From the NCBI RefSeq assembly GCF_029626235.1, contig NZ_JARUBO010000005.1:3876501-3940500 (forward strand): a stretch of 64,000 nucleotides of DNA, given 5' to 3'. The notes below the pieces were generated by a model. It was not told the origin of the DNA, made no database searches, and saw only the letters and a list, made by a program, of their open reading frames with translations. This DNA comes from Micromonospora sp. WMMD1120 (GTDB lineage Bacteria > Actinomycetota > Actinomycetes > Mycobacteriales > Micromonosporaceae). How positions within the stretch are numbered: the stretch's first letter is position 1; every line of letters begins with the position of its first letter. Of this stretch, positions 1 through 64,000 are shown piece by piece. The position numbers and the translations under genes were made by a program.

Positions 1-170
1 AGCCGGGAGGTCTGGAGATCGACGAGCAACTGGGCGGCGGTACGGGGCGGCAGGCTCGGCTCGGCCTCGGCGGCGAACGTGCCGACTGCTGCGCCACCGC
101 CGATGACGGCGACGGCCGCGGTGGCCGGGACCAGCCACCGAAGGACGGGACGGCTTCTCAGGACGGACAT
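1..170 (-). CDS. 5' part of an RseB/LolA-like secreted protein (runs off the window)
   Basis: Only the first 56 codons lie in the window. The ATG ends at 170 and a clear AGGAGGT Shine-Dalgarno sits 7 nt upstream, which fixes the start. The visible N-terminus has basic residues, then a hydrophobic stretch (about residues 13-34, rich in Ala, Val and Gly), then Ala-Glu-Ala, as in a signal peptide or membrane anchor. The following segment (PRTAAQLLVDLQTSR) resembles the start of the LolA/RseB-like domain of actinobacterial secreted regulators of sigma factors. It is divergent from the two-component operon at 264, from which it is separated by about 90 bp. The family call rests on a short segment and is tentative. 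Confidence 0.55.
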   Translation of the reverse strand, partial: MSVLRSRPVLRWLVPATAAVAVIGGGAAVGTFAAEAEPSLPPRTAAQLLVDLQTSR

Positions 171-263
171 GGTGGCACCTCCTGAGCCCATCCTGCCCCC
201 ACCCTGCTGTGAACGCGCTGAGGACGCCGAAGGATCGATTGACCCGGGTGGCACCCTTGAGCT

Positions 264-920
264 GTGCGTGTGCTGGTGGTGGAGGACGAGGCCCGGTTGG
301 CGACCGCGCTCCAGCGTGGCCTCCAGGCGGAGGGATTCGCCGTGGACGTGGCCGGGACCGGCCCGACCGGGCTGGAGGCGGCCCGACACGGCGGGTACGA
401 CGCGATGATCCTCGACGTGATGTTGCCGGGCCTCTCCGGCTACGAGCTGGTTCGGCGGTTGCGCGCCGAGCAGCACTGGTTGCCGGTGCTGATGCTCTCC
501 GCCAAGGACGGCGAGTACGACCAGGCCGACGGCCTCGACTGCGGCGCCGACGACTACCTGACCAAGCCCTTCTCGTACGTGGTGCTGCTGGCCAGGCTGC
601 GGGCGTTGCTGCGTCGGGGCGCGCCGGAGCGGCCGACCGTGCTGACCGTCGGAGACCTGCGGCTGGACCCGGCCCGCCGGCGGGTCACCCGCGCGGACAC
701 CGAGGTGGCGTTGACCGCGCGGGAGTTCGCGCTCCTGGACTACCTGATGCGCCGCCCCGGCCAGGTGATCTCCAAGGTCGAGTTGCTGGACCACGTCTGG
801 GACGCCAGCCTGGAGACCGCGCCGAACGCCGTCGAGGTGTACGTCGGCTACCTGCGACGCAAGCTCGGCCGGGACCGACTGGAAACCGTTCGGGGTGCCG
901 GCTACCGGTTGGCGACGTGA
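264..920 (+). CDS. OmpR/PhoB-family response regulator
   Basis: DNA-binding response regulator of 218 aa, the normal length. Residues 1-115 form a receiver domain with the acidic pocket (E7, D8), the phospho-acceptor D51 in ILDVMLPG and the conserved Lys in YLTKPF near residue 100. Residues about 125-218 form the OmpR winged helix (LTAREFALLDYLMRRPG, then VEVYVGYLRRKLG, ending with RGAGYRL). The GTG at 264 gives the typical MRVLVVEDE opening. It overlaps the downstream histidine kinase by 4 nt (GTGA), so the pair is translationally coupled. The signal sensed is unknown. Confidence 0.95.
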   Translation: MRVLVVEDEARLATALQRGLQAEGFAVDVAGTGPTGLEAARHGGYDAMILDVMLPGLSGYELVRRLRAEQHWLPVLMLSAKDGEYDQADGLDCGADDYLTKPFSYVVLLARLRALLRRGAPERPTVLTVGDLRLDPARRRVTRADTEVALTAREFALLDYLMRRPGQVISKVELLDHVWDASLETAPNAVEVYVGYLRRKLGRDRLETVRGAGYRLAT

Positions 921-2353
921 CCACCACCGGCCGGGCGTCCGTCGCCCGGGGGTGGCGCCGCTGGGCGCCGATGCTCGGGCTGCGCGGGCGACTGCTGGCG
1001 ATCGGCGTGTTCGGCCTCACCGTCGGGCTGGCCCTGGGCGGGATGGTGCTGCTCGGCGCGCTCGGCTACGTGCTCGAGCGGACCGTCGACACCGAGGCGT
1101 TCCGGACCGCCGACGCCGTCGCGTTGCTCGCCGCCGAGGACGCGCTGCCCGATCCGCTGCCGGTGGCCGGAGGACAGGTCCGGGTGCAGGTGATCGACGC
1201 GCAGGGGCGGATCCGGGCCGCCTCGATCGACGCCGATCGGATGGTGCCGATGGTCCGGCCCGAGCGGCTGAACCGCGACGGCCGGCAGCGACTGGAGGCG
1301 GCGGCGGAGCGGGTCGGGCTGGTCGGCCCGGTCCGGGTGGTCGCCGTGCCGGCCGGCACGGCGGACGACCCGCGCTTCGTGCTGGTCGCCCGTTCGATGG
1401 CCGACGTGCGACACAGCATGCACGTGGTCCGGACCATCCTGTTGATCGCGTTTCCGCTGCTGGTGGCGGTGCTCGCCGCTGTGGCGTGGCGGGTGGTCGG
1501 CGCCACCCTGCGGCCGGTCGAGGCGTTACGCCGAGGCGCCGAGGAGATCACCGGGCGGGCCGGCGCCGGTCGACTGCCGCTGCCCGCGTCGGCCGACGAG
1601 ATCCACCGCCTGGCGGTCACCCTCAACGGCATGCTCGACCGGCTGGAGTCCGCCCGCGCCCGTCAGCGGGCCTTCGTCTCCGACGCCGCCCACGAGCTGC
1701 GCAGCCCGTTGACCAACATCCGTACCGAGCTGGAGGTCGCCCAGCGACTGGCGGACCGCACGGACTGGACGGCGGTGACCAGCAATCTGCTCGCCGACAC
1801 CGACCGGTTGAGCCGGCTGGTGGACGACCTCCTGCTGCTGGCCCGGCTGGACGAGACCCCGCCGGTCCGGGGGACCGGTCCGGTGGAGCTGGGCGCCCTG
1901 CTGGCCGAGGTCGCGGGCCGCTACCCGTCGCCGCCGGTGCGGGTGACGCCGTCGGCGGGCCCGCTCTGGACGGTCGGCAACCCCGACGAGCTGCGGCGGG
2001 TGCTGGCGAACCTGGTCGACAACGCGGTGCGGCACGCGTACACGAGCGTGGTTCTCGCGGCCGGGGCCGGCGGACCCGGCGCCCACCTGGTGACGGTGAC
2101 CGACGACGGCCCGGGGATTCCCGCGGCGGACCGGGAACGGGTCTTCGACCGGTTCACCCGGCTGGACGACGGGCGCGCCCGCGACGCGGGCGGGGCCGGT
2201 CTGGGCCTGGCCATCGTCCGGGAGCTGGTCCGGCGCGCGGGCGGCACCATCAGCCTGACCGACGCCGCCGACCAGCAGGGGCTGCGGGTGCGCCTGTCGC
2301 TGCCGGCGTTACCGGCCGACGAGGACTGTCACCCCGGAGGGGACGCCCGGTGA
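917..2353 (+). CDS. Membrane sensor histidine kinase, partner of the regulator at 264
   Basis: 478 aa, starting at a GTG that overlaps the regulator's stop codon. An N-terminal membrane segment (about residues 25-55) precedes an extracytoplasmic stretch of roughly 100 aa, a second membrane segment (about 170-192) and a HAMP linker. The dimerisation/phosphoacceptor domain has the H-box SDAAHELRSPLTNI with H259. The ATPase domain has the N-box NLVDNAVRHA (N365, N369), G1 DDGPGIP and G2 GAGLGLAIV. All catalytic motifs are intact. Layout and organisation are those of TcrY/BaeS-like kinases of actinobacteria; the stimulus cannot be read from the sequence. Confidence 0.94.
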   Translation: MTTTGRASVARGWRRWAPMLGLRGRLLAIGVFGLTVGLALGGMVLLGALGYVLERTVDTEAFRTADAVALLAAEDALPDPLPVAGGQVRVQVIDAQGRIRAASIDADRMVPMVRPERLNRDGRQRLEAAAERVGLVGPVRVVAVPAGTADDPRFVLVARSMADVRHSMHVVRTILLIAFPLLVAVLAAVAWRVVGATLRPVEALRRGAEEITGRAGAGRLPLPASADEIHRLAVTLNGMLDRLESARARQRAFVSDAAHELRSPLTNIRTELEVAQRLADRTDWTAVTSNLLADTDRLSRLVDDLLLLARLDETPPVRGTGPVELGALLAEVAGRYPSPPVRVTPSAGPLWTVGNPDELRRVLANLVDNAVRHAYTSVVLAAGAGGPGAHLVTVTDDGPGIPAADRERVFDRFTRLDDGRARDAGGAGLGLAIVRELVRRAGGTISLTDAADQQGLRVRLSLPALPADEDCHPGGDAR

Positions 2354-2387
2354 CGGCGACCGGGCGGTGCGCGGCGCGGCGGTCGGG

Positions 2388-3941
2388 TCAGCGGCGGCGG
2401 GTGCAGACCTGCGGGGAGCGGGCCACGGTGTCGGTGGACCAGGCGACGGCGACGGTGAAGCAGAAGTCGTTGGTGCGGTTGAGCGCGTAGACGACGAAGC
2501 TCGTCGTGCCGGCCGGCAGCGTCGCGAAGATGTTGTGCGGCTGGCCGGTGCGTCCACCCGCGATGACCACCGGGCCCTCGCCGCCGGCCGGGTAGGTCCA
2601 CTTCAGCGCGACGCTGTCCCGGTTGTCACGCAGGGTCACGTCGCTGGGCGGGGTGCCGGGCGACACCAGGGCATCGGCGGACGGGGGCGCCGCCCCGTTC
2701 GCGGTCGGCGCGGGGCTGGTGGTGGGGGAGACGCTGGCCGGTGGCGGGGTGGGCTCGTCGTCGCCGCCGACCCGGGCCACCCCGGCGATCACCGCCGCCG
2801 CGCCGAGCAGCACCACGGCCACGCCGGCCACCAGCACCGGCACCAGCCGGTTGCGCTGCTCCGGCGGGGCCCGGTGCACCGGCACCGGCAGCAGCCGCGA
2901 CGGGGTGTACGGGTCCGGCGGCGCGTACGGATCGGTGGGCACGTCGGGTCGGCGCAGGCGGTACACCCCGGACTGCTCCGCGTCGCCGCCGGCCAGGCCG
3001 ACCACCGACGGGGGAACCGGCGGCTCGAAATGCGCCGCGTCCTCCTCCGGCGCGGGCGGCCAACCGACCCCCGTCGACCCGACCGGCTCGTCGGCGGGTG
3101 TCCGCGGATTCGGCACCGCGCCACCGGCGGCCGCCGCGTGCTGGGGCGTCGACGGCTGGTAGCCCGACTCGGCCGACGGCCCCTCGTGCGGCGGCGTGCG
3201 GGCCGCCGGCACCACCGGCGTGTCGCGGGCCGTGGGCGGGTTGTCGGCGCAGACGTGGTCGGGATTGGCCGCCGCCCGGGCCAGGGACGCCACCTGCGCG
3301 GCGAGGGGGTCGTCGGCGGGCAGGTGTTGCCGGCACAGCTCGCGGGCGAGCGCCAGGTTGTCGTGGGCCTCGGCGAACTGCCCGCAGTCCCGCTGCATCG
3401 CGCCGAGCCGCGCCAGCATCTTGATGCCGCTGGGGTGGCCGTCGCCGTACACCTCGCGGTGCAGCTCCCAGGCGTCCTGGAGGCGGTCGCGGGCCACCGT
3501 GCACTGGCCGCGCGCGTACTCCACGGTGGCCAGGTCGGCGTGCGCGGCGAGCACCCGCAGCGACTCCGGGCCGTCCTGCGCGGTCAGCTCGATGATGACT
3601 TCCTGGTAGAGCCGTGCGGCCCGGGAGTGGCTGCCGACCCGGTGCAGCACCGCGGCCAGGGTCGCCGCGGCGGCGACCGTACGCGGGTCGGCGCGGCCGT
3701 GCAGTCGGGTGGTGGCCGCGTACGCGAATGCGGCCCAGCCACGGGCCGAGTGCGGCTCGCCGAGCGCGATCAACACCCGCGCCTGGAGGCTGGCCGCCTC
3801 GGCCAGCTCGGCTGTGGCGTTGGCGGGGCGGGGGTCGGCGTCGGTGAGCGCGTCGGACAGCAGTCGCTGCGCGCCGGCGAGATCGCCGGCTGACACGAGG
3901 TGGTGCGCCTGATCAGTCAGTTCACCGAAGCCGGAGGACAC
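2388..3941 (-). CDS. TPR-containing membrane protein with C-terminal extracellular domain
   Basis: 517 aa from a GTG start. Residues 1-200 are helical repeats with alternating Ala/Leu-rich motifs and a pattern of tetratricopeptide units (for example AHADLATVEYARGQ). A Pro-rich linker (about 215-350) leads to one membrane helix (about 365-388, LVPVLVAGVAVVLLGAAAV). A Thr/Pro linker and a C-terminal beta-rich, fibronectin-III-like segment of about 90 aa follow, with two Cys (one at the extreme C-terminus). This predicts a single-pass protein with a cytoplasmic TPR scaffold and an outside sensor or adhesion domain. It is convergent with the two-component operon (34 bp between stops). The specific function is unknown. 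Confidence 0.8.
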   Translation of the reverse strand: MSSGFGELTDQAHHLVSAGDLAGAQRLLSDALTDADPRPANATAELAEAASLQARVLIALGEPHSARGWAAFAYAATTRLHGRADPRTVAAAATLAAVLHRVGSHSRAARLYQEVIIELTAQDGPESLRVLAAHADLATVEYARGQCTVARDRLQDAWELHREVYGDGHPSGIKMLARLGAMQRDCGQFAEAHDNLALARELCRQHLPADDPLAAQVASLARAAANPDHVCADNPPTARDTPVVPAARTPPHEGPSAESGYQPSTPQHAAAAGGAVPNPRTPADEPVGSTGVGWPPAPEEDAAHFEPPVPPSVVGLAGGDAEQSGVYRLRRPDVPTDPYAPPDPYTPSRLLPVPVHRAPPEQRNRLVPVLVAGVAVVLLGAAAVIAGVARVGGDDEPTPPPASVSPTTSPAPTANGAAPPSADALVSPGTPPSDVTLRDNRDSVALKWTYPAGGEGPVVIAGGRTGQPHNIFATLPAGTTSFVVYALNRTNDFCFTVAVAWSTDTVARSPQVCTRRR

Positions 3942-3998
3942 GCCCCATCGTGCTCGTCTGACGACGGTAAGTACAAGACCCGGGCCGGTGTCGATTGG

Positions 3999-4463
3999 TC
4001 AGGATCCGGTCAGGTGCTCGGCCAGGGTCTCGCTGATCCGGCGTAGTTGGTCGACCTGGGCGGGGCTCAACGCGTCGAACAGGTGTCGGCGTACACCTTC
4101 GACGTGGCCGGGCGCGGCGGCGGCGAGGGTGGCGAAACCCTCGTCGGTGAGGACGGCGATCTGCCCGCGCCGGTCGGTGGGGCAGTCCTCGCGACGGACC
4201 CAGCCGGCGGCCTCCAGCCGGGCCACGGCGTGCGAGAGCCGGCTGCGCGACGAGCCGGCGGCCTGGGCCAGCTCGCTCATCCGCAGTTGGCGGCCGGGGG
4301 CCTCGGAGAGCTGGACCAGGATCTCGTAGTAGGCGTGCGGCATGCCCGCCTCGCGTTGCAGCTCCCGGTCCAACGTGTCCATCAGCACCCGGGAGGCGGT
4401 GAGGTAGGCGCGCCAGGTGCGTTGCTCGTCAGGGTCCAGCCAGCGGGTCATGACAGTCATCAT
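3999..4463 (-). CDS. MarR-family transcriptional regulator
   Basis: 154 aa, the usual size of MarR winged-helix repressors. The DNA-binding core is visible around residues 55-110: MSELAQAAGSSRSRLSHAV as helix-turn-helix and RREDCPTDRRGQIAVLTDEG as the wing with its DxRxxxxxLT signature. It is transcribed away from the VOC-domain gene at 4511. The 47-bp spacer holds an inverted repeat that is a plausible binding site, so autoregulation and control of the neighbour are likely. The start could be either of two adjacent ATG codons. The effector is unknown. Confidence 0.92.
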   Translation of the reverse strand: MMTVMTRWLDPDEQRTWRAYLTASRVLMDTLDRELQREAGMPHAYYEILVQLSEAPGRQLRMSELAQAAGSSRSRLSHAVARLEAAGWVRREDCPTDRRGQIAVLTDEGFATLAAAAPGHVEGVRRHLFDALSPAQVDQLRRISETLAEHLTGS

Positions 4464-4473
4464 ACCTCTTGTA

Positions 4474-4487
4474 GTTGAAGGCTCAAC
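4474..4487. promoter_or_regulatory. Inverted repeat, candidate MarR operator
   Basis: GTTGA-4 nt-TCAAC, a perfect 5-bp dyad with 4-nt spacer, lies between the divergent MarR and VOC genes. It ends 10 nt before the probable -10 box (TAGTCT, 4498-4503) of the VOC gene, a position suited to repression. MarR proteins bind TTGA/TCAA-type palindromes; binding here is inferred. Confidence 0.5.
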
Positions 4488-4510
4488 AAATTCACGCTAG
4501 TCTCGGGAGC

Positions 4511-5032
4511 ATGGGTATCCACCGGCTCAACCACGCGGTCCTCTACGTCAGTGACCTCGCCCGCAGCGTCGCGTTCTACACCGACGTGCTGGGCTTCCGT
4601 CCGGTGCCGATGACTCCGGACGGCTTCCGGGGCGCCGCCTTCCTCCAGGCGCCCGACTCCACGAACGATCACGACCTGGGCCTGTTCGAGATCGGCGCCG
4701 CCGCCGGGCGGTCCACCGCCGGTCGTGCCACCGTCGGCCTCTACCACCTCGCCTGGGAGGTGGACACCCTCGACGAGCTGGCCGCCACCGCCGAGCGGCT
4801 CGCCGCCGCCGGGGCGCTGGCCGGCACCTCCGACCACGGCACCACCAAGAGCCTCTACGGCAGAGACCCGGACGGTCTGGAGTTCGAGGTGGTCTGGCTG
4901 GTCCCGGCCGACCTGCTCGACGACACCGCATTGGCCGCCCGCAAACGGATCGGTCGGCTCGACCTGGACGCCGAGCGGCGGCGCTACGGCGGGCAGACCC
5001 ACGGTGGGGTGGGGATCTCCGTCCCGGTCTGA
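4511..5032 (+). CDS. VOC-superfamily protein (extradiol dioxygenase/glyoxalase-like)
   Basis: 173 aa. ATG 4511 opens with MGIHRLNHAVLYVSDL, the classic first beta strand of the vicinal-oxygen-chelate fold. Candidate metal ligands are H8, H79 (in LYHLAWEVD) and E124/E126 (in GLEFEVVW), so it is probably a metal enzyme. The nearest named group is CatE-like catechol 2,3-dioxygenases and related ring-cleaving or resistance proteins. A TAGTCT box 7 nt upstream of the ATG suggests a leaderless transcript. The divergent MarR gene probably controls it in response to a phenolic or drug-like ligand (inference). Confidence 0.85.
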   Translation: MGIHRLNHAVLYVSDLARSVAFYTDVLGFRPVPMTPDGFRGAAFLQAPDSTNDHDLGLFEIGAAAGRSTAGRATVGLYHLAWEVDTLDELAATAERLAAAGALAGTSDHGTTKSLYGRDPDGLEFEVVWLVPADLLDDTALAARKRIGRLDLDAERRRYGGQTHGGVGISVPV

Positions 5033-5056
5033 CCCGCCGTACGGTAGAACGGACCG

Positions 5057-5920
5057 ATGTCTACCGACTACCTGCGCGAGCTGCTGGTCCGCCAGTTGGC
5101 CACCTGGCTGCCCACGGCCCTGCGCCGCTCGCGGCGGGCCACCGTCGCGCTCGCCGGCGTCGACGCGGAGGTCGCCGAGGCGGTGTTGCGGTTGGTCGGC
5201 GGCCACGCCGACCACCTGCGCGGCCGGCAGCTGACGCTGGTGGTGCTGGCCGACGGCGCGCCCGAGCTGCCGACCCGGCTCGGCCCGGTCGAGGCGGAGC
5301 TGCCCGCCGAGGTCACCGTGCACCTGCTGCCCGGTGACCCGGGGCGGCTCCCGGTCGCGATCAAGGCGGCGGGGGCGGCCGGCGCGCCGCTGTTCTCCTT
5401 CGTGGACCTGCCCGGAGCGGTGCCCCCGGCCCTGCTCACCGCCGCCGCCAACGGGCGCGCCGGGGAGCTTCTGCTGCGCACTGACCGCAGCGCCCGGGCC
5501 GCGCTCGTCGCCGCCGGGTTCCCGCTCGTCGCCGAGGTGACGCCGGTGTTGCCGGCGGATGCGTCGATCGGGCTGCTCGCCCACGCCAGCCGATCCGACC
5601 GGAGCCTGGAGGTGGTCCGGGACGCGCTCTGGACGGTCGGCGCCGCGTTCGACGTCGGCTACCGCGATCCGAGCGGCGCGTCGGTCGACGTGTCCGGCAC
5701 GCCCGATCTCGAACCGCTGGCCCGTGAGCTGCTGGCCGAGCTACGCCGGGGCGGGTCGCGCCCGGTCACCGAGCTGCGCCGGCACACGGTGACCGCGACC
5801 GTCTACCGGGCCGCCCACGCCAACCAGGCGCTGACCGATCTGCTGGACGCGGGAGAGGTGCGCCGCGACCGCGACGCCGGCCGCCTGGCCGGCGACGAGC
5901 TGATCACCCCAACCCCCTAA
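5057..5920 (+). CDS. Conserved hypothetical protein
   Basis: 287 aa, not recognised. It has no signal peptide, membrane helix or cofactor motif. The sequence is Ala/Leu/Val-rich with alternating strands and helices (VALAGVDAEVAEAVLRLVGG, LTLVVLADGAPELPTRLGPVE). A TACGGT box lies 11 nt before the ATG, so the messenger probably has almost no leader. It starts 25 bp after the VOC gene and could be co-transcribed with it, although the box argues for its own promoter. Base composition is like the neighbours. Confidence 0.7.
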   Translation: MSTDYLRELLVRQLATWLPTALRRSRRATVALAGVDAEVAEAVLRLVGGHADHLRGRQLTLVVLADGAPELPTRLGPVEAELPAEVTVHLLPGDPGRLPVAIKAAGAAGAPLFSFVDLPGAVPPALLTAAANGRAGELLLRTDRSARAALVAAGFPLVAEVTPVLPADASIGLLAHASRSDRSLEVVRDALWTVGAAFDVGYRDPSGASVDVSGTPDLEPLARELLAELRRGGSRPVTELRRHTVTATVYRAAHANQALTDLLDAGEVRRDRDAGRLAGDELITPTP

Positions 5921-5938
5921 CCCGGTCCCCCAAGCCAC

Positions 5939-6009
5939 GCGATCTTGCAGTTCCTGTCGCGGCATAAGGGATGTTCCTCGTGAAACGGCAACCCAAAGTG
6001 CAAGATCGC
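5939..6009. repeat. Intergenic inverted repeat (GCGATCTTGCA ... TGCAAGATCGC)
   Basis: Two perfect 11-bp arms at 5939-5949 and 5999-6009 are separated by 49 bp that are AT-richer than the surroundings. It lies between a plus-strand gene and the terminator of the next minus-strand gene. The arm sequence recurs in intergenic spacers of Micromonospora genomes to my knowledge (recalled, not searched), so it may be a REP-like element. Confidence 0.7.
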
Positions 6010-6048
6010 CGGAGTCGGGCCGGGGTGGGGTGGGGTGGGGGCGGAGAC

Positions 6049-6090
6049 GCCGAGCGGGGTGCCGGTGCGTGCACCGGCACCCCGCTCGGC
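6049..6090 (-). terminator. Perfect 20-bp hairpin terminator
   Basis: Arms 6049-6068 and 6071-6090 are exact reverse complements with a 2-nt centre. The structure begins 11 nt after the stop codon of the minus-strand small gene (6101-6280). There is no U-tract, which is usual for actinobacterial terminators. Confidence 0.8.
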
Positions 6091-6100
6091 TCCCGGGAGG

Positions 6101-6280
6101 CTACGACCGGGCCTTGTCCTGCTTCCAGGACAGCGGGCCGGGCAGGTCGACTCGGTGCGCCCGCGCCTTGGAGTTCCAGGACCAGCGCCCGATCTTGATG
6201 CTCCACGAGGAGAAGCCGTTCTCGGTGAAGTTCAGGATGATCGGTCCGTACTTCTTGCGCTTCCGAAACATGAGGCCCAT
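6101..6280 (-). CDS. Small DUF4236-type protein
   Basis: 59 aa, basic and Trp/Lys-rich, opening MGLMFRKRKKYGPI and ending with a charged tail. The FRKRKKxGP...NFTENGFSSWSIKIG pattern is that of short actinobacterial proteins usually labelled DUF4236; their role is unknown. The gene is followed directly by a perfect hairpin. The longer in-frame extension upstream is atypical in composition, so ATG 6280 is the preferred start. Codon use (more A and T) differs slightly from its neighbours. Confidence 0.72.
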   Translation of the reverse strand: MGLMFRKRKKYGPIILNFTENGFSSWSIKIGRWSWNSKARAHRVDLPGPLSWKQDKARS

Positions 6281-6445
6281 CGGGAGGTCTCCCCTCGTCA
6301 TCGTTCCCTGCCGTGTCGAGATCGAACATTCCCGAACGGGCGACTTCCGAAACCCTCTCGCCGTCCGGCCTGGACGGTGCCGGGCGCGACCTTCAATCCT
6401 TATTGAACACACCTCGGTAGACGCTGTTCGGCGCTGTGAGCCTGG

Positions 6446-6901
6446 TCAGCGGGGCTGCCACGCGTCCGGCAGCGCGGTCAGCCTGCGCACGTGCGCGGGC
6501 AGTCGACCGCTGACGATCTCGGCGAGGCTCACCTCGTCGACCACCCGCCGCACCGCGGCGCGGACCGCCACCCAGAGGCCGGGCAGGTTCTCCGCCGAGC
6601 CCTCGTACCGCGTCTCCTCCGGGCGCAGCCCGCGTACCCCGGCCAGCGGGCCCTCGACGGCGCGCAGCACCGCGCCGACAGTCACCTCGCGCGGCGGGCG
6701 GGCCAGCGTGTAACCGCCCTCGGCGCCGCGCTGCGCGCGGACGAGGCCGGCCCGGCGTAGATCCGCCAGGATCGCCTCCAGGAACTTGCGGGGCATGTCC
6801 TGCTCCGCGGCGATGGCCTGGGTGGACAGCAACGATGGGTACGCGGTGGCGAGGCTCAGCGCCGCCCGTACCGCGTAGTCGCCGCGCGCGGAGATCTGCA
6901 C
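6446..6901 (-). CDS. Rrf2-family transcriptional regulator without Fe-S cysteines
   Basis: 151 aa. The N-terminal winged helix opens QISARGDYAVRAALSLA and continues with STQAIAAEQDMPRKFLEAILADLRRAGLV and RGAEGGYTLARPP, diagnostic of Rrf2 proteins. There is no cysteine in the protein, so it cannot hold the [2Fe-2S] or [4Fe-4S] cluster of IscR/NsrR and must sense something else. The GTG start lies only 7 nt after the stop of the AraC-type gene, so the two are probably co-transcribed. Confidence 0.9.
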   Translation of the reverse strand: MQISARGDYAVRAALSLATAYPSLLSTQAIAAEQDMPRKFLEAILADLRRAGLVRAQRGAEGGYTLARPPREVTVGAVLRAVEGPLAGVRGLRPEETRYEGSAENLPGLWVAVRAAVRRVVDEVSLAEIVSGRLPAHVRRLTALPDAWQPR

Positions 6902-6908
6902 GGTGTCA

Positions 6909-7895
6909 TCATGCCCGCCCCGGGCCGCCGGGCCGGGCAGCGGGCGGTCCGGGTCTCGCGGTGTGACCGCCGTTGGTGGTCTCGACGGTGCCGGAGCGGA
7001 ACCGCCCGCCGTTGGCGCCCGTCGGCTCGGCCGGCGGTCGCTGGCGGACCACCCGGTTGCCCGCCGGCTGGTCGCGGGCGGCCCGGAAGGCGCCGGGGCT
7101 CACCCCGACCTCGCGGGTGAAGAAGCGGCCGAAGTTCGTGGGCTCGGAGAAGCCGAGGTGCCTGCCGATCTGCGCGATCGGCTGGTCCGTCGCGGCCAGG
7201 AGGCGAGCGGCCTGCAACGCGACCCGCTCGTCGATGACCTGCTTGGCGCTGCGACCGGTGACGGCCAGGCAGGCCCGGGTCAGGGTACGCACCGAGCACC
7301 CGAGGCCGGCGGCATAGTCCTCCACCCGCCGGGTGTGCGGGTAGCCGTGCTCCACCTCCCGGTGGAACCGGTGGAACGTCTCCTCCTCGGGCCGGGCCGG
7401 TGACCGGTCGGCCTGGGCCAGCGCCAGCCGCAGCAACAGCACCGCCAACTGGTGCCGCAGCAGCGCGCGGGCGGTGGGACCGTCGGGGTGCCGCTGACAG
7501 TCCACCACCAACTGGCTCACCTCGTTGATCACCGCGTCCTCGTCCTCACCGGCCAACTGGCGCCAGGTCACGGCCGTGGCCAGGTCGAGGTCGACGTCGC
7601 GCAACGCGTGCGGGTCCCAGGCCACCACCGTCGCGTCGAACTGTGGGCCGACGCAGCGCAACACCTGACCGGGGCGTACCCGTAACAACGTGCCGGGCCG
7701 ACAGGGCAGCGGGTGGAAGTCCAGCTCCGCGTCGCCGTGCCCACGAGTGGTCAGGATCAGCAGCTCCCGCTCGACGATCACCGGGCGACGCCAGCCCGTA
7801 TCGCCGGCGAGGCCGGCCAGCGCGAACGTGGCGATCTCGTCGGTGCGGGGGGACGTTCCGATCGGCGGCGCGGGGGAGGGACCGGTGAAGAGCAT
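6909..7895 (-). CDS. AraC-family transcriptional regulator
   Basis: 328 aa. Residues 1-150 are a cupin-like sensor region. The last 100 residues hold two helix-turn-helix units: SVRTLTRACLAVTGRSAKQVIDERVALQAARLL and PIAQIGRHLGFSEPTNFGRFFTREVGVSPGAFR, the standard AraC signature. It is divergent from the SDR gene at 8086, which it may regulate (190 bp spacer), and is followed at once by the Rrf2 gene. The ligand is unknown. Confidence 0.92.
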   Translation of the reverse strand: MLFTGPSPAPPIGTSPRTDEIATFALAGLAGDTGWRRPVIVERELLILTTRGHGDAELDFHPLPCRPGTLLRVRPGQVLRCVGPQFDATVVAWDPHALRDVDLDLATAVTWRQLAGEDEDAVINEVSQLVVDCQRHPDGPTARALLRHQLAVLLLRLALAQADRSPARPEEETFHRFHREVEHGYPHTRRVEDYAAGLGCSVRTLTRACLAVTGRSAKQVIDERVALQAARLLAATDQPIAQIGRHLGFSEPTNFGRFFTREVGVSPGAFRAARDQPAGNRVVRQRPPAEPTGANGGRFRSGTVETTNGGHTARPGPPAARPGGPGRA

Positions 7896-8085
7896 CGCTA
7901 GCGACGGTAGCCCGAACCGCAGGTCATCGCATCCCGGTCGAGCCAGGGGGCGGAATCCGCGGGAAACCGCGGGCTTGTCGCGGTCCCGGTGGTCGGGCTA
8001 CGTTACCCGGCGGTAGTGCCGTCCGTTGGTGGGGGAACCACGCCCGCCGGGCCGGCGAGCCCCGCCGACTCGCGATGGGATGGGC

Positions 8086-8862
8086 ATGACGCAGCTGTTC
8101 TCGGTCGAAGGAAAGACGGTACTGGTCACCGGCGGATCGCGGGGGATCGGCCTGATGATCGCCCAGGGCTTCGTCCGGGCCGGCGCACACGTGATCATCT
8201 CGTCCCGTAAGGCGGACGTCTGTGCGGCGGTCGCCAAGGAACTCTCCGCCGAGGGCCGCTGCGACGCCATCCCCGTCGACCTCGGCGACGACGCCGGCGC
8301 CGAGGCGCTGGCCGCCGCCGTCCGCGACCGCTTCGACCGCCTCGACGTGCTGGTCAACAACGCGGGCGCGACCTGGGGCGCGCCGCTGGAAAACTACCCG
8401 GAGGCCGCGTTCGACAAGCTCTGGGCGGTCAACGTCAAGGCCGTCTTCCGGCTCACCACCGCGCTGCTGCCGGCGCTGCGCGCCGCCGCCAGCGCCGACG
8501 ACCCGGCCCGCGTGATCAACATCGGGTCGATCGACGGCATCCGGGTGCCGTGGATGGAGGTGTACGCGTACTCGGCCACCAAGGCGGCCGTGCACATGCT
8601 CACCCGCAGCCTCGCCCACCAACTGGCCGGCGAGCAGATCACCGTCAACGCGATCGCGCCCGGCCCCTTCGAGAGCAAGATGATGGCGTTCGCGCTCGAC
8701 GACCCGGAGAGCCGCGCCGCGATCGAGCAGCAGGTCCCGCTGGGCCGCATCGGCCGCCCCGAGGACATGGCCGGCACCGCCATCTACCTGGCCTCACGGG
8801 CTGGTGCGTACCTCACCGGCGCGGTCATCCCCGTCGACGGCGGCATCACCACCCACGGTTGA
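8086..8862 (+). CDS. Short-chain dehydrogenase/reductase (FabG/RhlG-like)
   Basis: 258 aa, a complete classical SDR. It has the NAD(P) motif TGGSRGIG (residues 15-22), NNAG at 91-94, the catalytic Ser in NIGSIDG, and Y162-S-A-T-K166. The C-terminus (LTGAVIPVDGGITTHG) is typical. Basic residues in SSRK after beta-2 favour NADPH. Closest in look to RhlG-type 3-oxoacyl reductases. ATG 8080 is also possible as the start (two more residues). It is divergent from the AraC gene and ends at a strong hairpin. Confidence 0.9.
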   Translation: MTQLFSVEGKTVLVTGGSRGIGLMIAQGFVRAGAHVIISSRKADVCAAVAKELSAEGRCDAIPVDLGDDAGAEALAAAVRDRFDRLDVLVNNAGATWGAPLENYPEAAFDKLWAVNVKAVFRLTTALLPALRAAASADDPARVINIGSIDGIRVPWMEVYAYSATKAAVHMLTRSLAHQLAGEQITVNAIAPGPFESKMMAFALDDPESRAAIEQQVPLGRIGRPEDMAGTAIYLASRAGAYLTGAVIPVDGGITTHG

Positions 8863-8908
8863 GCACCGGCTGGCCCCGGGGCGGGCTGTGCGCGTACCCC
8901 CGGGCATG

Positions 8909-8947
8909 CCGGGGCCGCGCGGACTCGGCAGATCCGCGCGGCCCCGG
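8909..8947. terminator. Bidirectional hairpin terminator
   Basis: Perfect 15-bp stem (8909-8923 with 8933-8947) with a 9-nt loop, between the convergent SDR and ssgB genes. It serves both strands. Confidence 0.85.
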
Positions 8948-8957
8948 TTCGCTCGTT

Positions 8958-9389
8958 TCAGCGACCGGCGAGCAGCCGGTTCACCGCCGTGTCGACGTCC
9001 AGGTGCTCGGCCTCCCGGCCGCGCGGGACGACGACGTACGTGCGTCGAAGGAAACGCACCAGGACGCTGCGCGGCACCTCGAAGAGGGCGTTGCCGTCCG
9101 GTGACGAGAGGGCCAGCGCGACGAAGTCGCCGCGCGGTGTGGCCCAGGGCCAGACCCGCACATCCCCGATGCCGGCCGGCTCGTCCAGGCCGGTGACCAG
9201 AAGTTCGCGAGCGAACGACCAGCTCACCGCCTCACCTCCGGCCGATTCGGCATGGAACAGGACATGGACCGCATACGGGTCAGCAGGGTCGTAACGCAGG
9301 CTGGCACGCACCGGCAAGGCGGTGGCGTCAGGCGCGACGAGCCTTAGCGACGTCTCGACCTCTACGGTCGTCGGTCGGATGACACTCAT
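8958..9389 (-). CDS. ssgB: SsgB-like sporulation/cell-division protein
   Basis: 143 aa, the usual length of SsgA-like proteins. Landmarks are LRYDPADPYAVHVLFH, SWSFARELLVTGL, GDVRVWP and LALSSPDGNALFEVP, all strongly conserved in SsgB. In Streptomyces SsgB recruits FtsZ to sporulation septa; Micromonospora forms single spores and keeps this paralogue. The ATG is followed by MSVIRPTTVEVE. The gene stands alone and is divergent from the TIGR02611 gene (273 bp spacer). Confidence 0.88.
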   Translation of the reverse strand: MSVIRPTTVEVETSLRLVAPDATALPVRASLRYDPADPYAVHVLFHAESAGGEAVSWSFARELLVTGLDEPAGIGDVRVWPWATPRGDFVALALSSPDGNALFEVPRSVLVRFLRRTYVVVPRGREAEHLDVDTAVNRLLAGR

Positions 9390-9662
9390 GGACGTTCTCC
9401 CCCCGGCACCGCTGCGGAACGCGCGTGTCCCGCTTTTCCCATACTCAGGTGCTACTCCTGGCTACGCTCCGCCATACGCTGACTTCACCCAGTGGTGGGA
9501 AGGGGGACGGAAAGCCCGCGTGAATGTGAGGATTCATGTAGGATTTCCGGTTCTGCCCAGTGCGTGATGCCGCCCGGCATCGGGTGGCTCAGTCGTCGAC
9601 TTACTCCGGTAACGTCCAGTCGGGCGTTGCAGTGACGGGCCCGAGCGACACTGGGGAGTGAA

Positions 9663-10349
9663 ATGGTGGCGAACCGATCCTCAATGGATCCGGCGACGGC
9701 ACCCGGCCCACCGAAAGTCGCGGTCCGGGCAGCCGAAAAGCGGGGGTACGCAGTGCCGAAGGAGCAACCCGAGCTGGCCAGACGGTCGAAGCCCGGCGGC
9801 GGTGGTGTCGACCGCCCCGGTGGCGGTGGCGCTCGTGCCCGCGGAGGCCGGGCCGGCGCCGGCGGCGGTCGTGGCGGTGCTGGCGGCGATGCTGGTGGCG
9901 CCGGCGGCGTCGGTCGCGGTGGCGGCGTGGCCGTCCAGGACCCGCCGCGTCGTCCCCGCTGGCGGGAGCGGATCGCCCTCACCCTCGAACTCATCCGGGC
10001 CAATCCGACCGGCCGGATCGCGCTCAAGATATTCATCGCGATCGCCGGGGCGCTCGTGGTGACCATCGGCATCGCCCTCATCCCGCTACCAGGGCCGGGT
10101 TGGCTGCTGGTGATCGCCGGGCTCGGCATCTGGGCCGTCGAATACCACTGGGCCCGCCGGCTGCTCGGCTTCACCCGCCGCCACGTCCACGGTTGGACGC
10201 GCTGGGTGACCCGACAGTCACTGCTGGTGCGAGTCGTGCTCGGCTCCGTGGGGCTGGTCTTCGTGGCGACAGTGGTCTGGCTGTCGCTGAAGTACAGCCT
10301 CGGCATCGACGTGATCGCCGAGGCGATGCACTACCTCGCGACGCACTGA
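9663..10349 (+). CDS. TIGR02611-family membrane protein with Gly-rich N-terminus
   Basis: 228 aa. The N-terminal 100 residues are low complexity (Gly/Arg/Ala repeats at about 48-92), probably a disordered cytoplasmic region. The C-terminal part has three membrane helices, with the family signature IPLPGPGWLLVIAGLGIWAVEYHWARRLL in the middle and a last helix near VVLGSVGLVFVATVVWLSL. The function of TIGR02611 proteins is unknown; they are widespread in actinobacteria and often sit beside tRNA genes, as here. ATG 9663 overlaps the TGA of the phrase AGTGAAATGG; a later start (Val 98 region) cannot be excluded. Confidence 0.82.
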   Translation: MVANRSSMDPATAPGPPKVAVRAAEKRGYAVPKEQPELARRSKPGGGGVDRPGGGGARARGGRAGAGGGRGGAGGDAGGAGGVGRGGGVAVQDPPRRPRWRERIALTLELIRANPTGRIALKIFIAIAGALVVTIGIALIPLPGPGWLLVIAGLGIWAVEYHWARRLLGFTRRHVHGWTRWVTRQSLLVRVVLGSVGLVFVATVVWLSLKYSLGIDVIAEAMHYLATH

Positions 10350-10399
10350 CCCCGGATTTCCGGTCCGGTTCCACGATCGGGTAGAGTCAGTGTCGCTGA

Positions 10400-10471
10400 G
10401 GGCGATTAGCTCAGTGGGAGAGCGCTTCGTTCACACCGAAGAGGTCGCTGGTTCGATACCAGCATCGCCCA
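10400..10471 (+). tRNA. tRNA-Val (anticodon CAC)
   Basis: 72 nt without encoded CCA. The acceptor stem GGGCGAT pairs with ATCGCCC (10464-10470), with discriminator A at 10471. The D-arm contains TTAGCTCAGTGGGAGAGC. The anticodon stem CTTCG/CGAAG encloses the loop TTCACAC, giving CAC at 10432-10434, which reads GUG. The T-arm GTTCGATACC is intact. Its 3' end is a typical attB for actinomycete integrative elements. Confidence 0.96.
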
Positions 10472-10491
10472 CCCTTAGTTCGCGCAGGTCA

Positions 10492-10526
10492 GAAGCCCGT
10501 TGCCGGCTCAGTCGGTAACGGGCTTC
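10492..10526 (+). terminator. Terminator after tRNA-Val
   Basis: 14-bp stem (10492-10505 with 10513-10526, one G-U pair) and a 7-nt loop, 20 nt after the tRNA. Confidence 0.8.
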
Positions 10527-10954
10527 GCCGTATGTGCTGCTCACATTGGGAGCAGATTGGGAGCATGGCGCTGCCGCCGATGGTTGCCTGACATCTCTAG
10601 AGTCCTCGTCTGGCGTTCGTCGACGTCCGTCCGCTCGGGTCCATTGCTGGTGAACTCCCTTCGCGACCAGGTTGGATACATCTCAAACGGTCGGTCCTCG
10701 GCGACTGGAGTCCCCGCAGCTGACCGGAGCACCCGTACGTGTGTGAGGAGGACACGCGGGTCGCAGGAAACAGCAGCTCGAACGGCGGAGCGCCCCACGC
10801 GCGTGAGGAGGCCGGAACGCCCAGAGCGTGCGCGGGAGATGCGCGCATAAGGGGCGTGGGCCGTCGACGCCTGCCACAAGGCAACGGGGCAGCACGTCCC
10901 GGCACCCGCCGGAAGTAGAGGCAACGCGGTTTGTCGAGATCGCCGTCCTCAGCG

Positions 10955-10993
10955 CTGTCGGCTCCGTCTGAAAACTTCAGGCGGAGCCGACAG
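10955..10993. terminator. Long hairpin with 3-nt loop
   Basis: 18-bp stem (10955-10972 with 10976-10993) with one G-U pair and the loop AAC. The stem is built on GTCGGCTCCG. It is probably the terminator of a lost gene; strand undecided. Confidence 0.6.
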
Positions 10994-11096
10994 GCCCATT
11001 GAAGAGAGCCAGTCCCATCGACGTACCGCTTTTGGCCGTCGGTGCTGCTGTCGGTATGGCCCCGGAAGGCGAGACTCAAGTTCCATCAGCAGTTTT

Positions 11097-11348
11097 CTGA
11101 CCAGGGCTCCTGCTGGGAGACCTCTTCGGGATGCTCGGAGGCGTCAGCGTTGGCACCTCCCGGCGGCAGCAGAACGGTGTCCGCGCATGGCCGAAGGGCG
11201 GCCCGTCGTCGCGGCGGGCCGCCCTTTGTCCAAGCCTCAGACGGGGGGAAACGCCCTGACCAGGCGCTTCGGGGTGGAGACCTCTCGGCGGACCCGAAGC
11301 CATCAGCGTTGGCACCCCGAGGAGGGGGTAGGGCGGCGTCCGCTCAGG
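11097..11348. repeat. Imperfect direct duplication, period about 160 bp
   Basis: CTGACCAGG at 11097 and 11256 is followed in both copies by GGAGACCTCT, (C/T)CAGCGTTGGCACC (near 11143 and 11302) and a GTCCGC...GGCCG block. The copies are about 90 bp long with indels. Together with hairpins on either side, this suggests decayed duplicated DNA, not a gene. Confidence 0.45.
11194..11226. terminator. Hairpin terminator with short T-run
   Basis: 12-bp perfect stem AAGGGCGGCCCG (11194-11205) with 11215-11226, followed by TTGTC. It lies downstream of the minus-strand DUF998 gene and inside the duplicated region. Confidence 0.6.
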
Positions 11349-11382
11349 CCGATGAGCGTGCAGCTGATCTGTCGAGATGCGC

Positions 11383-12048
11383 TCAGCCTCCTCTTCGGAA
11401 CGGGCGACTGATCACGTGCTGCTGATCTGCTGCCTCACTTGGGTGAGTGAACGTTGTGCGACGGAGGTGCAGGGCGAAGGCGGTGATCCAGGTCCAGCCA
11501 AGTCCGATGGTGAGACGCTGGTACAGGCCGCGGTGTTCGGAGACGGCCAGACCTTGGATGAGTAGAAGCATGGTCACGCCGGCTATTGCGCTGATTATCG
11601 CCCAGATCCAGGACCGACGCCGGGCAGAGTGAAACGCCCAGGTGAAGGTCAGGAGCGGTAGGGATAGGAAAACAACGCTGCCTGCGGCGTTGTGGGCGGT
11701 GCCGTGCCAGGTGTGCCGGGCCTGCCCGGCGACATCGGTGGTGAACAGCCCGGACGCGATGAGGGCAACACCGAACAGGCCGGTCAGGGCCGCCGCGATC
11801 CAGGCGGCCGAGCGGGGGTGCAGGACGCGGCGTATACCGAGGGCGAATGCCACGAACAGTGAGCCGCACACGAGGAAGTTGGTGATCTGGATCCATCCGG
11901 TCGACCCGAGTGCCAATTCGCTGGCGGCTTGGCGGATCGGACGGTATCCGGGCTGTAGCGCGCCGCCAACGAGGATCACGATGACGAACAGAGGCCCGGC
12001 GGCGGCGCCGCACGCGAGGAGCCGCCGGGTGGTGACGTTTTCCTTCAT
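11383..12048 (-). CDS. DUF998 membrane protein
   Basis: 221 aa with about six hydrophobic helices. The DUF998 hallmarks are all present: GGALQPGYRPIRQAASELALG after helix 1, GIASGLF-like ASGLFTTD, and WHGTAHN with HXXXA before helix 4. Family members are integral membrane proteins of unknown function, often next to regulators. It is divergent from the two-component pair at 12223 (175 bp spacer), suggesting it may be the target of that system (inference). Confidence 0.88.
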   Translation of the reverse strand: MKENVTTRRLLACGAAAGPLFVIVILVGGALQPGYRPIRQAASELALGSTGWIQITNFLVCGSLFVAFALGIRRVLHPRSAAWIAAALTGLFGVALIASGLFTTDVAGQARHTWHGTAHNAAGSVVFLSLPLLTFTWAFHSARRRSWIWAIISAIAGVTMLLLIQGLAVSEHRGLYQRLTIGLGWTWITAFALHLRRTTFTHPSEAADQQHVISRPFRRGG

Positions 12049-12222
12049 GACTCCATTGGGCGTGCGGGACCGAACTTGTGGTAGCGGCCGCCGTCGGTCG
12101 GTGTGGCGACGATGGTGGCGGTTTCGAACCTACTTTCGTCGGTATGGGCAGGACGGGGTGCTCGGTTCCGGCCTACCGTTGCCGCCGTGGTGGGAGTTGG
12201 CTGGAGTTGGGCGGAGCCGGTC

Positions 12223-13386
12223 GTGAAGCGGGATGACTTGCCGAGGCGGCGGCTGGTTGACGCTGTCGTGGTGGCGGTCGCGTTGCTCGCCGGTCTGGTG
12301 TTGCTGGCCGGGCCGACCGCCGACCTGCCCGGCGGCTACGGCCTCACACCGGTGGTCTTCGCGGCGACGGCCGGCGCGCTGTTTTGGCGCCGGAGCGCAC
12401 CGGTCACGGTGGCCTGGCTTGCTTTCGCTGGCAGCGCCGTCCTGGCCGCCGTCGAGACCCTCGCACCGGGCGACTCGATCCGGCCGGGCGAAAACACGAT
12501 CATGTTCCTCACTCCCGCCGCCCCGTTCGCGGCCTACGCGGTCGCGGCCTACGCCGCTCGTCGCGTTCGAGGCTGGGCGGCGGTGGTTGCTCTCGCGGCT
12601 GCGGCCACGGCACCGTTGCCGCCGCCTTGGGCGCGACTACGCTCCGGCCTGGTGCTGCTGGGTGTGCCGGTCCTTCTCGGCCTTTACCTGGCAGCACGCC
12701 GCCGCATGGTCAACATGCTGCGCGAGCGGGCCCGGTGGGCCGAGGCTGACCGGTACGCCGCAGCCGAGCGGGCCGCCGCAGGTGAACGTGAGCGGCTCAC
12801 CGCCGAGATGCACGATGTGGTGACGCATCAGGTCACCCTCATCGTGCTGGAGGCCGGGGCGCTCGGGCTGACCGCAGCCGATGTGGCGACTCGGGTGGCC
12901 GCGGAGCGGATCCGAGAGGCCGGTTGCGCGGCACTCGACGACCTTCGCGACCTGGTCCGGGTCCTGCCTGAGCAGCCGTCAGTCCGGGAGCCGGTGCCGG
13001 TACTGCTGCCCGATTTGCGACCACTGGTAGGCCCGGCGGCTCTGGAGGTGACGGGTACCCCGGTGTCGGTGTCCCCAGCGGTCGGGCAGGCGGTGGTCCG
13101 GGTCGTCCAGGAAGCGCTGACCAACGTGAGGAAACACGCGCCGGGTGCCCGTATAGAGGTGGGGGTGCAGTACGAGGGCGGCGGCGTGCGAGTTGTTGTC
13201 CGCAACGGAGTGGTTCGGTCGACGGCGGATGCGCGGCTGGCCGCTTCCGGGTCGGGAACCGGGCTGCACGGGTTGCGGCGTCGGGTCGAGTTGCTTGGCG
13301 GCACGTTCATGGCCGGGCCCGAGCCTGGCGGCGGTTTCACGCTGCGGGCGTGGCTGCCCGGCGTACAACACGACGGGTCGTCATGA
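12223..13386 (+). CDS. NarL-type sensor histidine kinase (HisKA_3)
   Basis: 387 aa from a GTG with GGAG 7 nt upstream. Four to five hydrophobic segments occupy residues 10-165. A coiled linker rich in Ala/Glu/Arg leads to the HisKA_3 domain with H197 in EMHDVVTHQVTLIV. The ATPase part shows VVQEALTNVRKHAPGA and a short GTGLHGLRRRVELLGG. There is no separate sensor domain, so it is likely membrane-perturbation sensing, as in DesK/LiaS-like kinases. It overlaps its regulator by 4 nt (ATGA). Confidence 0.93.
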   Translation: MKRDDLPRRRLVDAVVVAVALLAGLVLLAGPTADLPGGYGLTPVVFAATAGALFWRRSAPVTVAWLAFAGSAVLAAVETLAPGDSIRPGENTIMFLTPAAPFAAYAVAAYAARRVRGWAAVVALAAAATAPLPPPWARLRSGLVLLGVPVLLGLYLAARRRMVNMLRERARWAEADRYAAAERAAAGERERLTAEMHDVVTHQVTLIVLEAGALGLTAADVATRVAAERIREAGCAALDDLRDLVRVLPEQPSVREPVPVLLPDLRPLVGPAALEVTGTPVSVSPAVGQAVVRVVQEALTNVRKHAPGARIEVGVQYEGGGVRVVVRNGVVRSTADARLAASGSGTGLHGLRRRVELLGGTFMAGPEPGGGFTLRAWLPGVQHDGSS

Positions 13387-14012
13387 TCCGGGTCGTGGTG
13401 GCCGATGACGATCCGTTGGTCGGTGCGCACCTGCGCACAATCCTGGCGAGCGCCGGCGACATTGAGGTGGTCGACATCGTGGCAGACGGGGCCGCGGCGG
13501 TAGAGGCAGCCATCCGGCACCGTCCGGACCTGGTCCTGATGGACCTGCGCATGCCGGGCGTCAACGGACTGGTCGCCACTGATCAGATCGCCGCCCTGAA
13601 CCCGGCCCCGTTCGTGGTGGTGCTGACCACGTTCACGGCCGATCGGTATGTGGCTGCCGCGCTGCGCGCCGGAGCCAGCGGGTACGTGCTCAAAACCACG
13701 CCGCCGCGCGAGTTCGTCGACCTCATCCGCACCGCCGCCGCCGGCCACACGATCCTGCCGCCCGGTGCGGCCCGGGTCCTGCTGCCCGCCGGCCCGTCGG
13801 TGACGCTGCCGAACAGCCTGTCCGAACGGGACCGGGAGATCCTGACCGGCCTGGGCCAGGGCCTGACCAACGCGCAATTGGCGGCCCAACTGCACCTCAC
13901 CGAAGCCACCATCAAGGGCTACGTCTCGCGGGTCCTTACCCGACTCGGCTGCACCAACCGGACCGAGGCGGCCCTCCTCGCCCAGCGCGCCGGACTCGTC
14001 AAGTACGAATAG
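13383..14012 (+). CDS. NarL/FixJ-family response regulator
   Basis: 209 aa. Receiver domain with D8-D10 and phospho-acceptor D54 (LVLMDLRMPG), Thr in LTTFT and Lys in YVLKTTPP. The C-terminal LuxR-type HTH (LSERDREILTGLGQGLTNAQLAAQLHL..., VSRVLTRLGCTNRTEAALLA) is intact. ATG overlaps the kinase stop. Partner of the kinase at 12223; the likely target is the divergent DUF998 gene. Confidence 0.95.
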   Translation: MIRVVVADDDPLVGAHLRTILASAGDIEVVDIVADGAAAVEAAIRHRPDLVLMDLRMPGVNGLVATDQIAALNPAPFVVVLTTFTADRYVAAALRAGASGYVLKTTPPREFVDLIRTAAAGHTILPPGAARVLLPAGPSVTLPNSLSERDREILTGLGQGLTNAQLAAQLHLTEATIKGYVSRVLTRLGCTNRTEAALLAQRAGLVKYE

Positions 14013-14411
14013 TCCGAGGCCAGCGGCACGCGGGATTCGCTGGTTGACCGCTTGATCGAGTGCACGCTCATGCCGCGATCTGCGCGACTGCGGCTGAACT
14101 GTTGGACCCTGGTTGAGCCGTTTCGGGAGCCCGCTCACTGTGAGGGGGCTCCCCGGAGCCTGGCCCGGCTTGAACGGTGCTGCCATCCCTGGTCAGTGAC
14201 GTGCGGTACCGGCGCCGCACGTTGGGCAGGCCGGCCTCCGAGGCTAATGCGTCCAAGACCTGATGGAGGATCCATTTACATCGGGGATTGTTCCCGCTCT
14301 CCATTCTGGTAGGCCCGACCGTCAGCCATGGTCGTAGCGGCGGGGAGGTGGCTTCTGCGGTCGCCGTACCTCGGGCCAGTGTCCGCGATTCCGCGAGAAA
14401 CGACTGCGGGA
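14013..14411. other. Gene-poor spacer between response regulator and repSA remnant
   Basis: About 400 bp with no recognised gene. A 78-codon minus-strand reading frame (14068-14304, starting MESGNNPRCKW) cannot be matched to a family. Because the replication gene at 14412 is truncated at its 3' end, this stretch probably contains the deletion scar. Confidence 0.5.
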
Positions 14412-15371
14412 TTAACCATCGCCGGTCGCCCGCCGCAGCTTAGTTGTGACGACGATCTGCCGGGCGGCGGCATGGACTGCGGCGGCCAAGTCATCGACGG
14501 TGATGCCGGCCGGTGGCGGCACGAGTGCATCCGGGTCAGGGTCGACACCGTCAAGGCGCAGCAGGGCGTGGAAGTGCACGCCTGCCCGGCGCTGCATCTC
14601 GGCGACCTTGCCGTGCGACACCCGGACCGGCGGCACCCGGCGCACTGTGCCGGAGCCGGTGGCGACCTGGACGAAGGGGATGCCGCGACGTCGGCAAAGG
14701 GCGGCGAGGTGACGTTCGACGGCCTGTTTGGTGCGCCGCCACAGCTCGCCCGAGAAGTAGTTCCAGACGGCCTGGTGCTCGTGGTCGTAGCAGTCCAGAC
14801 ACAACGGCTGCCCGAGCCGCGGATCGTCGGCGTCGTGGCGGACGAAACACGCCGCGAGCTGCCCGTGCTGGCAGGTGCCGGCGGCGCTTCGGGCGCGACA
14901 CGGGGCGGGCCGGCAGTCGCAGCGCTGCCGCGTGGCGCAGGTGTGGCGGGCGACGTGGCGGTGGTGAACCGCGCCGAAGGACGGGGCGGTGAAGGTGGCG
15001 AAGGCGACTGGGTGTCGACCAACCGAGTCGGCTACGCCCTTGCCGCCGGTCAGGCCGCAGCGGACAACCTGGTAGGCGTCGCCAGCGTAGACCCAGGCGC
15101 AGTCGCGGCACTGCGATTCGCGGCGGTTGCCGCACGCCTTGTAGAGCGCGTGGTCAGGCAGCTCGTCGGTCTGGAGTTGGCTGGTAATGCGGCCCGTGGT
15201 CGTCTCGACGGCCGCGAGGGTCCCGGTAAGTCGGATTGGCCGAGCGCAGCCGCCGGCAGCGGCGATGTGCTCAAGCCAGCCGGAGAATTCCGGGGTGGCG
15301 GCGCGGTGCAGGGCTTGGGCGTTCCGGCCGACGGCGAGGCCGGACCGGTGCAGAGTGAGCGGGGTGGGCAC
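14412..15371 (-). CDS. Truncated RepSA-type replication initiator
   Basis: 319 aa from a GTG start (VPTPLTLHRSGLAVGRNAQAL). It has the features of pSAM2-type RepSA initiators of actinomycete integrative elements. These are a Cys-rich metal-binding region (CGNRRESQCRDCAWVYAGDAY), RHPVAFATFTAPSFGAVHH, several CxxC pairs, and the HUH-like motif VHFHALLRLDG near residue 277. Complete proteins are roughly 450-600 aa; this one stops soon after VVTTKLRRATGDG, so the C-terminal catalytic part is missing. It is most likely a non-functional remnant of an integrative element at tRNA-Val. Confidence 0.75.
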   Translation of the reverse strand: MPTPLTLHRSGLAVGRNAQALHRAATPEFSGWLEHIAAAGGCARPIRLTGTLAAVETTTGRITSQLQTDELPDHALYKACGNRRESQCRDCAWVYAGDAYQVVRCGLTGGKGVADSVGRHPVAFATFTAPSFGAVHHRHVARHTCATRQRCDCRPAPCRARSAAGTCQHGQLAACFVRHDADDPRLGQPLCLDCYDHEHQAVWNYFSGELWRRTKQAVERHLAALCRRRGIPFVQVATGSGTVRRVPPVRVSHGKVAEMQRRAGVHFHALLRLDGVDPDPDALVPPPAGITVDDLAAAVHAAARQIVVTTKLRRATGDG

Positions 15372-15997
15372 GGTCTTCTCTTCAGGGGGTGGCAGGGACG
15401 GGAGACGAAGCACCACCAGCCGTGGACGTTGGTCCGCTGGTGGTGTTCGTCGTGTCTCCTGGCACCGCCGGGAGGGCGGCTGACGCCGGAGGGCGGGTTC
15501 GTGGTGGTGCCACGTCCCGCCGATGGTTGTGTCCTCTCGCGTTCGTCGAGCTGGTGATGAAGGCCGGCACGGGTGAGGAGCCTGGAATGTCGGCATCGGA
15601 GCGGTTGCCGCAGGCTGTCCCCACCCGTGTAGGTGTGCGAACCCGGGCCATCGCGGACGGCAGTTATGCCGTGCTGGGCCGCTCAGTGGATTCGGAGAAC
15701 CGGCACGGCGGCTGGTGCGACCGGGAGCCGGCGGGATGTGACCCGCATCAGCGGCAGGAAGGCCGCTCGGCATCTCCGAGGTCGAGTCCAGCGATTCGGC
15801 AGGAAGGCCGCGCTGGCGTGCTCGACGAGCGCCAGAGTAGCACCGGGTGCCGACACGTCAACCTGCCGTGATGTCCTCGGATGGAGGTGGGGCGGCTGGC
15901 TGCCGGCGGTGTAGGAGGACTTTCTGTACGTCTATCAAGGCGGCCCCGAGACGGGCCGCAAGCGCCGCCGCCTGGGCGCGCGTCCGTCTCTCCAGTT
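15372..15997. other. No recognisable gene upstream of repSA
   Basis: 626 bp. In related elements the transfer genes (spd, tra) would lie here, but no such product is visible in any frame. Two copies of a GGCAGGAAGGCCGC(G/T) sequence (near 15755 and 15799) are noted; otherwise nothing is seen. Confidence 0.5.
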
Positions 15998-16321
15998 ATG
16001 GAGTTCAAGAAGACCGACAGCGGCGGCGAGTTGGAGTGAGGCGGCCGGGACGCGCTGGCGCCATGGGCGCCTGCGGTGAACGGCAAGGTCGAGATCGGCC
16101 TCGAGGAGGATGGGGTTCACGTCAGCGTCGACCGGGACGGCTTCCCCCATCTCGGAGTCATTCAGTACAAGCCTGATACCGATCCGATGTTCCTCGCCAG
16201 AGACCGGGCACGCGGCGGGCCCGAACTCATGGCGCCGTTCGTACCCAACACGCACGACCAGTGGATCAACGGCCAGCGCCCGCGGCCAAAGTCGTGCTGC
16301 GTGACGGATGTCTCCGGATGA
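15998..16321 (+). pseudogene. Small gene with an in-frame stop (hypothetical)
   Basis: From ATG 15998 the frame reads MEFKKTDSGGELE, then TGA at 16037-16039 where most codons around would predict Trp or similar. It stays open to 16321 (GGRDALAPWAPAVNGKVEIGLE..., ending CCVTDVSG). Either the gene is broken by the stop, or only the GTG-started 81-aa part from 16076 is translated. Its stop overlaps the next gene's ATG (ATGA), which shows that the downstream part was once, or is, translated. Family unknown. Confidence 0.45.
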
Positions 16322-16656
16322 TCAGGTGGTTGGTTAGAAATCTCGCGCTCTGTGCCGGGCTGCTCCTGGTGGCGTGCCTATTCTATGGAGCGGTGTACGA
16401 AGGCGCGACTGCGAACTCAGTGATTCGGAGCATCCTGGTAAGGGTTGGTGTACCGACGGCACTCATGTCCGTGCTGCTGTTCCTCATCGGCCAGCGGGTC
16501 TCGCCGGCCGCTTATCGGCTGGCGGCACTCAGCGGCGCCCTTGTCGCAGGCTGCGCCGGTCTGCTGGGGGATTACCGGGTGCTCACCGTTCAACTCACCA
16601 CTCAGGTGGTGTTCGGGACGCTGATGTCGAAACCGAAACCGAAACCGAAACCGTAG
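16318..16656 (+). CDS. Small membrane protein with Lys-Pro tail
   Basis: 112 aa with three hydrophobic helices (residues about 8-28, 38-58, 68-88) and a C-terminal KPKPKPKP tail encoded by four perfect GAAACC units. The start overlaps the previous stop, suggesting translational coupling. No family recognised. A hairpin terminator follows 24 bp later. Confidence 0.6.
   Translation: MIRWLVRNLALCAGLLLVACLFYGAVYEGATANSVIRSILVRVGVPTALMSVLLFLIGQRVSPAAYRLAALSGALVAGCAGLLGDYRVLTVQLTTQVVFGTLMSKPKPKPKP
16629..16652 (+). repeat. (GAAACC)x4 microsatellite in coding sequence
   Basis: Four exact hexamers encode the Lys-Pro tail of the protein at 16318. They could vary in number by slippage without a frameshift. 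Confidence 0.9.
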
Positions 16657-16679
16657 CCGTAAGCGATCTGTGTAGCGTG

Positions 16680-16709
16680 GTGGGGGCGGGGTGACGGCTC
16701 CGCCCCCAC
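16680..16709 (+). terminator. Hairpin terminator
   Basis: 10-bp stem GTGGGGGCGG (16680-16689) with CCGCCCCCAC (16700-16709) and a 10-nt loop, after the small membrane protein gene. Confidence 0.75.
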
Positions 16710-16780
16710 TCTCGTGCCGCCTGCCGAAGTGCCAGCCGGTGTCGAATCTGGCTGCCCGCACGGTTGCTAAAGTGGACCGC

Positions 16781-17257
16781 ATGCCGCGCATCGAGATGAC
16801 TACGACAGTCCGGGCGACTCGCGAGGCCGTGTTCGACGCGAGTGTGGATGTCGATCTGCACACCAGGTCCATGGGCGCCAGCGCCGAACGAGCGATCGAT
16901 GGCGTCATGACCGGCCGGTTGAAAGTCGGTGACACGGTCAGGTGGCAGGCGGTCCACTTTGGCATCCCATGGCGCATGACCGTGCGGATAACCCAATTCC
17001 GTCGGCCGTCGTACTTCGTCGACGAGCAGGTCCGTGGCCCATTCACCCAATGGCGCCACGAGCACAACTTCATGCCCGATCCAACAGACCCGTCCATCAC
17101 TGTCATGCGGGACGTCATCGGTTTCATTGCGCCGGCAGGACCCGTAGGGGCCGTCGTGGCACACCTGATTTTGAAGCCGTATCTTCAGCGCCTCATCGGG
17201 CGCCGTAATGCGTTTTTGGCGGCGTCTGTCACCGGGAGCGCGTGCACCACTGAATGA
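16781..17257 (+). CDS. SRPBCC (START/Bet v1-fold) family protein
   Basis: 158 aa. It opens MPRIEMTTTVRATREAVFDASVDVDLHTRSM, a typical first strand and helix of the SRPBCC ligand-binding fold. It continues with GDTVRWQAVHFGIPWRMTVRIT and PTDPSITVMRDVIGFIAP and ends in a long C-terminal helix. It probably binds a hydrophobic ligand; no catalytic site is evident. A TAAAGT box ends 7 nt before the ATG, so the transcript is probably leaderless. Confidence 0.82.
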   Translation: MPRIEMTTTVRATREAVFDASVDVDLHTRSMGASAERAIDGVMTGRLKVGDTVRWQAVHFGIPWRMTVRITQFRRPSYFVDEQVRGPFTQWRHEHNFMPDPTDPSITVMRDVIGFIAPAGPVGAVVAHLILKPYLQRLIGRRNAFLAASVTGSACTTE

Positions 17258-18113
17258 TCGCCCCGTTGACGCCGCTGGGGCGGCTCTCGTCCCTTAGGTT
17301 CACGACGCCCGCCTGTGCTGAATCGACGTCTTCCGATGCATAGGCTCCGGCAAGCCGTAGCACCTCATTACGACATGAGGAAGTGACGAGGCGAAGACGC
17401 TTGTCGCGGGCCGGTTCGTGCGGGCCGAGCCGCTGGCGACGGGCCGGGCAGTTCGAAGAGGGCTGCTGTCGGAGGTCAGACGAAGGCCAGTTAGTCCTCG
17501 GTCATCGCGATGACCGTCTGTTCGATGCGTGCCGGCGGCTCGTTGGGTGAGCACCCCTCAAGACATCCGGATCTGCCGGCGACCCAGCCACCCGAATCTG
17601 TCGCCGACCGGGCGGACGGCAGTCACAGGCGGGCAGACGCGGAGTGCGTGCGTGGATGTTGCTCCTCATGACCTGGTATCAGTCGCAGTGGTCTGCTGCT
17701 GCCACACAGCCCGGCGAGGCCCGAAGTCGGATTGGTTCGCCTTTCCGAGGCCTGCCGCCCGATCTGGCCTCGTTGGGCCATACGTATGGCCGACTCCGCG
17801 ACGCGTCGATGATCGCTGGCGTTGCCAGATGGTTTCCTGTCCCGTCTCTTCATTCCGCGCAAAGTCCGACGCGCTGTTCATCCGGTCCGATCGGCGAAGC
17901 GGGTGGTCCGCATGGCTGTCCGAAGAGCGTGCGTAGGGCCAGCTACGATGCTTCGCGGATCGCCAACCCAATAGGCGCGTTGAAGTATCACGCGGTCGAG
18001 CGGCCCATCACGACCGCGCTTCACAACAGTGGTCCTTCGGCGCGCCGGACGACCCCAAGGGCCGCATCGGCAACCGGCTCAAGCAAACCGAGCGGGGCAC
18101 GCCCACCGGCACG
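17258..18113. other. No intact gene; scar upstream of the Rhs fragment
   Basis: About 850 bp without a convincing gene on either strand. In-frame homology to Rhs protein starts only near 18,027 (WSFGAPDDPKGRIGNRL). Upstream of that the same frame gives unrelated residues, so the 5' end of the rhs gene was lost by a recombination or deletion in this stretch. Confidence 0.5.
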
Positions 18114-20153
18114 GTGACCACCGACTACACCTACCCCTCCCCGAAGGCGAACCAACCACACCGCCTCGACGGGTGGAGCCGAACCGACAACACCGGCACC
18201 ACCACCGGGTCGTACACCTACGACGAGTCCGGCAACACCACAACCCGCCCAGGCCCGGCCGGCCCGCAAACCCTGACCTGGACCGTCGAGGGTCAACTCG
18301 ACAAACTGACCGACAGCACCGGCACGAACTCCTACACCTACGACGCCTCCGGCAACCGACTCATCGCCAAGGACGCCACCGGCAGCACCCTGTTCCTCGG
18401 CGACCAAGAAGTCCGACGCAACGCCAGCACCGGCCAAGTGACCGCCACCAGGTACTACTCGTTCAACGGCGAGACCATCGCCCAACGGACGCTCACCGGC
18501 ATCACCTGGCTTGCCAGCGACCACCAGGGCACCGCCCAAGTCAGCGTCGCCAACGACACCAACCAGACGATCACCCAGCGTCGACAAACCCCGTACGGCG
18601 CACCCCGAGGGGCCGCGGTGTCCTGGCCTAACAAGCAGGGCTTCCTCGGCGGCTACCAAGACCCGACAGGCCTCACCCACCTAGGCGCCCGAGAATACGA
18701 CCCCACCATCGGCCGGTTCATATCCGTCGACCCGGTCAACGACCCAGGAAATCCTCAACAACTTCCGGCGTACACCTACGCCGCGAACAACCCCACCACC
18801 TACAGCGACCCCAGCGGCCGCATCATCGCCGAATACGCCAGAGTCGACGAGCCCGGCGGCAATTGGAAACAACTCTGCTCAGGAGGCATAACCGGCTACG
18901 AATGCCAAGCAATCGTCGAAGACGGCAAGAAAAACAAACAGACCCGCCGTGATAAGGGCATGGTCAACAACAAGGCCGTTCACGAACTCCTCGACGGGCT
19001 CGCCTTTATCCCCGGCCTGGGAGTAGCTGCGGATGGCGCCAACACCGCCCTCTTCATTTACGAAGGGGATTACGGCACCGCCGCCGAGGCGCTCATGCCG
19101 GGCCCTTCAATCTGCGCTGCTGCCAGAAGCGTCTGCAAGAAGGCCGAGAAGGAGCTAGCCGACAAGGCGCAGGCTCTCATCGGGCGGGCTACCAAGGGTA
19201 AGGTCGACCCTAAGATCAACCCGGGCAAAGATGCCAGCGAGATGGCCCAAATCAAGTCTGAGGCACGGGACAAGGGCTTTTCGGTAACGCCGAAGCCGCC
19301 AACAGTGCCAGGGAAGAAGCCAGATGCGGGCAACAAGGGCAAGCCGGCCAAGAACGACAGCGGGACGACCGCCAAGAAGGAAGGCTGCAAGCACAGCTTC
19401 GATCCCGCGACTCCGGTCCTCATGGCCGACGGCAGCGCTCGCCCCATCGCTGAGGTGGCGGAGGGTGACGAGGTCCTAGCGCATGACCCGGAAATAGGGG
19501 TCACCTCCGCCCAAGCGGTAGAGGCGCTACACGTCAACCAGGATGAGGCCCTCACGGACCTGTCAGTCCGAACTGAGGACGGCACATACACCACCCTCAA
19601 GACGACCCAGCACCACCCGTTCTGGAGCGACAGCCGGCGTGAGTGGGTTGACGCCGCCGACCTCCGACCGACGGAAAGACTTAAGAGCGCATCTGGTGAC
19701 GTGACAACGGTTGCCGAGGTATTCACCTATCAAGGTGACAAGGTCATGCGCGACCTCACGGTAGCCAACATCCACACGTACTATGTGCTCGCCGGCACAA
19801 CCCCGGTACTCGTCCACAATTGCCCTTCTGGGGTAGGCGGCGATGAAGCTGCTGAAGCGACCGTTCGAATGCGGCACTACACCAACTCTCGTGGCGCTGC
19901 TGGCATCATGGAGAGTGGCGTTATTAAAGCCAGCGACCAAAACAAGGTGTTCATGGTGCCCGCGCGAGGGAAGCCGATGAGCCCGCGCGATGCTGAGGAC
20001 ACTTTGGGTATTGGCCGTGGTCGTGGCCGTAAAGTCATTGAGTTTGATGTGCCGGCCAGTAGTGTAAGTAGTAGATCTAACCCTACAATGGGTATCACCG
20101 AGTGGGTGGCCGATGGTGATTTGCCAATTTCTAACGCCAGGGTGGTTCGATGA
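18114..20153 (+). CDS. 5'-truncated Rhs polymorphic toxin: Rhs core + HINT + ADP-ribosyltransferase-like tip
   Basis: 679 aa from the first GTG (Rhs-like sequence extends back to about 18,027). Residues 1-175 are YD repeats (SYTYDESGNTT, SYTYDASGNRL). Residues 178-235 are the Rhs-associated core (GGYQDPTGLTHLGAREYDPTIGRF...YAANNPTTYSDPSG). A linker follows. Residues 425-570 are a pretoxin HINT domain with C425 and the terminal H568-N569-C570, intact for autocleavage. Residues 580-679 are the toxin tip (MRHYTNSRGAAGIMESGVI..., VIEFDVPASSV..., ITEWVADGDLPI), resembling the HYD1-signature ADP-ribosyltransferase family. Full Rhs proteins exceed 1500 aa, so the delivery part is missing. It overlaps its immunity gene by 4 nt. 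Confidence 0.82.
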   Translation: MTTDYTYPSPKANQPHRLDGWSRTDNTGTTTGSYTYDESGNTTTRPGPAGPQTLTWTVEGQLDKLTDSTGTNSYTYDASGNRLIAKDATGSTLFLGDQEVRRNASTGQVTATRYYSFNGETIAQRTLTGITWLASDHQGTAQVSVANDTNQTITQRRQTPYGAPRGAAVSWPNKQGFLGGYQDPTGLTHLGAREYDPTIGRFISVDPVNDPGNPQQLPAYTYAANNPTTYSDPSGRIIAEYARVDEPGGNWKQLCSGGITGYECQAIVEDGKKNKQTRRDKGMVNNKAVHELLDGLAFIPGLGVAADGANTALFIYEGDYGTAAEALMPGPSICAAARSVCKKAEKELADKAQALIGRATKGKVDPKINPGKDASEMAQIKSEARDKGFSVTPKPPTVPGKKPDAGNKGKPAKNDSGTTAKKEGCKHSFDPATPVLMADGSARPIAEVAEGDEVLAHDPEIGVTSAQAVEALHVNQDEALTDLSVRTEDGTYTTLKTTQHHPFWSDSRREWVDAADLRPTERLKSASGDVTTVAEVFTYQGDKVMRDLTVANIHTYYVLAGTTPVLVHNCPSGVGGDEAAEATVRMRHYTNSRGAAGIMESGVIKASDQNKVFMVPARGKPMSPRDAEDTLGIGRGRGRKVIEFDVPASSVSSRSNPTMGITEWVADGDLPISNARVVR

Positions 20154-20428
20154 CTGAGGGCGACGGCAAGCATTGCCAGCTGAGGGTCGATGAGGCGATC
20201 CAGGTCGCCACCGACCTCAATGAGTTCGTCGTCGCATTCGACCAGATTCTTTCGCGTATTGCTTTTGGGGAAGCAAATTCGGACTTGCTGACTAGCTATT
20301 TCTCAGAAAGAAACGTTCGGCAACGACTTGCTTCGGCGCGCAGTGCGATCTTCGACGCTCTTGAGCAGGTGATTGGGCAGGAGGCGTCAGATAGGATTGC
20401 GGAAGAAGGTTACAGGCACTTCGACTGA
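20150..20428 (+). CDS. Cognate immunity protein of the Rhs toxin (predicted)
   Basis: 92 aa, acidic and helical, no signal peptide. ATG overlaps the toxin's TGA (ATGA), the standard position for an immunity gene of a polymorphic toxin. GC content falls clearly here compared with the flanks (for example around 20,240-20,330), as is usual for horizontally exchanged toxin-immunity tips. No named family is recognised; the function is inferred from context. A hairpin terminator follows. Confidence 0.65.
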   Translation: MTEGDGKHCQLRVDEAIQVATDLNEFVVAFDQILSRIAFGEANSDLLTSYFSERNVRQRLASARSAIFDALEQVIGQEASDRIAEEGYRHFD

Positions 20429-20508
20429 TCTGCTGCTGAAATTTCTATGCTGCCATCTATTCTCAATCTTTGTGACAGTGAGGTAAAGCCAGAGGATTGA
20501 GTGCAATT

Positions 20509-20545
20509 GGTGACGGAAGGCGTGCGACCTCCGCCTTCCGTCACC
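20509..20545 (+). terminator. Terminator of the toxin-immunity unit
   Basis: 13-bp perfect stem GGTGACGGAAGGC (20509-20521) with 20533-20545 and an 11-nt loop, followed by a T-rich ATTCT. Confidence 0.82.
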
Positions 20546-20876
20546 ATTCTGGAAATCAGCAGGTGGCTCATACACCGGGCGAGGGCTGCGCTCGTGTACG
20601 CGGTGATGCACTGGCGTTGCTGTCGCGGTTGATGTCAGTTGATCAGACTGATTCGAGATCATCGAATAACCATCTGGATGCGTGTACCCGTCGGTATGCG
20701 CAGATTGGAAGCGCTCTGTTTCGCCTGGCGTGCGCGCGGGGCCGTCGGCCTTGAGCGCGCGTCAAAGGCTCGCCGTCGGCCTGCCTCATCACCGGCCACT
20801 GCTGGCGCCGGATATCGTCCTGACGGCCGTTGTGGTCGGCATAATCGTGATCCTTCTCGCGGGGTATGGGACGGTG

Positions 20877-20908
20877 CTAGTGCCGTGACCACGAACGTTC
20901 ACGGTGTT
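20877..20908 (+). repeat. Left terminal inverted repeat of IS630 element
   Basis: Begins CTAGTGCCGTGACCACGAAC; one mismatch to the complement of the right end. Confidence 0.93.
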
Positions 20909-22119
20909 GGATGACACGCCGTTCGACCTGTCGGGCGGACGGTGCCGCGGCGGTCAGGCTGTGGCGGTGGCAGATCTTGTACGTGTACGGCGGCTGAGTG
21001 ACCACGAAGGTCAGCAGCTGCTCAGAATCACTCGCCGGGGAACCGGTTCGGCGATCCGACTACGGCGGGCGATGGTCGTGCTCGCGTCTGCCGGTGGGAA
21101 CACGGTGCCGGCCATCGCCCGTCTGGTGCAAGCGGACGAGGACACGATCCGGCAGGTCATCCATCGGTTCAACGAAATGGGGATGGCCAGCTTGGACCCT
21201 CAGTGGGCGGGTGGCCGTCCCCGCCAGATCAGTCCTGACGAAGAGCAGTTCATCGTCGAGACGGCCACCACCCGCCCCGAGAAGCTGGGGCGTCCGTTCA
21301 CCCGGTGGAGCATCCGCAAGCTCGCCGACCACCTACGCCTGCATGCCACCCGGCGGGTCCGCATCGGGCGGGAGCGGCTGCGGCAGATCCTGCACCGGCA
21401 CAAGATCACCTTCCAGCGGACCAAGACGTGGAAGGAGTCCACCGACCCTGACCGGGACGTCAAGCTCGCCCGGATCGAGTACGTGAGCAGCCATTTCCCG
21501 CAGCGGGTGTTCGCGTTCGACGAGTTCGGGCCCCTCGTGATCCGTCCCCAGGCCGGCGCCGGGTGGGCGCCCGCGGGCCATCCGCACCGGCTGCCCGCGA
21601 ACTACCACAAGCTGCACGGTGTCCGGCAGTTCCACGGCTGCTACTCCGTCGGCGACGACCAGCTCTGGGGCGTCGTCCGACGTCGCAAGAGCGCCGCGAA
21701 CACCCTGGCCGCGCTCACGTCGATCCGCGCCGCCCGCCCGGACGGGGCACCGATCTACGTCATCCTGGACAACCTCTCGGCACACAAAGGCCTCAAGATC
21801 CGAGCGTGGGCGGCTCGGAACAAGGTCGAGCTCTGCTTCACCCCGACCTACGCCTCCTGGGCCAACCCGATCGAGGCCCAGTTCGGGCCGCTACGCACCT
21901 TCGTGATCGCCGGCTCGAACCACCCCAACCACACCGTCCTGACCCGGAAGATGCAGACCTACCTGCGATGGCGCAACGCCAACGCCCGCCACCCCGACGT
22001 CCTGGCCGCCCAACGCCGCGAACGCGCCCGCATCCGCAGCGAACGACAGCGACGATGGGGCCAACCCGCCACCCACGCAGCCTGACCCCAAACACCGTGG
22101 ACGTTCGTGGTCACGGCAC
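20880..22119 (+). mobile_element. IS630-family insertion sequence, complete
   Basis: 1240 bp bounded by TA dinucleotides (20878-20879 and 22120-22121), the target duplication of IS630/Tc1 elements. The terminal inverted repeats match at 31 of 32 positions counting the shared CTAG ends (20877-20908 and 22091-22122). It carries one intact DDE transposase. The near-perfect repeats and open reading frame indicate a recent insertion. Confidence 0.93.
20904..22085 (+). CDS. IS630-family transposase
   Basis: 393 aa if started at GTG 20904, which lies inside the inverted repeat; GTG 20961 (VAVADLVRVRRL) is an alternative. The N-terminal helix-turn-helix (VLASAGGNTVPAIARLVQADEDTIRQVIHRF) is followed by a Leu/Arg-rich linker. 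The DDE catalytic core has Asp in FAFDEFGPL, Asp in YVILDNLSAHK and Glu in WANPIEAQFGPL. No frameshift is present, so the element is probably active or recently so. Confidence 0.93.
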   Translation: MLDDTPFDLSGGRCRGGQAVAVADLVRVRRLSDHEGQQLLRITRRGTGSAIRLRRAMVVLASAGGNTVPAIARLVQADEDTIRQVIHRFNEMGMASLDPQWAGGRPRQISPDEEQFIVETATTRPEKLGRPFTRWSIRKLADHLRLHATRRVRIGRERLRQILHRHKITFQRTKTWKESTDPDRDVKLARIEYVSSHFPQRVFAFDEFGPLVIRPQAGAGWAPAGHPHRLPANYHKLHGVRQFHGCYSVGDDQLWGVVRRRKSAANTLAALTSIRAARPDGAPIYVILDNLSAHKGLKIRAWAARNKVELCFTPTYASWANPIEAQFGPLRTFVIAGSNHPNHTVLTRKMQTYLRWRNANARHPDVLAAQRRERARIRSERQRRWGQPATHAA

Positions 22120-22122
22120 TAG
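22091..22122 (-). repeat. Right terminal inverted repeat of IS630 element
   Basis: Ends GTGGTCACGGCACTAG; pairs with the left repeat at 31 of 32 positions. Confidence 0.93.
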
Positions 22123-22277
22123 CCGGCTGGGCTGAGCTGGGCGACCACTGACCAGATGACACGAAACGAGTCCGGGTGCCGGACCCACGCCGCCCCGGCC
22201 GACCCGCCAGGGCCGAGCGTCGGGCAGGCGTGGGTCCGGCGTCACGGCGCCCCCAGGGCTTGGTGACCACACCCGAT

Positions 22278-22293
22278 CGGCCCGGGCGGGCCG
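22278..22293 (-). terminator. Possible terminator of the phosphonate operon
   Basis: 7-bp GC stem CGGCCCG/CGGGCCG with a 2-nt loop, 23 nt past the stop of the last minus-strand gene. Short and without a T-run, so only tentative. Confidence 0.4.
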
Positions 22294-22315
22294 TGAGTGC
22301 GCCCGGTCCGCGTCA

Positions 22316-23113
22316 TCACGGCTTCCGGGCGGTCAGCACCATCCAGGTGAGCTGGTGACTCACACTCAGGTCGATCTTGGTGTCCCAGCGCTTCAGGAGC
22401 TGGTCGTACTCACCGCTGGTGAACTGCTCCAGGAACCCGTCACGGTCATTGACCAGGCGGGCGCGTCCTTCGACCTCCGATGCCAGGAGGTCCTCGGTGC
22501 GGTCCTCGGCGGTGACGTCGCAGAAGCCGACCCGCCGCATCATCGTCGCGTACGCCTCCTGGTTGACAAGGTGGAAGCCACTGGAGTTGTGGAGCTCCTC
22601 GAAAGCCGGCGAGGACGGCGATTCGCCCCGGCAGTAGTCGGTGACGAGGACCCGTCCGCCGGACCGCAACGCCGTGAGGAGCCGGGACCAGGCACGCTCC
22701 CTGTCGCGCTCGCTGAGGTACATGAGGCAGTCCCGGGTCCAGACCAGGTCGACCGACTCCGGGGCCAGCTCCATCGTGCACACGTCACCGGTCTCGAACC
22801 TGATGCCGTCCACCGGTTCTGCGGCCAGGCGGTCGAGGCAGAGCTGGGTCATGTCGGCGGAGGCGTCGACGGCTCGAATGTTCACGCCGTAGCGGGTGGC
22901 CATCCGGACCGCGTCACCGCCCAGGCCGCTTCCGATCTCGAGTACGTCCATCCCCGCCCAGACGGGCTGCCGGGCGATGAGTGCCTCGAAAATCTCGTCA
23001 CTTGACGGGCCCTGATATCCGCTGCCGTAGATCCATTCCGAGCGTAGTGCGCCGCGGCGGGAGAAGCGCGGTGAGAACGGCCCGACCGGTGGGATCTCCT
23101 CGTTGACCATCAT
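22316..23113 (-). CDS. SAM-dependent methyltransferase, phosphoethanolamine N-methyltransferase-like
   Basis: 265 aa; two adjacent ATGs (23113, 23110) after an AGAGAGG stretch. Landmarks follow PMT/PEAMT enzymes in order: the N-terminal SEWIYGSGYQGPSSDE (compare YxFxFGxxYxSxGG), motif I VLEIGSGLGGDAVRMA at about 56-70, DASADM after beta-2, WTRDCLMYLSERDR, and LVTDYCRG. These enzymes methylate the amino group of phosphoethanolamine, of which 2-aminoethylphosphonate is a near isostere. In this cluster the natural guess is N-methylation of 2-AEP or a derivative. It is the last gene of the ten-gene operon, 43 nt after the NDK-like gene. Confidence 0.82.
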   Translation of the reverse strand: MMVNEEIPPVGPFSPRFSRRGALRSEWIYGSGYQGPSSDEIFEALIARQPVWAGMDVLEIGSGLGGDAVRMATRYGVNIRAVDASADMTQLCLDRLAAEPVDGIRFETGDVCTMELAPESVDLVWTRDCLMYLSERDRERAWSRLLTALRSGGRVLVTDYCRGESPSSPAFEELHNSSGFHLVNQEAYATMMRRVGFCDVTAEDRTEDLLASEVEGRARLVNDRDGFLEQFTSGEYDQLLKRWDTKIDLSVSHQLTWMVLTARKP

Positions 23114-23156
23114 GGTGTGGTGTCCGCCTCTCTCCGGGGATGCTGCGGGGTTACGG

Positions 23157-24113
23157 CTACGAGCCACTGAAACTGGCGATCGTCTTGGCCACGCCCGGCA
23201 GCTCGTACTCGATGTGGTTGCTCGCGACCAGCAGCGGGTCCCAGCCGTAGGGATCTATGCCGAGGTCGCGCAGCTGGCCGGCGAACGTCAGCCAGTCCAG
23301 CGTCTCGCCAGGCTGACCGGCGGCGTGCAGCATGGCGAGCAGCTTCTCCGCGACCGCCACTGCGTCGTGCTCGCGACCGGCGCGTTCGATGTCGGCGCGG
23401 AGTCGGGCCAGGGCACGCTCCGAGTGGAGATCGTGCGCGGCGATGGCGGCATAGACCTGGTCGACTTCCTGTCGGCAGTCGTAGGCGGCCCCGTCCTGGA
23501 ACGCCCCGGCGAGACGGGTGTGTAGCTGTGACAGCGCGGGTTCAGGAGTCAGGATCGCCAGTTCCCTCAGGATGTCCAGCGGTTCGTCGGGGCAGTGCAC
23601 GTTGGCGAAGATGCGGTTGATGGCACCCAACGTCGACCGGAGACTCTCCGGGCTGCGCTTGCTCGGATCGGACGAACCCTTGATCGCGGTCAGGCGGCTA
23701 CTGCGGGGAACCGTCGCGGTCAGCCGAGTGTCACGGAGAAACAGCATGAGGGACAGATCGAAACAGTAGACCCCTTCACCAATGGCCTTGCTGTCCTCGC
23801 TGATCGCGTTGAACTGGAAGCGCCACAGAGCCCGGGACATCTCCGGGGTGAGGTGGAATGGCACCGCCATGATTGGCTCGAAACCGTGCTGCCTGACGAA
23901 CGCCAGACAGTCGTCGACCTGACGGCGGGCAATCGCATCCGGCTGGATCACCAGGACGGTGAGCTCGGTCAACAGCGATTGTAGGGCCGCGCCATGCGCC
24001 CGTTCGGCCGCGGCGAGTCCGGCGGTCAGATAGCCGCCTGTCTCCACCTCGTAGTGCTCGAGCTTGCCTGGCAACTCGGTCAGGGTCGCCGGGTCTATCG
24101 TCGTGGCTGACAC
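23157..24113 (-). CDS. Nucleoside-diphosphate-kinase-like protein with altered active site
   Basis: 318 aa; GTG start with GGAGGT 8 nt upstream. Residues about 50-185 follow the NDK fold: LTVLVIQPDAIARRQVDDCLAFVRQHGF, LRDTRL, AIKGSSDPSKRSPESLRSTLGAIN and ANVHCPDEPLDILREL. The position of the phosphohistidine is kept (H173), but the Lys of the canonical KPD motif is Gln (Q57 in IQPD). The last 130 residues form a helical extension not found in normal NDK (about 140-150 aa). It may phosphorylate, bind or sense a phosphonate or phosphonate-nucleotide. It starts 4 nt after the aminotransferase stop. Confidence 0.68.
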   Translation of the reverse strand: MSATTIDPATLTELPGKLEHYEVETGGYLTAGLAAAERAHGAALQSLLTELTVLVIQPDAIARRQVDDCLAFVRQHGFEPIMAVPFHLTPEMSRALWRFQFNAISEDSKAIGEGVYCFDLSLMLFLRDTRLTATVPRSSRLTAIKGSSDPSKRSPESLRSTLGAINRIFANVHCPDEPLDILRELAILTPEPALSQLHTRLAGAFQDGAAYDCRQEVDQVYAAIAAHDLHSERALARLRADIERAGREHDAVAVAEKLLAMLHAAGQPGETLDWLTFAGQLRDLGIDPYGWDPLLVASNHIEYELPGVAKTIASFSGS

Positions 24114-24117
24114 GTGC

Positions 24118-25290
24118 CTACCTCCGCGTTTCCTCGGCCGCACGGCCGGTTCTCAGGTGTACTGGCAAGTTCTGTTGGGCCGGGCTGCTGCCTGCGAACA
24201 GCTCCAGCGTGTCCTCGAGCTCGGCGAGGAAGCGTTCCAGTGTCGTCAGGGACAGTTGGCCCATGTTGGCGACGCGGAAGTGGCCGGCGGCGAGCCTTCC
24301 CTGCCCGGCGTAGATGACGAACCCTCGTCGTTTGAGCTCGTCGTGCAGTCGCTGATACGGCACGCCGGGTGGCAGGAGCACGGTCGACACCGAGTTGGAT
24401 CGATACTCCGGTGCTACCAGCAGCTCGAGTCCGAGCCGTTCCAGCCCGGTCCGCAGGAGCTGGGCCCGCCGCTGGTAGTCGGCCGACCGCGCCGGATACC
24501 CGCCCTGCTCGCGGAGTTCCTTGAGCGCGTCGTCGAGGGCGTAGTAGACCTGCACCGCGGGGGTGAAGAGCACGTCGCCCGCCCGCTGCGCGGCAAGGTT
24601 CGCGGCAAGGTCCAGATAGGTGCTCCTGGACGGGACAGCGGCTATCCTCGCCGCGCCCTTCTGAGCGCTGACGAGCACGAAGGACGCGCCGGGCAGGCCG
24701 TGCAGTCCCTTGTTCGCCGTGCCGCAGATGAGATCGGCATGGATGGTTCCCAGGTCCGGCTCCTCGTGGCCGGTGGCGCTGATCGCGTCGACCACGAAGA
24801 CCGCCTCGGTGCCCGCGACGATCTCACCGATCTCTCGCACCGGGTTGATGAGGCCGGCGCTGGTCTCGTGCATCACCACGGCCACGGCGTCGATGTCGGG
24901 GTGCGTGGCCAGAACGTCCAGCACCGCGCCGGGATCGATCGGCTGGTCCCACGACGCGGTCACCTCGTACGTGCTGATGCCGTGTGCCTCGCACATGCGG
25001 CGCATCCGCTCGCCGTACGCGCCGTTGCTCAGCACGAGGACCGACCGGTTCGGGCGGACCGAGGCGAGCAGGCTCATCTCGACAGCTGCCGTTCCCGAAC
25101 CGGAGATCACCACAGCCTCGTGGCTGTCCGCGAGGTTCAAGGCCTCCACCAGGCCGGACCTGATCGAACCCAGCAGGTGGGCGAATTCGGGCTCGCGATG
25201 GCACAGGTCCCCGCGCCCCAGGGCCGCACGGACACGCGCCGAGGTGTTGGCAGGCCCGGGGTTCAGCAGCACCAGGTTCTCGTCCGTCAC
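24118..25290 (-). CDS. phnW: 2-aminoethylphosphonate:pyruvate transaminase-like enzyme (PhnW family)
   Basis: 390 aa class V PLP aminotransferase; GTG start overlapping the kinase stop (GTGA). PhnW landmarks in order are LLNPGPANTSARVRAAL, SGSGTAAVEM, VLSNGAYGERM, HETSAGLINPVREIG, FVVDAIS, TANKGLHGLPG with the PLP-binding Lys near residue 192, FTPAVQVYYALDDALKEL and RRGFVIYAGQG. Known PhnW enzymes interconvert phosphonoacetaldehyde and 2-AEP. With pepM and the split decarboxylase in the same locus it should make 2-AEP, running in the biosynthetic direction. A related amino donor or a larger aldehyde substrate is possible. Confidence 0.85.
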   Translation of the reverse strand: MTDENLVLLNPGPANTSARVRAALGRGDLCHREPEFAHLLGSIRSGLVEALNLADSHEAVVISGSGTAAVEMSLLASVRPNRSVLVLSNGAYGERMRRMCEAHGISTYEVTASWDQPIDPGAVLDVLATHPDIDAVAVVMHETSAGLINPVREIGEIVAGTEAVFVVDAISATGHEEPDLGTIHADLICGTANKGLHGLPGASFVLVSAQKGAARIAAVPSRSTYLDLAANLAAQRAGDVLFTPAVQVYYALDDALKELREQGGYPARSADYQRRAQLLRTGLERLGLELLVAPEYRSNSVSTVLLPPGVPYQRLHDELKRRGFVIYAGQGRLAAGHFRVANMGQLSLTTLERFLAELEDTLELFAGSSPAQQNLPVHLRTGRAAEETRR

Positions 25291-26156
25291 GTCTCCTTCC
25301 TCCGGTCGCCGACGCGCTCGCGAACCCGTCGATGGCGCAGCACGATGTCCATCGCCTCCTCAGCGGTGGTGCGCTGCGGTCGCCCGTCGACGCGAAGGAC
25401 GTGCCATCCCCACGCCTTGGCCGCGTCGACGAGATCCTGGGCAACCGCCGACTGGAGGTCGACGAACGCGGCCCTACCGGTCCGACCCGCCAACCACAGG
25501 TCTTCAGCTGGGCCCAGGCGGCCAAGGCCACGGCGCCACTCGTACGACCGCTCGGGGTCCGCGTCGAGGAGGATCCCTATGTCGGGCTGAAGGTAGGCAT
25601 CGCCGTACGCGGTCCGGATCAGGTCCGAGAACCGGTCCAGTGTCTCGTCGGGGATTGCCGGGTCGGGCAGCTCCCGGGCGATGCGCAGCACCTTGGCGGC
25701 ACTCTTGTAGCCGAAGCCGTCCGACAGGGCGATGGCTCCGCGCCTGAGCGCCGGCTCCACGGCCTCGGCCCGTACGATCTGGTCGATGGCGTACTCGGTC
25801 CACATCGTGGACACCGGCCCGGACCGTCGGACACCGGCCACGCTGTCGGGCAGCAGCTCGATGAACCGGTCGGTGGTCATTCCCTCGAACTGCAGTGGAA
25901 TCACGGCGTCCACCGGCGAGCCGGACCGGTGCCCACCGCCGAACAGCAGCCGCCACGCCTCCAGCCACAGCCGTTCGAGACTGGCGCCGGGATAACCACC
26001 GGTGTCGGCTGCCTGACGGATGACCGACTTACGCCCGACATTCACCCACTCCAGGCCCGCGTCGTCGAAGGCACGGCCGAGGTGGGTCAGGAGCGACGTC
26101 TTCCCGGAGCCGTCGATGCCCATCAGGGCGATGGAGATCCCCCGTTGCTGCTCCAT
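25287..26156 (-). CDS. P-loop kinase, thymidylate-kinase-like
   Basis: 289 aa, ATG 26156. Walker A GIDGSGKTS lies at residues 13-21 after MEQQRGISIALM, as in dTMP kinases. LSDGFGYKSAAK and the distal IGILLDADPERSYEWRRG (compare the LxLxVxPExxxxR of dTMP kinase) continue the resemblance. At 289 aa it is about 80 residues longer than housekeeping Tmk, with an insert around residues 55-110. In this cluster it may phosphorylate a phosphonate or nucleotide intermediate, or the final product as self-protection, as FomA/FomB do for fosfomycin (analogy only). It overlaps the aminotransferase by 4 nt. Confidence 0.72.
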   Translation of the reverse strand: MEQQRGISIALMGIDGSGKTSLLTHLGRAFDDAGLEWVNVGRKSVIRQAADTGGYPGASLERLWLEAWRLLFGGGHRSGSPVDAVIPLQFEGMTTDRFIELLPDSVAGVRRSGPVSTMWTEYAIDQIVRAEAVEPALRRGAIALSDGFGYKSAAKVLRIARELPDPAIPDETLDRFSDLIRTAYGDAYLQPDIGILLDADPERSYEWRRGLGRLGPAEDLWLAGRTGRAAFVDLQSAVAQDLVDAAKAWGWHVLRVDGRPQRTTAEEAMDIVLRHRRVRERVGDRRKET

Positions 26157-26158
26157 CG

Positions 26159-27379
26159 TCAGCGTCCGGTCTCTGCGCCCGAGACGGCACCACCCGCCAC
26201 GCCCTTGAGGAACGACAGCTTCGAGAGGTAGCCCACCTCGACCTTGATGCCCCACTCGGTGAGGAGGCGCTGCACCTCCTCGCTGAGGCGGAAGAGCTCC
26301 GGCTCGACCGTCTCGGCCACCACACCGAAGGCCGCCCGGGACTTGTGGTACTCGATCTCGAGTTGCCGGAGAACCGAGCCCTCCGACCAGACCTCGTCCA
26401 TCTCGAGACCGAAGTAGTGTCCGCCACGGGCGGACTCCACGTTGACGTCGAACCTGGTCCTGCGCATGTGGGGAAGGGGCCGAAGCTCGGCGCCCGGCAC
26501 CGATTCCCGGATGTGGTCCTCGAACTGGCTGGGTTCGAGCACGACGCCCTCGACGCACCGCTCGAAGCGGCGCAGGGTGTCCTCGGCGAAGAACTTGTAC
26601 TTGACCTCGTAGGTGCCGTCGTGCGCCGTCATGAACGCGATGTAGCCGGCGCGCTCCGGTGGACCGACGACCTCGAAGGTTTCCTGCTCATACGTCCAAC
26701 GCTGCATCTCGTTACCGAGGTCCGGAACGAATCCCGGCAAGGCGCGACGCTGCACGGCGTCGGCGAGTCGGTGGGCGACCTCCCATGGCACCGTGTCGTC
26801 GAGCATGGAGAGCTTCAGCTCGATCTCGGTGTCGGCGTCGAACCGGACCGTCTGCGACGCCTCGTCGCTGAAGCGTGCCAGGAGTCCAGGCTCGTGGAGA
26901 CAAGCGTGCTCGACGGAGCGCACGAGAGGCTCCCCAGCCGGGACGGGCCCGGCCCAGATCCGTGAGAAGAGCATGCCGGACTCACGGATGCGAGAGCACG
27001 AATAGACGGCGCGCTCGACCCCACCGTCGCCCGGCCACTCGGCGACCAGGAAGGTGGGCACCACGCGACCTCCGGCGGGCGTGATCGGCTCGCTCTGGAG
27101 CCGGTACAGATCACCGGTACGCCGGTCGAACGGCAGACCGGTGAACACGGCACGCGGAGTGGGAAAGGTCTGGTGGCGGTCGGGAGCCTGCCCAGCCTGG
27201 TCCCAGCCGAGGATCTGGTCGGCGACCACTTCGTCGTACGTGAGCCATTCGGTGGTGCCGGCGGGCTCGCCGGTGGCCGGCAGCCGAATCGCGGAGACGG
27301 CCGCCGATCGGGGCGCCTCGAGGCCGCGGAAGGCGACCGCGACCTCGCTGAACACCAACCAGCGCGTGACGTTGCTCAA
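26159..27379 (-). CDS. CYTH-domain protein with a novel N-terminal domain
   Basis: 406 aa; TTG start overlapping the MFS stop (TTGA), with AGGGAG upstream. The C-terminal half carries the CYTH/triphosphate-tunnel signature EIELK (E185-K189). Alternating charged strands follow, as expected for the tunnel fold: YEVKYKFF, RTRFDVNVES, HYFGLEMDEV, RQLEIEYHKSR. CYTH enzymes hydrolyse or cyclise triphosphates. The first 180 residues (MSNVTRWLVFSEVAVAFRGLE...) match nothing I know and may bind the substrate. In this cluster a role with a phosphonate polyphosphate or nucleotide adduct is possible. Confidence 0.66.
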   Translation of the reverse strand: MSNVTRWLVFSEVAVAFRGLEAPRSAAVSAIRLPATGEPAGTTEWLTYDEVVADQILGWDQAGQAPDRHQTFPTPRAVFTGLPFDRRTGDLYRLQSEPITPAGGRVVPTFLVAEWPGDGGVERAVYSCSRIRESGMLFSRIWAGPVPAGEPLVRSVEHACLHEPGLLARFSDEASQTVRFDADTEIELKLSMLDDTVPWEVAHRLADAVQRRALPGFVPDLGNEMQRWTYEQETFEVVGPPERAGYIAFMTAHDGTYEVKYKFFAEDTLRRFERCVEGVVLEPSQFEDHIRESVPGAELRPLPHMRRTRFDVNVESARGGHYFGLEMDEVWSEGSVLRQLEIEYHKSRAAFGVVAETVEPELFRLSEEVQRLLTEWGIKVEVGYLSKLSFLKGVAGGAVSGAETGR

Positions 27380-28581
27380 GAAACTTCTCCCTTCGGTTCG
27401 GCGAGGACCGCTTCAGGCCGCCCGCTGCGATAGGTGTGCGCAGCCCACACCGCGGCTGAGACCGCCGCCAGCACCAGCGCCGGTGCCCAGAACCAGGCGT
27501 CGTCGAGGCGGCTGGCCCAGGCGTAGATGAACCCGGACAGCGGGATGGCGCCGGTGATGAACATGCGAATCACGGCGTTCACCCGGCCGGCAAGCTCGAT
27601 CGGCACGGTCTCCTGCCGGTAGGTGATGGATGCGACGTTGCTCGCGCCGAGCGCGAACGAGATCAGCGTGTAGCCGGCGACCTTCACCGCCGGGTGCGGA
27701 ATCGCGATGACACACAGCGAGGCGAACGACATGAGCTGGAACGCGAGGATGCGCCACTCGACCGGCCGGGAGGGGAACATGTGCGGCCCGAGCCGGCTGC
27801 CGAACGCACCGACGAGCAGGCCGGCCGCGAGCACGATCGAGATGACCACCGCTTCGATGCCGTCGTCACCGAAGGTCGTCACGAGCACCGTTTCCAGGTC
27901 TCCGACCGCCAGGTTGGCGGTCGCCATCGTCACGACCAACCACAGGATCGCGGGACGTACGACCCAGCGAAAACCGATCCCGAGATCCTCGCGCAGCCTC
28001 GACCGCGGTCCATCCTGCGGAATGCCGGGTAGCAGGAGGGCGGCGAGCCCAGCGGCGAGATAGAGGGCCGCGATGAACCAGGACGCGGTCGCCGGGCCCT
28101 TGACGGAGAACACGAGTCCCCCGAGCAGCAGACCGATGACCTTGGAGAACTCGATCGCGGACGCGAGCTTGGCGACAGCCACATCGCGCTGACTCTTGTC
28201 GATGAGCTTCGGAATCAGCACGAACTGCCCCGTGATGCTGACCACCACTCCGCCGAATCCGGACAGGAGGAGCAGTAGCGCCACCGCGAGCCGGTTGGAC
28301 AGCACCATTGTCAGCAACGCCAGGCAGAGCGCCTGTTGGATCTGGGCCAGTACGAAGACGGTGCGTTTGTCGAAGCGGTCGATGATGGAGCCCAGAATGG
28401 GTGAGGCAATGTAGGCGACACTGCGCAGGGCAAATGCGACCAGCGCCGCAGCCACCGAATCCGTCTGGGCGAGGATCGCAAGCGGCACCACGATACCGAG
28501 CTGCCAGTCCGCGACCTTCGAGAGCATCGACGCGAAGATGACGACGCGTAGGGCTCTGGTGCCATTGTCACGCTGACTCAT
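27376..28581 (-). CDS. MFS transporter, probable phosphonate exporter
   Basis: 401 aa with about 12 hydrophobic helices and the MFS motif between helices 2 and 3 (SPILGSIIDRFDKRTV). Resembles the MFS_3 / enterobactin-exporter-like group. ATG 28581 is preferred because AGGAGG lies 9 nt upstream; this overlaps the previous gene by 14 nt. ATG 28605 is possible. Embedded in the biosynthetic operon, it likely exports the product and gives self-resistance. Confidence 0.88.
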   Translation of the reverse strand: MSQRDNGTRALRVVIFASMLSKVADWQLGIVVPLAILAQTDSVAAALVAFALRSVAYIASPILGSIIDRFDKRTVFVLAQIQQALCLALLTMVLSNRLAVALLLLLSGFGGVVVSITGQFVLIPKLIDKSQRDVAVAKLASAIEFSKVIGLLLGGLVFSVKGPATASWFIAALYLAAGLAALLLPGIPQDGPRSRLREDLGIGFRWVVRPAILWLVVTMATANLAVGDLETVLVTTFGDDGIEAVVISIVLAAGLLVGAFGSRLGPHMFPSRPVEWRILAFQLMSFASLCVIAIPHPAVKVAGYTLISFALGASNVASITYRQETVPIELAGRVNAVIRMFITGAIPLSGFIYAWASRLDDAWFWAPALVLAAVSAAVWAAHTYRSGRPEAVLAEPKGEVS

Positions 28582-29278
28582 CGAGGCAGCCTCCTGTGGG
28601 GTCATAGGGCTCCAGGCCGTTGCCCAGGAAGAACTGCAACGCCTCGCGACTGTCCGGATCGGTGTAACTGCCGAGGCAGGGGTGCGGGGCGACATCGTCG
28701 TAGGCGGCAACGCGCCTGCGGATCTCGCTCCGCACCTTGGGCGAGGCCCGGCCCTGCCGATCAAAGGAATCCCGGGCCTGGGCGATGATGGTGAGGGTGG
28801 ACCCCACGTTGCGGCTCCGGCGCGCGGTGTGCAGGGGTGAGCTGAAGTTCAGAAACAACCCCGTGTCCTCGAGCCAGAGCGTCCAGGACGACTCGTGCGG
28901 CTTGGGCAGGACAGCGTCGGGGTGCTTGAGTGCATTGGCGTTCATCACCGCCTGGACGATGCGTGTCGCCAGTTTGAACTCATCGTCGATCGACTGGGCG
29001 CCGGCATCGTCCACGAAGATGACGCCGATGGCGTCGGGGACGTCCCGGATGATGTCGCACAGTTCTCGCAGGAGTGTCACAGCGCGGCTCTCCACCGCAT
29101 CGGCACCCCGGACGATGTCGAAGTAGATCTCGCGGGTGGTGAAGGGTTGCGTCGAGAAGACGCACGGAAATTCCCGCGTATTGACCACCTCCTCGAAATC
29201 CCGTGCCAGTTCGAGCAGCCTGGGTGAGCAATCCACCGCCTCCGCCTCCGCCAGGAGGCGATCAACTCGTCGCAGCAT
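28568..29278 (-). CDS. YqcI/YcgG-family protein, candidate N-oxygenase (GntA-like)
   Basis: 236 aa; ATG 29278 after GAGGGG. Family landmarks are EFPCVFSTQPF, HESSWTLWLEDTGLFLNFSSPLHTARRSRN, the IIAQARDSFD strand, KVRSEIRRRVAAYDDVAPHPCLGSYTD and REALQFFLG. Members such as GntA of guanitoxin biosynthesis are N-hydroxylases described as haem-dependent. In a 2-AEP pathway this suggests oxidation of an amino group to hydroxylamine, oxime or nitro, which would make an N-O-containing phosphonate. It overlaps the ATP-grasp gene by 17 nt. Confidence 0.8.
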   Translation of the reverse strand: MLRRVDRLLAEAEAVDCSPRLLELARDFEEVVNTREFPCVFSTQPFTTREIYFDIVRGADAVESRAVTLLRELCDIIRDVPDAIGVIFVDDAGAQSIDDEFKLATRIVQAVMNANALKHPDAVLPKPHESSWTLWLEDTGLFLNFSSPLHTARRSRNVGSTLTIIAQARDSFDRQGRASPKVRSEIRRRVAAYDDVAPHPCLGSYTDPDSREALQFFLGNGLEPYDPTGGCLDESA

Positions 29279-30503
29279 GGCTGCCCCTCGTTGTGGCGGC
29301 GGAAGCGCTCCGATCTCCGCGAATGAACCGCACCGCTCGCGCGGCAAGATCGTCGAACCGTTCCCGCGTCTCGGCGCCGATGACGAGCTTGTGGCCGTAG
29401 TCCGTGCAGTGGCGGACCGTGCCAGCGACAGCAGGAGTGGCGAACTGGTACGAGAGGACGCCGGGTATCGCGTCGAGGAGATCGTCAGCGCGAGTGTCCT
29501 GACCCCTGTCGGAGTGGTACATGCCGACGATGCCGAAAACCGCCGTCGCGCGGTCGCCCTCGTCCGGAAGGTGAGGCACAACGCCGGACTGCAACTCGAT
29601 CGCCGCCCGGATCAGATTGACGCCGGTCCCGCGGAAGACGATGTCGTCGATACCGCCGCCCCCGGGACGGGCGGCAGCCTCGCAGAAGACCAGCCGACCG
29701 GCCGGCGTGTGGAAGTACTCGACATGGGTCACACCGCACGTCAGGCCGAGATGCCGGAGGACGAGCGCGTTGTCGGCACGGATCGCGTCCTTGAGTGCGC
29801 CGTCCTCCAGGAGCACGCTGCCCGCCACCGAGTTGGCACCGTACTGGCCGGGTGCCGCGATGTACTCCGAAACCGCTGAGAAGAGCACCTGACCGTCGTG
29901 TACGACGGCGTCACAGTGGTACATCGTGCCGTCGATGAACTCCTCGACCTCCAGGCCGTCCGATCGGCGCTCGAGCTCCCGCGCCGCCTCGTTGGCCTGC
30001 GCTATGTCACCGACGATCCGGACGTCGGAGGAGCCGACGCCCCAGCGGCTCTTCACCACGATCCGGCCCGTCCACGGCACCGACTCGATGACCTCCCCGC
30101 GCTCGAGCGAGCGGTACCTGGGCAGCCCCTGGTAGCCAGCCAAGGCGAGGGTGTCCTTCATCAGGACCTTGTCCCGGAACCGCAGCGTGGCCTCGAAGTT
30201 CATGCCCGGCAGGTCGAAGTCCTCGCGCAGTCGCGCCGCCAACAGCATGTCCTTCTCATGGATCGCGACGACCCGTTGGACACCGTGGTGCCGTATCGCC
30301 CATCGGGCAACGGCCTCGACGCGGCTCGCATCGTCCATGTCGAGCACGGCGACGTGCGGGAACGCGGTGGACTTGTAGCCCTTGAGCCCTTCACCGAACG
30401 TACGGGTGATGAGGAAGCGATCGGTGGGCGGCGCGGGGAGGTAGTCGTTGTCGGCGCCCACCGTCCATGGGAGGGCGTGCCGGTTGATGACGAGCGTCCG
30501 CAT
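29262..30503 (-). CDS. ATP-grasp ligase 1
   Basis: 413 aa; ATG 30503 shares its A with the stop of the upstream ATP-grasp gene (TGATG). The N-terminal preATP-grasp domain opens MRTLVINRHALPWTVGADND. ATP-grasp elements are FRDKVLMKDTLALAGYQGLP, GRIVVKSRWGVGSSDV (phosphate-loop Lys), VEEFIDGTMYHCDAVV and the metal site FCEAAARPGGGGI. Such enzymes join a carboxylate to an amine via an acyl phosphate. In phosphonate clusters they add amino acids to an aminophosphonate. Confidence 0.88.
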   Translation of the reverse strand: MRTLVINRHALPWTVGADNDYLPAPPTDRFLITRTFGEGLKGYKSTAFPHVAVLDMDDASRVEAVARWAIRHHGVQRVVAIHEKDMLLAARLREDFDLPGMNFEATLRFRDKVLMKDTLALAGYQGLPRYRSLERGEVIESVPWTGRIVVKSRWGVGSSDVRIVGDIAQANEAARELERRSDGLEVEEFIDGTMYHCDAVVHDGQVLFSAVSEYIAAPGQYGANSVAGSVLLEDGALKDAIRADNALVLRHLGLTCGVTHVEYFHTPAGRLVFCEAAARPGGGGIDDIVFRGTGVNLIRAAIELQSGVVPHLPDEGDRATAVFGIVGMYHSDRGQDTRADDLLDAIPGVLSYQFATPAVAGTVRHCTDYGHKLVIGAETRERFDDLAARAVRFIRGDRSASAATTRGSHAATS

Positions 30504-31666
30504 CACGACACCGCCTCGGTGACGACAACCGGCTGCGCTCGAAGTGCGGCGACAGCGGAGTGGCATGCCTGTGCGCTCGTACCGGACACGATGGCCCAAC
30601 CGACCCGGTCGCGAGAGCTCCGCAGGTCGTTGACGACATCGCCGACCTTGACCTCGATGGCCCAGTCCTCGACAGTGACGCCGTCGGAGACGCAAGCTGG
30701 CTCGGTGGTCCGCGTCACCGTGCCGGGCGGCGCGGTGAAGTAGGTGATCGCGGCGGCGTTGGCCCGTGGGCGCGGGTCCACCGGCGACTCTCCCAGGGGC
30801 CAACCCAGGCTGAGCCGCCGCCAGTCGAGGCCACAGGTGATGGCGACGAGATCGGCGATGCCGTCACCGCCGGGACGGTTGTGCGTTTCGATGATCTTCA
30901 CCCCGTGGTTGCTCACCTTCAACTCGGTGTGTGCGGGCCCGTCCCGCAGGCCCAGGGCGTCCAGCAGCTCACGGACCGATCGCTCGATCAGGTTCGACTC
31001 CCCGGCGGTGAGCGTCGTAGGCGGGGTCAGATGACTGACCTCTACGAAATGCCCCGCGACGCCCTTCTCGACGATCGCCACGACGTCGTGTCGGCCCGCC
31101 CGGGAGAAGCTCTCGACGCTGTACTCGGGACCGTCGACGTACTCCTCGAAGATGTTGCCGTCGGTGTACAGACGTGCCTCGTCAGCCGCGTCCAGTCGAC
31201 GCACACCCTCGCTTGCGGTCCCCGACACCGGCTTGACGATCACGTGGTCGTGGCCGGCGAACAGCTTCGCTACCGCATCCTCGTCACGTGCGTCGGCGAA
31301 CGCCACGCTGAGCTGAGGCGCACGCTGGGCCAGCAGCTCACGCATCAACAATTTGTCGCGCATCACCCTGACGACGTCGACCGATGTCGCCGGGGTGCCG
31401 AGCAGCGTCGACAGCACAGCGGCCGGCTGCAGCCCACCCTCGGTGACCGAGACGACCGCCTTCGGCCGGCGTGGAGAGAGGATCTCCTCGGCGAAGCGCG
31501 CGAGGACCCTCTCGTCGCGGAAGTCCAGCGTGAACGCCTCGTCGACGTCGTCACGGATCAGATCAGGCACGTGACTGCCGGGTAGCTGCACGAAGATCAA
31601 CGGCTCTCCCAGCGTCTGGGCGACCCGGGCGATGTTCGTGGATGCGCCGACGACGACCAGACTCAC
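30503..31666 (-). CDS. ATP-grasp ligase 2
   Basis: 387 aa; GTG start overlapping the pepM stop (GTGA). Order: preATP-grasp (MSLVVVGASTN), VMRDKLLMRELLAQRAPQLS, HVIVKPVSGTASEGVRR, FEEYVDGPEYSVESFS, and metal/ATP site VKIIETHNRPGGDGI. The GGDGI and EGVRR loops are those of biotin-carboxylase-like dipeptide ligases. It differs clearly from the next ATP-grasp enzyme, so two successive ligations with different partners are predicted, for example a peptidyl aminophosphonate (inference). Confidence 0.88.
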   Translation of the reverse strand: MSLVVVGASTNIARVAQTLGEPLIFVQLPGSHVPDLIRDDVDEAFTLDFRDERVLARFAEEILSPRRPKAVVSVTEGGLQPAAVLSTLLGTPATSVDVVRVMRDKLLMRELLAQRAPQLSVAFADARDEDAVAKLFAGHDHVIVKPVSGTASEGVRRLDAADEARLYTDGNIFEEYVDGPEYSVESFSRAGRHDVVAIVEKGVAGHFVEVSHLTPPTTLTAGESNLIERSVRELLDALGLRDGPAHTELKVSNHGVKIIETHNRPGGDGIADLVAITCGLDWRRLSLGWPLGESPVDPRPRANAAAITYFTAPPGTVTRTTEPACVSDGVTVEDWAIEVKVGDVVNDLRSSRDRVGWAIVSGTSAQACHSAVAALRAQPVVVTEAVS

Positions 31667-32577
31667 AGCCCGCCTCCGGAGAGCTCGAGCTCCGCGAGTC
31701 TGGCCTCTGCGAGCTTCTCGAACTGGACCTGTTGCTCCAGCATCCGGCCCATGCCCTGCAACTCGAAGACCCGGCTCAGGGAGGCGATCCGGGACTCGAC
31801 GTGGTGGCTGGTGCCGTCCTGAATGATCTGCTCGAGCACCTCCTGCATGGCAGCGATCGAGCCGCGCAGCGCATGATTCGCGTAGATCACCGCGCCGAAG
31901 CCCAGGGCCTCGAGGTCCGCGGCGGTCACCGTGTGGTAGGTGGTCGGCACGACGACGAGCGGGATCTCACCAGGGAAGCGCTGGCGGAACTCGCACACCT
32001 GATCCGGGCTCGACTGCTTGGAATGGATCAGCAGGGCATCGGCCCCGGCCGACGCGTACGCCTCCGCCCGCCGAAGCGCCTCGTCCATTCCCGCGCCGGC
32101 GATCAGTGCCTCGATCCTCGCCACCACGACGAAGTCCGGATCTGTCCGGACCTGGGTGGCGGCAATGATCTTCGCGGTGAAGTCACGTACCGGGGCCAGG
32201 TCCTGATTGCCCTCCACGAAGCTGTTGAGCTTGGGATACTGCTTGTCTTCGATGCACACGCCGGCGATGCCGGCCCGCTCGTAGCGCTGGACCATGTCAA
32301 CGACGTTGTTGACGTTCCCGAAGCCCGAGTCACAGTCCGCGAGCACCGGAATGTCGACCGCAGCAGCGATGTCCGCTGCGGCTTGCAGGCTCTGGCTCAT
32401 CGACAGGATGTTGGCGTCGGGAACCCCGGCCAGGGCCGAGATCTCAAGGCCGCTGGCCCAGATCGCGTCGAAATCCGCCTCGGAAGCCATACGAGCGCTC
32501 AGGGGACTGTGCGCACCCATGATGCGGGCAATCGAGGGCGCCGATAGGATGTTACGCAGAGCAGCCGTCTTGGTCAT
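31663..32577 (-). CDS. pepM: Phosphoenolpyruvate phosphomutase
   Basis: 304 aa. The diagnostic PepM signature EDKxxxKxNS is present at residues 110-119 (EDKQYPKLNS), with the metal-site loop ADCDSGFGN before it and ARIEALIAGAGMDEALRRAEAY after it. The intact signature separates it from isocitrate-lyase relatives and marks committed C-P bond formation: PEP to phosphonopyruvate. ATG 32577 has AAAGGG 12 nt upstream. It is the first gene of the ten-gene minus-strand operon and is preceded by an 830-bp untranslated-looking region with a promoter. Confidence 0.96.
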   Translation of the reverse strand: MTKTAALRNILSAPSIARIMGAHSPLSARMASEADFDAIWASGLEISALAGVPDANILSMSQSLQAAADIAAAVDIPVLADCDSGFGNVNNVVDMVQRYERAGIAGVCIEDKQYPKLNSFVEGNQDLAPVRDFTAKIIAATQVRTDPDFVVVARIEALIAGAGMDEALRRAEAYASAGADALLIHSKQSSPDQVCEFRQRFPGEIPLVVVPTTYHTVTAADLEALGFGAVIYANHALRGSIAAMQEVLEQIIQDGTSHHVESRIASLSRVFELQGMGRMLEQQVQFEKLAEARLAELELSGGGL

Positions 32578-33411
32578 CTGGCGACAACCCTTTCTACTGG
32601 TCAGGGACAGGGCGGCAGGAGACGCGCTCGACCGTCGACCTCATCGGCTGGGCGAACACCTGGCTCGACTGGACGAGTTCGGCCAAGGCGCAGCCGTACG
32701 GTGTGGACCGGGAATGATGCGCCGCAGTTGGGTGGACCGGGCGCAGCGGAAGCGTCGCTCTGGCGCTCCGAGGCTTTTGCGCCACATCGCCGAGGGGTAA
32801 CGACGTCAGGCGGGCCCGATCAGGCGGATCGGGCCGGGAATGTCGGGCGGGCACGCCGCAGCAATTGGTCGGGCGCCGACATTGAAGCGCGCCCTTCAGC
32901 GGCCGAAGCCGGTGTCTGCGGGATTCAGCCCGGCCCCGGAGCGAATCGGCGACGCAACCGAGCTCTTCGGCAATAATCGGCCCGTGGCATGGGTTCTCTG
33001 GCGCTACGCCAGAAAGACCGGAACGGTTTACGCGTCGCTGTTCTGCATGCAACAGACAAGCTATTCATCCTTGCTCGGAGGTGGCGAAGGGCAGCCAGAG
33101 GCCGAACAGGAAAACAGGGTCCTGACATCTCCGAGCCCATGTCGGACCCGGATAAACGCGCATGCCAGCGGCATAAATGCCGCAGAACCGCCCTGAATCA
33201 GAGCGCCTTACCGGTCTTGCCCCCGTTAACTGTTGCGGGCCTTTAAGCGGCCTACACATGTATGCATGGAAATTCTCACATGTTGCGCTGTTGTGTCAAG
33301 GGCCGCACCGGCGCGGGCAGGAGCCGGATCGGGCCTCGCGCGACCACTCTGCGCGGGCCGGTCGGACCTCCGGACCACGCAGCGCTACCGAGCGGTACGA
33401 CGTCCGGGTCA
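32578..33411. other. Long non-coding region upstream of pepM
   Basis: 834 bp with no convincing gene; the reading frames present have atypical amino-acid composition. It is AT-richer around 32,940-33,280. Visible structure includes the hairpin GGCCCGATC/GATCGGGCC (about 32,814-32,835) and TCTGGCG/CGCCAGA (about 32,998-33,014). A minus-strand promoter lies at 33271-33299. If that promoter drives pepM, the messenger has a leader of roughly 680 nt. Confidence 0.6.
33271..33299 (-). promoter_or_regulatory. Sigma-70-type promoter facing pepM
   Basis: On the minus strand TTGACA (33299-33294), a 17-nt spacer, then AGAATT (33276-33271), with TGTG before the -10 as an extended element. Two direct CACATGT repeats (33255-33261 and 33277-33283), each containing the palindrome ACATGT and 22 bp apart, flank the -10 and could be a regulator site. 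One helical turn multiple spacing favours binding on one face. Confidence 0.6.
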
Positions 33412-33960
33412 TCAGAGCCCTCCGGGCCCGGTTCCCTGCTCGCTCCTCCACGCCAGCAGCTGGCGATACGCCTCCCTGCCGTCCGGCACCCAGTCCCACT
33501 CGGCGAGCCGCCGACGAAGCTCCTCCTCGGTGATGAACGTGTACCAGGCGACCTCGCTGGCCTGCGGCTGCACCGGCGACTCGCACCGGATCTCGTAGAC
33601 GGAGGACCACCAGGTGTGTTCTGGAGTCGCATAAAGGAATTTGAACAGTGGGGTGGGAGCGGGCAGTCCTGAAATGCCCAGTTCCTCCTCCGCCTCGCGC
33701 AGCGCCGCCTCGTCATATGATTCGCCAGCGCCGACCACCCCGCCGACGAACATGTCGTACATGGATGGGAAGACAAGCTTCCGCGCCGTGCGGCGGTGCA
33801 CGAATATCTCCCCGGCGGCGTTCCGTGCCAGGACGAAAGTGCAGCGGTGACGCAACCGGCGGGCGTATGCGTCACTGCGCCGCGCCTGGCCCACCACTCT
33901 GTCGTGCTCGTCCACGATGTCCAGGACTTCGTCCGCTGAGAGCGGTGAGTTGTCAGCCAT
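33412..33960 (-). CDS. Nudix hydrolase (YfcD / IPP-isomerase-1-like)
   Basis: 182 aa from ATG 33960 (a TTG 12 nt upstream is possible). Opens MADNSPLSADEVLDIVDEHD and has RLRHRCTFVLARNAAGEIFVHRRT, typical of the YfcD/IDI-1-like branch. The Nudix box GGVVGAGESYDEAALREAEEELGI is complete, with the catalytic REXXEE as REAEEE. It likely hydrolyses a nucleoside-diphosphate derivative. It is divergent from the type-2 IPP isomerase at 34160. Whether it belongs to the phosphonate cluster is open. Confidence 0.86.
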   Translation of the reverse strand: MADNSPLSADEVLDIVDEHDRVVGQARRSDAYARRLRHRCTFVLARNAAGEIFVHRRTARKLVFPSMYDMFVGGVVGAGESYDEAALREAEEELGISGLPAPTPLFKFLYATPEHTWWSSVYEIRCESPVQPQASEVAWYTFITEEELRRRLAEWDWVPDGREAYRQLLAWRSEQGTGPGGL

Positions 33961-34159
33961 GCTGGCATCCAAGCAGAGGCCGGTGGCGGGACGCCATCGG
34001 TGGCTGCCTGTCCGACACGCCGCCGGGGCGCCGACCGCCGCTTGGAACCGGGCTGCGACCGGCAGCGGCGCACGAGCCGGTCCCGCTCGATTACCCGAGT
34101 GATCAGCACCGTTATCACCGGCACCATCGTCGGGCGTGACGAACGGCTACCCTTGGACC

Positions 34160-35263
34160 ATGTCGGATGAGTCGGGGTTGGACAAGCATTCCGTCTGGCG
34201 CAGCACGGACCAGGGCCGCAATGAGGGAAAAGTGACCACCTCCGTCCCGTCGGCCGCAGTCAGGAAAATGCGTCATGTGGAGGCCTGCCTCGGGCATCCG
34301 GTCCAATACGACAGCCGAACCACCGGTTTCGAAAAATTCGATCTGCCGTACGTGGCGCTGCCGGAGACGGACCTCTCCCAGATCGACACGCGGACGAATT
34401 TCCTTGGGCGCCCGTTGCGCGCTCCGGTCCTCATCGGCGCCATGACCGGCGGCACCGAACTGGCGGCCACCATCAATCGAAACCTGGCCGTCGCCGCCGA
34501 CCACCTGGGCCTTGGGCTCATGCTCGGATCCCAGCGCATCATGGTCGACGACGCGACCGCACGGTCGTCCTTCGAGGTGCGTAAGTACGCCGCCGACGCG
34601 TTGCTCGTCGGAAACCTCGGCCTCGCCCAGCTCAACAGTGGGTACACAGCCGCGCAGGCCCGCCTGGCGGTGGAACTGGTGGGCGCCGACGCCCTGGCCT
34701 TTCATACCAATCCCCTGCAGGAGGCAATGCAGTCCGGCGGGGACGGCAACTTCCGAAGTCTGGTGAGCCGGCTGGCGGAGGTCGTCGACGCGGTGCCATT
34801 TCCGGTCCTGCTGAAGGAGGTGGGGCACGGCATCGGTGCGGTGACCGCCGGACGCCTCGGGGACGTCGCGCTGGCGGCCGTGGATGTGGCCGGGGCGGGC
34901 GGCACGTCGTGGAGCCGGGTGGAGCAGTACGTCGCACATGGCGAGGTGCGCCATCATGAGCTCGCGGAGTGGGGCATCCCCACCATGCAGGCTCTCTGCG
35001 AGGTCAAGCAGGTCATGCCGAGGATGCCGTTGATCGCTTCGGGAGGCATCAGGTCCGGCGTCGACGCCGCGAAGGCGATTGCCCTCGGCGCGAGCGTGGT
35101 GGCGGTGGCGCTACCACTGCTCGAACCGGCGACACGGTCACCGGAGGCTGTCATCGGCTGGTTGGAGCGCTTCCTCTGGGAGTTGCGCGTGGCCATGCAC
35201 TGCGCCGGCTGCGCGAACCTGGCGGAGCTGTCCGCGGTCGGCCGCCTGCAGCCGCGGTTCTGA
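34160..35263 (+). CDS. fni: Type 2 isopentenyl-diphosphate isomerase (FMN-dependent)
   Basis: 367 aa, close to the family norm. Landmarks are AAVRKMRHVEACLGHPVQY (RKxxHixxc), APVLIGAMTGGTE, LGLMLGSQRIMVDD, GNLGLAQLNSGY, NPLQEAMQSGGDGNF (substrate-binding NxxQE), LLKEVGHGI, DVAGAGGTSW and the FMN phosphate site IASGGIRSGVDAAKAIALGA. It interconverts IPP and DMAPP. A TACCCT box ends 6 nt before ATG 34160, so the messenger is likely leaderless. It lies directly before the split phosphonopyruvate decarboxylase genes; its link to that pathway is unclear. Confidence 0.9.
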   Translation: MSDESGLDKHSVWRSTDQGRNEGKVTTSVPSAAVRKMRHVEACLGHPVQYDSRTTGFEKFDLPYVALPETDLSQIDTRTNFLGRPLRAPVLIGAMTGGTELAATINRNLAVAADHLGLGLMLGSQRIMVDDATARSSFEVRKYAADALLVGNLGLAQLNSGYTAAQARLAVELVGADALAFHTNPLQEAMQSGGDGNFRSLVSRLAEVVDAVPFPVLLKEVGHGIGAVTAGRLGDVALAAVDVAGAGGTSWSRVEQYVAHGEVRHHELAEWGIPTMQALCEVKQVMPRMPLIASGGIRSGVDAAKAIALGASVVAVALPLLEPATRSPEAVIGWLERFLWELRVAMHCAGCANLAELSAVGRLQPRF

Positions 35264-35355
35264 GCATGCGCGCGGCGGGCAGTCTCCTCCTGGCCGGCGA
35301 CCACCGAACACTCTCGGGCATCGACGCGCGGCACATCCGGCGTCGGTGTCGTCTA

Positions 35356-35384
35356 TTGACATATCAGCCCACGCTGACGAGCAT
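35356..35384 (+). promoter_or_regulatory. Candidate promoter of the decarboxylase genes
   Basis: A perfect TTGACA (35356-35361) with a 17-nt spacer to a weak GAGCAT (-10). It lies 116 nt before the first decarboxylase start in the 236-bp spacer after the isomerase gene. Confidence 0.4.
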
Positions 35385-35499
35385 CTACCAACGTCATCCG
35401 GCGTCCGCTGAGGCGGGGTGCCGAGAACGGGGGAAGCGGAAGCGGCTCAAGGGATCTCTCAGCCATCCGGCAGGGAGCATCTCGGCGTGAGCGCGCGCC

Positions 35500-36054
35500 G
35501 TGTCGACCAGGAGATCACCGAGGAGGCGGGACGTCCTGTCCACGTCGTCACACTCACCACACGCTCAGACCATCATCGATCGGCTCGCGCACCATGGCGT
35601 CACCCATGCCACCGGCGTGCCCTGCTCATATCTCAAAGGACTGTTCAGTCTGCTCGAGGCCGGGGCCCGGCACGCCGCAGGCATCCGCTACCTCCCCGCT
35701 CCGAGGGAGGATACGGCCCTCGGTGTCGCGTCCGGAATCGCCGTCGGTGGCCAGCGGCCGGTGGTGCTCATGCAGAACTCCGGTCTCGGGTACTCGTTGA
35801 ATGTCCTGACGTCGTTCAACCTGATCTACGACGTTCCCCTGCTGCTCATCGTGAGTTGGCGCGGATGTCCGGGTGCGGGCGACGCGGTGGAGCATGACGT
35901 CATCGGGGAGAAGCTTCCCGCGCTGCTCGATCTGTTCGAGCTGCCCTACGAGATTCTTGCCGCTCGTGACCCCGCCGCGAGCGTCGACCGCTGTATGAAG
36001 CTGATGGCCGACACCTGCCGACCCACCGTGCTGATCGTCCCTGAAGGGGTTTGA
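35500..36054 (+). CDS. Phosphonopyruvate decarboxylase, alpha (N-terminal PYR domain) subunit
   Basis: 184 aa. ThDP-enzyme PYR domain: IIDRLAHHGVTHATGVPCSYLKGLFSLLE, then YLPAPREDTALGVASGIAVGG with the activating Glu, LMQNSGLGYSLNVLTSFN and PLLLIVSWRGCPGAGDAVEHDVIG. GVPCSYL and the SWRG segment are typical of Ppd. The GTG at 35500 lacks a good ribosome site, whereas AGGAGG at 35521-35526 lies 6-9 nt before GTC 35533/CTG 35536, so translation may begin there at a rare codon. One-chain Ppd is about 370-390 aa; here it is split in two. Confidence 0.87.
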   Translation: MSTRRSPRRRDVLSTSSHSPHAQTIIDRLAHHGVTHATGVPCSYLKGLFSLLEAGARHAAGIRYLPAPREDTALGVASGIAVGGQRPVVLMQNSGLGYSLNVLTSFNLIYDVPLLLIVSWRGCPGAGDAVEHDVIGEKLPALLDLFELPYEILAARDPAASVDRCMKLMADTCRPTVLIVPEGV

Positions 36055-36055
36055 C

Positions 36056-36613
36056 GTGTTGACCTCGGAAGCGGTCATGAAGCGGGTGATCCGGGCGGTG
36101 CCGGACGCCTGCGTCGTGTCGACCTGCGGATATCCCAGTCGAGAGCTTTACAACATCGAGGACCGCCCGGGCAATCTGTACCTGCTCGGCTCGATGGGCA
36201 TGGCAGCCCCGATCGCGTACGGGATCGCACTGGCACGCCCCGGACGTCACGTCGTCGCCTTCGACGGCGACGGCTCCGTGGCCATGAATCTCGGTTGTCT
36301 GACCCTGGCGGCGGAGACAGCCGCATCCGTCATTCACGTCGTGCTCGACAACGGCATGCACCAGAGCACCGGTGGACAGAAGTCCCTGCTACCCACCAGT
36401 CTGACAACCGTCGCCCGGGGCGCGGGTTATCCGACCGTGCTGAGCCTACGTTCCGAGGACGACCTCGCCGCCCTGGACACCATCGGCGAGCACCGAGGGC
36501 CGTTGTTCGTGCACGCCACCGTGGTACCCCGCCAGTCGGGAGCCGGTCGTCGTGTCCAGCAGACACCGCAGGAGTTGGTCGCACGCGTCGGCGCGTTCCT
36601 CGACATGAGCTGA
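36056..36613 (+). CDS. Phosphonopyruvate decarboxylase, beta (ThDP-binding) subunit
   Basis: 185 aa; GTG start one nt after the alpha stop, with GAAGGGG upstream. PP domain: STCGYPSRELYNIEDRPGNLYLLGSMGMAAPIAYGIAL, the ThDP/Mg motif GDGS (71-74) followed by AMNLGCLTLA and the closing VLDNGMHQSTGGQKS. Together the two chains give the complete fold that decarboxylates phosphonopyruvate to phosphonoacetaldehyde, the step that makes C-P formation irreversible. The two-gene form resembles the sulfopyruvate decarboxylase layout (ComD/ComE), but pepM in the locus favours phosphonopyruvate. Confidence 0.88.
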   Translation: MLTSEAVMKRVIRAVPDACVVSTCGYPSRELYNIEDRPGNLYLLGSMGMAAPIAYGIALARPGRHVVAFDGDGSVAMNLGCLTLAAETAASVIHVVLDNGMHQSTGGQKSLLPTSLTTVARGAGYPTVLSLRSEDDLAALDTIGEHRGPLFVHATVVPRQSGAGRRVQQTPQELVARVGAFLDMS

Positions 36614-36794
36614 TCCCGACCAGCGGCCTCGACATCTCTGAGCCGTCCAGGGTGGGTGGGAGCCTGTTCGGAGGGTCGCACTCGACTCCGCAGGTGTGGA
36701 CGGCCGTCGCCTCGTCGCCGGTTGCGTGGAGGTCCGACGATAGGATCGGCGAACACCGATCGATGTGCGTTCGCCGTCCCTTGCAGGAGGTGTC

Positions 36795-38003
36795 GTGCCG
36801 GACCTGATCGTGGCGCTCCAAAGACGGATCGACGTCAATGCTGTGCGTGCCGTGAACACCTACCAGCGAGAGGTGCCCGAGTACGCGTCACCGTCACCGG
36901 AGCAGCTCACGCACATGCTCGACTTCGCGCGTTTCATCCGCCGCGTGAGTCTGGAGCGCGTACGGGACGACACGCCGCTCGACGAGGACGACCTGGCGGC
37001 CATCGGCGACGTCGGCCGACGACGGGGCGAGGACCGGCTCTCGCTGGCGTCGCAGCGGCAGGCGCTCAGCACCCACACCGCACTGATGCTGCGCGACGTG
37101 GTGGAGACCGCTACCGCGGCAAACACCGAGGACGTGCTCCACATGGCCAACTGGCTCGGGCGGGAGGGTAACCGAGCCCGCGGCGCCTACCTGGACGGGT
37201 ACCTGGTTGGCGTCGCACAGACCTGGTCGATGTCGGCTCAGGTCCAACTACTCGCGCGGTCGCTGCTGGCCGACGAACCACCGCCGACGGGCATCGCTCG
37301 GGCGGCCGGCGTACGTCTCGCGCAGCACTGGTTGGTGACGGTTGTTCGGTTCGACCCGCCGGGCCTGACCGCGCCGGCTCGCAAGCGCATCGTCGCCGCG
37401 GTGCTGGCGTCCTGGCGGATCCCGATGTCCTGGCTCGGGCCGGCGGAGTTGGTGCTTGTCACGCCGGCATCGGTCGATGCGCCGACGGCCACGTCGGCAT
37501 GGCTTGTCGACGGTGGCGTTCACGGTCCGGCGGCGGATCGTACCCTGGACCTGGTCCGCGGCATCGCGGTGGACTCCGGCCGTGAGTGCGCCGCCGGCGC
37601 TGCCCTCGGGCCTGTGGGCCAGCTGGCCGGTGTGCTGGACCAGGCACGACAGATCAGCCGACTGACGTCGGCGGAGCGAAGGCCCCAGCACCTCTACAGC
37701 GTGGCGGACAGGTTCGTCGAGCTCGGAGCCGTCCGCTCGCCCCAGATGGACGGTTGGCTGCGGGAGCTCATCACCCGACTCGAAGCCGGGCCGGACCTGA
37801 TCCGCACCCTCGACGCGTACTACCTGCACGACATGTCCCGACCGGCGACGGCGCGGGCGCTCGGCGTGCACACCCGCACGCTCGACTACCGCCTGCGACG
37901 CGTAGAGGAGCTGACCGGGCTGCGTCCGGCCTCGACCCGCGGCGTACGGATCCTGACCGCCGCCGTCGCCTGGGCGTTCGCCGACCGACTGCGGGAGGAA
38001 TGA
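36795..38003 (+). CDS. PucR/CdaR-type transcriptional regulator
   Basis: 402 aa; GTG with AGGAGGTG upstream. The N-terminal 290 residues are helical and Ala-rich (an RsbRD-like/GGDEF-related middle region). The C-terminus is the PucR helix-turn-helix: LIRTLDAYYLHDMSRPATARALGVHTRTLDYRLRRVEELTGL. Such regulators often control biosynthetic genes in actinomycetes. It lies 180 bp after the decarboxylase genes on the same strand and could be the cluster's regulator (inference). Confidence 0.85.
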   Translation: MPDLIVALQRRIDVNAVRAVNTYQREVPEYASPSPEQLTHMLDFARFIRRVSLERVRDDTPLDEDDLAAIGDVGRRRGEDRLSLASQRQALSTHTALMLRDVVETATAANTEDVLHMANWLGREGNRARGAYLDGYLVGVAQTWSMSAQVQLLARSLLADEPPPTGIARAAGVRLAQHWLVTVVRFDPPGLTAPARKRIVAAVLASWRIPMSWLGPAELVLVTPASVDAPTATSAWLVDGGVHGPAADRTLDLVRGIAVDSGRECAAGAALGPVGQLAGVLDQARQISRLTSAERRPQHLYSVADRFVELGAVRSPQMDGWLRELITRLEAGPDLIRTLDAYYLHDMSRPATARALGVHTRTLDYRLRRVEELTGLRPASTRGVRILTAAVAWAFADRLREE

Positions 38004-38074
38004 CGAGGCGGGGCGTAGCCGGTCGACCGCCGCTGACACCGCGACGGTCGACCGGTTCGATCCGTGCGGCCTCC

Positions 38075-38662
38075 TCAGCAGCTGACCTGCACGATGGGGG
38101 ACTGTGTCGTCAGCGTCACTGACGGTGGGTAGTAGCCACCGGGAGCGGTGTACGTGTGGATGCCCTTGGTGACGTAGTAGTTCGGCACACCCTGGCAGAT
38201 CGTGAAGGCGACACCCGTGTACTTCTTGTTCCCCGGGCCGGAGTTCAGGCTTCCGACCGACACCAGGAAGAATCCGCTGCCCGGGACGTACTGGTACAAC
38301 TCGGCCTGAGCGCCGATGTACGGGACCGGCGCGTCACACCACGACTCGGCCTTGCCGTCGATGCTGCCCGGGATGCCGTTGCCGCCCGTCGACGCATGTG
38401 GGTACTGGGCCCGTGCGCTGCAGGTGATCACATTCGCGGCGGCTGCCGTGGCCGGCCCACGAGCGGTCGACGTCCGGCTGAACGTGGGCGTCGTCGCCGT
38501 GGCCTGCTCCCCGGCCAGAGCCTGTGCCGCTGCGAGCACCGGCTGCGGGATCGTCCCGGCAGCCGTTGCGGACTCTGCCGCACTGGCCGGAGTGGCAACG
38601 GCGGCCACGGAGACCGCCAGCAGTGCGGCGAGCCCCATTCCGAACACGCGACGTCTGAGCAT
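38075..38662 (-). CDS. Secreted hypothetical protein
   Basis: 195 aa with a clear signal peptide (RRRVFGMGLAALLAVSVAAV then ATPASAAES, cleavage near 29). The mature part has four Cys (two disulfides possible), is Gly/Tyr/Ser-rich and beta-like (AQAELYQYVPGSGFFLVSVGSL), and ends VQVSC. No family recognised. The genes on both sides are convergent or unrelated. Confidence 0.75.
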   Translation of the reverse strand: MLRRRVFGMGLAALLAVSVAAVATPASAAESATAAGTIPQPVLAAAQALAGEQATATTPTFSRTSTARGPATAAAANVITCSARAQYPHASTGGNGIPGSIDGKAESWCDAPVPYIGAQAELYQYVPGSGFFLVSVGSLNSGPGNKKYTGVAFTICQGVPNYYVTKGIHTYTAPGGYYPPSVTLTTQSPIVQVSC

Positions 38663-39270
38663 CTTCCCCTCCTAGAAATCGTTCCCCGGAGTAGCTGGGG
38701 AATCGAAGAACATGGTGAGGAAACTATTCAGCGAAAGGTACGCCGGCGTCTTCGTGAAGAATCGCAAAATCGCGCCCTGGCCGACTCCTGTCTTTGTCAT
38801 GCCGCGCAACGGGCGGCGCCGGCCCTGACGCTGACGGCTGCTCTCGGCCGGCGGTCAGGCGTCCTGCGAAGGCGATGTCGAAGGCGTTCAGGGCGGCAAC
38901 GGGTGACCGCTGCTACCTCGCCGCAGGCATCACGGCACTGATCACCACGCCCGCCCCGACCGTCGCGACAACCGCACCGGCAGCATCGACGACACCTCAC
39001 CCACCCCCGATGGCACGAGGTCACCCACGCCGCGGCCGACGCTCACCACCTCATGACTGGCCGAACGCCCACTCGACCCGGACACTGAACAGGAAGCGCC
39101 ACGGGACGTGACCCGTCCGCCCGGCACGACAGCCTCTCCACCGGCTGTGGGGGTTGGCGGGCGTGGCTCACGCCGTACCCGTGCTGGCAGGTGGACTGGC
39201 TGACGAGCCGGCAGGCGTGGTCGCTGACCGCGGCGCTGCTCGGAGGCCGCACGACCACGCGCGGCCCGGC
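38663..39270. other. No recognisable gene
   Basis: 608 bp between the secreted-protein gene and the SUKH-like gene, both on the minus strand. No frame on either strand gives a credible product; no strong hairpin or repeat is seen. Confidence 0.5.
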
Positions 39271-40380
39271 TCAGCCGTCGAACCGCCTCCACGGGATTCC
39301 GAGACCGCCCAGTGGACGTAGCACGCTGCGGTGCGCGGCGCCGATCCACACGGAGAACTCTCCGTGCCAGGAGTCGGTCACTTCGGCGATCAGGCCCGGC
39401 GCGACGAAGAAGCGGGTCGAGTCATTCGGCCAGCGCCACGGCTCCCACGGCACCGGCGTCAACCCTGCGGTGACCAGCTCCACGTGTTCGGCTCCAAGCT
39501 CATTGCTCAGGGCGAGGTAATGGGCGTTCATCATCGTCTCGTAGACGGCGAATTTGACGAGGAAACCGCTCATCCGCTCGTGCTCTGGCCGCAGCCCGTA
39601 ATCATCCTGGTCGATCAACACCGCGGGGTCGTCGTCCGATGGGTCGAACAGCCAGACGAAGCCTCCCTGGTTCTCGTGCCCGAACTCGATGAGGCCGTTG
39701 TGCGCAAGCCTCCACTTCTCTGGGCGTCTCAGGAAGTTCTGCTGGCCGAGGAGGGCTGGTCGGCGTCGGGCCAGTCGGTAGAAGGCGGCCAGTGGTTCGG
39801 GCACCGTCCAGCCGCTCGCGGCGAACTCGCCGAGGTCCTCGGCGGTTGCGGGAACCCAGCCTTCGACGAACTGACGGAGCGCGGTGGCCGGGGCGGACCG
39901 GACGTTGGCAAGCCAGGTCAGGTCCGGCAGAGCTGCGGGTTCGGTCGACGGCCGGACGCGGTCGAGAACGTCACCGGTCAGTTCCGGGTCGATCATCAGC
40001 GCGGCACTGAACAGAACCCCATCGCTGTAGTGGCCCTGTGCGGGCTTGCCGAAACCCAGGTAGAGACAGCCCGTGGGAAGGCGCGCCAGCAGGTGGATCG
40101 GGCGGACATCGCGTTGTTCCGCCCGGCCCCACCGGGGCGAGGTCGGCGAGTGCCCGAACAGTCGAACGCCGACGTCCTCGGCGAATGGCCCGTGAAGGTG
40201 AAACTCTTGACTGCTCCATACCCCGGTGACGTCCAGGCCGTCTCTCGCATTGGCGATGATCACCGATGCGTCTCTGCCGAGGACGACGGACGCGCCGTCA
40301 GCCTCGTGGACGACGAGGTCGTCGCCGGCGAGTCGTATCGCGGCGCTTTCGGTCATGATGTCGTTCGGGGTGACCGGCAC
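39271..40380 (-). CDS. SUKH-like hypothetical protein
   Basis: 369 aa. GTG 40380 is supported by a TAGGCT box ending 7 nt upstream (leaderless type); ATG 40356 is an alternative. The second half (VPEPLAAFYRLARRRPALLGQQNFL, NGLIEFGHENQGGFVWLFDPSDDDPAVLI) has the ENQG/W pattern of SUKH (SMI1/KNR4) proteins, many of which are immunity proteins against toxins. The first half is unassigned. No toxin gene is adjacent. Confidence 0.65.
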   Translation of the reverse strand: MPVTPNDIMTESAAIRLAGDDLVVHEADGASVVLGRDASVIIANARDGLDVTGVWSSQEFHLHGPFAEDVGVRLFGHSPTSPRWGRAEQRDVRPIHLLARLPTGCLYLGFGKPAQGHYSDGVLFSAALMIDPELTGDVLDRVRPSTEPAALPDLTWLANVRSAPATALRQFVEGWVPATAEDLGEFAASGWTVPEPLAAFYRLARRRPALLGQQNFLRRPEKWRLAHNGLIEFGHENQGGFVWLFDPSDDDPAVLIDQDDYGLRPEHERMSGFLVKFAVYETMMNAHYLALSNELGAEHVELVTAGLTPVPWEPWRWPNDSTRFFVAPGLIAEVTDSWHGEFSVWIGAAHRSVLRPLGGLGIPWRRFDG

Positions 40381-40505
40381 GGCGGAGAGCCTAGACGGTC
40401 AGATCCGGGGGAGCTGACGGCCGTCGGGCAGCGTACGGCCGATCAGTGCTGCCGTGCCAGCCGACCGCCGGGCACGCTCGCCCCGCCCCTCTACCCTCGG
40501 ACCTT

Positions 40506-41087
40506 GTGATATCTGAGCTGGCTGATGTCGTCGCGGCGTGCGGGTCCACGGTCGCGGTCGTCGTGACTGTCATCTTCGCCCTCCGTCAGCTGCGCTCGGC
40601 GCAGACCGCCAACCAGACTCTCGTCGCGATCGAACTGCTGACCCGGGACCGCTCCAGCGACGAGTTCCTCCGCGCTGAGGACTTCGTCCTCAACGAGCTT
40701 GCCGTTCGACACCCGGCACCCGGTCTCAGCGTCAGCGACCTCCCGGCCGAGGCCCGCCACCAGGTGGTCCGGCTGTCCCTGTACTACAACGGTCTGGGCC
40801 AGATGCTGGCCTTCGCGGCGGTCGACCCGAGGCTGCTGGTGGGGACGGTCAGCTATCGCTCCCGACAGGCCTGGCGCATCCTGGAGCCCTACATCCTCGC
40901 CGAGCGCGCCCAACGCGGTGAGACGTACCTGTCCCACTTCGAGCACCTCGTCCACGTGGCCACGCACAACCCGTGGGCCCTGGCGGTACGGAAGTTCGGC
41001 CTCAAGCGCTTCGACAGCTATCCGGCCGAACTGCGGATGCGGGACGGCTCGCCGGACGCGTTGCCGCGTGAGCACGAAACCGCCTGA
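40506..41087 (+). CDS. DUF4760-like membrane-anchored protein
   Basis: 193 aa from GTG 40506, with TACCCT ending 8 nt upstream (leaderless type). One N-terminal membrane helix (ISELADVVAACGSTVAVVVTVIFAL) is followed by a soluble helical domain (QLRSAQTANQTLVAIELLTRD..., VRLSLYYNGLGQMLAFAAVDPRLL...). This is the usual shape of DUF4760 proteins, function unknown. It is divergent from the SUKH-like gene. Confidence 0.72.
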   Translation: MISELADVVAACGSTVAVVVTVIFALRQLRSAQTANQTLVAIELLTRDRSSDEFLRAEDFVLNELAVRHPAPGLSVSDLPAEARHQVVRLSLYYNGLGQMLAFAAVDPRLLVGTVSYRSRQAWRILEPYILAERAQRGETYLSHFEHLVHVATHNPWALAVRKFGLKRFDSYPAELRMRDGSPDALPREHETA

Positions 41088-41099
41088 TCTGGACGGAGG

Positions 41100-41333
41100 C
41101 TAGCGTTCGCCACCGACAAGGCTGGGCGAGTCGCCCTCTCCCGACACCTTCGCGCTCACCAGTGAGGTGAGCACCGACAGCACCGCGGCACCGGAGGCGA
41201 TGCCCCCGGCCGCCGCCCAGTCCGCCTGCCACGCGTTGAACGCGACGTCGGCGCCCCAGTAGAGCAGCAGGCCCTGCGCGGCGCTCTTCACCGCCCGCTC
41301 GGCGGCGGCCTTCCAGAACTTCGTGGTGAACAT
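41100..41333 (-). CDS. Holin-like small membrane protein (r1t type)
   Basis: 77 aa; ATG after GGAGGT. Opens MFTTKFWKAAAERAVKSAAQGLLLYWG, then a hydrophobic stretch (WAAAGGIASGAAVLSVLTSLVSAKV) and a polar tail, the pattern of r1t/LLH holins that are common as solitary chromosomal genes in actinomycetes. No lysin or phage gene is adjacent, so its role may not be lysis. Confidence 0.8.
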   Translation of the reverse strand: MFTTKFWKAAAERAVKSAAQGLLLYWGADVAFNAWQADWAAAGGIASGAAVLSVLTSLVSAKVSGEGDSPSLVGGER

Positions 41334-41465
41334 CGTGGTACCTCCGGGGGTGGGTTCATCGGACGATCCATACCTCAAGAGTGCCTGGTCAGGAGCGGTT
41401 TGTGCACGCCGCGCGACCATCCGGGATCGGGCATTGGCGGGCGTCAGGGCCGGTGAGCGCGGACA

Positions 41466-41828
41466 ATGGCACGGATGGCGCCCGCCTTCGTCCTGCACCT
41501 GCACCGCAGACCCCGGCCGCACTTCGACCTGCGGCTGGAGGAGGGTGGCGTGCTGCGCTCCTGGGCGGTGCCCCGTGGCCTGCCGGACACCCCCGAGCAG
41601 AACCGTCTCGCGATCACCGTGCCGGACCACGACCTTGCACACCTCAGGTACGAGGATGCCGACAAGTCGATCGCCGACATCGGCACGTGGGAGGAGCACG
41701 ACCGCACCGACCGGCGCATGCTGTTCACGTTGCACGGTCGCGCGGGTTCCCGGCGATACGCGCTCATCCGCACCGCGGACGGGTGGCTGCTCCACCTGAC
41801 CAGGGAGCAGCCACCCGGGCGGGCCTAG
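41466..41828 (+). CDS. Stand-alone LigD 3'-phosphoesterase domain protein
   Basis: 120 aa. FVLHLHRRPRPHFDLRLEEGGVLRSWAVPRGLP contains the conserved His, Asp and Arg of the 3'-phosphoesterase domain of DNA ligase D. EEHDRTDRRMLFTLHG and YALIRTADGWLLHL complete the barrel. In LigD the domain trims 3' ends during non-homologous end joining; this separate short version probably does the same. A hairpin follows. Confidence 0.87.
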   Translation: MARMAPAFVLHLHRRPRPHFDLRLEEGGVLRSWAVPRGLPDTPEQNRLAITVPDHDLAHLRYEDADKSIADIGTWEEHDRTDRRMLFTLHGRAGSRRYALIRTADGWLLHLTREQPPGRA

Positions 41829-41835
41829 CAGGGCG

Positions 41836-41856
41836 GGACGCCGTTGGCCGGCGTCC
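41836..41856. terminator. Terminator between convergent genes
   Basis: 8-bp stem GGACGCCG/CGGCGTCC with a 5-nt loop, just after the phosphoesterase stop and before the end of the convergent gene. Confidence 0.7.
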
Positions 41857-41885
41857 GCGTAACCGGACGGGTGCCGTGGACAGGC

Positions 41886-42392
41886 TCAGTGCGTCCAGCC
41901 GGCGGCGTGCATAGCGTTGTGCAACCAGCTGCCTGAACTGAGCGGCCGGACGGTGTTGCCATCGTCGACCTGGTGCGGGAAGCGGGACAGGACCTGGGCG
42001 AGATCCTGCTCCGCCGGTCGGGGCAGTTGGCCGAGCGCCTCGTCGAGTGTCAGACCGCTCGCCTCGACGACCTCGGGGTGCTTGCCGACGTACGCCGCAA
42101 CGTGGTCGATCACGGCCGCGAGACGCTGGCGTAGGCGGGCGGCGTCGGGCGCGTCGCGGCTCTCCGCCAGCTCGACCAGTTGCCAGGCCGGCCCGAAAAC
42201 GGGCAGCAGTCGTCCGCCCGCCGCGTTGAAGAACTCCAGGGCTCCACGACGGGTGTCGGCAGCACCGAACCCATCCTCGATCATCTGCCGCACGTTCGAG
42301 TAGACGTGGGCGAAGGTGTCGTCGGAGGCGATGGCGACGATCGTGGTGGTCGTGCGTGGGGCGCTGACAATTGGGGTCGAGGATTCGTCCAC
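41886..42392 (-). CDS. Conserved hypothetical protein
   Basis: 168 aa from GTG 42392, chosen because GGGAGGA lies 8 nt upstream; a longer frame reaches 42431. The protein is soluble and helical (DTFAHVYSNVRQMIEDGFG, ARLRQRLAAVIDHVAAYVGKHP) and ends PLSSGSWLHNAMHAAGWTH. No family is recognised. Confidence 0.6.
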   Translation of the reverse strand: MDESSTPIVSAPRTTTTIVAIASDDTFAHVYSNVRQMIEDGFGAADTRRGALEFFNAAGGRLLPVFGPAWQLVELAESRDAPDAARLRQRLAAVIDHVAAYVGKHPEVVEASGLTLDEALGQLPRPAEQDLAQVLSRFPHQVDDGNTVRPLSSGSWLHNAMHAAGWTH

Positions 42393-42595
42393 TCTGCTTT
42401 CCTCCCGTACAAGCGTGATGTGGAAGCTCACCTGTCGCCGTCAGGCTAGGCAGTCAGGTCAACCCGACCACGACATGACGAATGTCAATTGGTGAACGCC
42501 TACTGCCGTGGGGTGCGCGCGGGTTGATACTGATGACCGCCGATTGCCGATAGCGTTCGCACTGACACTGTCCGCGTACCCTGAAAGGTTCTGCC

Positions 42596-43897
42596 ATGAG
42601 CTCTGGCCGCCGGCGGCTGTTGCGAACTGTCGCCGCCACGCTGTTTCTGCTTGCTGAGGTGGCCCTCCTCGCCGTTCCCGCCGAGGCCGCGGAGAGAGGC
42701 CCGGACCTCGTTGTCGACGCGTCCGGGACCCGGATCACGTTGGGGGTCGACAGGAAGGTCGTCTATCTGAAGATCAGCAATCGGGGCGACGAGACCCCGG
42801 GCGAGGTGATCGTCAATGTCCGCCAGCCGCCGGAGGGCCCTGATCCCATGCCGGTCGCCCTGCTGTGGCATACCGGAAGTGGGGTGGGCGAGTGCGACGG
42901 CGATTTCGGCGGGTTCTACTGCCGACTGTTGCCGGAACTGATTCCGGGGCCGGGGGAGACCGTCGACGTTCCCATCGACGCGTTCGTGCGTGGGACGGCA
43001 CCCTATGAGAGCAGGTTCGAAGCATCGCTCACGGTCCGGCCCGAACAGGACGCCAATCCGGCCGACAACACCAGGTGGTTCCCGCTGACGCTGGTCGACG
43101 AGCCGAGCGCGGACCTCTCGGTGGTGGCCCGGGACGTGCGGCAGTCGGTACGGGTCGGCGCCGACGGCATCCCCGAGCCCACCGGCACGCTGAACCCGGG
43201 TGAGACCGGTGCCGTCTGGCACACCATCGCCAACCAGGGCCGGAAGACTGTCACCGGAGTTCGGGTCACGCTGCGTCTGCCCAAGGGGGTGACCTTCACC
43301 CGACAGCCGGCCCAGTGTGTGCTCGGCGACGCCCGGCGGTCGGCGGTCTGCACCTACCGGAGCCTCACGCTCGTCCCGGCCGCCCAGGACACCGACCCGA
43401 ACGACGCCGTCCACTCCGCGGTCGAGCTGTACAACCTGGTGACGACTGCGACATCCGCCACCGCGCCGGCGACGATACGCGGTGGATCGGTGCGGGTGGA
43501 GGGCCTCGCCGAGCAGGCGACGAACGACCGCTCCGCGCCGGCCAGCGCCGAGTTGCCCGCGAACGCGGTCGCCGTGCGGGTGGCCGACGTGGACCCTGGT
43601 GACAATCAGGACGGGTTCGCCGTGGTGCTGGTGGCGAGCAGCGGCGGTGACACCGGCGGCGGCGACGGTAACGGGGATGGCGGCGACGGCGGTGGTGGCG
43701 GCGGCGACGGCGGGTTGCCGGTCACCGGGCCGCAGGCCGGCCTGGTCGGTGGGATCGGCATCGCCGCGCTGACCGTCGGAGGCGTGTTGCTGCTCGCTAC
43801 CCGCCGTCGCCGGACGATCCTGGTGATTCCCGAGGGGGCCTCGTCAGCGGAAGGCGTCGACGGTGCGCGCCGCCCAGGCGGCGAAGGGGCGCGGTGA
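42596..43897 (+). CDS. LPXTG sortase-anchored surface protein with CARDB/DUF11-like repeats
   Basis: 433 aa. Signal peptide (RRRLLRTVAATLFLLAEVALL ending AEA near 32). Two beta-sandwich units follow (about 35-160 and 165-300; GETGAVWHTIANQGRKTVTGV is DUF11-like), then a Gly/Asp-rich spacer. LPVTG lies at 374-378, with a membrane helix and a RRRR tail: a class sorting signal for sortase. The mature protein is displayed on the cell wall. Its 3' end overlaps the convergent NmrA-like gene by 54 nt. Confidence 0.87.
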   Translation: MSSGRRRLLRTVAATLFLLAEVALLAVPAEAAERGPDLVVDASGTRITLGVDRKVVYLKISNRGDETPGEVIVNVRQPPEGPDPMPVALLWHTGSGVGECDGDFGGFYCRLLPELIPGPGETVDVPIDAFVRGTAPYESRFEASLTVRPEQDANPADNTRWFPLTLVDEPSADLSVVARDVRQSVRVGADGIPEPTGTLNPGETGAVWHTIANQGRKTVTGVRVTLRLPKGVTFTRQPAQCVLGDARRSAVCTYRSLTLVPAAQDTDPNDAVHSAVELYNLVTTATSATAPATIRGGSVRVEGLAEQATNDRSAPASAELPANAVAVRVADVDPGDNQDGFAVVLVASSGGDTGGGDGNGDGGDGGGGGGDGGLPVTGPQAGLVGGIGIAALTVGGVLLLATRRRRTILVIPEGASSAEGVDGARRPGGEGAR

Positions 43898-44683
43898 CCT
43901 GCCCAGGACCTCCGCGACGTGCGGGCTGATCCGCCGCTCACCGTCGGTCGGCTCACCGAGGATGGCCAGCGTGCCCTCGACCACCGGTGGGGGCATGAAC
44001 CGCAGCATCTGCTCGCGGGCTTCGTCGGCCGTCTGCTCCACGAAGCTGACCGGCTCACCGAGCGCGGCGGCGAGGTCGGCGACCCTTTCCCGTGGGGTGC
44101 CCAGGGCCGGGCCGGTCAGTTCGTAGGTGCGGCCGTCGTGCGAGCTGTCGAGCAGCACGGCGGCCGCCACCTCGGCGATGTCGGCCGGGTCGACCACGGG
44201 CAGACCGACGTCGCCGAAGGGCGCGGCGACCGTCCGCGCGGCCCGTACCGCCTCTGCCCAGGCGAAGGCGTTGGAGGCGAAGCCCCCGGGGCGCAGGATC
44301 GTCCAGCCGAACCCGGATCGGCGCACGAGGTCCTCGATGGCGTGCAGGGGCGCGTGGGACGGCGATTCCGGCCGGGTGGCGACCGCCTGCGAGGACTGCA
44401 ACACGATGCGCTTCACGCCACCGGCCGCCGCGACCCGCAGGATCTCGCGCACGTCGAGATGGGCTCCGGCGCCCTCCACGAGCAGGTACAGCGCCTCGGC
44501 GCCGGCGAGCGCCGGGCGCAGGCTCGCCGGCTGTTCGAGGTCCGCGTGGTGGTGGCGGACCCCGTCGGGCAGGACGAGCGGGCGTCGCCCACGGGACACC
44601 GCCGTCACCGCGGCACCCGAGGCGGCGAGAGTCGCCGAGAGTGTGCTGCCGACGTTTCCGGTGGCTCCTACCACGACAAACAT
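43844..44683 (-). CDS. NmrA-like NAD(P)H-binding protein
   Basis: 279 aa. The N-terminal Rossmann motif GATGNVGS (in MFVVVGATGNVGS) and LQSSQAVATRPES, LRPGGFASNAFAW, PVVDPADIAEVAAAVLLD are those of atypical SDRs of the NmrA/HSCARG type, related to quinone reductase QdoR/QorB. It lacks a YxxxK site. It is divergent from the HxlR regulator at 44792, a common pairing for redox or quinone control. Confidence 0.88.
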   Translation of the reverse strand: MFVVVGATGNVGSTLSATLAASGAAVTAVSRGRRPLVLPDGVRHHHADLEQPASLRPALAGAEALYLLVEGAGAHLDVREILRVAAAGGVKRIVLQSSQAVATRPESPSHAPLHAIEDLVRRSGFGWTILRPGGFASNAFAWAEAVRAARTVAAPFGDVGLPVVDPADIAEVAAAVLLDSSHDGRTYELTGPALGTPRERVADLAAALGEPVSFVEQTADEAREQMLRFMPPPVVEGTLAILGEPTDGERRISPHVAEVLGRSPRPFAAWAARTVDAFR

Positions 44684-44749
44684 GTCTGTTCCCCCAGTTC
44701 GACCGCGTCGTTCGCGCGGCTGGAGGAAACGCTAGTTGCGTCGATATAG

Positions 44750-44759
44750 TAGGTACCTA
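44750..44759. promoter_or_regulatory. Palindrome TAGGTACCTA, candidate HxlR operator
   Basis: A perfect 10-bp palindrome in the 108-bp divergent spacer between the NmrA-like and HxlR genes. HxlR/QorR-type regulators bind GTAC-centred palindromes (family knowledge); binding here is inferred. Confidence 0.55.
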
Positions 44760-44791
44760 GAGGATAGTAATGGTTGTGTGACGGAGGGCAC

Positions 44792-45154
44792 GTGCAGCAG
44801 TCGACGGACCCCGAGTTGGCATGCCCGGTCGCGCCGGTGGTCGACATCGTGTTCAGCCGGTGGACCACGCCGATCCTGTGGGCCCTCAACGAATACGGCC
44901 GGCAGCGCTTCGTGGAGCTGGAGCGCAGGCTGACCAGCATCACCCCGAAGGTGCTCACCCAACGGCTCCGTCAACTCGAACGCGACGGGCTCGTGTCGCG
45001 CACCTACCACGCCGAGGTGCCCCCTCGCGTGGAATACGAGATCACCGAGTTGGGCGCCAGCCTCGGTCCGCTCTTCGCGCACCTGACCACCTGGGCCGAC
45101 GCCCACCTCGGAGAGGTCGACCGCGCTCGGCACGCCTACGACGCTCGGCGTTAG
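44792..45154 (+). CDS. HxlR-family transcriptional regulator
   Basis: 120 aa; GTG 44792 with GGAGGG close upstream. CPVAPVVDIVFSRWTTPILWAL places the Cys and W of HxlR proteins. RFVELERRLTSITPKVLTQRLRQLERDGLVSR is the winged helix and PPRVEYEITELGASL the wing. It probably represses the divergent NmrA-like oxidoreductase and senses electrophiles through the N-terminal Cys. Confidence 0.92.
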   Translation: MQQSTDPELACPVAPVVDIVFSRWTTPILWALNEYGRQRFVELERRLTSITPKVLTQRLRQLERDGLVSRTYHAEVPPRVEYEITELGASLGPLFAHLTTWADAHLGEVDRARHAYDARR

Positions 45155-45236
45155 AAGCCACACCAACAACTTCAGGTGTACGGCCATCGCCGCCGGGCAT
45201 CGGCACCGGACGCGGGAGTCGTGCGCGCCTGTCACC

Positions 45237-46037
45237 TCAGCTGAGTCGATCGAGCTTCTCGCGAGCGGCGGTGCCCGGTCGAGGCGTGAGGACGACGAGA
45301 CGCAGGTCGGTGTTCTGCGTGGTCAGGACGTTGGCGTCCAGCGGGATGGCGCCCACGTCCGGGTGTACGGCGGTCTTGTGCGCGCTCTCGTGACTGGCCA
45401 CCGCGCGAAGGGCCCAGAGGCGGCGGAACCTGTCGTTGTCGGCCATGCGGGCGATCAGCGCCGGCACGTCGGGGTCGTTCGGATAGCGGGCGCTGGTGGC
45501 GCGCAGGTCAGCCACCAGCGACTGCTCGAAGTAGGCGCGCTCGGTGTCGGTCTGACGCACCCGCGGGTTCCGGGACTCGAACTGCACGATGAGGGCGTTG
45601 CGATCGTCGGCCGTCGCGCCCGTCGGATCGCCGAAGACGGCCGCGAAGAGCCGGTTCCAGTGCAGCAAACGCCACAGCGCGTCGTAGACGGCCGCCGGAG
45701 TGTCGTCGAGGTGGTCGATGACGCGGTGCAGGCTGCCGGGAATCAGGCAGGGTATCCGGTCCGGGGCGGCGGCGAAGCCGGCGAGGCGCATCAGATGCGC
45801 CTGCTCGTCGTCGGACAGTCGTAACGCGCGGGCCAGGGAGGTGCACACCTGCGCCGATGGCGTGGCGGCCCGACCCTGTTCGAGGCGTGCCACGTACTCG
45901 GGGGAGATGCCGGCCAGTGCCGCCAACTCGCCGCGCCGTAGCCCGGCGACGCGGCGGGGGGACGCGTTCGGAAGTCCGACGACGACCGGGTCCGTGCGGT
46001 CCCGCCAGGCCCGCAGCGCGGCTCCGAGGTCACTCAT
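45237..46037 (-). CDS. XRE-family regulator with MmyB-like ligand domain
   Basis: 266 aa; ATG 46037 (GTG 46043 is also possible). An N-terminal helix-turn-helix (RRGELAALAGISPEYVARLEQGRAATPSAQVCTSLARAL) is followed by the MmyB-like domain (IPCLIPGSLHRVIDHLDDTPAAVYDALWRLLHWNRLF, WALRAVASHESAHKTAVHPDVG). Such proteins are common single regulators of nearby oxidoreductases; the divergent VOC gene is the likely target. Confidence 0.92.
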   Translation of the reverse strand: MSDLGAALRAWRDRTDPVVVGLPNASPRRVAGLRRGELAALAGISPEYVARLEQGRAATPSAQVCTSLARALRLSDDEQAHLMRLAGFAAAPDRIPCLIPGSLHRVIDHLDDTPAAVYDALWRLLHWNRLFAAVFGDPTGATADDRNALIVQFESRNPRVRQTDTERAYFEQSLVADLRATSARYPNDPDVPALIARMADNDRFRRLWALRAVASHESAHKTAVHPDVGAIPLDANVLTTQNTDLRLVVLTPRPGTAAREKLDRLS

Positions 46038-46142
46038 CACCACATGATCCTCCAGGTGTCAGCGCGGGGCCGGGTGGTACCAGCGGTACGCGGAAGAGCC
46101 GTGCCTTCCACAGTGGCGGCTGCGGCCACGATGATGCAGACC

Positions 46143-46610
46143 ATGAGCAGAGTGACCAGGATGAACCACATCGGAGTGCCGGTCAGTGACCTGGCCCGGT
46201 CGGTGCGGTGGTACGAGGACGTCCTCGGCATCGCCCCGAACGGTGTGACGATCTCGGCGACGAACCCGGCGATCGGTGCCGTCGTCGAGGTCGAGAACCC
46301 GTCGATCCGGGCATCGTTCGCGCTGGCCGGCGACAACGTCCTCCTGGAACTGATCCAGTACGACAGCCCGCAGCCGAGGCCCTTCACCGGGCGCAACTGC
46401 GACGTCGGAATAATGCACCTGTGTTTCGAGGTCGACGACCTCGACGCGGCGCACCGCGACCTGGTGGAGCGGGGCGTGCACGTCAACGCCGAGCCGGTCG
46501 TGCTCCAGGACGGCGACGGCGTCGACGCGGGAGCGCTGGCCGGGACGAAGATCCTCTATCTTCGTGACCCCGACGGCATCCAGTTGGAACTGTTCGAGTT
46601 GCCCTCGTAG
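46143..46610 (+). CDS. VOC/glyoxalase-family protein
   Basis: 155 aa from ATG 46143; ATG 46131 and ATG 46161 (MNHIGVPVSDL) are alternatives, none with a strong ribosome site. First strand MNHIGVPVSDLARSVRWYEDVLG, then DVGIMHLCFEVDDLDAAH with a metal-ligand His, and LRDPDGIQLELFELP with the Glu ligand. Lactoylglutathione-lyase-like; substrate unknown. It is divergent from the MmyB-type regulator. Confidence 0.85.
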   Translation: MSRVTRMNHIGVPVSDLARSVRWYEDVLGIAPNGVTISATNPAIGAVVEVENPSIRASFALAGDNVLLELIQYDSPQPRPFTGRNCDVGIMHLCFEVDDLDAAHRDLVERGVHVNAEPVVLQDGDGVDAGALAGTKILYLRDPDGIQLELFELPS

Positions 46611-46627
46611 GAGCGTCGGCCGACCGG

Positions 46628-49351
46628 ATGGGAGCTAGCGCCGTTACCCGCCATCTGCGCGATATCAGTTCGAAGTCCTTCGTCGCCCGGAAGAGGGAGC
46701 TGGCCGGCATCGCCTCGGTGACGGACGCTGCGGGGCGGGGCCGTGGCGGAGCGCTGCTCGTCCTCGGTGACGCGGGGATCGGCAAGTCGACGCTCATCGA
46801 CGAGGCCGCCGCGCGGCTCCACGGGTGGCGGGTGCTGCGCGCCACTGGTGTCGAGTTCGAGAGCGAACTGCCCTACGCGGCCCTGCACCAGTTGTGTGCG
46901 CCGCTGCTCGACCACCGCGCCGGGCTGCCCGCACCGCAGCGGCGTGCGCTCGACACGGTGTTCGGCCTGCACGCCGGGGCCACCCCGAGCCCGATGCTGG
47001 TCGGCTTGGCCGTGCTGGGCCTGCTGAGTGCCGCGAGCCGGCGCGGGCCGGTGATCTGCGCGATCGACGACGTGCAGTGGATCGACGCGGGTTCCCGGCA
47101 GGTGCTGGCGTTCGTGTCGGCACGCGTGGCGACGGATCGGATCGCCATGGTCTTCGCCGCCCGCGACGCCGCCCCGGTGCCGGAACTCGGTCGCCTACCG
47201 GCCCTCACCGTCGGCGCGCTCACCGACTCGGAGGCCCTCACCCTGCTGCGGTACCGGACACCGTTGGGCCCTGAGGCCGCGATCGTGCAGCGGGTCCTGT
47301 CCGAGGCAGCCGGCAACCCACTCGCCCTGGTGGAGTTCGCCCGCGACGCCGGACCGTTCGGGCTACCCGGAGACGCCACGGCGGGCACTGTGGAGCGCCG
47401 CTTCGCGAGTCGGTTCCTGCGACTGCCGGCACCCACGCGCGCGGTCCTGGCGCTGGCCGCCGCCGAGCCGACAGGTGACCTCGCGCTGCTGCGACGCGCC
47501 ATGGCGATCCAGGGCCTCGACGCCGCGGACCTGGCCGCGGCCGAGGACAGCGGCCTGGTGGTGGCCGGACCCCGGGTGCACTTCCGGCATCCGTTGGCGC
47601 GTTCCGCTGTGTACCGGTCGAGCAGCGCCAGGGTACGACGGCGGGCACACGCGGCGCTCGCCGCCGGTACGGACGCCACGGGCGACCCCGACCGGCGCGC
47701 CTGGCACCAGGCGAACGCGATCAGCGGCCCGGACGAGGAGACCGCGGCGGAACTGGAGCGTTCGGCCGGACGGGCGCAACGCCGCGGCGGCTTCGCGGCC
47801 GGAGCCGCGTTCTTCGAGCGCGCCGCCCGACTGACACCGGACCGGTCGCGGCAGGCCCGCCGGTTGTTGGCCGCGGCGCGGGAGCGGCTGGCTTCGGGAG
47901 CGCCCTCCTTAGCCCGGGAGTTGGTGGACGAGGCCGAGCGTCTCCGCCCGGACCAGGCCGACCGCCACGCCGCGCGGCTCCTCCGCGCGATGATCGACTA
48001 TCACGTGACGCGCAGCATCCCGGCGACCATCGCCCTCATCGACGCGGCCGACGGCGTGGGACCCGACGAGGTCCGCGAGACCTACCTGGAAGCCTTCGCG
48101 TCGCTCATGTTCAGCGTCGACGAGCCCGGCAGGTTGCGCCGGCTCGCCCTGCACATCCGGGAGCGGGTGCCCCGGCGTCAGCCGCCGCGTCCGGTCGACC
48201 TGCTGTTGCAGGCGCTCGTCGAACAGAACCTCCGTCCGGTGGACGAGGCGATGCCCGTGATGCGCCGCACCGTGGACGCCTTCCGGGAGCGCGCCCGCGC
48301 GCCCGACGCGGACCCGTGGTGGATGGAACGCGCCAGCGTGTTGAGCGTCGACCTCGGGGACAGCGACGCCATGGAGGAGATCACCGACCGCCAGGTGGAG
48401 CTCGCCCGGGCGCAGGGCGCCTACGCGATCCTTCCCCATGCGCTGCGCTTCCAGGCGGTCGCCCGGACGATCGTGGGCCGCTTCGCCGACGCGGAACTCT
48501 GCATCATCGAGGCGCGCGCTGTCGACGAGGCCGCCGGGACGTCCAACCTCGTCGGGTCCGACCTGATGCTCGCCGCGTGGAGGGGAGACGCCGCCCGGTT
48601 CCGGGAGATCCGGGAGAAGCTGCGTGGCTGGGTCGGGGTGAACCCCACAGCGTTGCACTACGCCAACGGCGTGCTGTGCAACGGCAGCGGTGACCACGAG
48701 ACGGCGCTCGACGCGTTGCTGCTCGTACGGGACCAGCACCGCGCTGGCGCGTACACCGTCACCGCCTTCCACCATGAGCTGGTCGAAGCCGCCGCGTACG
48801 TCGGACGTCCCGAAGAGGCCAAGGAATCGGCGGTCTGGATCGGCGCCGTCGCACAAGGCAACCCGAACGCGTGGACGACCGGCGCGCACCTACTGGCGTG
48901 TGCTCTGCTCGACCAGGGACTCGGGGCGCAGGACCACTACCGCTCGGCGATCAGCCGGTTCGCCGACAGCAGGATGCGAGTCCACTACGCGCGTGCCCGC
49001 CTGCTCTACGGGGAGTGGCTGCGACGGGTCGGTCGCCGCACCGAGGCGCGGGTGGAGTTGCGCGCGGCGCACGATCTTCTCGCCACCATCGGCGCGCGCG
49101 GGTTCGCCGCCCGTGCCGCCCGCGAACTGGACGCCCTCGGCGAGCCGACTCTGGTCGACGACGCCGACCCGCTCGCCGGGCTGACCGCGCGGGAACTGCT
49201 CGTCGCCCGCAAGGTCGCCTCCGGCGCGGGCACCAAGGAGGTCGCCGCGCTGCTCTTCGTCAGCCCACGGACGATCGACGCCCACCTGCGCAACCTCTAC
49301 CGGAAGCTGGGCATCTCCTCACGCCGGCAACTGCGCGAACTCCTGCGTTGA
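46628..49351 (+). CDS. Large ATP-binding LuxR-family regulator (LAL type)
   Basis: 907 aa, normal for the LAL group. It has an N-terminal AAA/STAND ATPase with Walker A GDAGIGKST (47-55) and a Walker B-like CAIDDVQWID. A long TPR-like middle region (about 330-830) carries Ala-rich repeats, and the C-terminal LuxR HTH reads LTARELLVARKVASGAGTKEVAALL...SRRQLRELL. These regulators commonly activate secondary-metabolism or catabolic genes in response to a ligand. It begins 18 bp after the VOC gene. Confidence 0.93.
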   Translation: MGASAVTRHLRDISSKSFVARKRELAGIASVTDAAGRGRGGALLVLGDAGIGKSTLIDEAAARLHGWRVLRATGVEFESELPYAALHQLCAPLLDHRAGLPAPQRRALDTVFGLHAGATPSPMLVGLAVLGLLSAASRRGPVICAIDDVQWIDAGSRQVLAFVSARVATDRIAMVFAARDAAPVPELGRLPALTVGALTDSEALTLLRYRTPLGPEAAIVQRVLSEAAGNPLALVEFARDAGPFGLPGDATAGTVERRFASRFLRLPAPTRAVLALAAAEPTGDLALLRRAMAIQGLDAADLAAAEDSGLVVAGPRVHFRHPLARSAVYRSSSARVRRRAHAALAAGTDATGDPDRRAWHQANAISGPDEETAAELERSAGRAQRRGGFAAGAAFFERAARLTPDRSRQARRLLAAARERLASGAPSLARELVDEAERLRPDQADRHAARLLRAMIDYHVTRSIPATIALIDAADGVGPDEVRETYLEAFASLMFSVDEPGRLRRLALHIRERVPRRQPPRPVDLLLQALVEQNLRPVDEAMPVMRRTVDAFRERARAPDADPWWMERASVLSVDLGDSDAMEEITDRQVELARAQGAYAILPHALRFQAVARTIVGRFADAELCIIEARAVDEAAGTSNLVGSDLMLAAWRGDAARFREIREKLRGWVGVNPTALHYANGVLCNGSGDHETALDALLLVRDQHRAGAYTVTAFHHELVEAAAYVGRPEEAKESAVWIGAVAQGNPNAWTTGAHLLACALLDQGLGAQDHYRSAISRFADSRMRVHYARARLLYGEWLRRVGRRTEARVELRAAHDLLATIGARGFAARAARELDALGEPTLVDDADPLAGLTARELLVARKVASGAGTKEVAALLFVSPRTIDAHLRNLYRKLGISSRRQLRELLR

Positions 49352-49417
49352 CCGCGCCGTCCGAGCCGGCGACGAACGGCCCCGCCGGTACGGGGGCGGG
49401 TTGGCCACAGCGTCACG

Positions 49418-50047
49418 TCACCCGCCGGGCCGCTCACACTCGCGCTCGGCGCGCGTCTTCAGCTCCGTCAGCCACGTCTCCAGACCAGCGGCGAGAGCCG
49501 CGGTGGAGAAATCGACGTCCTGCTCCACCTGCGCACCGCGCCACGTCTCCTCGGTACGCACCAGAACCCGGCCGTCGACCTCGGTGAACGTCCACACGTG
49601 CACGCCCTCGTCGATGCTCAATCCGGCACCGATCGCCGGCCCGTTCCACCGAAGGCAGCTCTGGCGCTCAAGCTGCCGGACGGTGGACGTGACGACGAGA
49701 GTCGTCGCCGGGTTCAGCGCGGTCTCGCGCACCGGCGTCGTCCAGCGGAACGACGAACCGGGACGCAGGGGCCCACGATCGAGCCGTTTGCTGGAGAGGA
49801 CCGGCGTCTGCCACGACGGCCAGCGTTCCACGTCGGTCTGGATCTTCCAGACGGTCCGCGGCGAAGCGTCGATCATTTTCTCCGACCGGTAGCGAATCTT
49901 CGCCGTCGTGTCGACAGTCCTGCCCGCGCAGCGCAGTGTTCCGTTGTCGGAATCTCCAACGCGCGCGGCCTCGGCCGGAGCGGGCGCACCCGCCACGGCC
50001 ACCAGGCCGGCCACGGCCATCGCGACGGCAACCACACGACCATCCAT
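49418..50047 (-). CDS. Secreted SRPBCC-domain protein
   Basis: 209 aa; ATG shares a base with the upstream stop (TGATG). Signal peptide (VVAVAMAVAGLVAVAGAPA, cleavage near AEAA). The SRPBCC fold is visible in SEKMIDASPRTVWKIQTDVERWPSWQTPV and SFRWTTPVRETALNPATTLVVTSTV. Polyketide-cyclase/dehydrase-like, but exported. It forms a two-gene operon with a second, cytoplasmic SRPBCC gene and probably arose by duplication, since the strand order and spacing of motifs match. Confidence 0.85.
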   Translation of the reverse strand: MDGRVVAVAMAVAGLVAVAGAPAPAEAARVGDSDNGTLRCAGRTVDTTAKIRYRSEKMIDASPRTVWKIQTDVERWPSWQTPVLSSKRLDRGPLRPGSSFRWTTPVRETALNPATTLVVTSTVRQLERQSCLRWNGPAIGAGLSIDEGVHVWTFTEVDGRVLVRTEETWRGAQVEQDVDFSTAALAAGLETWLTELKTRAERECERPGG

Positions 50048-50529
50048 CAGTCGGTCGTCTCCTCGGCGGTGCGCCTGAGCCGATCCAGCCACCCGGCCAG
50101 GGTCGCGTCGAGGCCCTCCTGGAACGACGCGGGGTCGGCATCGACGGGCGGACCGGCGAACGACTCCTCGGTGGACACCCGCACACCCTCGCCGACCGGG
50201 GTGAGCGCCCAGACGTGCACGCCGAGCACGCCGTCCGACCCATTGCCGTACCCCCGCCACACGAGGCGTTCCCGCGGCCGTACCTCAAGGATCGTCGACT
50301 CGATCTCCATGCCGGCGGCGGACCACCGGAACACGGAGCCCGGCGCGAGCGGGCCTGGTGTTTCGACGCGTGCGTACGCGACCTCCGGCAGCCAGGACGT
50401 CCACGCGTCGATGTCCGTGAGGATCTGCCACAAAGTGCCCGCCGACGCGCCCACCGTGACGCTGTGGCGGCTGACCACCGGGGCCGACGCGTCGATGCCG
50501 GCCTCCTCGACGTCCGTCATGTTCTCCAT
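50047..50529 (-). CDS. SRPBCC-domain protein (cytoplasmic paralogue)
   Basis: 160 aa; ATG 50529 with GGAGG upstream. VSRHSVTVGASAGTLWQILTDIDAWTSWLPEV, SVFRWSAAGMEIESTI and GVHVWALTPVGEGVRVSTEESF match the same positions in the secreted neighbour (SSFRWTTP..., GVHVWTFTEVDGRVLVRTEETW). It has no signal peptide. Both probably bind the same kind of hydrophobic ligand on the two sides of the membrane (inference). Confidence 0.85.
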   Translation of the reverse strand: MENMTDVEEAGIDASAPVVSRHSVTVGASAGTLWQILTDIDAWTSWLPEVAYARVETPGPLAPGSVFRWSAAGMEIESTILEVRPRERLVWRGYGNGSDGVLGVHVWALTPVGEGVRVSTEESFAGPPVDADPASFQEGLDATLAGWLDRLRRTAEETTD

Positions 50530-50756
50530 CGTGAAGCCTCCCCGCGACCATTGACGATCAGAACGCCGGGCTGGGGCGAGCCGCTGGATCCACACCCGGC
50601 ACAAGCGATGGTGCCGAGACGCCGACCGGACGCGCATCGGCAAGAATTGCCTACTTCTCAGGAATCTGCGGGTGCTGACCGTCTGATGCGGTGCCGCCGG
50701 CAGCGCGGCGAGCGCACCACCGGCGCCAGCCGGGCCGGGTGGAGCGGCGTGCGTGG

Positions 50757-51410
50757 CTAGCGCGGCCCGCCAGGCTGGACGCCGGTGCTCGGGGCGACGT
50801 CGGCTGGTGCGTCGACGCCGGCGATCGCGGCCAGATCGGCCTCCGGTATGCCCAGCGCGCCCGCGATCTCGCGAACCAGGACCGGGTGTGGATTGTGCGA
50901 CCCGGCTCGCGCCGCATGGATGGTCGACATCGCACGGGCGGTACGCACGGCGAGTTCTCGCACGGAGACGCCCCGGTTGTCCATGAGTGTGCGCAGCACG
51001 GCGCCGAACGGGTGCGGCTCCGGGGCACCGGCCTCGGCGAGTGCGGGCCCGATGACCGTGTCGCCGATCTTCGCCTGGAAGCGCAGCAACCGGTTGTCGT
51101 CGAATCGGACGCGTGCGGAGAACGGCAGTGTCCGTCCCGCGTCGCCCTCGATCGTGCCCGCCACCGAGACCTCGGTGAACGCGTTCCTCTGCCGGTCGTG
51201 GTCGCTGGCGATCTCGCGCGGGCGGGCCGGCTCGACGTGCGTGACCCGCCAGGTGCCGTTCCACCAGGGGAGTTCGGCCAACAGGTCGTTGAAGAACTGT
51301 GGCAGGACCGTGAGGTCGACCGGCTTCGGCCTCGTCCTGTGCACAATCCCGGGCCAGTACGCCAGCGCCCTGCGGACCGCGGGGGTGAGTACCCGTCCAG
51401 CGACATCCAT
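50757..51410 (-). CDS. SnoaL-like domain fused to XRE helix-turn-helix
   Basis: 217 aa. Residues 30-140 look like a SnoaL/NTF2 fold (LPQFFNDLLAELPWWNGTWRVTHVEP..., RVRFDDNRLLRFQAKIGDTVIGP). Residues about 145-205 are a helix-turn-helix (LRTLMDNRGVSVRELAVRTARAMSTI..., LVREIAGALGIPEADLAAIAG). An NTF2-like ligand pocket joined to a DNA-binding domain suggests a small-molecule-responsive regulator. It is divergent from the acylase gene at 51650, which may be its target. Confidence 0.7.
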   Translation of the reverse strand: MDVAGRVLTPAVRRALAYWPGIVHRTRPKPVDLTVLPQFFNDLLAELPWWNGTWRVTHVEPARPREIASDHDRQRNAFTEVSVAGTIEGDAGRTLPFSARVRFDDNRLLRFQAKIGDTVIGPALAEAGAPEPHPFGAVLRTLMDNRGVSVRELAVRTARAMSTIHAARAGSHNPHPVLVREIAGALGIPEADLAAIAGVDAPADVAPSTGVQPGGPR

Positions 51411-51649
51411 CGCGGCAGCCTAGCCCGGGAGTTTCACAGCGACGGTGGCTGTGCGGCGGGCGAAACGTCGGCATTGGCGCGTGGTGAACGACGGGTATCC
51501 CGAACGGTAGTTAAGCACCGATCATTGCCCGGAGATCGATGTGAGTCATTCTCACCTCCGGGTGGATCGCCCGGGCGCGGAGGGCGAGACGTCGCACCGG
51601 AAGCCGGGCGTGACCGTACGGCCCTGCTCCGCGTCCCCGGAGGATCGCC

Positions 51650-54600
51650 ATGCCCCGTCCCGCTCTCCGCACCCGGCTCGCGGCGTTCACCGCCGCCGCC
51701 CTGACCGCGAGCGTCCTGACGGTGACCCCGCCGTCACCGGCGCCGGCCGCACCCAGCGTCACCGTCACCAGCTTCGCCGCCAACGACTACTGCCTCGGCC
51801 AGTGCGCCGACATCCTGCCCCCGGGGCAGAACGGCAACGCCACGCTCGTCGCCATCCTGGCGCACCAGGCGCTCGGCACCCGCCCGGCGCACTCCAGCGA
51901 CCAGCTCGACGAGTACGCGAACCTGGTCTACAACTACGCCGGGCTGACCGACGAGCAGATCGCGCACTTCTACAACGACGCCTCGTTCGGCGTCCCGGCG
52001 GCGCAGGTGGAGAGCACCGTCTCCCCGCGCGCGGACGTCACCATCGTGCGGGACAAGGCCACCGGCGTCCCGCACATCACCGGCACCACCCGCGCGGGCA
52101 CCATGTTCGGCGCGGGCTACGCCGGGGCGCAGGACCGGCTCTGGGTGATGGACCTGCTGCGGCACGTCGGCCGGGGCAACGTCACCTCGTTCGCCGGCGG
52201 CGCCCCCGGCAACCGGGAGCTGGAGCAGAGTGTCTGGGCCAACTCGCCCTACTCGGAGGCGGACCTCCAGGCCCAGGTGGACGCGCTGCGCACCAAGGGC
52301 GCGCGGGGTCAGCAGCTCTACACCGACGTGGTCGACTACATCGCCGGCATCAACGCCTACATCGACAAGTCGATCGCCGATGACAACTACCCGGGCGAGT
52401 ACGTGCTCGCCGGGGCCGGCAAGCCGAAGCACTTCACCATGACCGACCTGATCGCCACCGCCGGAGTGATCGGCGGCCTGTTCGGTGGGGGCGGTGGCAG
52501 CGAGATCCAGTCCGCGCTGGTCCGGGTGGCCGCGCGGGCCAGGTACGGCGCGACCGAGGGCGACCGGGTGTGGGCGGCGTTCCGCTCGCAGAACGACCCG
52601 GAGACCGTGCTGACCCTGCACGACGGGCAGAGCTTCCCGTACGGGGCGACGCCGCCGGGCGCGACCAGCGCGGTGCTCCCCGACGCCGGCACCGTTGTCG
52701 CCGAACCGCTCGCGTACGACCAGACCGGCGGGGCCGCCGCCCGCACCGGCGCCAGCACCGCCACCAAGGAGCTGCTCGGCGGCCTGAGCAACCTGCGCGC
52801 GCACGGCATGTCCAACGCGGTGGTGGTGTCCGGGCAGCACACCACCACCGGCAACCCGGTGGCCGTGTTCGGGCCGCAGACCGGCTACTTCGCGCCGCAA
52901 CTGCTCATGCTTCAGGAGTTGCAGGGTCCGGGCATCAGCGCGCGCGGCGCGGCGTTCGCGGGCCTCAACCTCTACGTGCTGCTCGGCCGGGGTCAGGACT
53001 ACGCCTGGAGCGCGACCTCCGCCTCCCAGGATCTCACCGACACGTACGCGGTGCCGCTCTGCACCACCGACGGCAGCGCCCCGACGCTGCGCAGCAACCG
53101 CTACCTCTACCACGGTCAGTGCCTCGCCATGGAGGCGCTGGAGCAGCGCAACTCCTGGTCGCCGACGCTGGCCGACTCCACCCCGGCCGGCTCGTACACG
53201 CTGCGCGCGCTGCGCACCAAGTACGGGCTGGTCGCCTACCGGGGCCTGGTGAACGGGCAGCCGACCGCGTTCACCAAGCTGCGCTCCACCTACCGGCACG
53301 AGGCCGACTCGGCGATCGGATTCCAGGCGTTCAACGACCCGGCGGCGATGGGCAGCGCGGCGGCCTTCCAGGCGTCCGCGGCCAACGTCGGGTACGCTTT
53401 CAACTGGTTCTTCGTCAACTCGACCGAGGCGGCGTACTACAACTCCGGATCGAACCCGGTCCGGTCGTCCGCCACCGACCCGAACCTGCCCGCGAAGGCG
53501 GAACCGGCGTACGAGTGGGTCGGCTGGAACCCGGACACCAACGACGCCACCTACACCCCGGCGTCGGCGCATCCGCAGTCGGTCAACCAGGACTACTACG
53601 TGAGCTGGAACAACAAGCAGGCGCGGGACTTCGGGGCGGCCGACGGCAACTTCAGCTTCGGCTCCGTACACCGGGGTCAGCTTCTGGACGGCCCGGTGCG
53701 GGCCGCGATCGGCCAGCGCAAGCTCGGCCGCGCGGACGTCGTCAAGATCATGGCGGACGCGGGGGTGACCGACCTGCGCGGCCAGCAGGTCCTCGGCGAC
53801 CTGCTGCGGGTGCTGGACAGCGCGCCGGTCACCGACCCGGCGCTGGCCGACGCGGTCGCCAAGCTGCGCGCCTGGCAGCAGGCCGGTTCCCGCCGGGTGG
53901 AGACGTCTCCCGGCTCCAAGGTCTACCAGCACGCCGACGCCATCCGGATCTTCGACGCCTGGTGGCCGCTGCTGGCCTCGGCGCAGTTCCGCGGCGGCCT
54001 CGGGCCGGACCTCTACGCCGCCCTGGTGGACGCCATCGAGGTGAACGAGTCGCCGTCGGGGGGCCAGAACGGCGCGCGGGACGGCACCGTGAGCTGGGCG
54101 TCGCAGGGTCAGGCGCACAAGGGCTCGTCGTTCCAGCACGGCTGGTGGGGCTACGTCGACAAGGACCTGCGTACCGTGCTCGGTGACTCCGTCGCCGGCG
54201 GGCTCGGCCGCGCGTACTGCGGCAACGGCAACCTCGGCGCGTGCCGGCAGTCCCTGCTGGACGCGCTCGGCCAGGCCGCCGCGGTGCCGGGCACCACCGT
54301 CTACCCGGGCGACAAGTCCTGCGGGGCCGGTGACCAGTGGTGCGCCGACTCGATCGTCCACTCCGGGCTCGGCGGCATCACCCACCCGGCGATCGCCTGG
54401 CAGAACCGCCCCACCTACCAGCAGGTCGTCTCGTTCCCGGCACGCCGCGGCGACGACGTCACCAACCTCGCCCAGGGCCGCCCGGCGACCGCGTCGAGCA
54501 CCCAGTTCCTGACCAGCAACACCCCGGGCAAGGCCGTCGACGGCAGCCTGAGCAGCAGGTGGGCCAGCAGCTACAACGACAACCAGTGGCTCCGCGTCGA

Positions 54601-54850
54601 CCTCGGCACGGCCCGCACGGTCAGCCGGGCGGTGCTGCGCTGGGAGGCGGCCCACGCCACCTCGTACCGGATCGAGGTCTCCGGCGACGGCAACTCCTGG
54701 ACACCGGTGTTCACCACCACCACCGGCAACGGCGGCGTCGACAACGCCACCTTCGCGCCGGTCACGGCCCGCTACGTCCGGGTGTACGGGGTCAAGCGCG
54801 CCACCTCGTACGGATTCTCGCTCTACGAGTTCGAGCTGTACGGAAGGTGA
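51650..54850 (+). CDS. Secreted penicillin acylase-family Ntn hydrolase with F5/8-type C domain
   Basis: 1066 aa. A signal peptide (residues 1-35) is followed by the alpha-chain region (ADVTIVRDKATGVPHITGTTRAGTMFGAGYAGAQDRLWVMDLLRH is typical), a spacer and the predicted self-cleavage site before S388 in HGMSNAVVVSG. The beta chain continues FGPQTGYFAPQLLMLQELQGPG. Residues about 940-1066 form a discoidin/CBM32 module (NLAQGRPATASSTQFL..., WLRVDLG..., YRIEVSGDGNSW, YEFELYG). Relatives cleave acyl-homoserine lactones, penicillins or aculeacin. The carbohydrate-binding tail is unusual. The active-site motif is MSNA, where GSNN/GSNA is more common. Confidence 0.88.
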   Translation: MPRPALRTRLAAFTAAALTASVLTVTPPSPAPAAPSVTVTSFAANDYCLGQCADILPPGQNGNATLVAILAHQALGTRPAHSSDQLDEYANLVYNYAGLTDEQIAHFYNDASFGVPAAQVESTVSPRADVTIVRDKATGVPHITGTTRAGTMFGAGYAGAQDRLWVMDLLRHVGRGNVTSFAGGAPGNRELEQSVWANSPYSEADLQAQVDALRTKGARGQQLYTDVVDYIAGINAYIDKSIADDNYPGEYVLAGAGKPKHFTMTDLIATAGVIGGLFGGGGGSEIQSALVRVAARARYGATEGDRVWAAFRSQNDPETVLTLHDGQSFPYGATPPGATSAVLPDAGTVVAEPLAYDQTGGAAARTGASTATKELLGGLSNLRAHGMSNAVVVSGQHTTTGNPVAVFGPQTGYFAPQLLMLQELQGPGISARGAAFAGLNLYVLLGRGQDYAWSATSASQDLTDTYAVPLCTTDGSAPTLRSNRYLYHGQCLAMEALEQRNSWSPTLADSTPAGSYTLRALRTKYGLVAYRGLVNGQPTAFTKLRSTYRHEADSAIGFQAFNDPAAMGSAAAFQASAANVGYAFNWFFVNSTEAAYYNSGSNPVRSSATDPNLPAKAEPAYEWVGWNPDTNDATYTPASAHPQSVNQDYYVSWNNKQARDFGAADGNFSFGSVHRGQLLDGPVRAAIGQRKLGRADVVKIMADAGVTDLRGQQVLGDLLRVLDSAPVTDPALADAVAKLRAWQQAGSRRVETSPGSKVYQHADAIRIFDAWWPLLASAQFRGGLGPDLYAALVDAIEVNESPSGGQNGARDGTVSWASQGQAHKGSSFQHGWWGYVDKDLRTVLGDSVAGGLGRAYCGNGNLGACRQSLLDALGQAAAVPGTTVYPGDKSCGAGDQWCADSIVHSGLGGITHPAIAWQNRPTYQQVVSFPARRGDDVTNLAQGRPATASSTQFLTSNTPGKAVDGSLSSRWASSYNDNQWLRVDLGTARTVSRAVLRWEAAHATSYRIEVSGDGNSWTPVFTTTTGNGGVDNATFAPVTARYVRVYGVKRATSYGFSLYEFELYGR

Positions 54851-54854
54851 CCCA

Positions 54855-54896
54855 CCCGGAGGGGTCGGCGGGTTCCACCCCGTCGGCCCCTCCGGG
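54855..54896 (+). terminator. Hairpin terminator after the acylase gene
   Basis: About 18-bp stem beginning CCCGGAGGGG and closing CCCCTCCGGG, with two mismatches, 5 nt after the stop. Confidence 0.8.
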
Positions 54897-55025
54897 ATGC
54901 GCGCCGCGCCCGGGTGCGGGTCGGCGCGACAAGCGCCTGGGCGGTGCTGGGAATCCGACTCATGCCCGTCCGGCGGGACCGGCCCGGCGCCGGACACGGT
55001 GGAGCGCCCACGCTACGGTGACTCG

Positions 55026-58000
55026 GTGCGCATCCGTTGGATACCGTACGTCATCGCGGGTGTCGCGCTCCTCGCCGCACTTGCCGTCCTGGCGCGCGAC
55101 CCGAAAACTCTCGACCTCGCCGACAAGTACGCCAGCGTGCTGAGCCTGATCGTCGCGGGCACCGCCCTGCACCTGGGCCGACGCAGACAGCCGCCGGTGG
55201 ACGCGGACGGTGAGGAGGCGGCGCGGAAGCTGGCCGAACACGTCAAACGGCAGTGGCAGCAGGAGATCGGGGTTCGCCTTCTGCGACACCCGAGGCCGCT
55301 GCGGCTGCGCTGGTCCCCATCCCGGTCCACGGCCGCTGGGGTTCCCCAGGCGAAGCCCGGCCGTCTCGACCGTGACGGACACGCGGCCCAGCACCTGGTG
55401 GCGCTGGTGCGCCGCACCCGTCCCCGGCAACTCGTGGTGCTGGGCGAACCGGGATCAGGCAAGTCCAGCCTGATGGCCCTGTTCGTGGTCGACGCCATCG
55501 ACCTGCGCCACACCGGTGACCCGGTTCCGGTGCTGCTGGCGCTGCCCACCTGGGACGCGGGCGAGCCCCTCGACGAGTGGATCGCCCGGCGCATCGACGA
55601 GGACTATCCCGGCCGGGCCGGGCGGCTGGTGCGCGAACAGCGGATCCTCCCCGTCCTCGACGGGTTGGACGAACTTCCGCTGCCCGCGCTCCACCAGGCG
55701 TTCGACGAGCTGAACCGGATCGCTCCCATCATGCCCGGTCTGGTGGTCACCTCCCGACCCGGCGAGTACGACGACGTGGTCAGCGGTAGGGGTCCGCTCT
55801 CCGCCGCCGCCGTCGTCCGGATCGAACACGTCGCTCCGGACGACGCCGTCGCCTTTCTCACCGAGAGCGACCTGCGCGGCAGCGCCCGGTGGGCACCCGT
55901 CGCCGACCGCCTGCGCCGCGACCCTCGCGGCGACCTCGCCACCACCTTCGCCAACCCGCTGATGATCTCGCTGGCCCGGTCCGCCTACCAGTCGCCGAAG
56001 AGCGACCCGCGGCTACTGCTGACCATGGACGCGGGCACCCTCGAACGGCACCTGCTCGAGAAGTTCCTGACCAACGCCTACCCGGGCGACGCGCCCCGCC
56101 GCTGGCTCACCGTCCTCGCCGCCGGCACACGGCTGCGCTGGTGGACCCTGGCCACCCAGGTGCACCCGACCGTCATCGTCGTCACCATCGGCCTGCTCGT
56201 CGCCGCGCTCGGCGCGGCGGCCGGCGGCGGGTTCGCCGCCCTGAGCGGCTACCGTCCGGGTGTCGCCACCGCCTACGCGGCGGTGACCGGTCTGGCTGTC
56301 GGTGTCCTCGCCGGACGTCGCGCCGCCCGCGTGCACCAACCACCCGGCATGTTGGCTGTCGTCGCCGCCGCCCTGCGCGATGGCCTGGTCAGCGGCGCGA
56401 TCTTCGCGGTCGGTGCGACGGTCGTGCTGATGAGCGCGACCTCGGAGCCGGCGGTCGAGTTCTTCGGTCCGTTCGGTGTGGTCGGTGTGGTCGGCGGTTC
56501 CCTGCTCGGGATCATCAGCAACGGCCTGGCGGCGGGCCGCCGGATGGTGCCGCAGCGCTTCGGTCGTCGCCTCGGCGCGCTGCCCCGGCGGCTGGTCGAG
56601 GGTTGCCTGACCGCCGTGCCGTTCACGGTGCCGGTGGCTACGGTGGTCGCCGCGCTCAATGCCGTCGACCGGTGGGACCCCGAGCGCGGCTGGCTCGCCG
56701 TGCTGCCGCAGGCCCTGCTGGACACGCTCGTCATCGGTGCCGCCGGGGCGCTGGTGGTCGGTGTTCCGGTCGGGGTCGGCCGCTGGCTCAGCGTTCCCGG
56801 CGAGGCCGACGAGGGTACGGACGGCACCGCGACGTTCCGTTCCTCGCTGCGTGCCGAACGTGAGACGCTGCTGGTCACCACCGCTGGTGCCGCGCTGGCG
56901 GTGGGTGCGGTGACCGCCGCGGTGGTGGGGTTGGCCGGCGCCGGACTGGCCGGCGTCGGCGGTGGGAGCCCGGCGGTGGCCGCCGCGGTGGCGGCGGCGC
57001 TCGCGGCGACACTGGTGGCGGTGCTCGCCGCGTTCGGTTCCGGCGCGCCGTGGGTCGCGTACACGATCTCCCGGCTGTGGCTGGCGGCACGCGGTCGGCT
57101 GCCCTGGGACCTGACCGGCTTCCTGGAGGCCGCGCACCGTCACGAGGTGCTCCGCCAGGACGGTCCGGCCTATCGTTTCCGGCACGACCGCCTGCGGTCC
57201 CACCTTGCCGGCGCTCCGCCGCTGACGCCCAGGCGGGACCGGTATGCCGCACACCGTCGAGGCACCGTCGTCACCGCGTTCGCCGGCGTGGTCCTCATGC
57301 TGGTCACCGGCGTGACCGTGGTGCCCGACGCGCTCGAGAGCGTGGCCGCGAAGCTGGCCGCCACCGCCTGCCGGGTCTCGATCACGGTCGACGTCACACC
57401 TGAATACCAATCGAGGCTGGTCACGGCCGTCAGACGCTTCAACGAGAGCCGTAGCGCCGTCTGTCAGCCTGTTTGGTTGGTCAGCGGCTCCCGCGACCCA
57501 CTGGCCACGCCCGATCCCGACCAGGCTCAGGTGTGGATCCCGGTCTCGTCGGCCATGGTCGACCTGTTGCGGAGCCGCGAGCCCGGGGTCGTCGCCGACG
57601 GAGACTTCGACCGTCACGCCTACGACCCCCTCGTCCTGGCGGTCCCCGCATCGGCCGCCCAGCGATTCGACGGCGTCGGCTGGCCGGACGTCGCCGGTTA
57701 CCTACGAGAGGCGACGTCGTCCCCGCGGGTCGTGGTGCCGAACCCCACACGGTCGATCAGCGGGCTGAACACCGTGTACGGGCTCCGCGAAGTGGTGGGC
57801 GCTACAGCGGCGAAGGTGGCCTCGGCCGAGATCACCTCCGCCGAGGTGACGCGGGGAGTCGCTGACCTCTTCGCCAAGGCCACGGTCACCGAGGACGAGA
57901 CCAGATTCCTGTGCGCCGGCAGCGGCTCTGCCGACACGGTCGTCATCACCAGGGAGGAGATCGTCAGCAGCGCCAACAGGGGCGAATCCTGCCGATCCGG

Positions 58001-58823
58001 TCGGCCAACGTTCCGGTGGGCCACGATCCGGCTCACCGACGGCGCGCTGCCGGCAGACATGCCGTACGCGGTGCTCTCGTCGGCGAGCAGGGCGCAGCGC
58101 CTCCTCGCCGAGGACCTCAAGAAGTTCCTCCGGGAGAGGATCGCCCACGTCTGGCCGTACCCACCCCGCGAGACACCAGGCAGGGCCAACACCCGCGCGC
58201 GGCTCGCCCCCGGGCTGCCCGCACAGGTCGCCGCACTGTGGGAGACGATTCGCCCACCGGTCACCTCGGTTCTCCTGGTCGACACCTCCGGATCGATGGC
58301 CGGACGCGCCGGATTCGTGATGCTGGCCGCGGTTCAGGGAGGCGTCAACCGGCTCAGACCTGTCGACCGGCTCGGGCTCTGGACATTCTCCGACCGGTCC
58401 GGCGGTGGAGATTCGGGAATCCGGGCGCACGTGCCAACCGGCCCCGCTGCCGACGTCCGGGAACGGGTCAGCCAGGAGTTGGCCCGACAGCGAGCCGCAG
58501 GTGCTGGCACCGACCCGCACGCGGCCATCCTCGCCGTGCGGGAGCACGTCCGGGAGACCGAGCCGGCGACCCGGCCGGTGAATGTGATCGTCGTGACCGA
58601 CGGTCAGGACACCAGCCGCATCCCGGCCGGCGAGGTCATTTTCGCGCTACGTCGGCAGGACGGCCCCATCGTCCGGGTGATCGGCATCCTCCCCGACAGC
58701 GCGAGCCCGCTCGTGATCAAGGGTCTGACCGAGATCAGCGAGGCGAGTGGCGGAGCCACCTTCACCACCGCGACCTCTGACGACGTGGCCGAGGCGTTGC
58801 GGACGGCGCTGAGTCTCTATTGA
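55026..58823 (+). CDS. NACHT NTPase fused to membrane helices, binding-protein-like and VWA domains
   Basis: 1265 aa from GTG 55026, with TACGGT ending 6 nt upstream (leaderless type). In order: an N-terminal membrane helix (3-22); NACHT NTPase with Walker A GEPGSGKSS (140-148) and ILPVLDGLDELP; about six to eight membrane helices (370-690); another helix near 750; a periplasmic solute-binding-like domain (about 790-1060, SITVDVTPEYQSRLVTAVRRFNE...); and a von Willebrand A domain with MIDAS DTSGS at 1086-1090. NACHT proteins act as ligand-triggered switches, often in defence; VWA domains bind proteins. This domain chain is not one I recognise. Confidence 0.85.
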   Translation: MRIRWIPYVIAGVALLAALAVLARDPKTLDLADKYASVLSLIVAGTALHLGRRRQPPVDADGEEAARKLAEHVKRQWQQEIGVRLLRHPRPLRLRWSPSRSTAAGVPQAKPGRLDRDGHAAQHLVALVRRTRPRQLVVLGEPGSGKSSLMALFVVDAIDLRHTGDPVPVLLALPTWDAGEPLDEWIARRIDEDYPGRAGRLVREQRILPVLDGLDELPLPALHQAFDELNRIAPIMPGLVVTSRPGEYDDVVSGRGPLSAAAVVRIEHVAPDDAVAFLTESDLRGSARWAPVADRLRRDPRGDLATTFANPLMISLARSAYQSPKSDPRLLLTMDAGTLERHLLEKFLTNAYPGDAPRRWLTVLAAGTRLRWWTLATQVHPTVIVVTIGLLVAALGAAAGGGFAALSGYRPGVATAYAAVTGLAVGVLAGRRAARVHQPPGMLAVVAAALRDGLVSGAIFAVGATVVLMSATSEPAVEFFGPFGVVGVVGGSLLGIISNGLAAGRRMVPQRFGRRLGALPRRLVEGCLTAVPFTVPVATVVAALNAVDRWDPERGWLAVLPQALLDTLVIGAAGALVVGVPVGVGRWLSVPGEADEGTDGTATFRSSLRAERETLLVTTAGAALAVGAVTAAVVGLAGAGLAGVGGGSPAVAAAVAAALAATLVAVLAAFGSGAPWVAYTISRLWLAARGRLPWDLTGFLEAAHRHEVLRQDGPAYRFRHDRLRSHLAGAPPLTPRRDRYAAHRRGTVVTAFAGVVLMLVTGVTVVPDALESVAAKLAATACRVSITVDVTPEYQSRLVTAVRRFNESRSAVCQPVWLVSGSRDPLATPDPDQAQVWIPVSSAMVDLLRSREPGVVADGDFDRHAYDPLVLAVPASAAQRFDGVGWPDVAGYLREATSSPRVVVPNPTRSISGLNTVYGLREVVGATAAKVASAEITSAEVTRGVADLFAKATVTEDETRFLCAGSGSADTVVITREEIVSSANRGESCRSGRPTFRWATIRLTDGALPADMPYAVLSSASRAQRLLAEDLKKFLRERIAHVWPYPPRETPGRANTRARLAPGLPAQVAALWETIRPPVTSVLLVDTSGSMAGRAGFVMLAAVQGGVNRLRPVDRLGLWTFSDRSGGGDSGIRAHVPTGPAADVRERVSQELARQRAAGAGTDPHAAILAVREHVRETEPATRPVNVIVVTDGQDTSRIPAGEVIFALRRQDGPIVRVIGILPDSASPLVIKGLTEISEASGGATFTTATSDDVAEALRTALSLY

Positions 58824-59110
58824 GAGCTGCGCGTCGACGAGCTGCCGCACCGATACGCCGTCCGTCGGCCCTGACGCCCGCCGCGCCTGGCCGACCGACG
58901 CGGAGTTGATGCCGGCGGGTCCACCCGTGCCGGCGGTGCCCTCGGTAATCACCCTGCGGAGGTGGTCGAACGCGCTCCGGAAGCGTCGCGCCAGCCCGAC
59001 GGCGGCGGCCGAAATTCCCGCTGAAAAACGGTAACCAAATCGGCCCGTCCATCCGTCTGGTACGTGACGGATCGCCATGGCTGGCGGTCGGCCGAGGGGA
59101 GATACGGGAC

Positions 59111-60001
59111 ATGGGCGACGTGCGTGGGCGTCTTCGGGACGACCTGGCCCGACATCCCGCGCCACCGCTGGGCGATCTGGTCCAGCGGTCGGTGGCGCAG
59201 GGTCGCCGGCTGCGTCGCCAGCGCCGCCTGGCGCAGGTCGGCGTCGGCGGTTCGGCGCTGGCGACCCTGCTCGTGATCGGTTTCGCCGCCGGGCCACTCG
59301 ACATCGGTACGAAGGACGCCGGCCGGCCCGGCACATCGACAGTCGCTTCGCCGGGTGGGCTGGTCGACACGGCCACACCGGCTCCGCCCGAGGCCCCCGC
59401 TGGCCTCCCGGACGGGTTCGTGCCGGGCACCGGCGAGGCCCAGGGCGCGGCGCCTCCACTGTCCGCGCGGGGGACTCCGTCGACCACGGTGATCGACACC
59501 GTGCGGATCGGGGCGGGCCCGGACGGTGAGCTGCTGACCGCCACGCCGCAGGGCGCCCTACAGCTGTTGACACGGCTCCTGCCCTCGGGAAAGACCAGCG
59601 GTTACGCGAGCCTGCCGAGCGGCGGGGCGGGCCCGGGGACGCCGTCGGTCCAGCTCTACCTGGATCGCGGCGAGGGTCCGGGCATGCTGTGGCTCGCCAT
59701 CCACCAGGACAGGCCCGGCCAGGGCCCGGCCCCCGGGACGGTGGAGCTGACCGAGGTGCCCGGCAACTGCATACGGGACAAGACGGTCACCGTTCACCAC
59801 GGAGACGGTCTCCGGATCGAGTTGACGGTCTCCACCTGTCTGGCCTGGGACGGCAAGGCCACCTCGCCGGCACCGCCGGCCCTCTCCGTCGACGAGGCGA
59901 CCGCTATCGCCGCCAATCCGCTCTGGGGGACGAAGCTACCGGCCGAGCTGGTCAAGATCGGTGAGAAGAACTTCGCGTCGCTGGCCCGGTCGAATGGCTG
60001 A
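59111..60001 (+). CDS. Membrane-anchored hypothetical protein upstream of ECF sigma factor
   Basis: 296 aa. The N-terminal 45 residues are cytoplasmic and basic (LVQRSVAQGRRLRRQRRL). One membrane helix (VGGSALATLLVIGFAAG) follows, then a Pro/Ala linker and an outer domain with two Cys (PGNCIRD, VSTCLAW). Its stop overlaps the sigma gene start (59994-60001). The topology is that of an anti-sigma factor, although no zinc HxxxCxxC motif is present, so regulation of the sigma factor is inferred from gene order. Confidence 0.7.
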   Translation: MGDVRGRLRDDLARHPAPPLGDLVQRSVAQGRRLRRQRRLAQVGVGGSALATLLVIGFAAGPLDIGTKDAGRPGTSTVASPGGLVDTATPAPPEAPAGLPDGFVPGTGEAQGAAPPLSARGTPSTTVIDTVRIGAGPDGELLTATPQGALQLLTRLLPSGKTSGYASLPSGGAGPGTPSVQLYLDRGEGPGMLWLAIHQDRPGQGPAPGTVELTEVPGNCIRDKTVTVHHGDGLRIELTVSTCLAWDGKATSPAPPALSVDEATAIAANPLWGTKLPAELVKIGEKNFASLARSNG

Positions 60002-60494
60002 CGACGATTTCGTGGAGTTCGCCCAGGCGACCGCGGGTCGACTGCGCCAGGCCGCGTTCCTGATGTGCCGCGACTGGCACCTCGCCCAGGACCTCACCCA
60101 GACGACCCTGGCCAAGGTGTACGCCAACTGGCGACGGGTCCGCCGGGCCGACGACCCCCACGCGTACGCCCGCAAGATCCTGCTGCGCTGCCTGCTCGAC
60201 CACCAGCGGCGGCGCTCCAGCCGCGAGTTGGCCGTGCCGACGCCGCCGGACCGGGGCGAGGAACATCCGGCCGAGCTGCGCATGACGTTGCTCGACGCGG
60301 TCGCCACCCTGCCGTTGCGGGACAGGGCGATCATCGTGCTGCGCTACTGGGAGGACCTGAGCGTCGAGACGACCGCCGAGATCGTGGGCGTCTCCACCGC
60401 CGTCGTCAAGAGCCAGAGCATGCGGTCCCTCGACCGCCTGCGCGAACTGCTCGGCGAGACGCGATCCGAGCTGTTCGCCGAGGAACGCCATTGA
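59994..60494 (+). CDS. SigE-family ECF RNA polymerase sigma factor
   Basis: 166 aa; ATG 59994 overlaps the upstream stop by 8 nt. Region 2 is FVEFAQATAGRLRQAAFLMCRDWHLAQDLTQTTLAKVYANWRRVRRADDPHAYARKIL. Region 4 is LPLRDRAIIVLRYWEDLSVETTAEIVGVSTAVVKSQSMRSLDRLRELL. It lacks SnoaL or other extra domains. The genes on either side (membrane protein and lipoprotein) probably form its regulon or control circuit. Confidence 0.94.
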   Translation: MADDDFVEFAQATAGRLRQAAFLMCRDWHLAQDLTQTTLAKVYANWRRVRRADDPHAYARKILLRCLLDHQRRRSSRELAVPTPPDRGEEHPAELRMTLLDAVATLPLRDRAIIVLRYWEDLSVETTAEIVGVSTAVVKSQSMRSLDRLRELLGETRSELFAEERH

Positions 60495-60550
60495 CCGGGT
60501 CGTCTGCGGCGCGACTCGCTGTGGCATCGAGCAGTGTGGGGGAGGATTCC

Positions 60551-61234
60551 GTGTCCATATCGAGCAGCAGGGCGTGCCGAGGCCCGAGTCGCGGCAGCGG
60601 CCGCGAACGGGTCGCTGTCGTGTCGGTGCTCCTGGCGGCGATGGTGGTGCTGGCCGCCGGGTGTCAGCGGGCGGAGCCCGGTGCCGGTCCCGCCGAGCGT
60701 TCCAGCGCGAGCGTGCAGCCGGCCGGCCGGAGCCCGTTGCTGGGGGCCGGGGATCTGGGATCGGGCTGGCGGGAGGACGACTCCCGGAGCGGATCACCGC
60801 CCTGGCCGTGGGAGCAGGACACCTGCCCCACCTACCGCAGCGGCGACTACCCGGCGAAGTCGCATCGGCGGGCCGCGGTGCAGCGCTACTACCGGCCGTC
60901 CGACGGCTCGTCGCCGGCCCACCACGTCGTGGAGACGTACGAGCCCGGCTGGGCCGAGCGAAGTCTCGACGATGTCCGGCTGGTCCTGCTGCGGTGCGCG
61001 AGTTACCGGGTCCACGGGTCGCAGGTCTCCTTCGAGATCGTCGATCCGCGATATCTGGGAGGCAACGGCATGCTCGTTCGAGGTCGCATCGACCACGGCG
61101 CCGTCCCGAGCACCGTCACGCACTTCGTGGTGCTGAGACGGGGCGATACGGTCTCGACGATCAGCCTGCCCGACTCCGGCAGCCGGGCAGCCGTGGATGC
61201 GGTCGCGGCGAAGGCGGTGGCCCGTCTTGGCTGA
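60551..61234 (+). CDS. Lipoprotein of unknown function
   Basis: 227 aa; GTG with GGAGG 6 nt upstream. A lipobox LAAGC follows the hydrophobic segment (VAVVSVLLAAMVVLAAGC, Cys near residue 37). The mature domain (LLGAGDLGSGWREDDSRSG..., YEPGWAERSLDDVRLVLLRC...) resembles PknH-like or sensor-type actinobacterial lipoproteins, but no family is certain. It is co-oriented with the sigma gene 56 bp upstream and overlaps the beta-lactamase-like gene downstream. Confidence 0.78.
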   Translation: MSISSSRACRGPSRGSGRERVAVVSVLLAAMVVLAAGCQRAEPGAGPAERSSASVQPAGRSPLLGAGDLGSGWREDDSRSGSPPWPWEQDTCPTYRSGDYPAKSHRRAAVQRYYRPSDGSSPAHHVVETYEPGWAERSLDDVRLVLLRCASYRVHGSQVSFEIVDPRYLGGNGMLVRGRIDHGAVPSTVTHFVVLRRGDTVSTISLPDSGSRAAVDAVAAKAVARLG

Positions 61235-62144
61235 GCGCAACGGTCGGCAGTTGCCGCGCCGCTGGGTCCTCTCCGCGGCCACCCTGTCTCTCGCCGGCGT
61301 CGCGACGGCCGCCTACGGTGCCACGCGCGGTCACCACGGCGACGGTTCGTCGGCCGGGTCCGCCCCCGCCAGCCCGGCCCCCAAGACGCCGGCAGTCGAC
61401 CGGATCACGCCGGCGGCGAACCGCATCAGGGCCTACGTGCAGCGGTACGACGGCCATCTGGCGGTCGCGGCACTGGATCGGCAGGGGACGACCACGGTGA
61501 CGGCCGGCGCCGGACGCTTCGAGACGGCCAGCATCGTCAAGGTCAACATCCTGGCGGCGCTGCTGCTGGGCCAGGAGCCCCCGGGCAAGGCGTTGAGCGC
61601 CAACACCAAGCGGTTGGCCGAGGACATGATCATGTCCAGTGACAACGACGCCGCGGTCGCGCTGTGGCAGCGGATCGGGGGCTCGCGCGGCCTCACCGCC
61701 GCCAACCGCACCCTCGGTCTGCGGGAGACCAAGCCCAACTCCCACTGGGGCCTCACCACGACCACCGCCGCCGACCAGCTCCGTCTGCTGGCCGCGCTGA
61801 CGGCGCCGACAGGGCCGTTGACCCCGCAGGACCGTGCCTACGTCATGGGCCTGATGAAGAAGGTGATTCCCGAGCAACGCTGGGGAGTCCCCGCCGCGCG
61901 GGAGCCGGGCAACCCGTCCGTCTACGTCAAGAACGGCTGGGACACCGCCGACAGCGACGGTGGCCGCTGGATCGTCAACAGCATCGGACGCATCGTCGAG
62001 GCCCGTCACGACTGGCTGGTCGCGGTGCTCTCCGACCACCACGTGAGCCAGGAGGAGGGCGTCCGCGTCGTCGAGAAGGCCGCCACGTACGTGCTCAAGG
62101 AGCTGCGTGCCGCCACCGCGGGCGACGGTCCGCAGCCGGGCTAG
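61197..62144 (+). CDS. Class A beta-lactamase-like serine hydrolase, probably Tat-exported
   Basis: 315 aa from ATG 61197; TTG 61227 after AAGGCGG is an equally possible start. Twin arginines before a hydrophobic stretch (PRRWVLSAATLSLAGVA) suggest Tat export. Class A motifs are S112-I-V-K115, S148-D-N150 and K245-N-G (where K-T/S-G is normal). The surroundings (WGLTTTTAADQLRLLAAL, GWDTADSDGGRWIVNSIGRI) fit. A Glu166-type omega loop cannot be assigned, so it may be a peptidase or a weak lactamase. Confidence 0.82.
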   Translation: MRSRRRRWPVLAERNGRQLPRRWVLSAATLSLAGVATAAYGATRGHHGDGSSAGSAPASPAPKTPAVDRITPAANRIRAYVQRYDGHLAVAALDRQGTTTVTAGAGRFETASIVKVNILAALLLGQEPPGKALSANTKRLAEDMIMSSDNDAAVALWQRIGGSRGLTAANRTLGLRETKPNSHWGLTTTTAADQLRLLAALTAPTGPLTPQDRAYVMGLMKKVIPEQRWGVPAAREPGNPSVYVKNGWDTADSDGGRWIVNSIGRIVEARHDWLVAVLSDHHVSQEEGVRVVEKAATYVLKELRAATAGDGPQPG

Positions 62145-62190
62145 GTCGCGCCGACAGTGCCGGCCTGCGCGCCGACGCTATCCTCCGATC

Positions 62191-62901
62191 GTGGGACTGC
62201 GGTTCGAGGTGCGTCAGTCCGACTCGGACTGGGTCGACACCGTCTGGACCTGCACGAGCGAACGGGTCACCGAGATGACGTCGGTCGCGGGAGTGCGGTG
62301 GGGCCTGGTGTTCTGGGAGCAGGCCGGTCGGGCGTACGCGGGCGTCACCGGCCCGGAGACTCGCACCCGCGCGGCGCCGGTGCCGGAGGGCGCGACGTTC
62401 ACCGGCATCGAGTTCGCCGTGGGCACGTCCCTACGGGCCGTGCCCACGCCGGCGCTCGTCGACGGCGGCATCGTGCTGCCCGACACCGGACGGCGGACGT
62501 TCCGGCTGGACGGCGCGCGCTGGGAGACGCCCGGCCCGGACGACGTCGAGGCCCTGGTCGAGCGGCTGGTCAGGGCCGGGACGGTGGTCCACGATCCGCT
62601 CGTCCGCGAGGTGCTGCGCGGTCACCGCCCGCCGGTCTCCGGGCGCAGTGTCGAACGTCGCTTCCGGGCCGCGACCGGTCTGACACAGGGCGGCGTCCGG
62701 CAGATCGAGCGCGCCCGTACGGCCGCGGTCCTTCTGGCTGCCGGCGAGCCGGCGGTCGACGTCGTCGCCAAGCTCGACTACTTCGACGAGCCGCACCTGG
62801 CGCGGGCGCTGCGCACCTACGTCGGCCGCACCGCCGGCCAACTGCGCGAGGGCGTCGGCGGCGCGATCGCCCTGGACCTGGATCAGCGCCGGACGTCGTA
62901 G
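62191..62901 (+). CDS. AraC-type HTH protein
   Basis: 236 aa; GTG 62191 with TATCCT ending 6 nt upstream (leaderless type). The N-terminal sensor part (MGLRFEVRQSDSDWVDTVWTC...) is short. The C-terminal half has AraC-like helices (PPVSGRSVERRFRAATGLTQGGVRQIERARTAAVLLAAGEPAVDVVAKLDYFDEPHLARALRTYVGRT). It overlaps the convergent RibD-like gene by 19 nt. Confidence 0.85.
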   Translation: MGLRFEVRQSDSDWVDTVWTCTSERVTEMTSVAGVRWGLVFWEQAGRAYAGVTGPETRTRAAPVPEGATFTGIEFAVGTSLRAVPTPALVDGGIVLPDTGRRTFRLDGARWETPGPDDVEALVERLVRAGTVVHDPLVREVLRGHRPPVSGRSVERRFRAATGLTQGGVRQIERARTAAVLLAAGEPAVDVVAKLDYFDEPHLARALRTYVGRTAGQLREGVGGAIALDLDQRRTS

Positions 62902-63461
62902 ACCAGTTTCAGGATGCCGTTCGAGTACGTCTCCGACTCGCGCAGCGTGAGCATGTGCTTGTCCCGGTCGGCCCGGCCGAACAGGGTCTTGCCGGCGCCG
63001 AGCAGCACGGGGAAGACGAGCAGGTTGTACTGGTCGATCAGACCCGCGTCCGACAACCGGCGAGCCAACTCCGCGCTCCCGTGGATGAAGATGGCACCGC
63101 CGTCACCCTCCTTGAGCGCGGCGACGTCCGCGGTCGAGCGCAGGATCGTCGTCGGGCCCCACCCGTCCACCAGGGCGTCGTCGGTCAGCGTGCTCGACAC
63201 GACGTACTTGGGCAGCTCCCGGTAGCCGGCGTGGTCCTCCGAGCCGGGCCAGACCGGTGCGAACACCTCGTAGCTGTGCCGGCCGAACATCAGCGCCGTC
63301 GTCTCGGCGAGCTCCTCGCCCTTCAACGACCACGCCTCGGGGACGAACTCGAGGTCCTTGAACACCCAACCGCCGCTGCGGTGCTCCTCACCCGGCCCGC
63401 CGCCCGGCGAGTCCACCACGCCGTCGAGCGACATGAAACCGGTGTAGACCACGCGACGCAT
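62883..63461 (-). CDS. RibD C-terminal/dihydrofolate-reductase-family protein
   Basis: 192 aa; ATG 63461 with GAGGAG 10 nt upstream. MRRVVYTGFMSLDGVVDSPGG, LMFGRHSYEVFAPVWPG, KYVVSSTL, GAIFIHGSAELARRLSDAGLIDQYNLLVFPVLLGAGKTLF are classic for stand-alone RibD-C reductases (YyaP/YwjB type) that use NADPH. The substrate is unknown. Confidence 0.93.
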   Translation of the reverse strand: MRRVVYTGFMSLDGVVDSPGGGPGEEHRSGGWVFKDLEFVPEAWSLKGEELAETTALMFGRHSYEVFAPVWPGSEDHAGYRELPKYVVSSTLTDDALVDGWGPTTILRSTADVAALKEGDGGAIFIHGSAELARRLSDAGLIDQYNLLVFPVLLGAGKTLFGRADRDKHMLTLRESETYSNGILKLVYDVRR

Positions 63462-63608
63462 CGTGTTCACTCCTCAGGTTCGGCGGGGTGCTGGACCCAG
63501 GCTAGATGGAGGCGGTGGCGACCGTCTTGGACAGAAACGACAGCAGCTACCGGGCTGACATCCGGGAGCTGGGAAGCGGGTGGCCGGCGGCTCGCGGACA
63601 ATGGGGTC

Positions 63609-63875
63609 ATGAAGCGAGAGGTTGGCCTGATGCGGATGACCGGGGCGCGCGCCACCGGTGCGGCGGCGACCGGCGCGGCGGCCACCGGCGCGCGGGCCGC
63701 GGGGGCGGCGTCGCTCGGCGCCCTGGCCGTCGGGGCGCTGGCGGTGGGCGCCGTGGCGGTCGGCGCGCTGGTCATCGGGCGGCTCGCCATCCGCCGGGCG
63801 GTCGTGCGGGAGCTGCGGGTCGGCCGGTTGGAGATCGACGAGCTGGTGGTGCACCACCGAGCCGGCGAGGGGTGA
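63609..63875 (+). CDS. Ala/Gly repeat protein (hypothetical)
   Basis: 88 aa from ATG 63609 (ATG 63630 possible). Residues 12-60 are near-perfect five-residue repeats of the type A(T/V/L)GA(x): GARATGAAATGAAATGARAAG, then ALAVGALAVGAVAVGALVIG, ending in a polar tail (RRAVVRELRVGRLEIDELVVHH). The regular period of five suggests a pentapeptide-like right-handed helix or a membrane-associated sheet. It is divergent from the RibD-like gene. Confidence 0.6.
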   Translation: MKREVGLMRMTGARATGAAATGAAATGARAAGAASLGALAVGALAVGAVAVGALVIGRLAIRRAVVRELRVGRLEIDELVVHHRAGEG

Positions 63876-64000
63876 CCAGCGCGGGGTCGGTGCGCACTGC
63901 CGGCTCCGGCTGGCGCGGGAGTGCCGCGCCAGCCATCCGGTCACCCGGTCACCCGCTGGTCCATCGATCGTGGTGGATCACCGCCGACACCGGCCGTCGC

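Follow-up and report, generated by a model that had tools for sequence, protein, structure and literature searches.

A Micromonospora phosphonate gene cluster that may combine a 2-aminoethylphosphonate pathway with an N-hydroxyarginine-peptide cassette

A stretch of 64,000 nucleotides of the genome of the soil-type actinobacterium Micromonospora sp. WMMD1120 (the window) contains a phosphonate gene cluster, and we give an even chance to its being a hybrid in which a 2-aminoethylphosphonate (2-AEP) pathway and a five-gene N-hydroxyarginine-peptide cassette would together yield a 2-AEP counterpart of argolaphos. The cluster is genuine, and all genes named in a preliminary description of the same DNA are present where it placed them. 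That description had proposed a phosphonate small-molecule cluster (PepM, phosphonopyruvate decarboxylase (Ppd), a PhnW-like aminotransferase, ligases, a methyltransferase and an exporter), which family matches and the operon structure support. It had also stated that it knew of no described pathway with this gene set and had called for a comparison of gene neighbourhoods. The statement holds in a literature search and among the 62 other pepM neighbourhoods that we compared, in which no described cluster matches the whole set and none of the 62 carries it.

Ten minus-strand genes, at 22316-32577, encode PepM, two ATP-grasp ligases, a YqcI/YcgG heme protein, an MFS exporter, a CYTH protein, a thymidylate-kinase (TMK) fold protein, the PhnW-like aminotransferase, an NDK-like protein and a methyltransferase (Table 1). 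Their intergenic spacing runs from -17 to +43 bases, which shows an operon rather than a chance grouping. Adjoining it are a Nudix gene, a type 2 isopentenyl-diphosphate (IPP) isomerase (IDI-2), the split Ppd and a PucR-type regulator, which is probably the right-hand boundary of the cluster. The preliminary description did not mention argolaphos, which is the nearest relative, nor the IDI-2 and Nudix genes, nor that the five-gene unit also exists in pepM-free loci.

Table 1. Features of the locus, numbered from the first base of the window
Feature	Position	Strand	Match or remark
IS630-family transposase (left-hand boundary, outside the pathway)	20904..22085	+	NF033545 181.8 bits (cut-off 100)
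SAM-dependent methyltransferase	22316..23113	-	PF13649 60.1 bits (scored on ORF 22316-23167)
NDK-like protein	23157..24113	-	phmmer to PDB NDK domains, best E 0.00012
PhnW-like 2-AEP aminotransferase	24118..25290	-	TIGR03301 best match, 325.1 bits (below cut-off 360.8)
P-loop kinase, TMK fold	25287..26156	-	predicted phosphoryl transfer to phosphonate
Triphosphate tunnel metalloenzyme, CYTH fold (cassette)	26159..27379	-	CYTH is the C-terminal half; N-terminal half without recognised fold
MFS exporter (cassette)	27376..28581	-	PF07690 80.3 bits (scored on longer ORF 27376-28764)
YqcI/YcgG heme N-hydroxylase, predicted arginine N-hydroxylase (cassette)	28568..29278	-	PF08892 89.2 bits; matches AglA structures 9uba/9ubb
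ATP-grasp ligase 2, divergent (cassette)	29262..30503	-	PF13535 19.1 bits (below cut-off); PRK02186 45.9 bits
ATP-grasp amino-acid ligase 1 with LAL_C2 (cassette)	30503..31666	-	PF13535 56.3 bits; LAL_C2 PF18603 46.6 bits
PepM, phosphoenolpyruvate mutase (first gene of operon)	31663..32577	-	TIGR02320 325.6 bits (cut-off 319.55)
Nudix hydrolase, YfcD-like	33412..33960	-	PF00293 52.5 bits; PRK15393 116.9 bits (below cut-off 152)
IDI-2	34160..35263	+	TIGR02151 362.1 bits (cut-off 281.3)
Ppd, N-terminal (alpha) half	35500..36054	+	PF02776 42.7 bits; TIGR03297 112.7 bits, partial
Ppd, C-terminal (beta) half	36056..36613	+	PF02775 67.9 bits; TIGR03297 141.1 bits, partial
PucR/CdaR-type regulator	36765..38003	+	PF13556 56.1 bits

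The expected product of PepM, Ppd and the PhnW-like aminotransferase is 2-AEP. PepM, recognised earlier by its EDK...NS signature, scores above the TIGR02320 cut-off and carries EDKQYPKLNS at residue 110, in agreement with the motif EDKxxxxxNS. The split Ppd and the PhnW-like enzyme that had been reported with it were also found, with their TIGR03297 and TIGR03301 matches below the curated cut-offs. The Ppd halves cover positions 1-153 and 172-359 of the TIGR03297 profile, both below its full-length cut-off of 312.5 bits, and the sulfopyruvate decarboxylase alpha and beta profiles score them slightly higher, at 116.1 and 143 bits, which again fall short of the cut-off. The name Ppd therefore rests on the PepM context. 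Nucleotidyltransferases are common in phosphonate clusters, according to the available text of PMC6697681; none was found among the Pfam and NCBIfam matches of the cluster genes.

AglA (PDB 9uba, 9ubb, 9ub3), the AMPn-Arg N-hydroxylase, is a close known counterpart of the cluster YqcI: both belong to one fold family and have the heme Cys and the residues of the guanidine pocket. In a profile alignment Cys44, Phe152, Arg166, Gln177, Arg179, Phe182, Arg200 and Gln228 of AglA correspond to C39, F142, R156, Q167, R169, F172, R187 and Q215; C39 is the heme ligand, and the guanidine-pocket residues are kept. The phosphonate-contacting loop of AglA is not conserved, however, Lys196, Ser221, Thr222 and Lys225 being replaced by R183, P208, D209 and E212. 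All four YqcI sequences of alignment A2 have this R183 and E212, and the reading of Lys196 and Lys225 as Arg and Glu is drawn from these four sequences and the profile alignment to AglA. The AglA variants K196R and K225E each hydroxylate free L-arginine at the internal nitrogen (PMC12866846, in part). The characterised family members named there act on arginine or its derivatives, and YqcI/YcgG proteins whose role is known add hydroxyl groups to the guanidine nitrogens of arginine (PMC12866846 and PMC8976061, both in part). Since YqcI keeps the arginine-hydroxylase core of AglA but not its phosphonate-binding loop, N-oxidation probably falls on arginine and not on 2-AEP. Of the N-oxygenase described earlier, the gene stands (PF08892), but its action on 2-AEP is not supported, given the retained catalytic residues of AglA.

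Both ligases, YqcI, the exporter and the CYTH protein form one block, 26159-31666, flanked by PepM and the kinase gene. The two different ATP-grasp ligases of the preliminary description were both recovered, the second being weak in Pfam (19.1 bits). All five genes occur together in Streptomyces sp. CBMA123 (locus L006) and in another Micromonospora (locus L034, genome G152), with identities to the respective counterparts of 55% and 44% for ligase 1, 52% and 44% for ligase 2, and 63% and 47% for the exporter. Neither neighbourhood has relatives of PepM, Ppd, PhnW, TMK or NDK nearby; the best PepM-like match in the CBMA123 genome has no more than 28% identity (E 7e-15), and the G152 genome gave no PepM match at E<=1e-45. 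Two carbamoyltransferases lie beside the CBMA123 cassette, and for this reason its hydroxyarginine product is likewise only presumed. Of the 40 loci that contain a CYTH relative, two or more ATP-grasp stretches lie within 8 kb in 13, and the other 27 have no such pair; YqcI accompanies the pair in three (L006, L034 and L035). The CYTH protein has both the ExExK motif and the tunnel fold, and may have triphosphatase or cyclase activity; we know of no role for CYTH proteins in peptide synthesis. The cassette is best read as a transferable unit for a putative N-hydroxyarginine peptide, found elsewhere without phosphonate genes.

In the proposed pathway PepM, the split Ppd and the PhnW-like enzyme would supply 2-AEP, and the cassette would make and export a small N-hydroxyarginine peptide. 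YqcI most likely acts ahead of phosphonate attachment, hydroxylating either free arginine or an arginyl peptide, whereas AglA requires the AMPn-Arg conjugate. The ligases would couple hydroxyarginine, and probably a further amino acid, to the 2-AEP amine. The TMK-fold and NDK-like proteins, which with the triphosphate tunnel metalloenzyme account for the three nucleotide/phosphate-fold proteins noted earlier, probably phosphorylate the phosphonate for activation or self-protection; the His of NVHCPD in the NDK-like protein aligns with the catalytic His of NDK. The CYTH protein and the Nudix hydrolase, which has a Nudix box at residue 74, would trim the resulting phosphoanhydrides. Methylation of 2-AEP is something we only infer. 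The methyltransferase has several NCBIfam matches, none over its cut-off (sarcosine/dimethylglycine N-methyltransferase, 46.7 bits), and may place at most one methyl group on the 2-AEP nitrogen or methylate the peptide instead.

Other readings of the same genes were weighed. The ligases may take other amino acids, arginine hydroxylation being a side feature and the product a 2-AEP phosphonopeptide of unpredictable residues. This is doubtful but has a real chance of being right: ATP-grasp specificity is unreadable from sequence and the LAL_C2 domain of ligase 1 is common to many L-amino-acid ligases, whereas the ligase pair keeps company with YqcI in the three CYTH loci named above, and the relatives of YqcI imply arginine. 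Insertion could also have placed two independent pathways in one operon, with a phosphonate and a hydroxyarginine peptide as separate products. The cassette is self-sufficient elsewhere and forms a single block here, but both block borders are translationally coupled (PepM and ligase 1 overlap by 4 bases; CYTH and TMK are 2 bases apart), five further contigs, matched by their length, carry both CYTH and TMK relatives, and a CYTH gene with an ATP-grasp pair adjoins pepM in loci L007-L009, so that we regard separate products as unlikely.

Oxidation of the 2-AEP nitrogen by YqcI to an N-hydroxy or nitroso phosphonate, followed by amino-acid coupling, was the version first proposed. YqcI does share an operon with PepM and the PhnW-like enzyme, and the AMPn-bound pocket of AglA shows this fold to be capable of holding a phosphonate (PMC12866846, in part); the retention of the guanidine and side-chain residues without conservation of the phosphonate-binding loop, the presence of same-subfamily YqcI in pepM-free loci and the arginine-type substrates of the characterised family members nevertheless make it very unlikely. 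Cell-surface tailoring, with 2-AEP or methylated 2-AEP placed on a glycan or lipid, is scarcely credible here. Bacterial 2-AEP capacity mostly serves cell surfaces, according to the portion of PMC6697681 available, but no nucleotidyltransferase, glycosyltransferase or LicD-type gene is among the Pfam and NCBIfam matches of the cluster, and the presence of ligases and of an MFS exporter suggests a small molecule.

The hybrid scheme does not account for IDI-2. The enzyme matches 1vcf (E 4.1e-100) and contains RKMRH, MTGG, HTNPLQE and KEVGHG, conserved motifs with catalytic roles. The host genome has Dxr of the MEP pathway as well as a type 1 IPP isomerase of its own, so that the type 2 enzyme would otherwise be redundant; the best mevalonate kinase match in the genome, 54.5 bits against a cut-off of 163.05, lies elsewhere on the chromosome and not beside IDI-2. 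We give only a slim chance to the idea that the kinases convert an N-methylated 2-AEP derivative to a phosphonate that mimics a prenyl diphosphate and blocks isoprenoid enzymes, for example type 1 IPP isomerase, with the unrelated IDI-2 as an insensitive stand-in and the hydroxyarginine peptide as carrier into target cells. 2-(Dimethylamino)ethyl diphosphate is a transition-state analogue of IPP isomerase, which the proposed derivative resembles. The phosphonate chain, however, falls one atom short of it, no amide bond to the peptide can form at a dimethylated 2-AEP nitrogen, and organisms that run the MEP pathway can usually do without IPP isomerase. Also against it, IDI-2 is absent from the 62 other pepM neighbourhoods, and in the tree the nearest IDI-2 clade of known context (L192) adjoins a tryptophan dimethylallyltransferase and for that reason looks like a DMAPP supplier.

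If the hybrid reading is true, hydroxyarginine peptide synthesis would come as a portable unit of five genes able to combine with various partners, a phosphonate among them, and CYTH, twin ATP-grasp and YqcI together would be a search key for peptides overlooked by pepM-based mining. There would be a natural YqcI set predicted to hydroxylate free arginine, a property obtained in AglA by mutation, and a 2-AEP member would join argolaphos. The type 2 IPP isomerase within a phosphonate cluster raises a testable question.

Loci L007-L009 (Streptomyces alboflavus, S. typhae and S. aureocirculatus) share with our cluster PepM and Ppd together with CYTH and paired ATP-grasps inside 6 kb, but are without YqcI, TMK, NDK and IDI-2; by eye, L007 has an Fe-alcohol-dehydrogenase-like gene in the place of the PhnW-like gene. 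The nearest described pathway is that of the antibiotic argolaphos (alp/agl) of Streptomyces monomycini NRRL B-24309, a compound of aminomethylphosphonate and amino acids including N-hydroxyarginine (PMC8976061, in part). Seven gene types are in common by annotation (Table 1 of that source), part of AglA being the sequence compared: PepM, Ppd, MFS (AlpN), YqcI/YcgG (AlpD/AglA), PRK02186-type ATP-grasp (AlpC), NDK-like (AlpE) and Nudix PRK15393 (AlpB). The families of HEPD-like AlpG, AlpJ and AlpK, of the GNAT-type amide-forming AlpF/AlpO and of the nucleotidyltransferase AlpM are not among the Pfam and NCBIfam matches of our cluster, and AlpP, as that source describes it, has no counterpart. 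Argolaphos uses the AlpG/J/K/L route to aminomethylphosphonate, whereas the cluster described here has a PhnW-like aminotransferase instead and, beyond the argolaphos genes given in that source, a second ATP-grasp ligase, CYTH/TTM, a TMK-fold kinase, a methyltransferase and IDI-2.

The phosphonate cluster is real, and every gene that the preliminary description had named in it was found in the window with Pfam and NCBIfam, namely PepM, a predicted split phosphonopyruvate decarboxylase (Ppd), a PhnW-like aminotransferase, two ATP-grasp ligases, a YqcI/YcgG protein, an MFS exporter, a methyltransferase and three nucleotide/phosphate-fold proteins. Gaps of -17 to +43 bases separate the ten minus-strand genes, which therefore form one operon; a scan for promoters and terminators returned one site of each, with terminators below the shuffle mean. 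In 2-kb steps, GC content within this 7.15 Mb host genome is 0.63-0.69 across the region of the cluster and 0.70-0.77 in most of the remaining window (a single step, at 10-12 kb, is 0.66), and the low GC, with an IS630 transposase on its left side, matches the picture of a horizontally acquired island. A tRNA-Val gene to the left of this region is a possible island attachment site. An Rhs-type ORF has the polymorphic-toxin arrangement: it contains a pretoxin HINT domain, and its end resembles an ADP-ribosyltransferase (Tox-ART-HYD1). Of the new findings, the most useful are a portable five-gene cassette, the residue pattern of YqcI and an unexplained type 2 IPP isomerase (IDI-2).

Coordinates of features in the window, elsewhere in the host genome and in comparison loci
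Feature	Sequence	Coordinates	Strand
tRNA-Val gene	window	10400-10473	
Lowered-GC stretch	window	16000-42000	
Rhs-type ORF	window	18114-20153	
Ten-gene operon	window	22316-32577	-
YqcI/YcgG gene	window	28568-29278	-
Whole cluster	window	22316-38003	
IDI-2, two Ppd halves, PucR-type regulator (next to operon)	window	34160-38003	+
IDI-2	window	34160-35263	+
Window	host genome	G000:C5:3876501-3940500	
Second PepM	host genome (L121)	G000:C5:6509998-6510840	
Two carbamoyltransferases	L006, Streptomyces sp. CBMA123	400-2706 and 11403-13568	
Tandem NDK-like matches	L124, Micromonospora pepM locus	12045-13956	
TMK-fold gene and adjoining ORF	L160, Streptomyces pepM locus	5353-7913	
IDI-2	L192	8721-9791	

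Of 354 Micromonosporaceae genomes, 35 carry PepM relatives (E<=1e-45), as do 43 of the 392 from Streptomyces. We compared 62 pepM neighbourhoods, comprising 26 of the 36 Micromonosporaceae matches outside the window and 36 of the 49 from Streptomyces, after exclusion of the lowest-scoring matches (10 and 13, respectively; 38-42% identity); most extend about 10 kb to each side and several end at contig ends. The whole gene set was not met again in this comparison, the Micromonosporaceae part of which the preliminary description had proposed. PhnW relatives occur in 24 neighbourhoods, NDK in three (L121, L124 and L164) and CYTH in one (L007), while YqcI relatives at E<=1e-5, a threshold that covers close relatives and that a strongly diverged YqcI would escape, occur in none. 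The thymidylate-kinase-fold (TMK) gene is only partly upheld as a phosphonate marker, as it is found beside PepM in two neighbourhoods (L101 and L160) and its closest family relatives, L097 and L099, have no PepM nearby. The PepM most similar to that of the window (G060, 70%) adjoins, by eye, an aldehyde-dehydrogenase-like gene and two ATP-grasp-like genes, and the next (G129, 64%) an aldolase-like gene; judged from these neighbours, both appear to belong to other chemistry. The host carries a further PepM, at 47% identity, which adjoins Ppd and an NDK-like gene and is surrounded by ORFs as long as those of PKS/NRPS genes. Two NDK-like matches lie in tandem next to pepM in L124, and the TMK-fold gene of L160 adjoins an ORF resembling, by eye, a B12-type ribonucleotide reductase.

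Part of the operon recurs elsewhere. In Streptomyces sp. CBMA123 (L006), ATP-grasp 1, ATP-grasp 2, YqcI, MFS and CYTH are found in the same order at 53-63% identity, and since the top PepM-like match in that genome is only 28% identical (E 7e-15), it has no PepM. Two carbamoyltransferases lie on either side of this cassette. All five genes are also together, in a different order, in a Micromonospora locus (L034) whose genome gave no PepM match at E<=1e-45 in the search of Micromonosporaceae genomes, and four of the five are present in L035. CYTH relatives are rare (15/354 Micromonosporaceae and 21/392 Streptomyces genomes), and a scan of genome contigs for them returned 8 loci. Among 41 loci fetched for these relatives, a CYTH match was obtained in 40, two or more ATP-grasp stretches no further than 8 kb away in 13, MFS in four, YqcI in three, PepM in three (L007-L009) and the complete cassette in two. 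The CYTH profile gave just two matches, at E 0.6, in a sequence search of the PDB. Relatives of CYTH and TMK were found on contigs of equal size (2854, 18165, 35720, 100282 and 326118), of which only the long sizes carry weight, because short ones (4933, 1379 and 1781) coincide between lists by chance; none of the 120 IDI-2 relatives listed, from 6734, is on a contig of any of those five sizes. Records in a plasmid collection, all below 60% identity, numbered 5 for CYTH, 1 for TMK, 35 for YqcI, 171 for IDI-2 and 387 for PepM.

The place of IDI-2 in the cluster may be read in several ways. The host has Dxr (378.8 bits) and a type 1 IPP isomerase (110.6 bits), both over cut-off, and no mevalonate kinase over cut-off, so that IDI-2, for which the cluster copy is the only one over cut-off in the genome, is redundant on paper; membership in a mevalonate operon of the host is ruled out by the same lack of a mevalonate kinase. 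Nor is IDI-2 a general companion of phosphonate clusters, with no match at E<=1e-5 in the 62 pepM neighbourhoods. That it is a passenger is the likeliest of the readings considered, by a small margin and still less likely than not. Seven of 141 genomes of the genus, host included, have an IDI-2 over cut-off; five of these proteins are about 33% identical to the window copy, and the one inspected (L187) adjoins mevalonate genes. For the IDI-2 of L192, identity to the window copy is 69%, and its neighbours are a Trp_DMAT prenyltransferase (tryptophan dimethylallyltransferase) and a beta-eliminating lyase, an arrangement which, according to PMC3617294, is that of a 6-dimethylallylindole type cluster. 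In a tree of 60 relatives and three loci, the window copy clusters with metagenome proteins P0102-P0104, and P0105 and L192 are one step outside (support 100/99). The neighbours of L192, by analogy, favour DMAPP supply as the role of this clade. For the window copy, supply of DMAPP to an unrecognised step is somewhat unlikely, and no prenyltransferase was seen among the ORFs scanned, a part of those in 9.6-51.4 kb. Self-protection is improbable and a changed function more improbable still. Where its context is seen, the clade belongs to biosynthetic clusters and not to mevalonate operons, in L192 beside the dimethylallyltransferase and in the window within a phosphonate cluster.

In the most likely scheme, predicted from the gene identities, PepM would convert PEP to phosphonopyruvate, Ppd would form phosphonoacetaldehyde and the PhnW-like aminotransferase would yield 2-AEP. 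YqcI would hydroxylate arginine, and the resulting hydroxyarginine would be coupled by the two ligases to 2-AEP and one further residue. Phosphate may be put on the phosphonate and taken off by the kinases and by the CYTH and Nudix proteins, and the MFS protein would export the product. The calculated m/z of the predicted hydroxyarginyl-2-AEP is 298.127, and 312.143 with an N-methyl group, to which another residue would add its mass; the calculation also yields the value of 284.1118 reported for argolaphos B in PMC12866846. As a 2-AEP nitrogen with two or three methyls accepts no amide, the methyltransferase would add at most one methyl there or act elsewhere.

The substrate of YqcI is suggested by comparison with AglA, the argolaphos N-hydroxylase, which an alignment of four YqcI sequences matches at E 9e-28 to 8e-27. 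The numbering of AglA was verified with its two mutant chains; as they should, these disagree at positions 196 and 225. YqcI retains heme Cys44, Phe152, Arg166, Gln177, Arg179, Phe182, Arg200 and Gln228, and the phosphonate contacts are replaced (Lys196 by Arg183, Ser221 by Pro208, Thr222 by Asp209 and Lys225 by Glu212). Because these contacts are lost, and because the AglA single mutants K196R and K225E, according to PMC12866846, hydroxylate free L-arginine at the internal nitrogen, the predicted substrate of YqcI is free arginine or an arginyl peptide, which agrees with the occurrence of this enzyme in pepM-free loci.

The cluster is undescribed. The preliminary description knew of no pathway with this gene set, and none is described in the available portions of the literature, which were searched for phosphonate clusters that include an IPP isomerase, for biosynthesis combining CYTH or TTM with ATP-grasp and for pathways joining 2-AEP with hydroxyarginine. 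By annotation, and according to PMC8976061, the argolaphos cluster has Nudix, ATP-grasp, YqcI, NDK, PepM, Ppd and MFS in common with that of the window, but its pathway leads to aminomethylphosphonate and employs GNAT proteins and a nucleotidyltransferase, neither of which is seen in the window cluster; argolaphos is therefore a relative in logic and a different kind of cluster.
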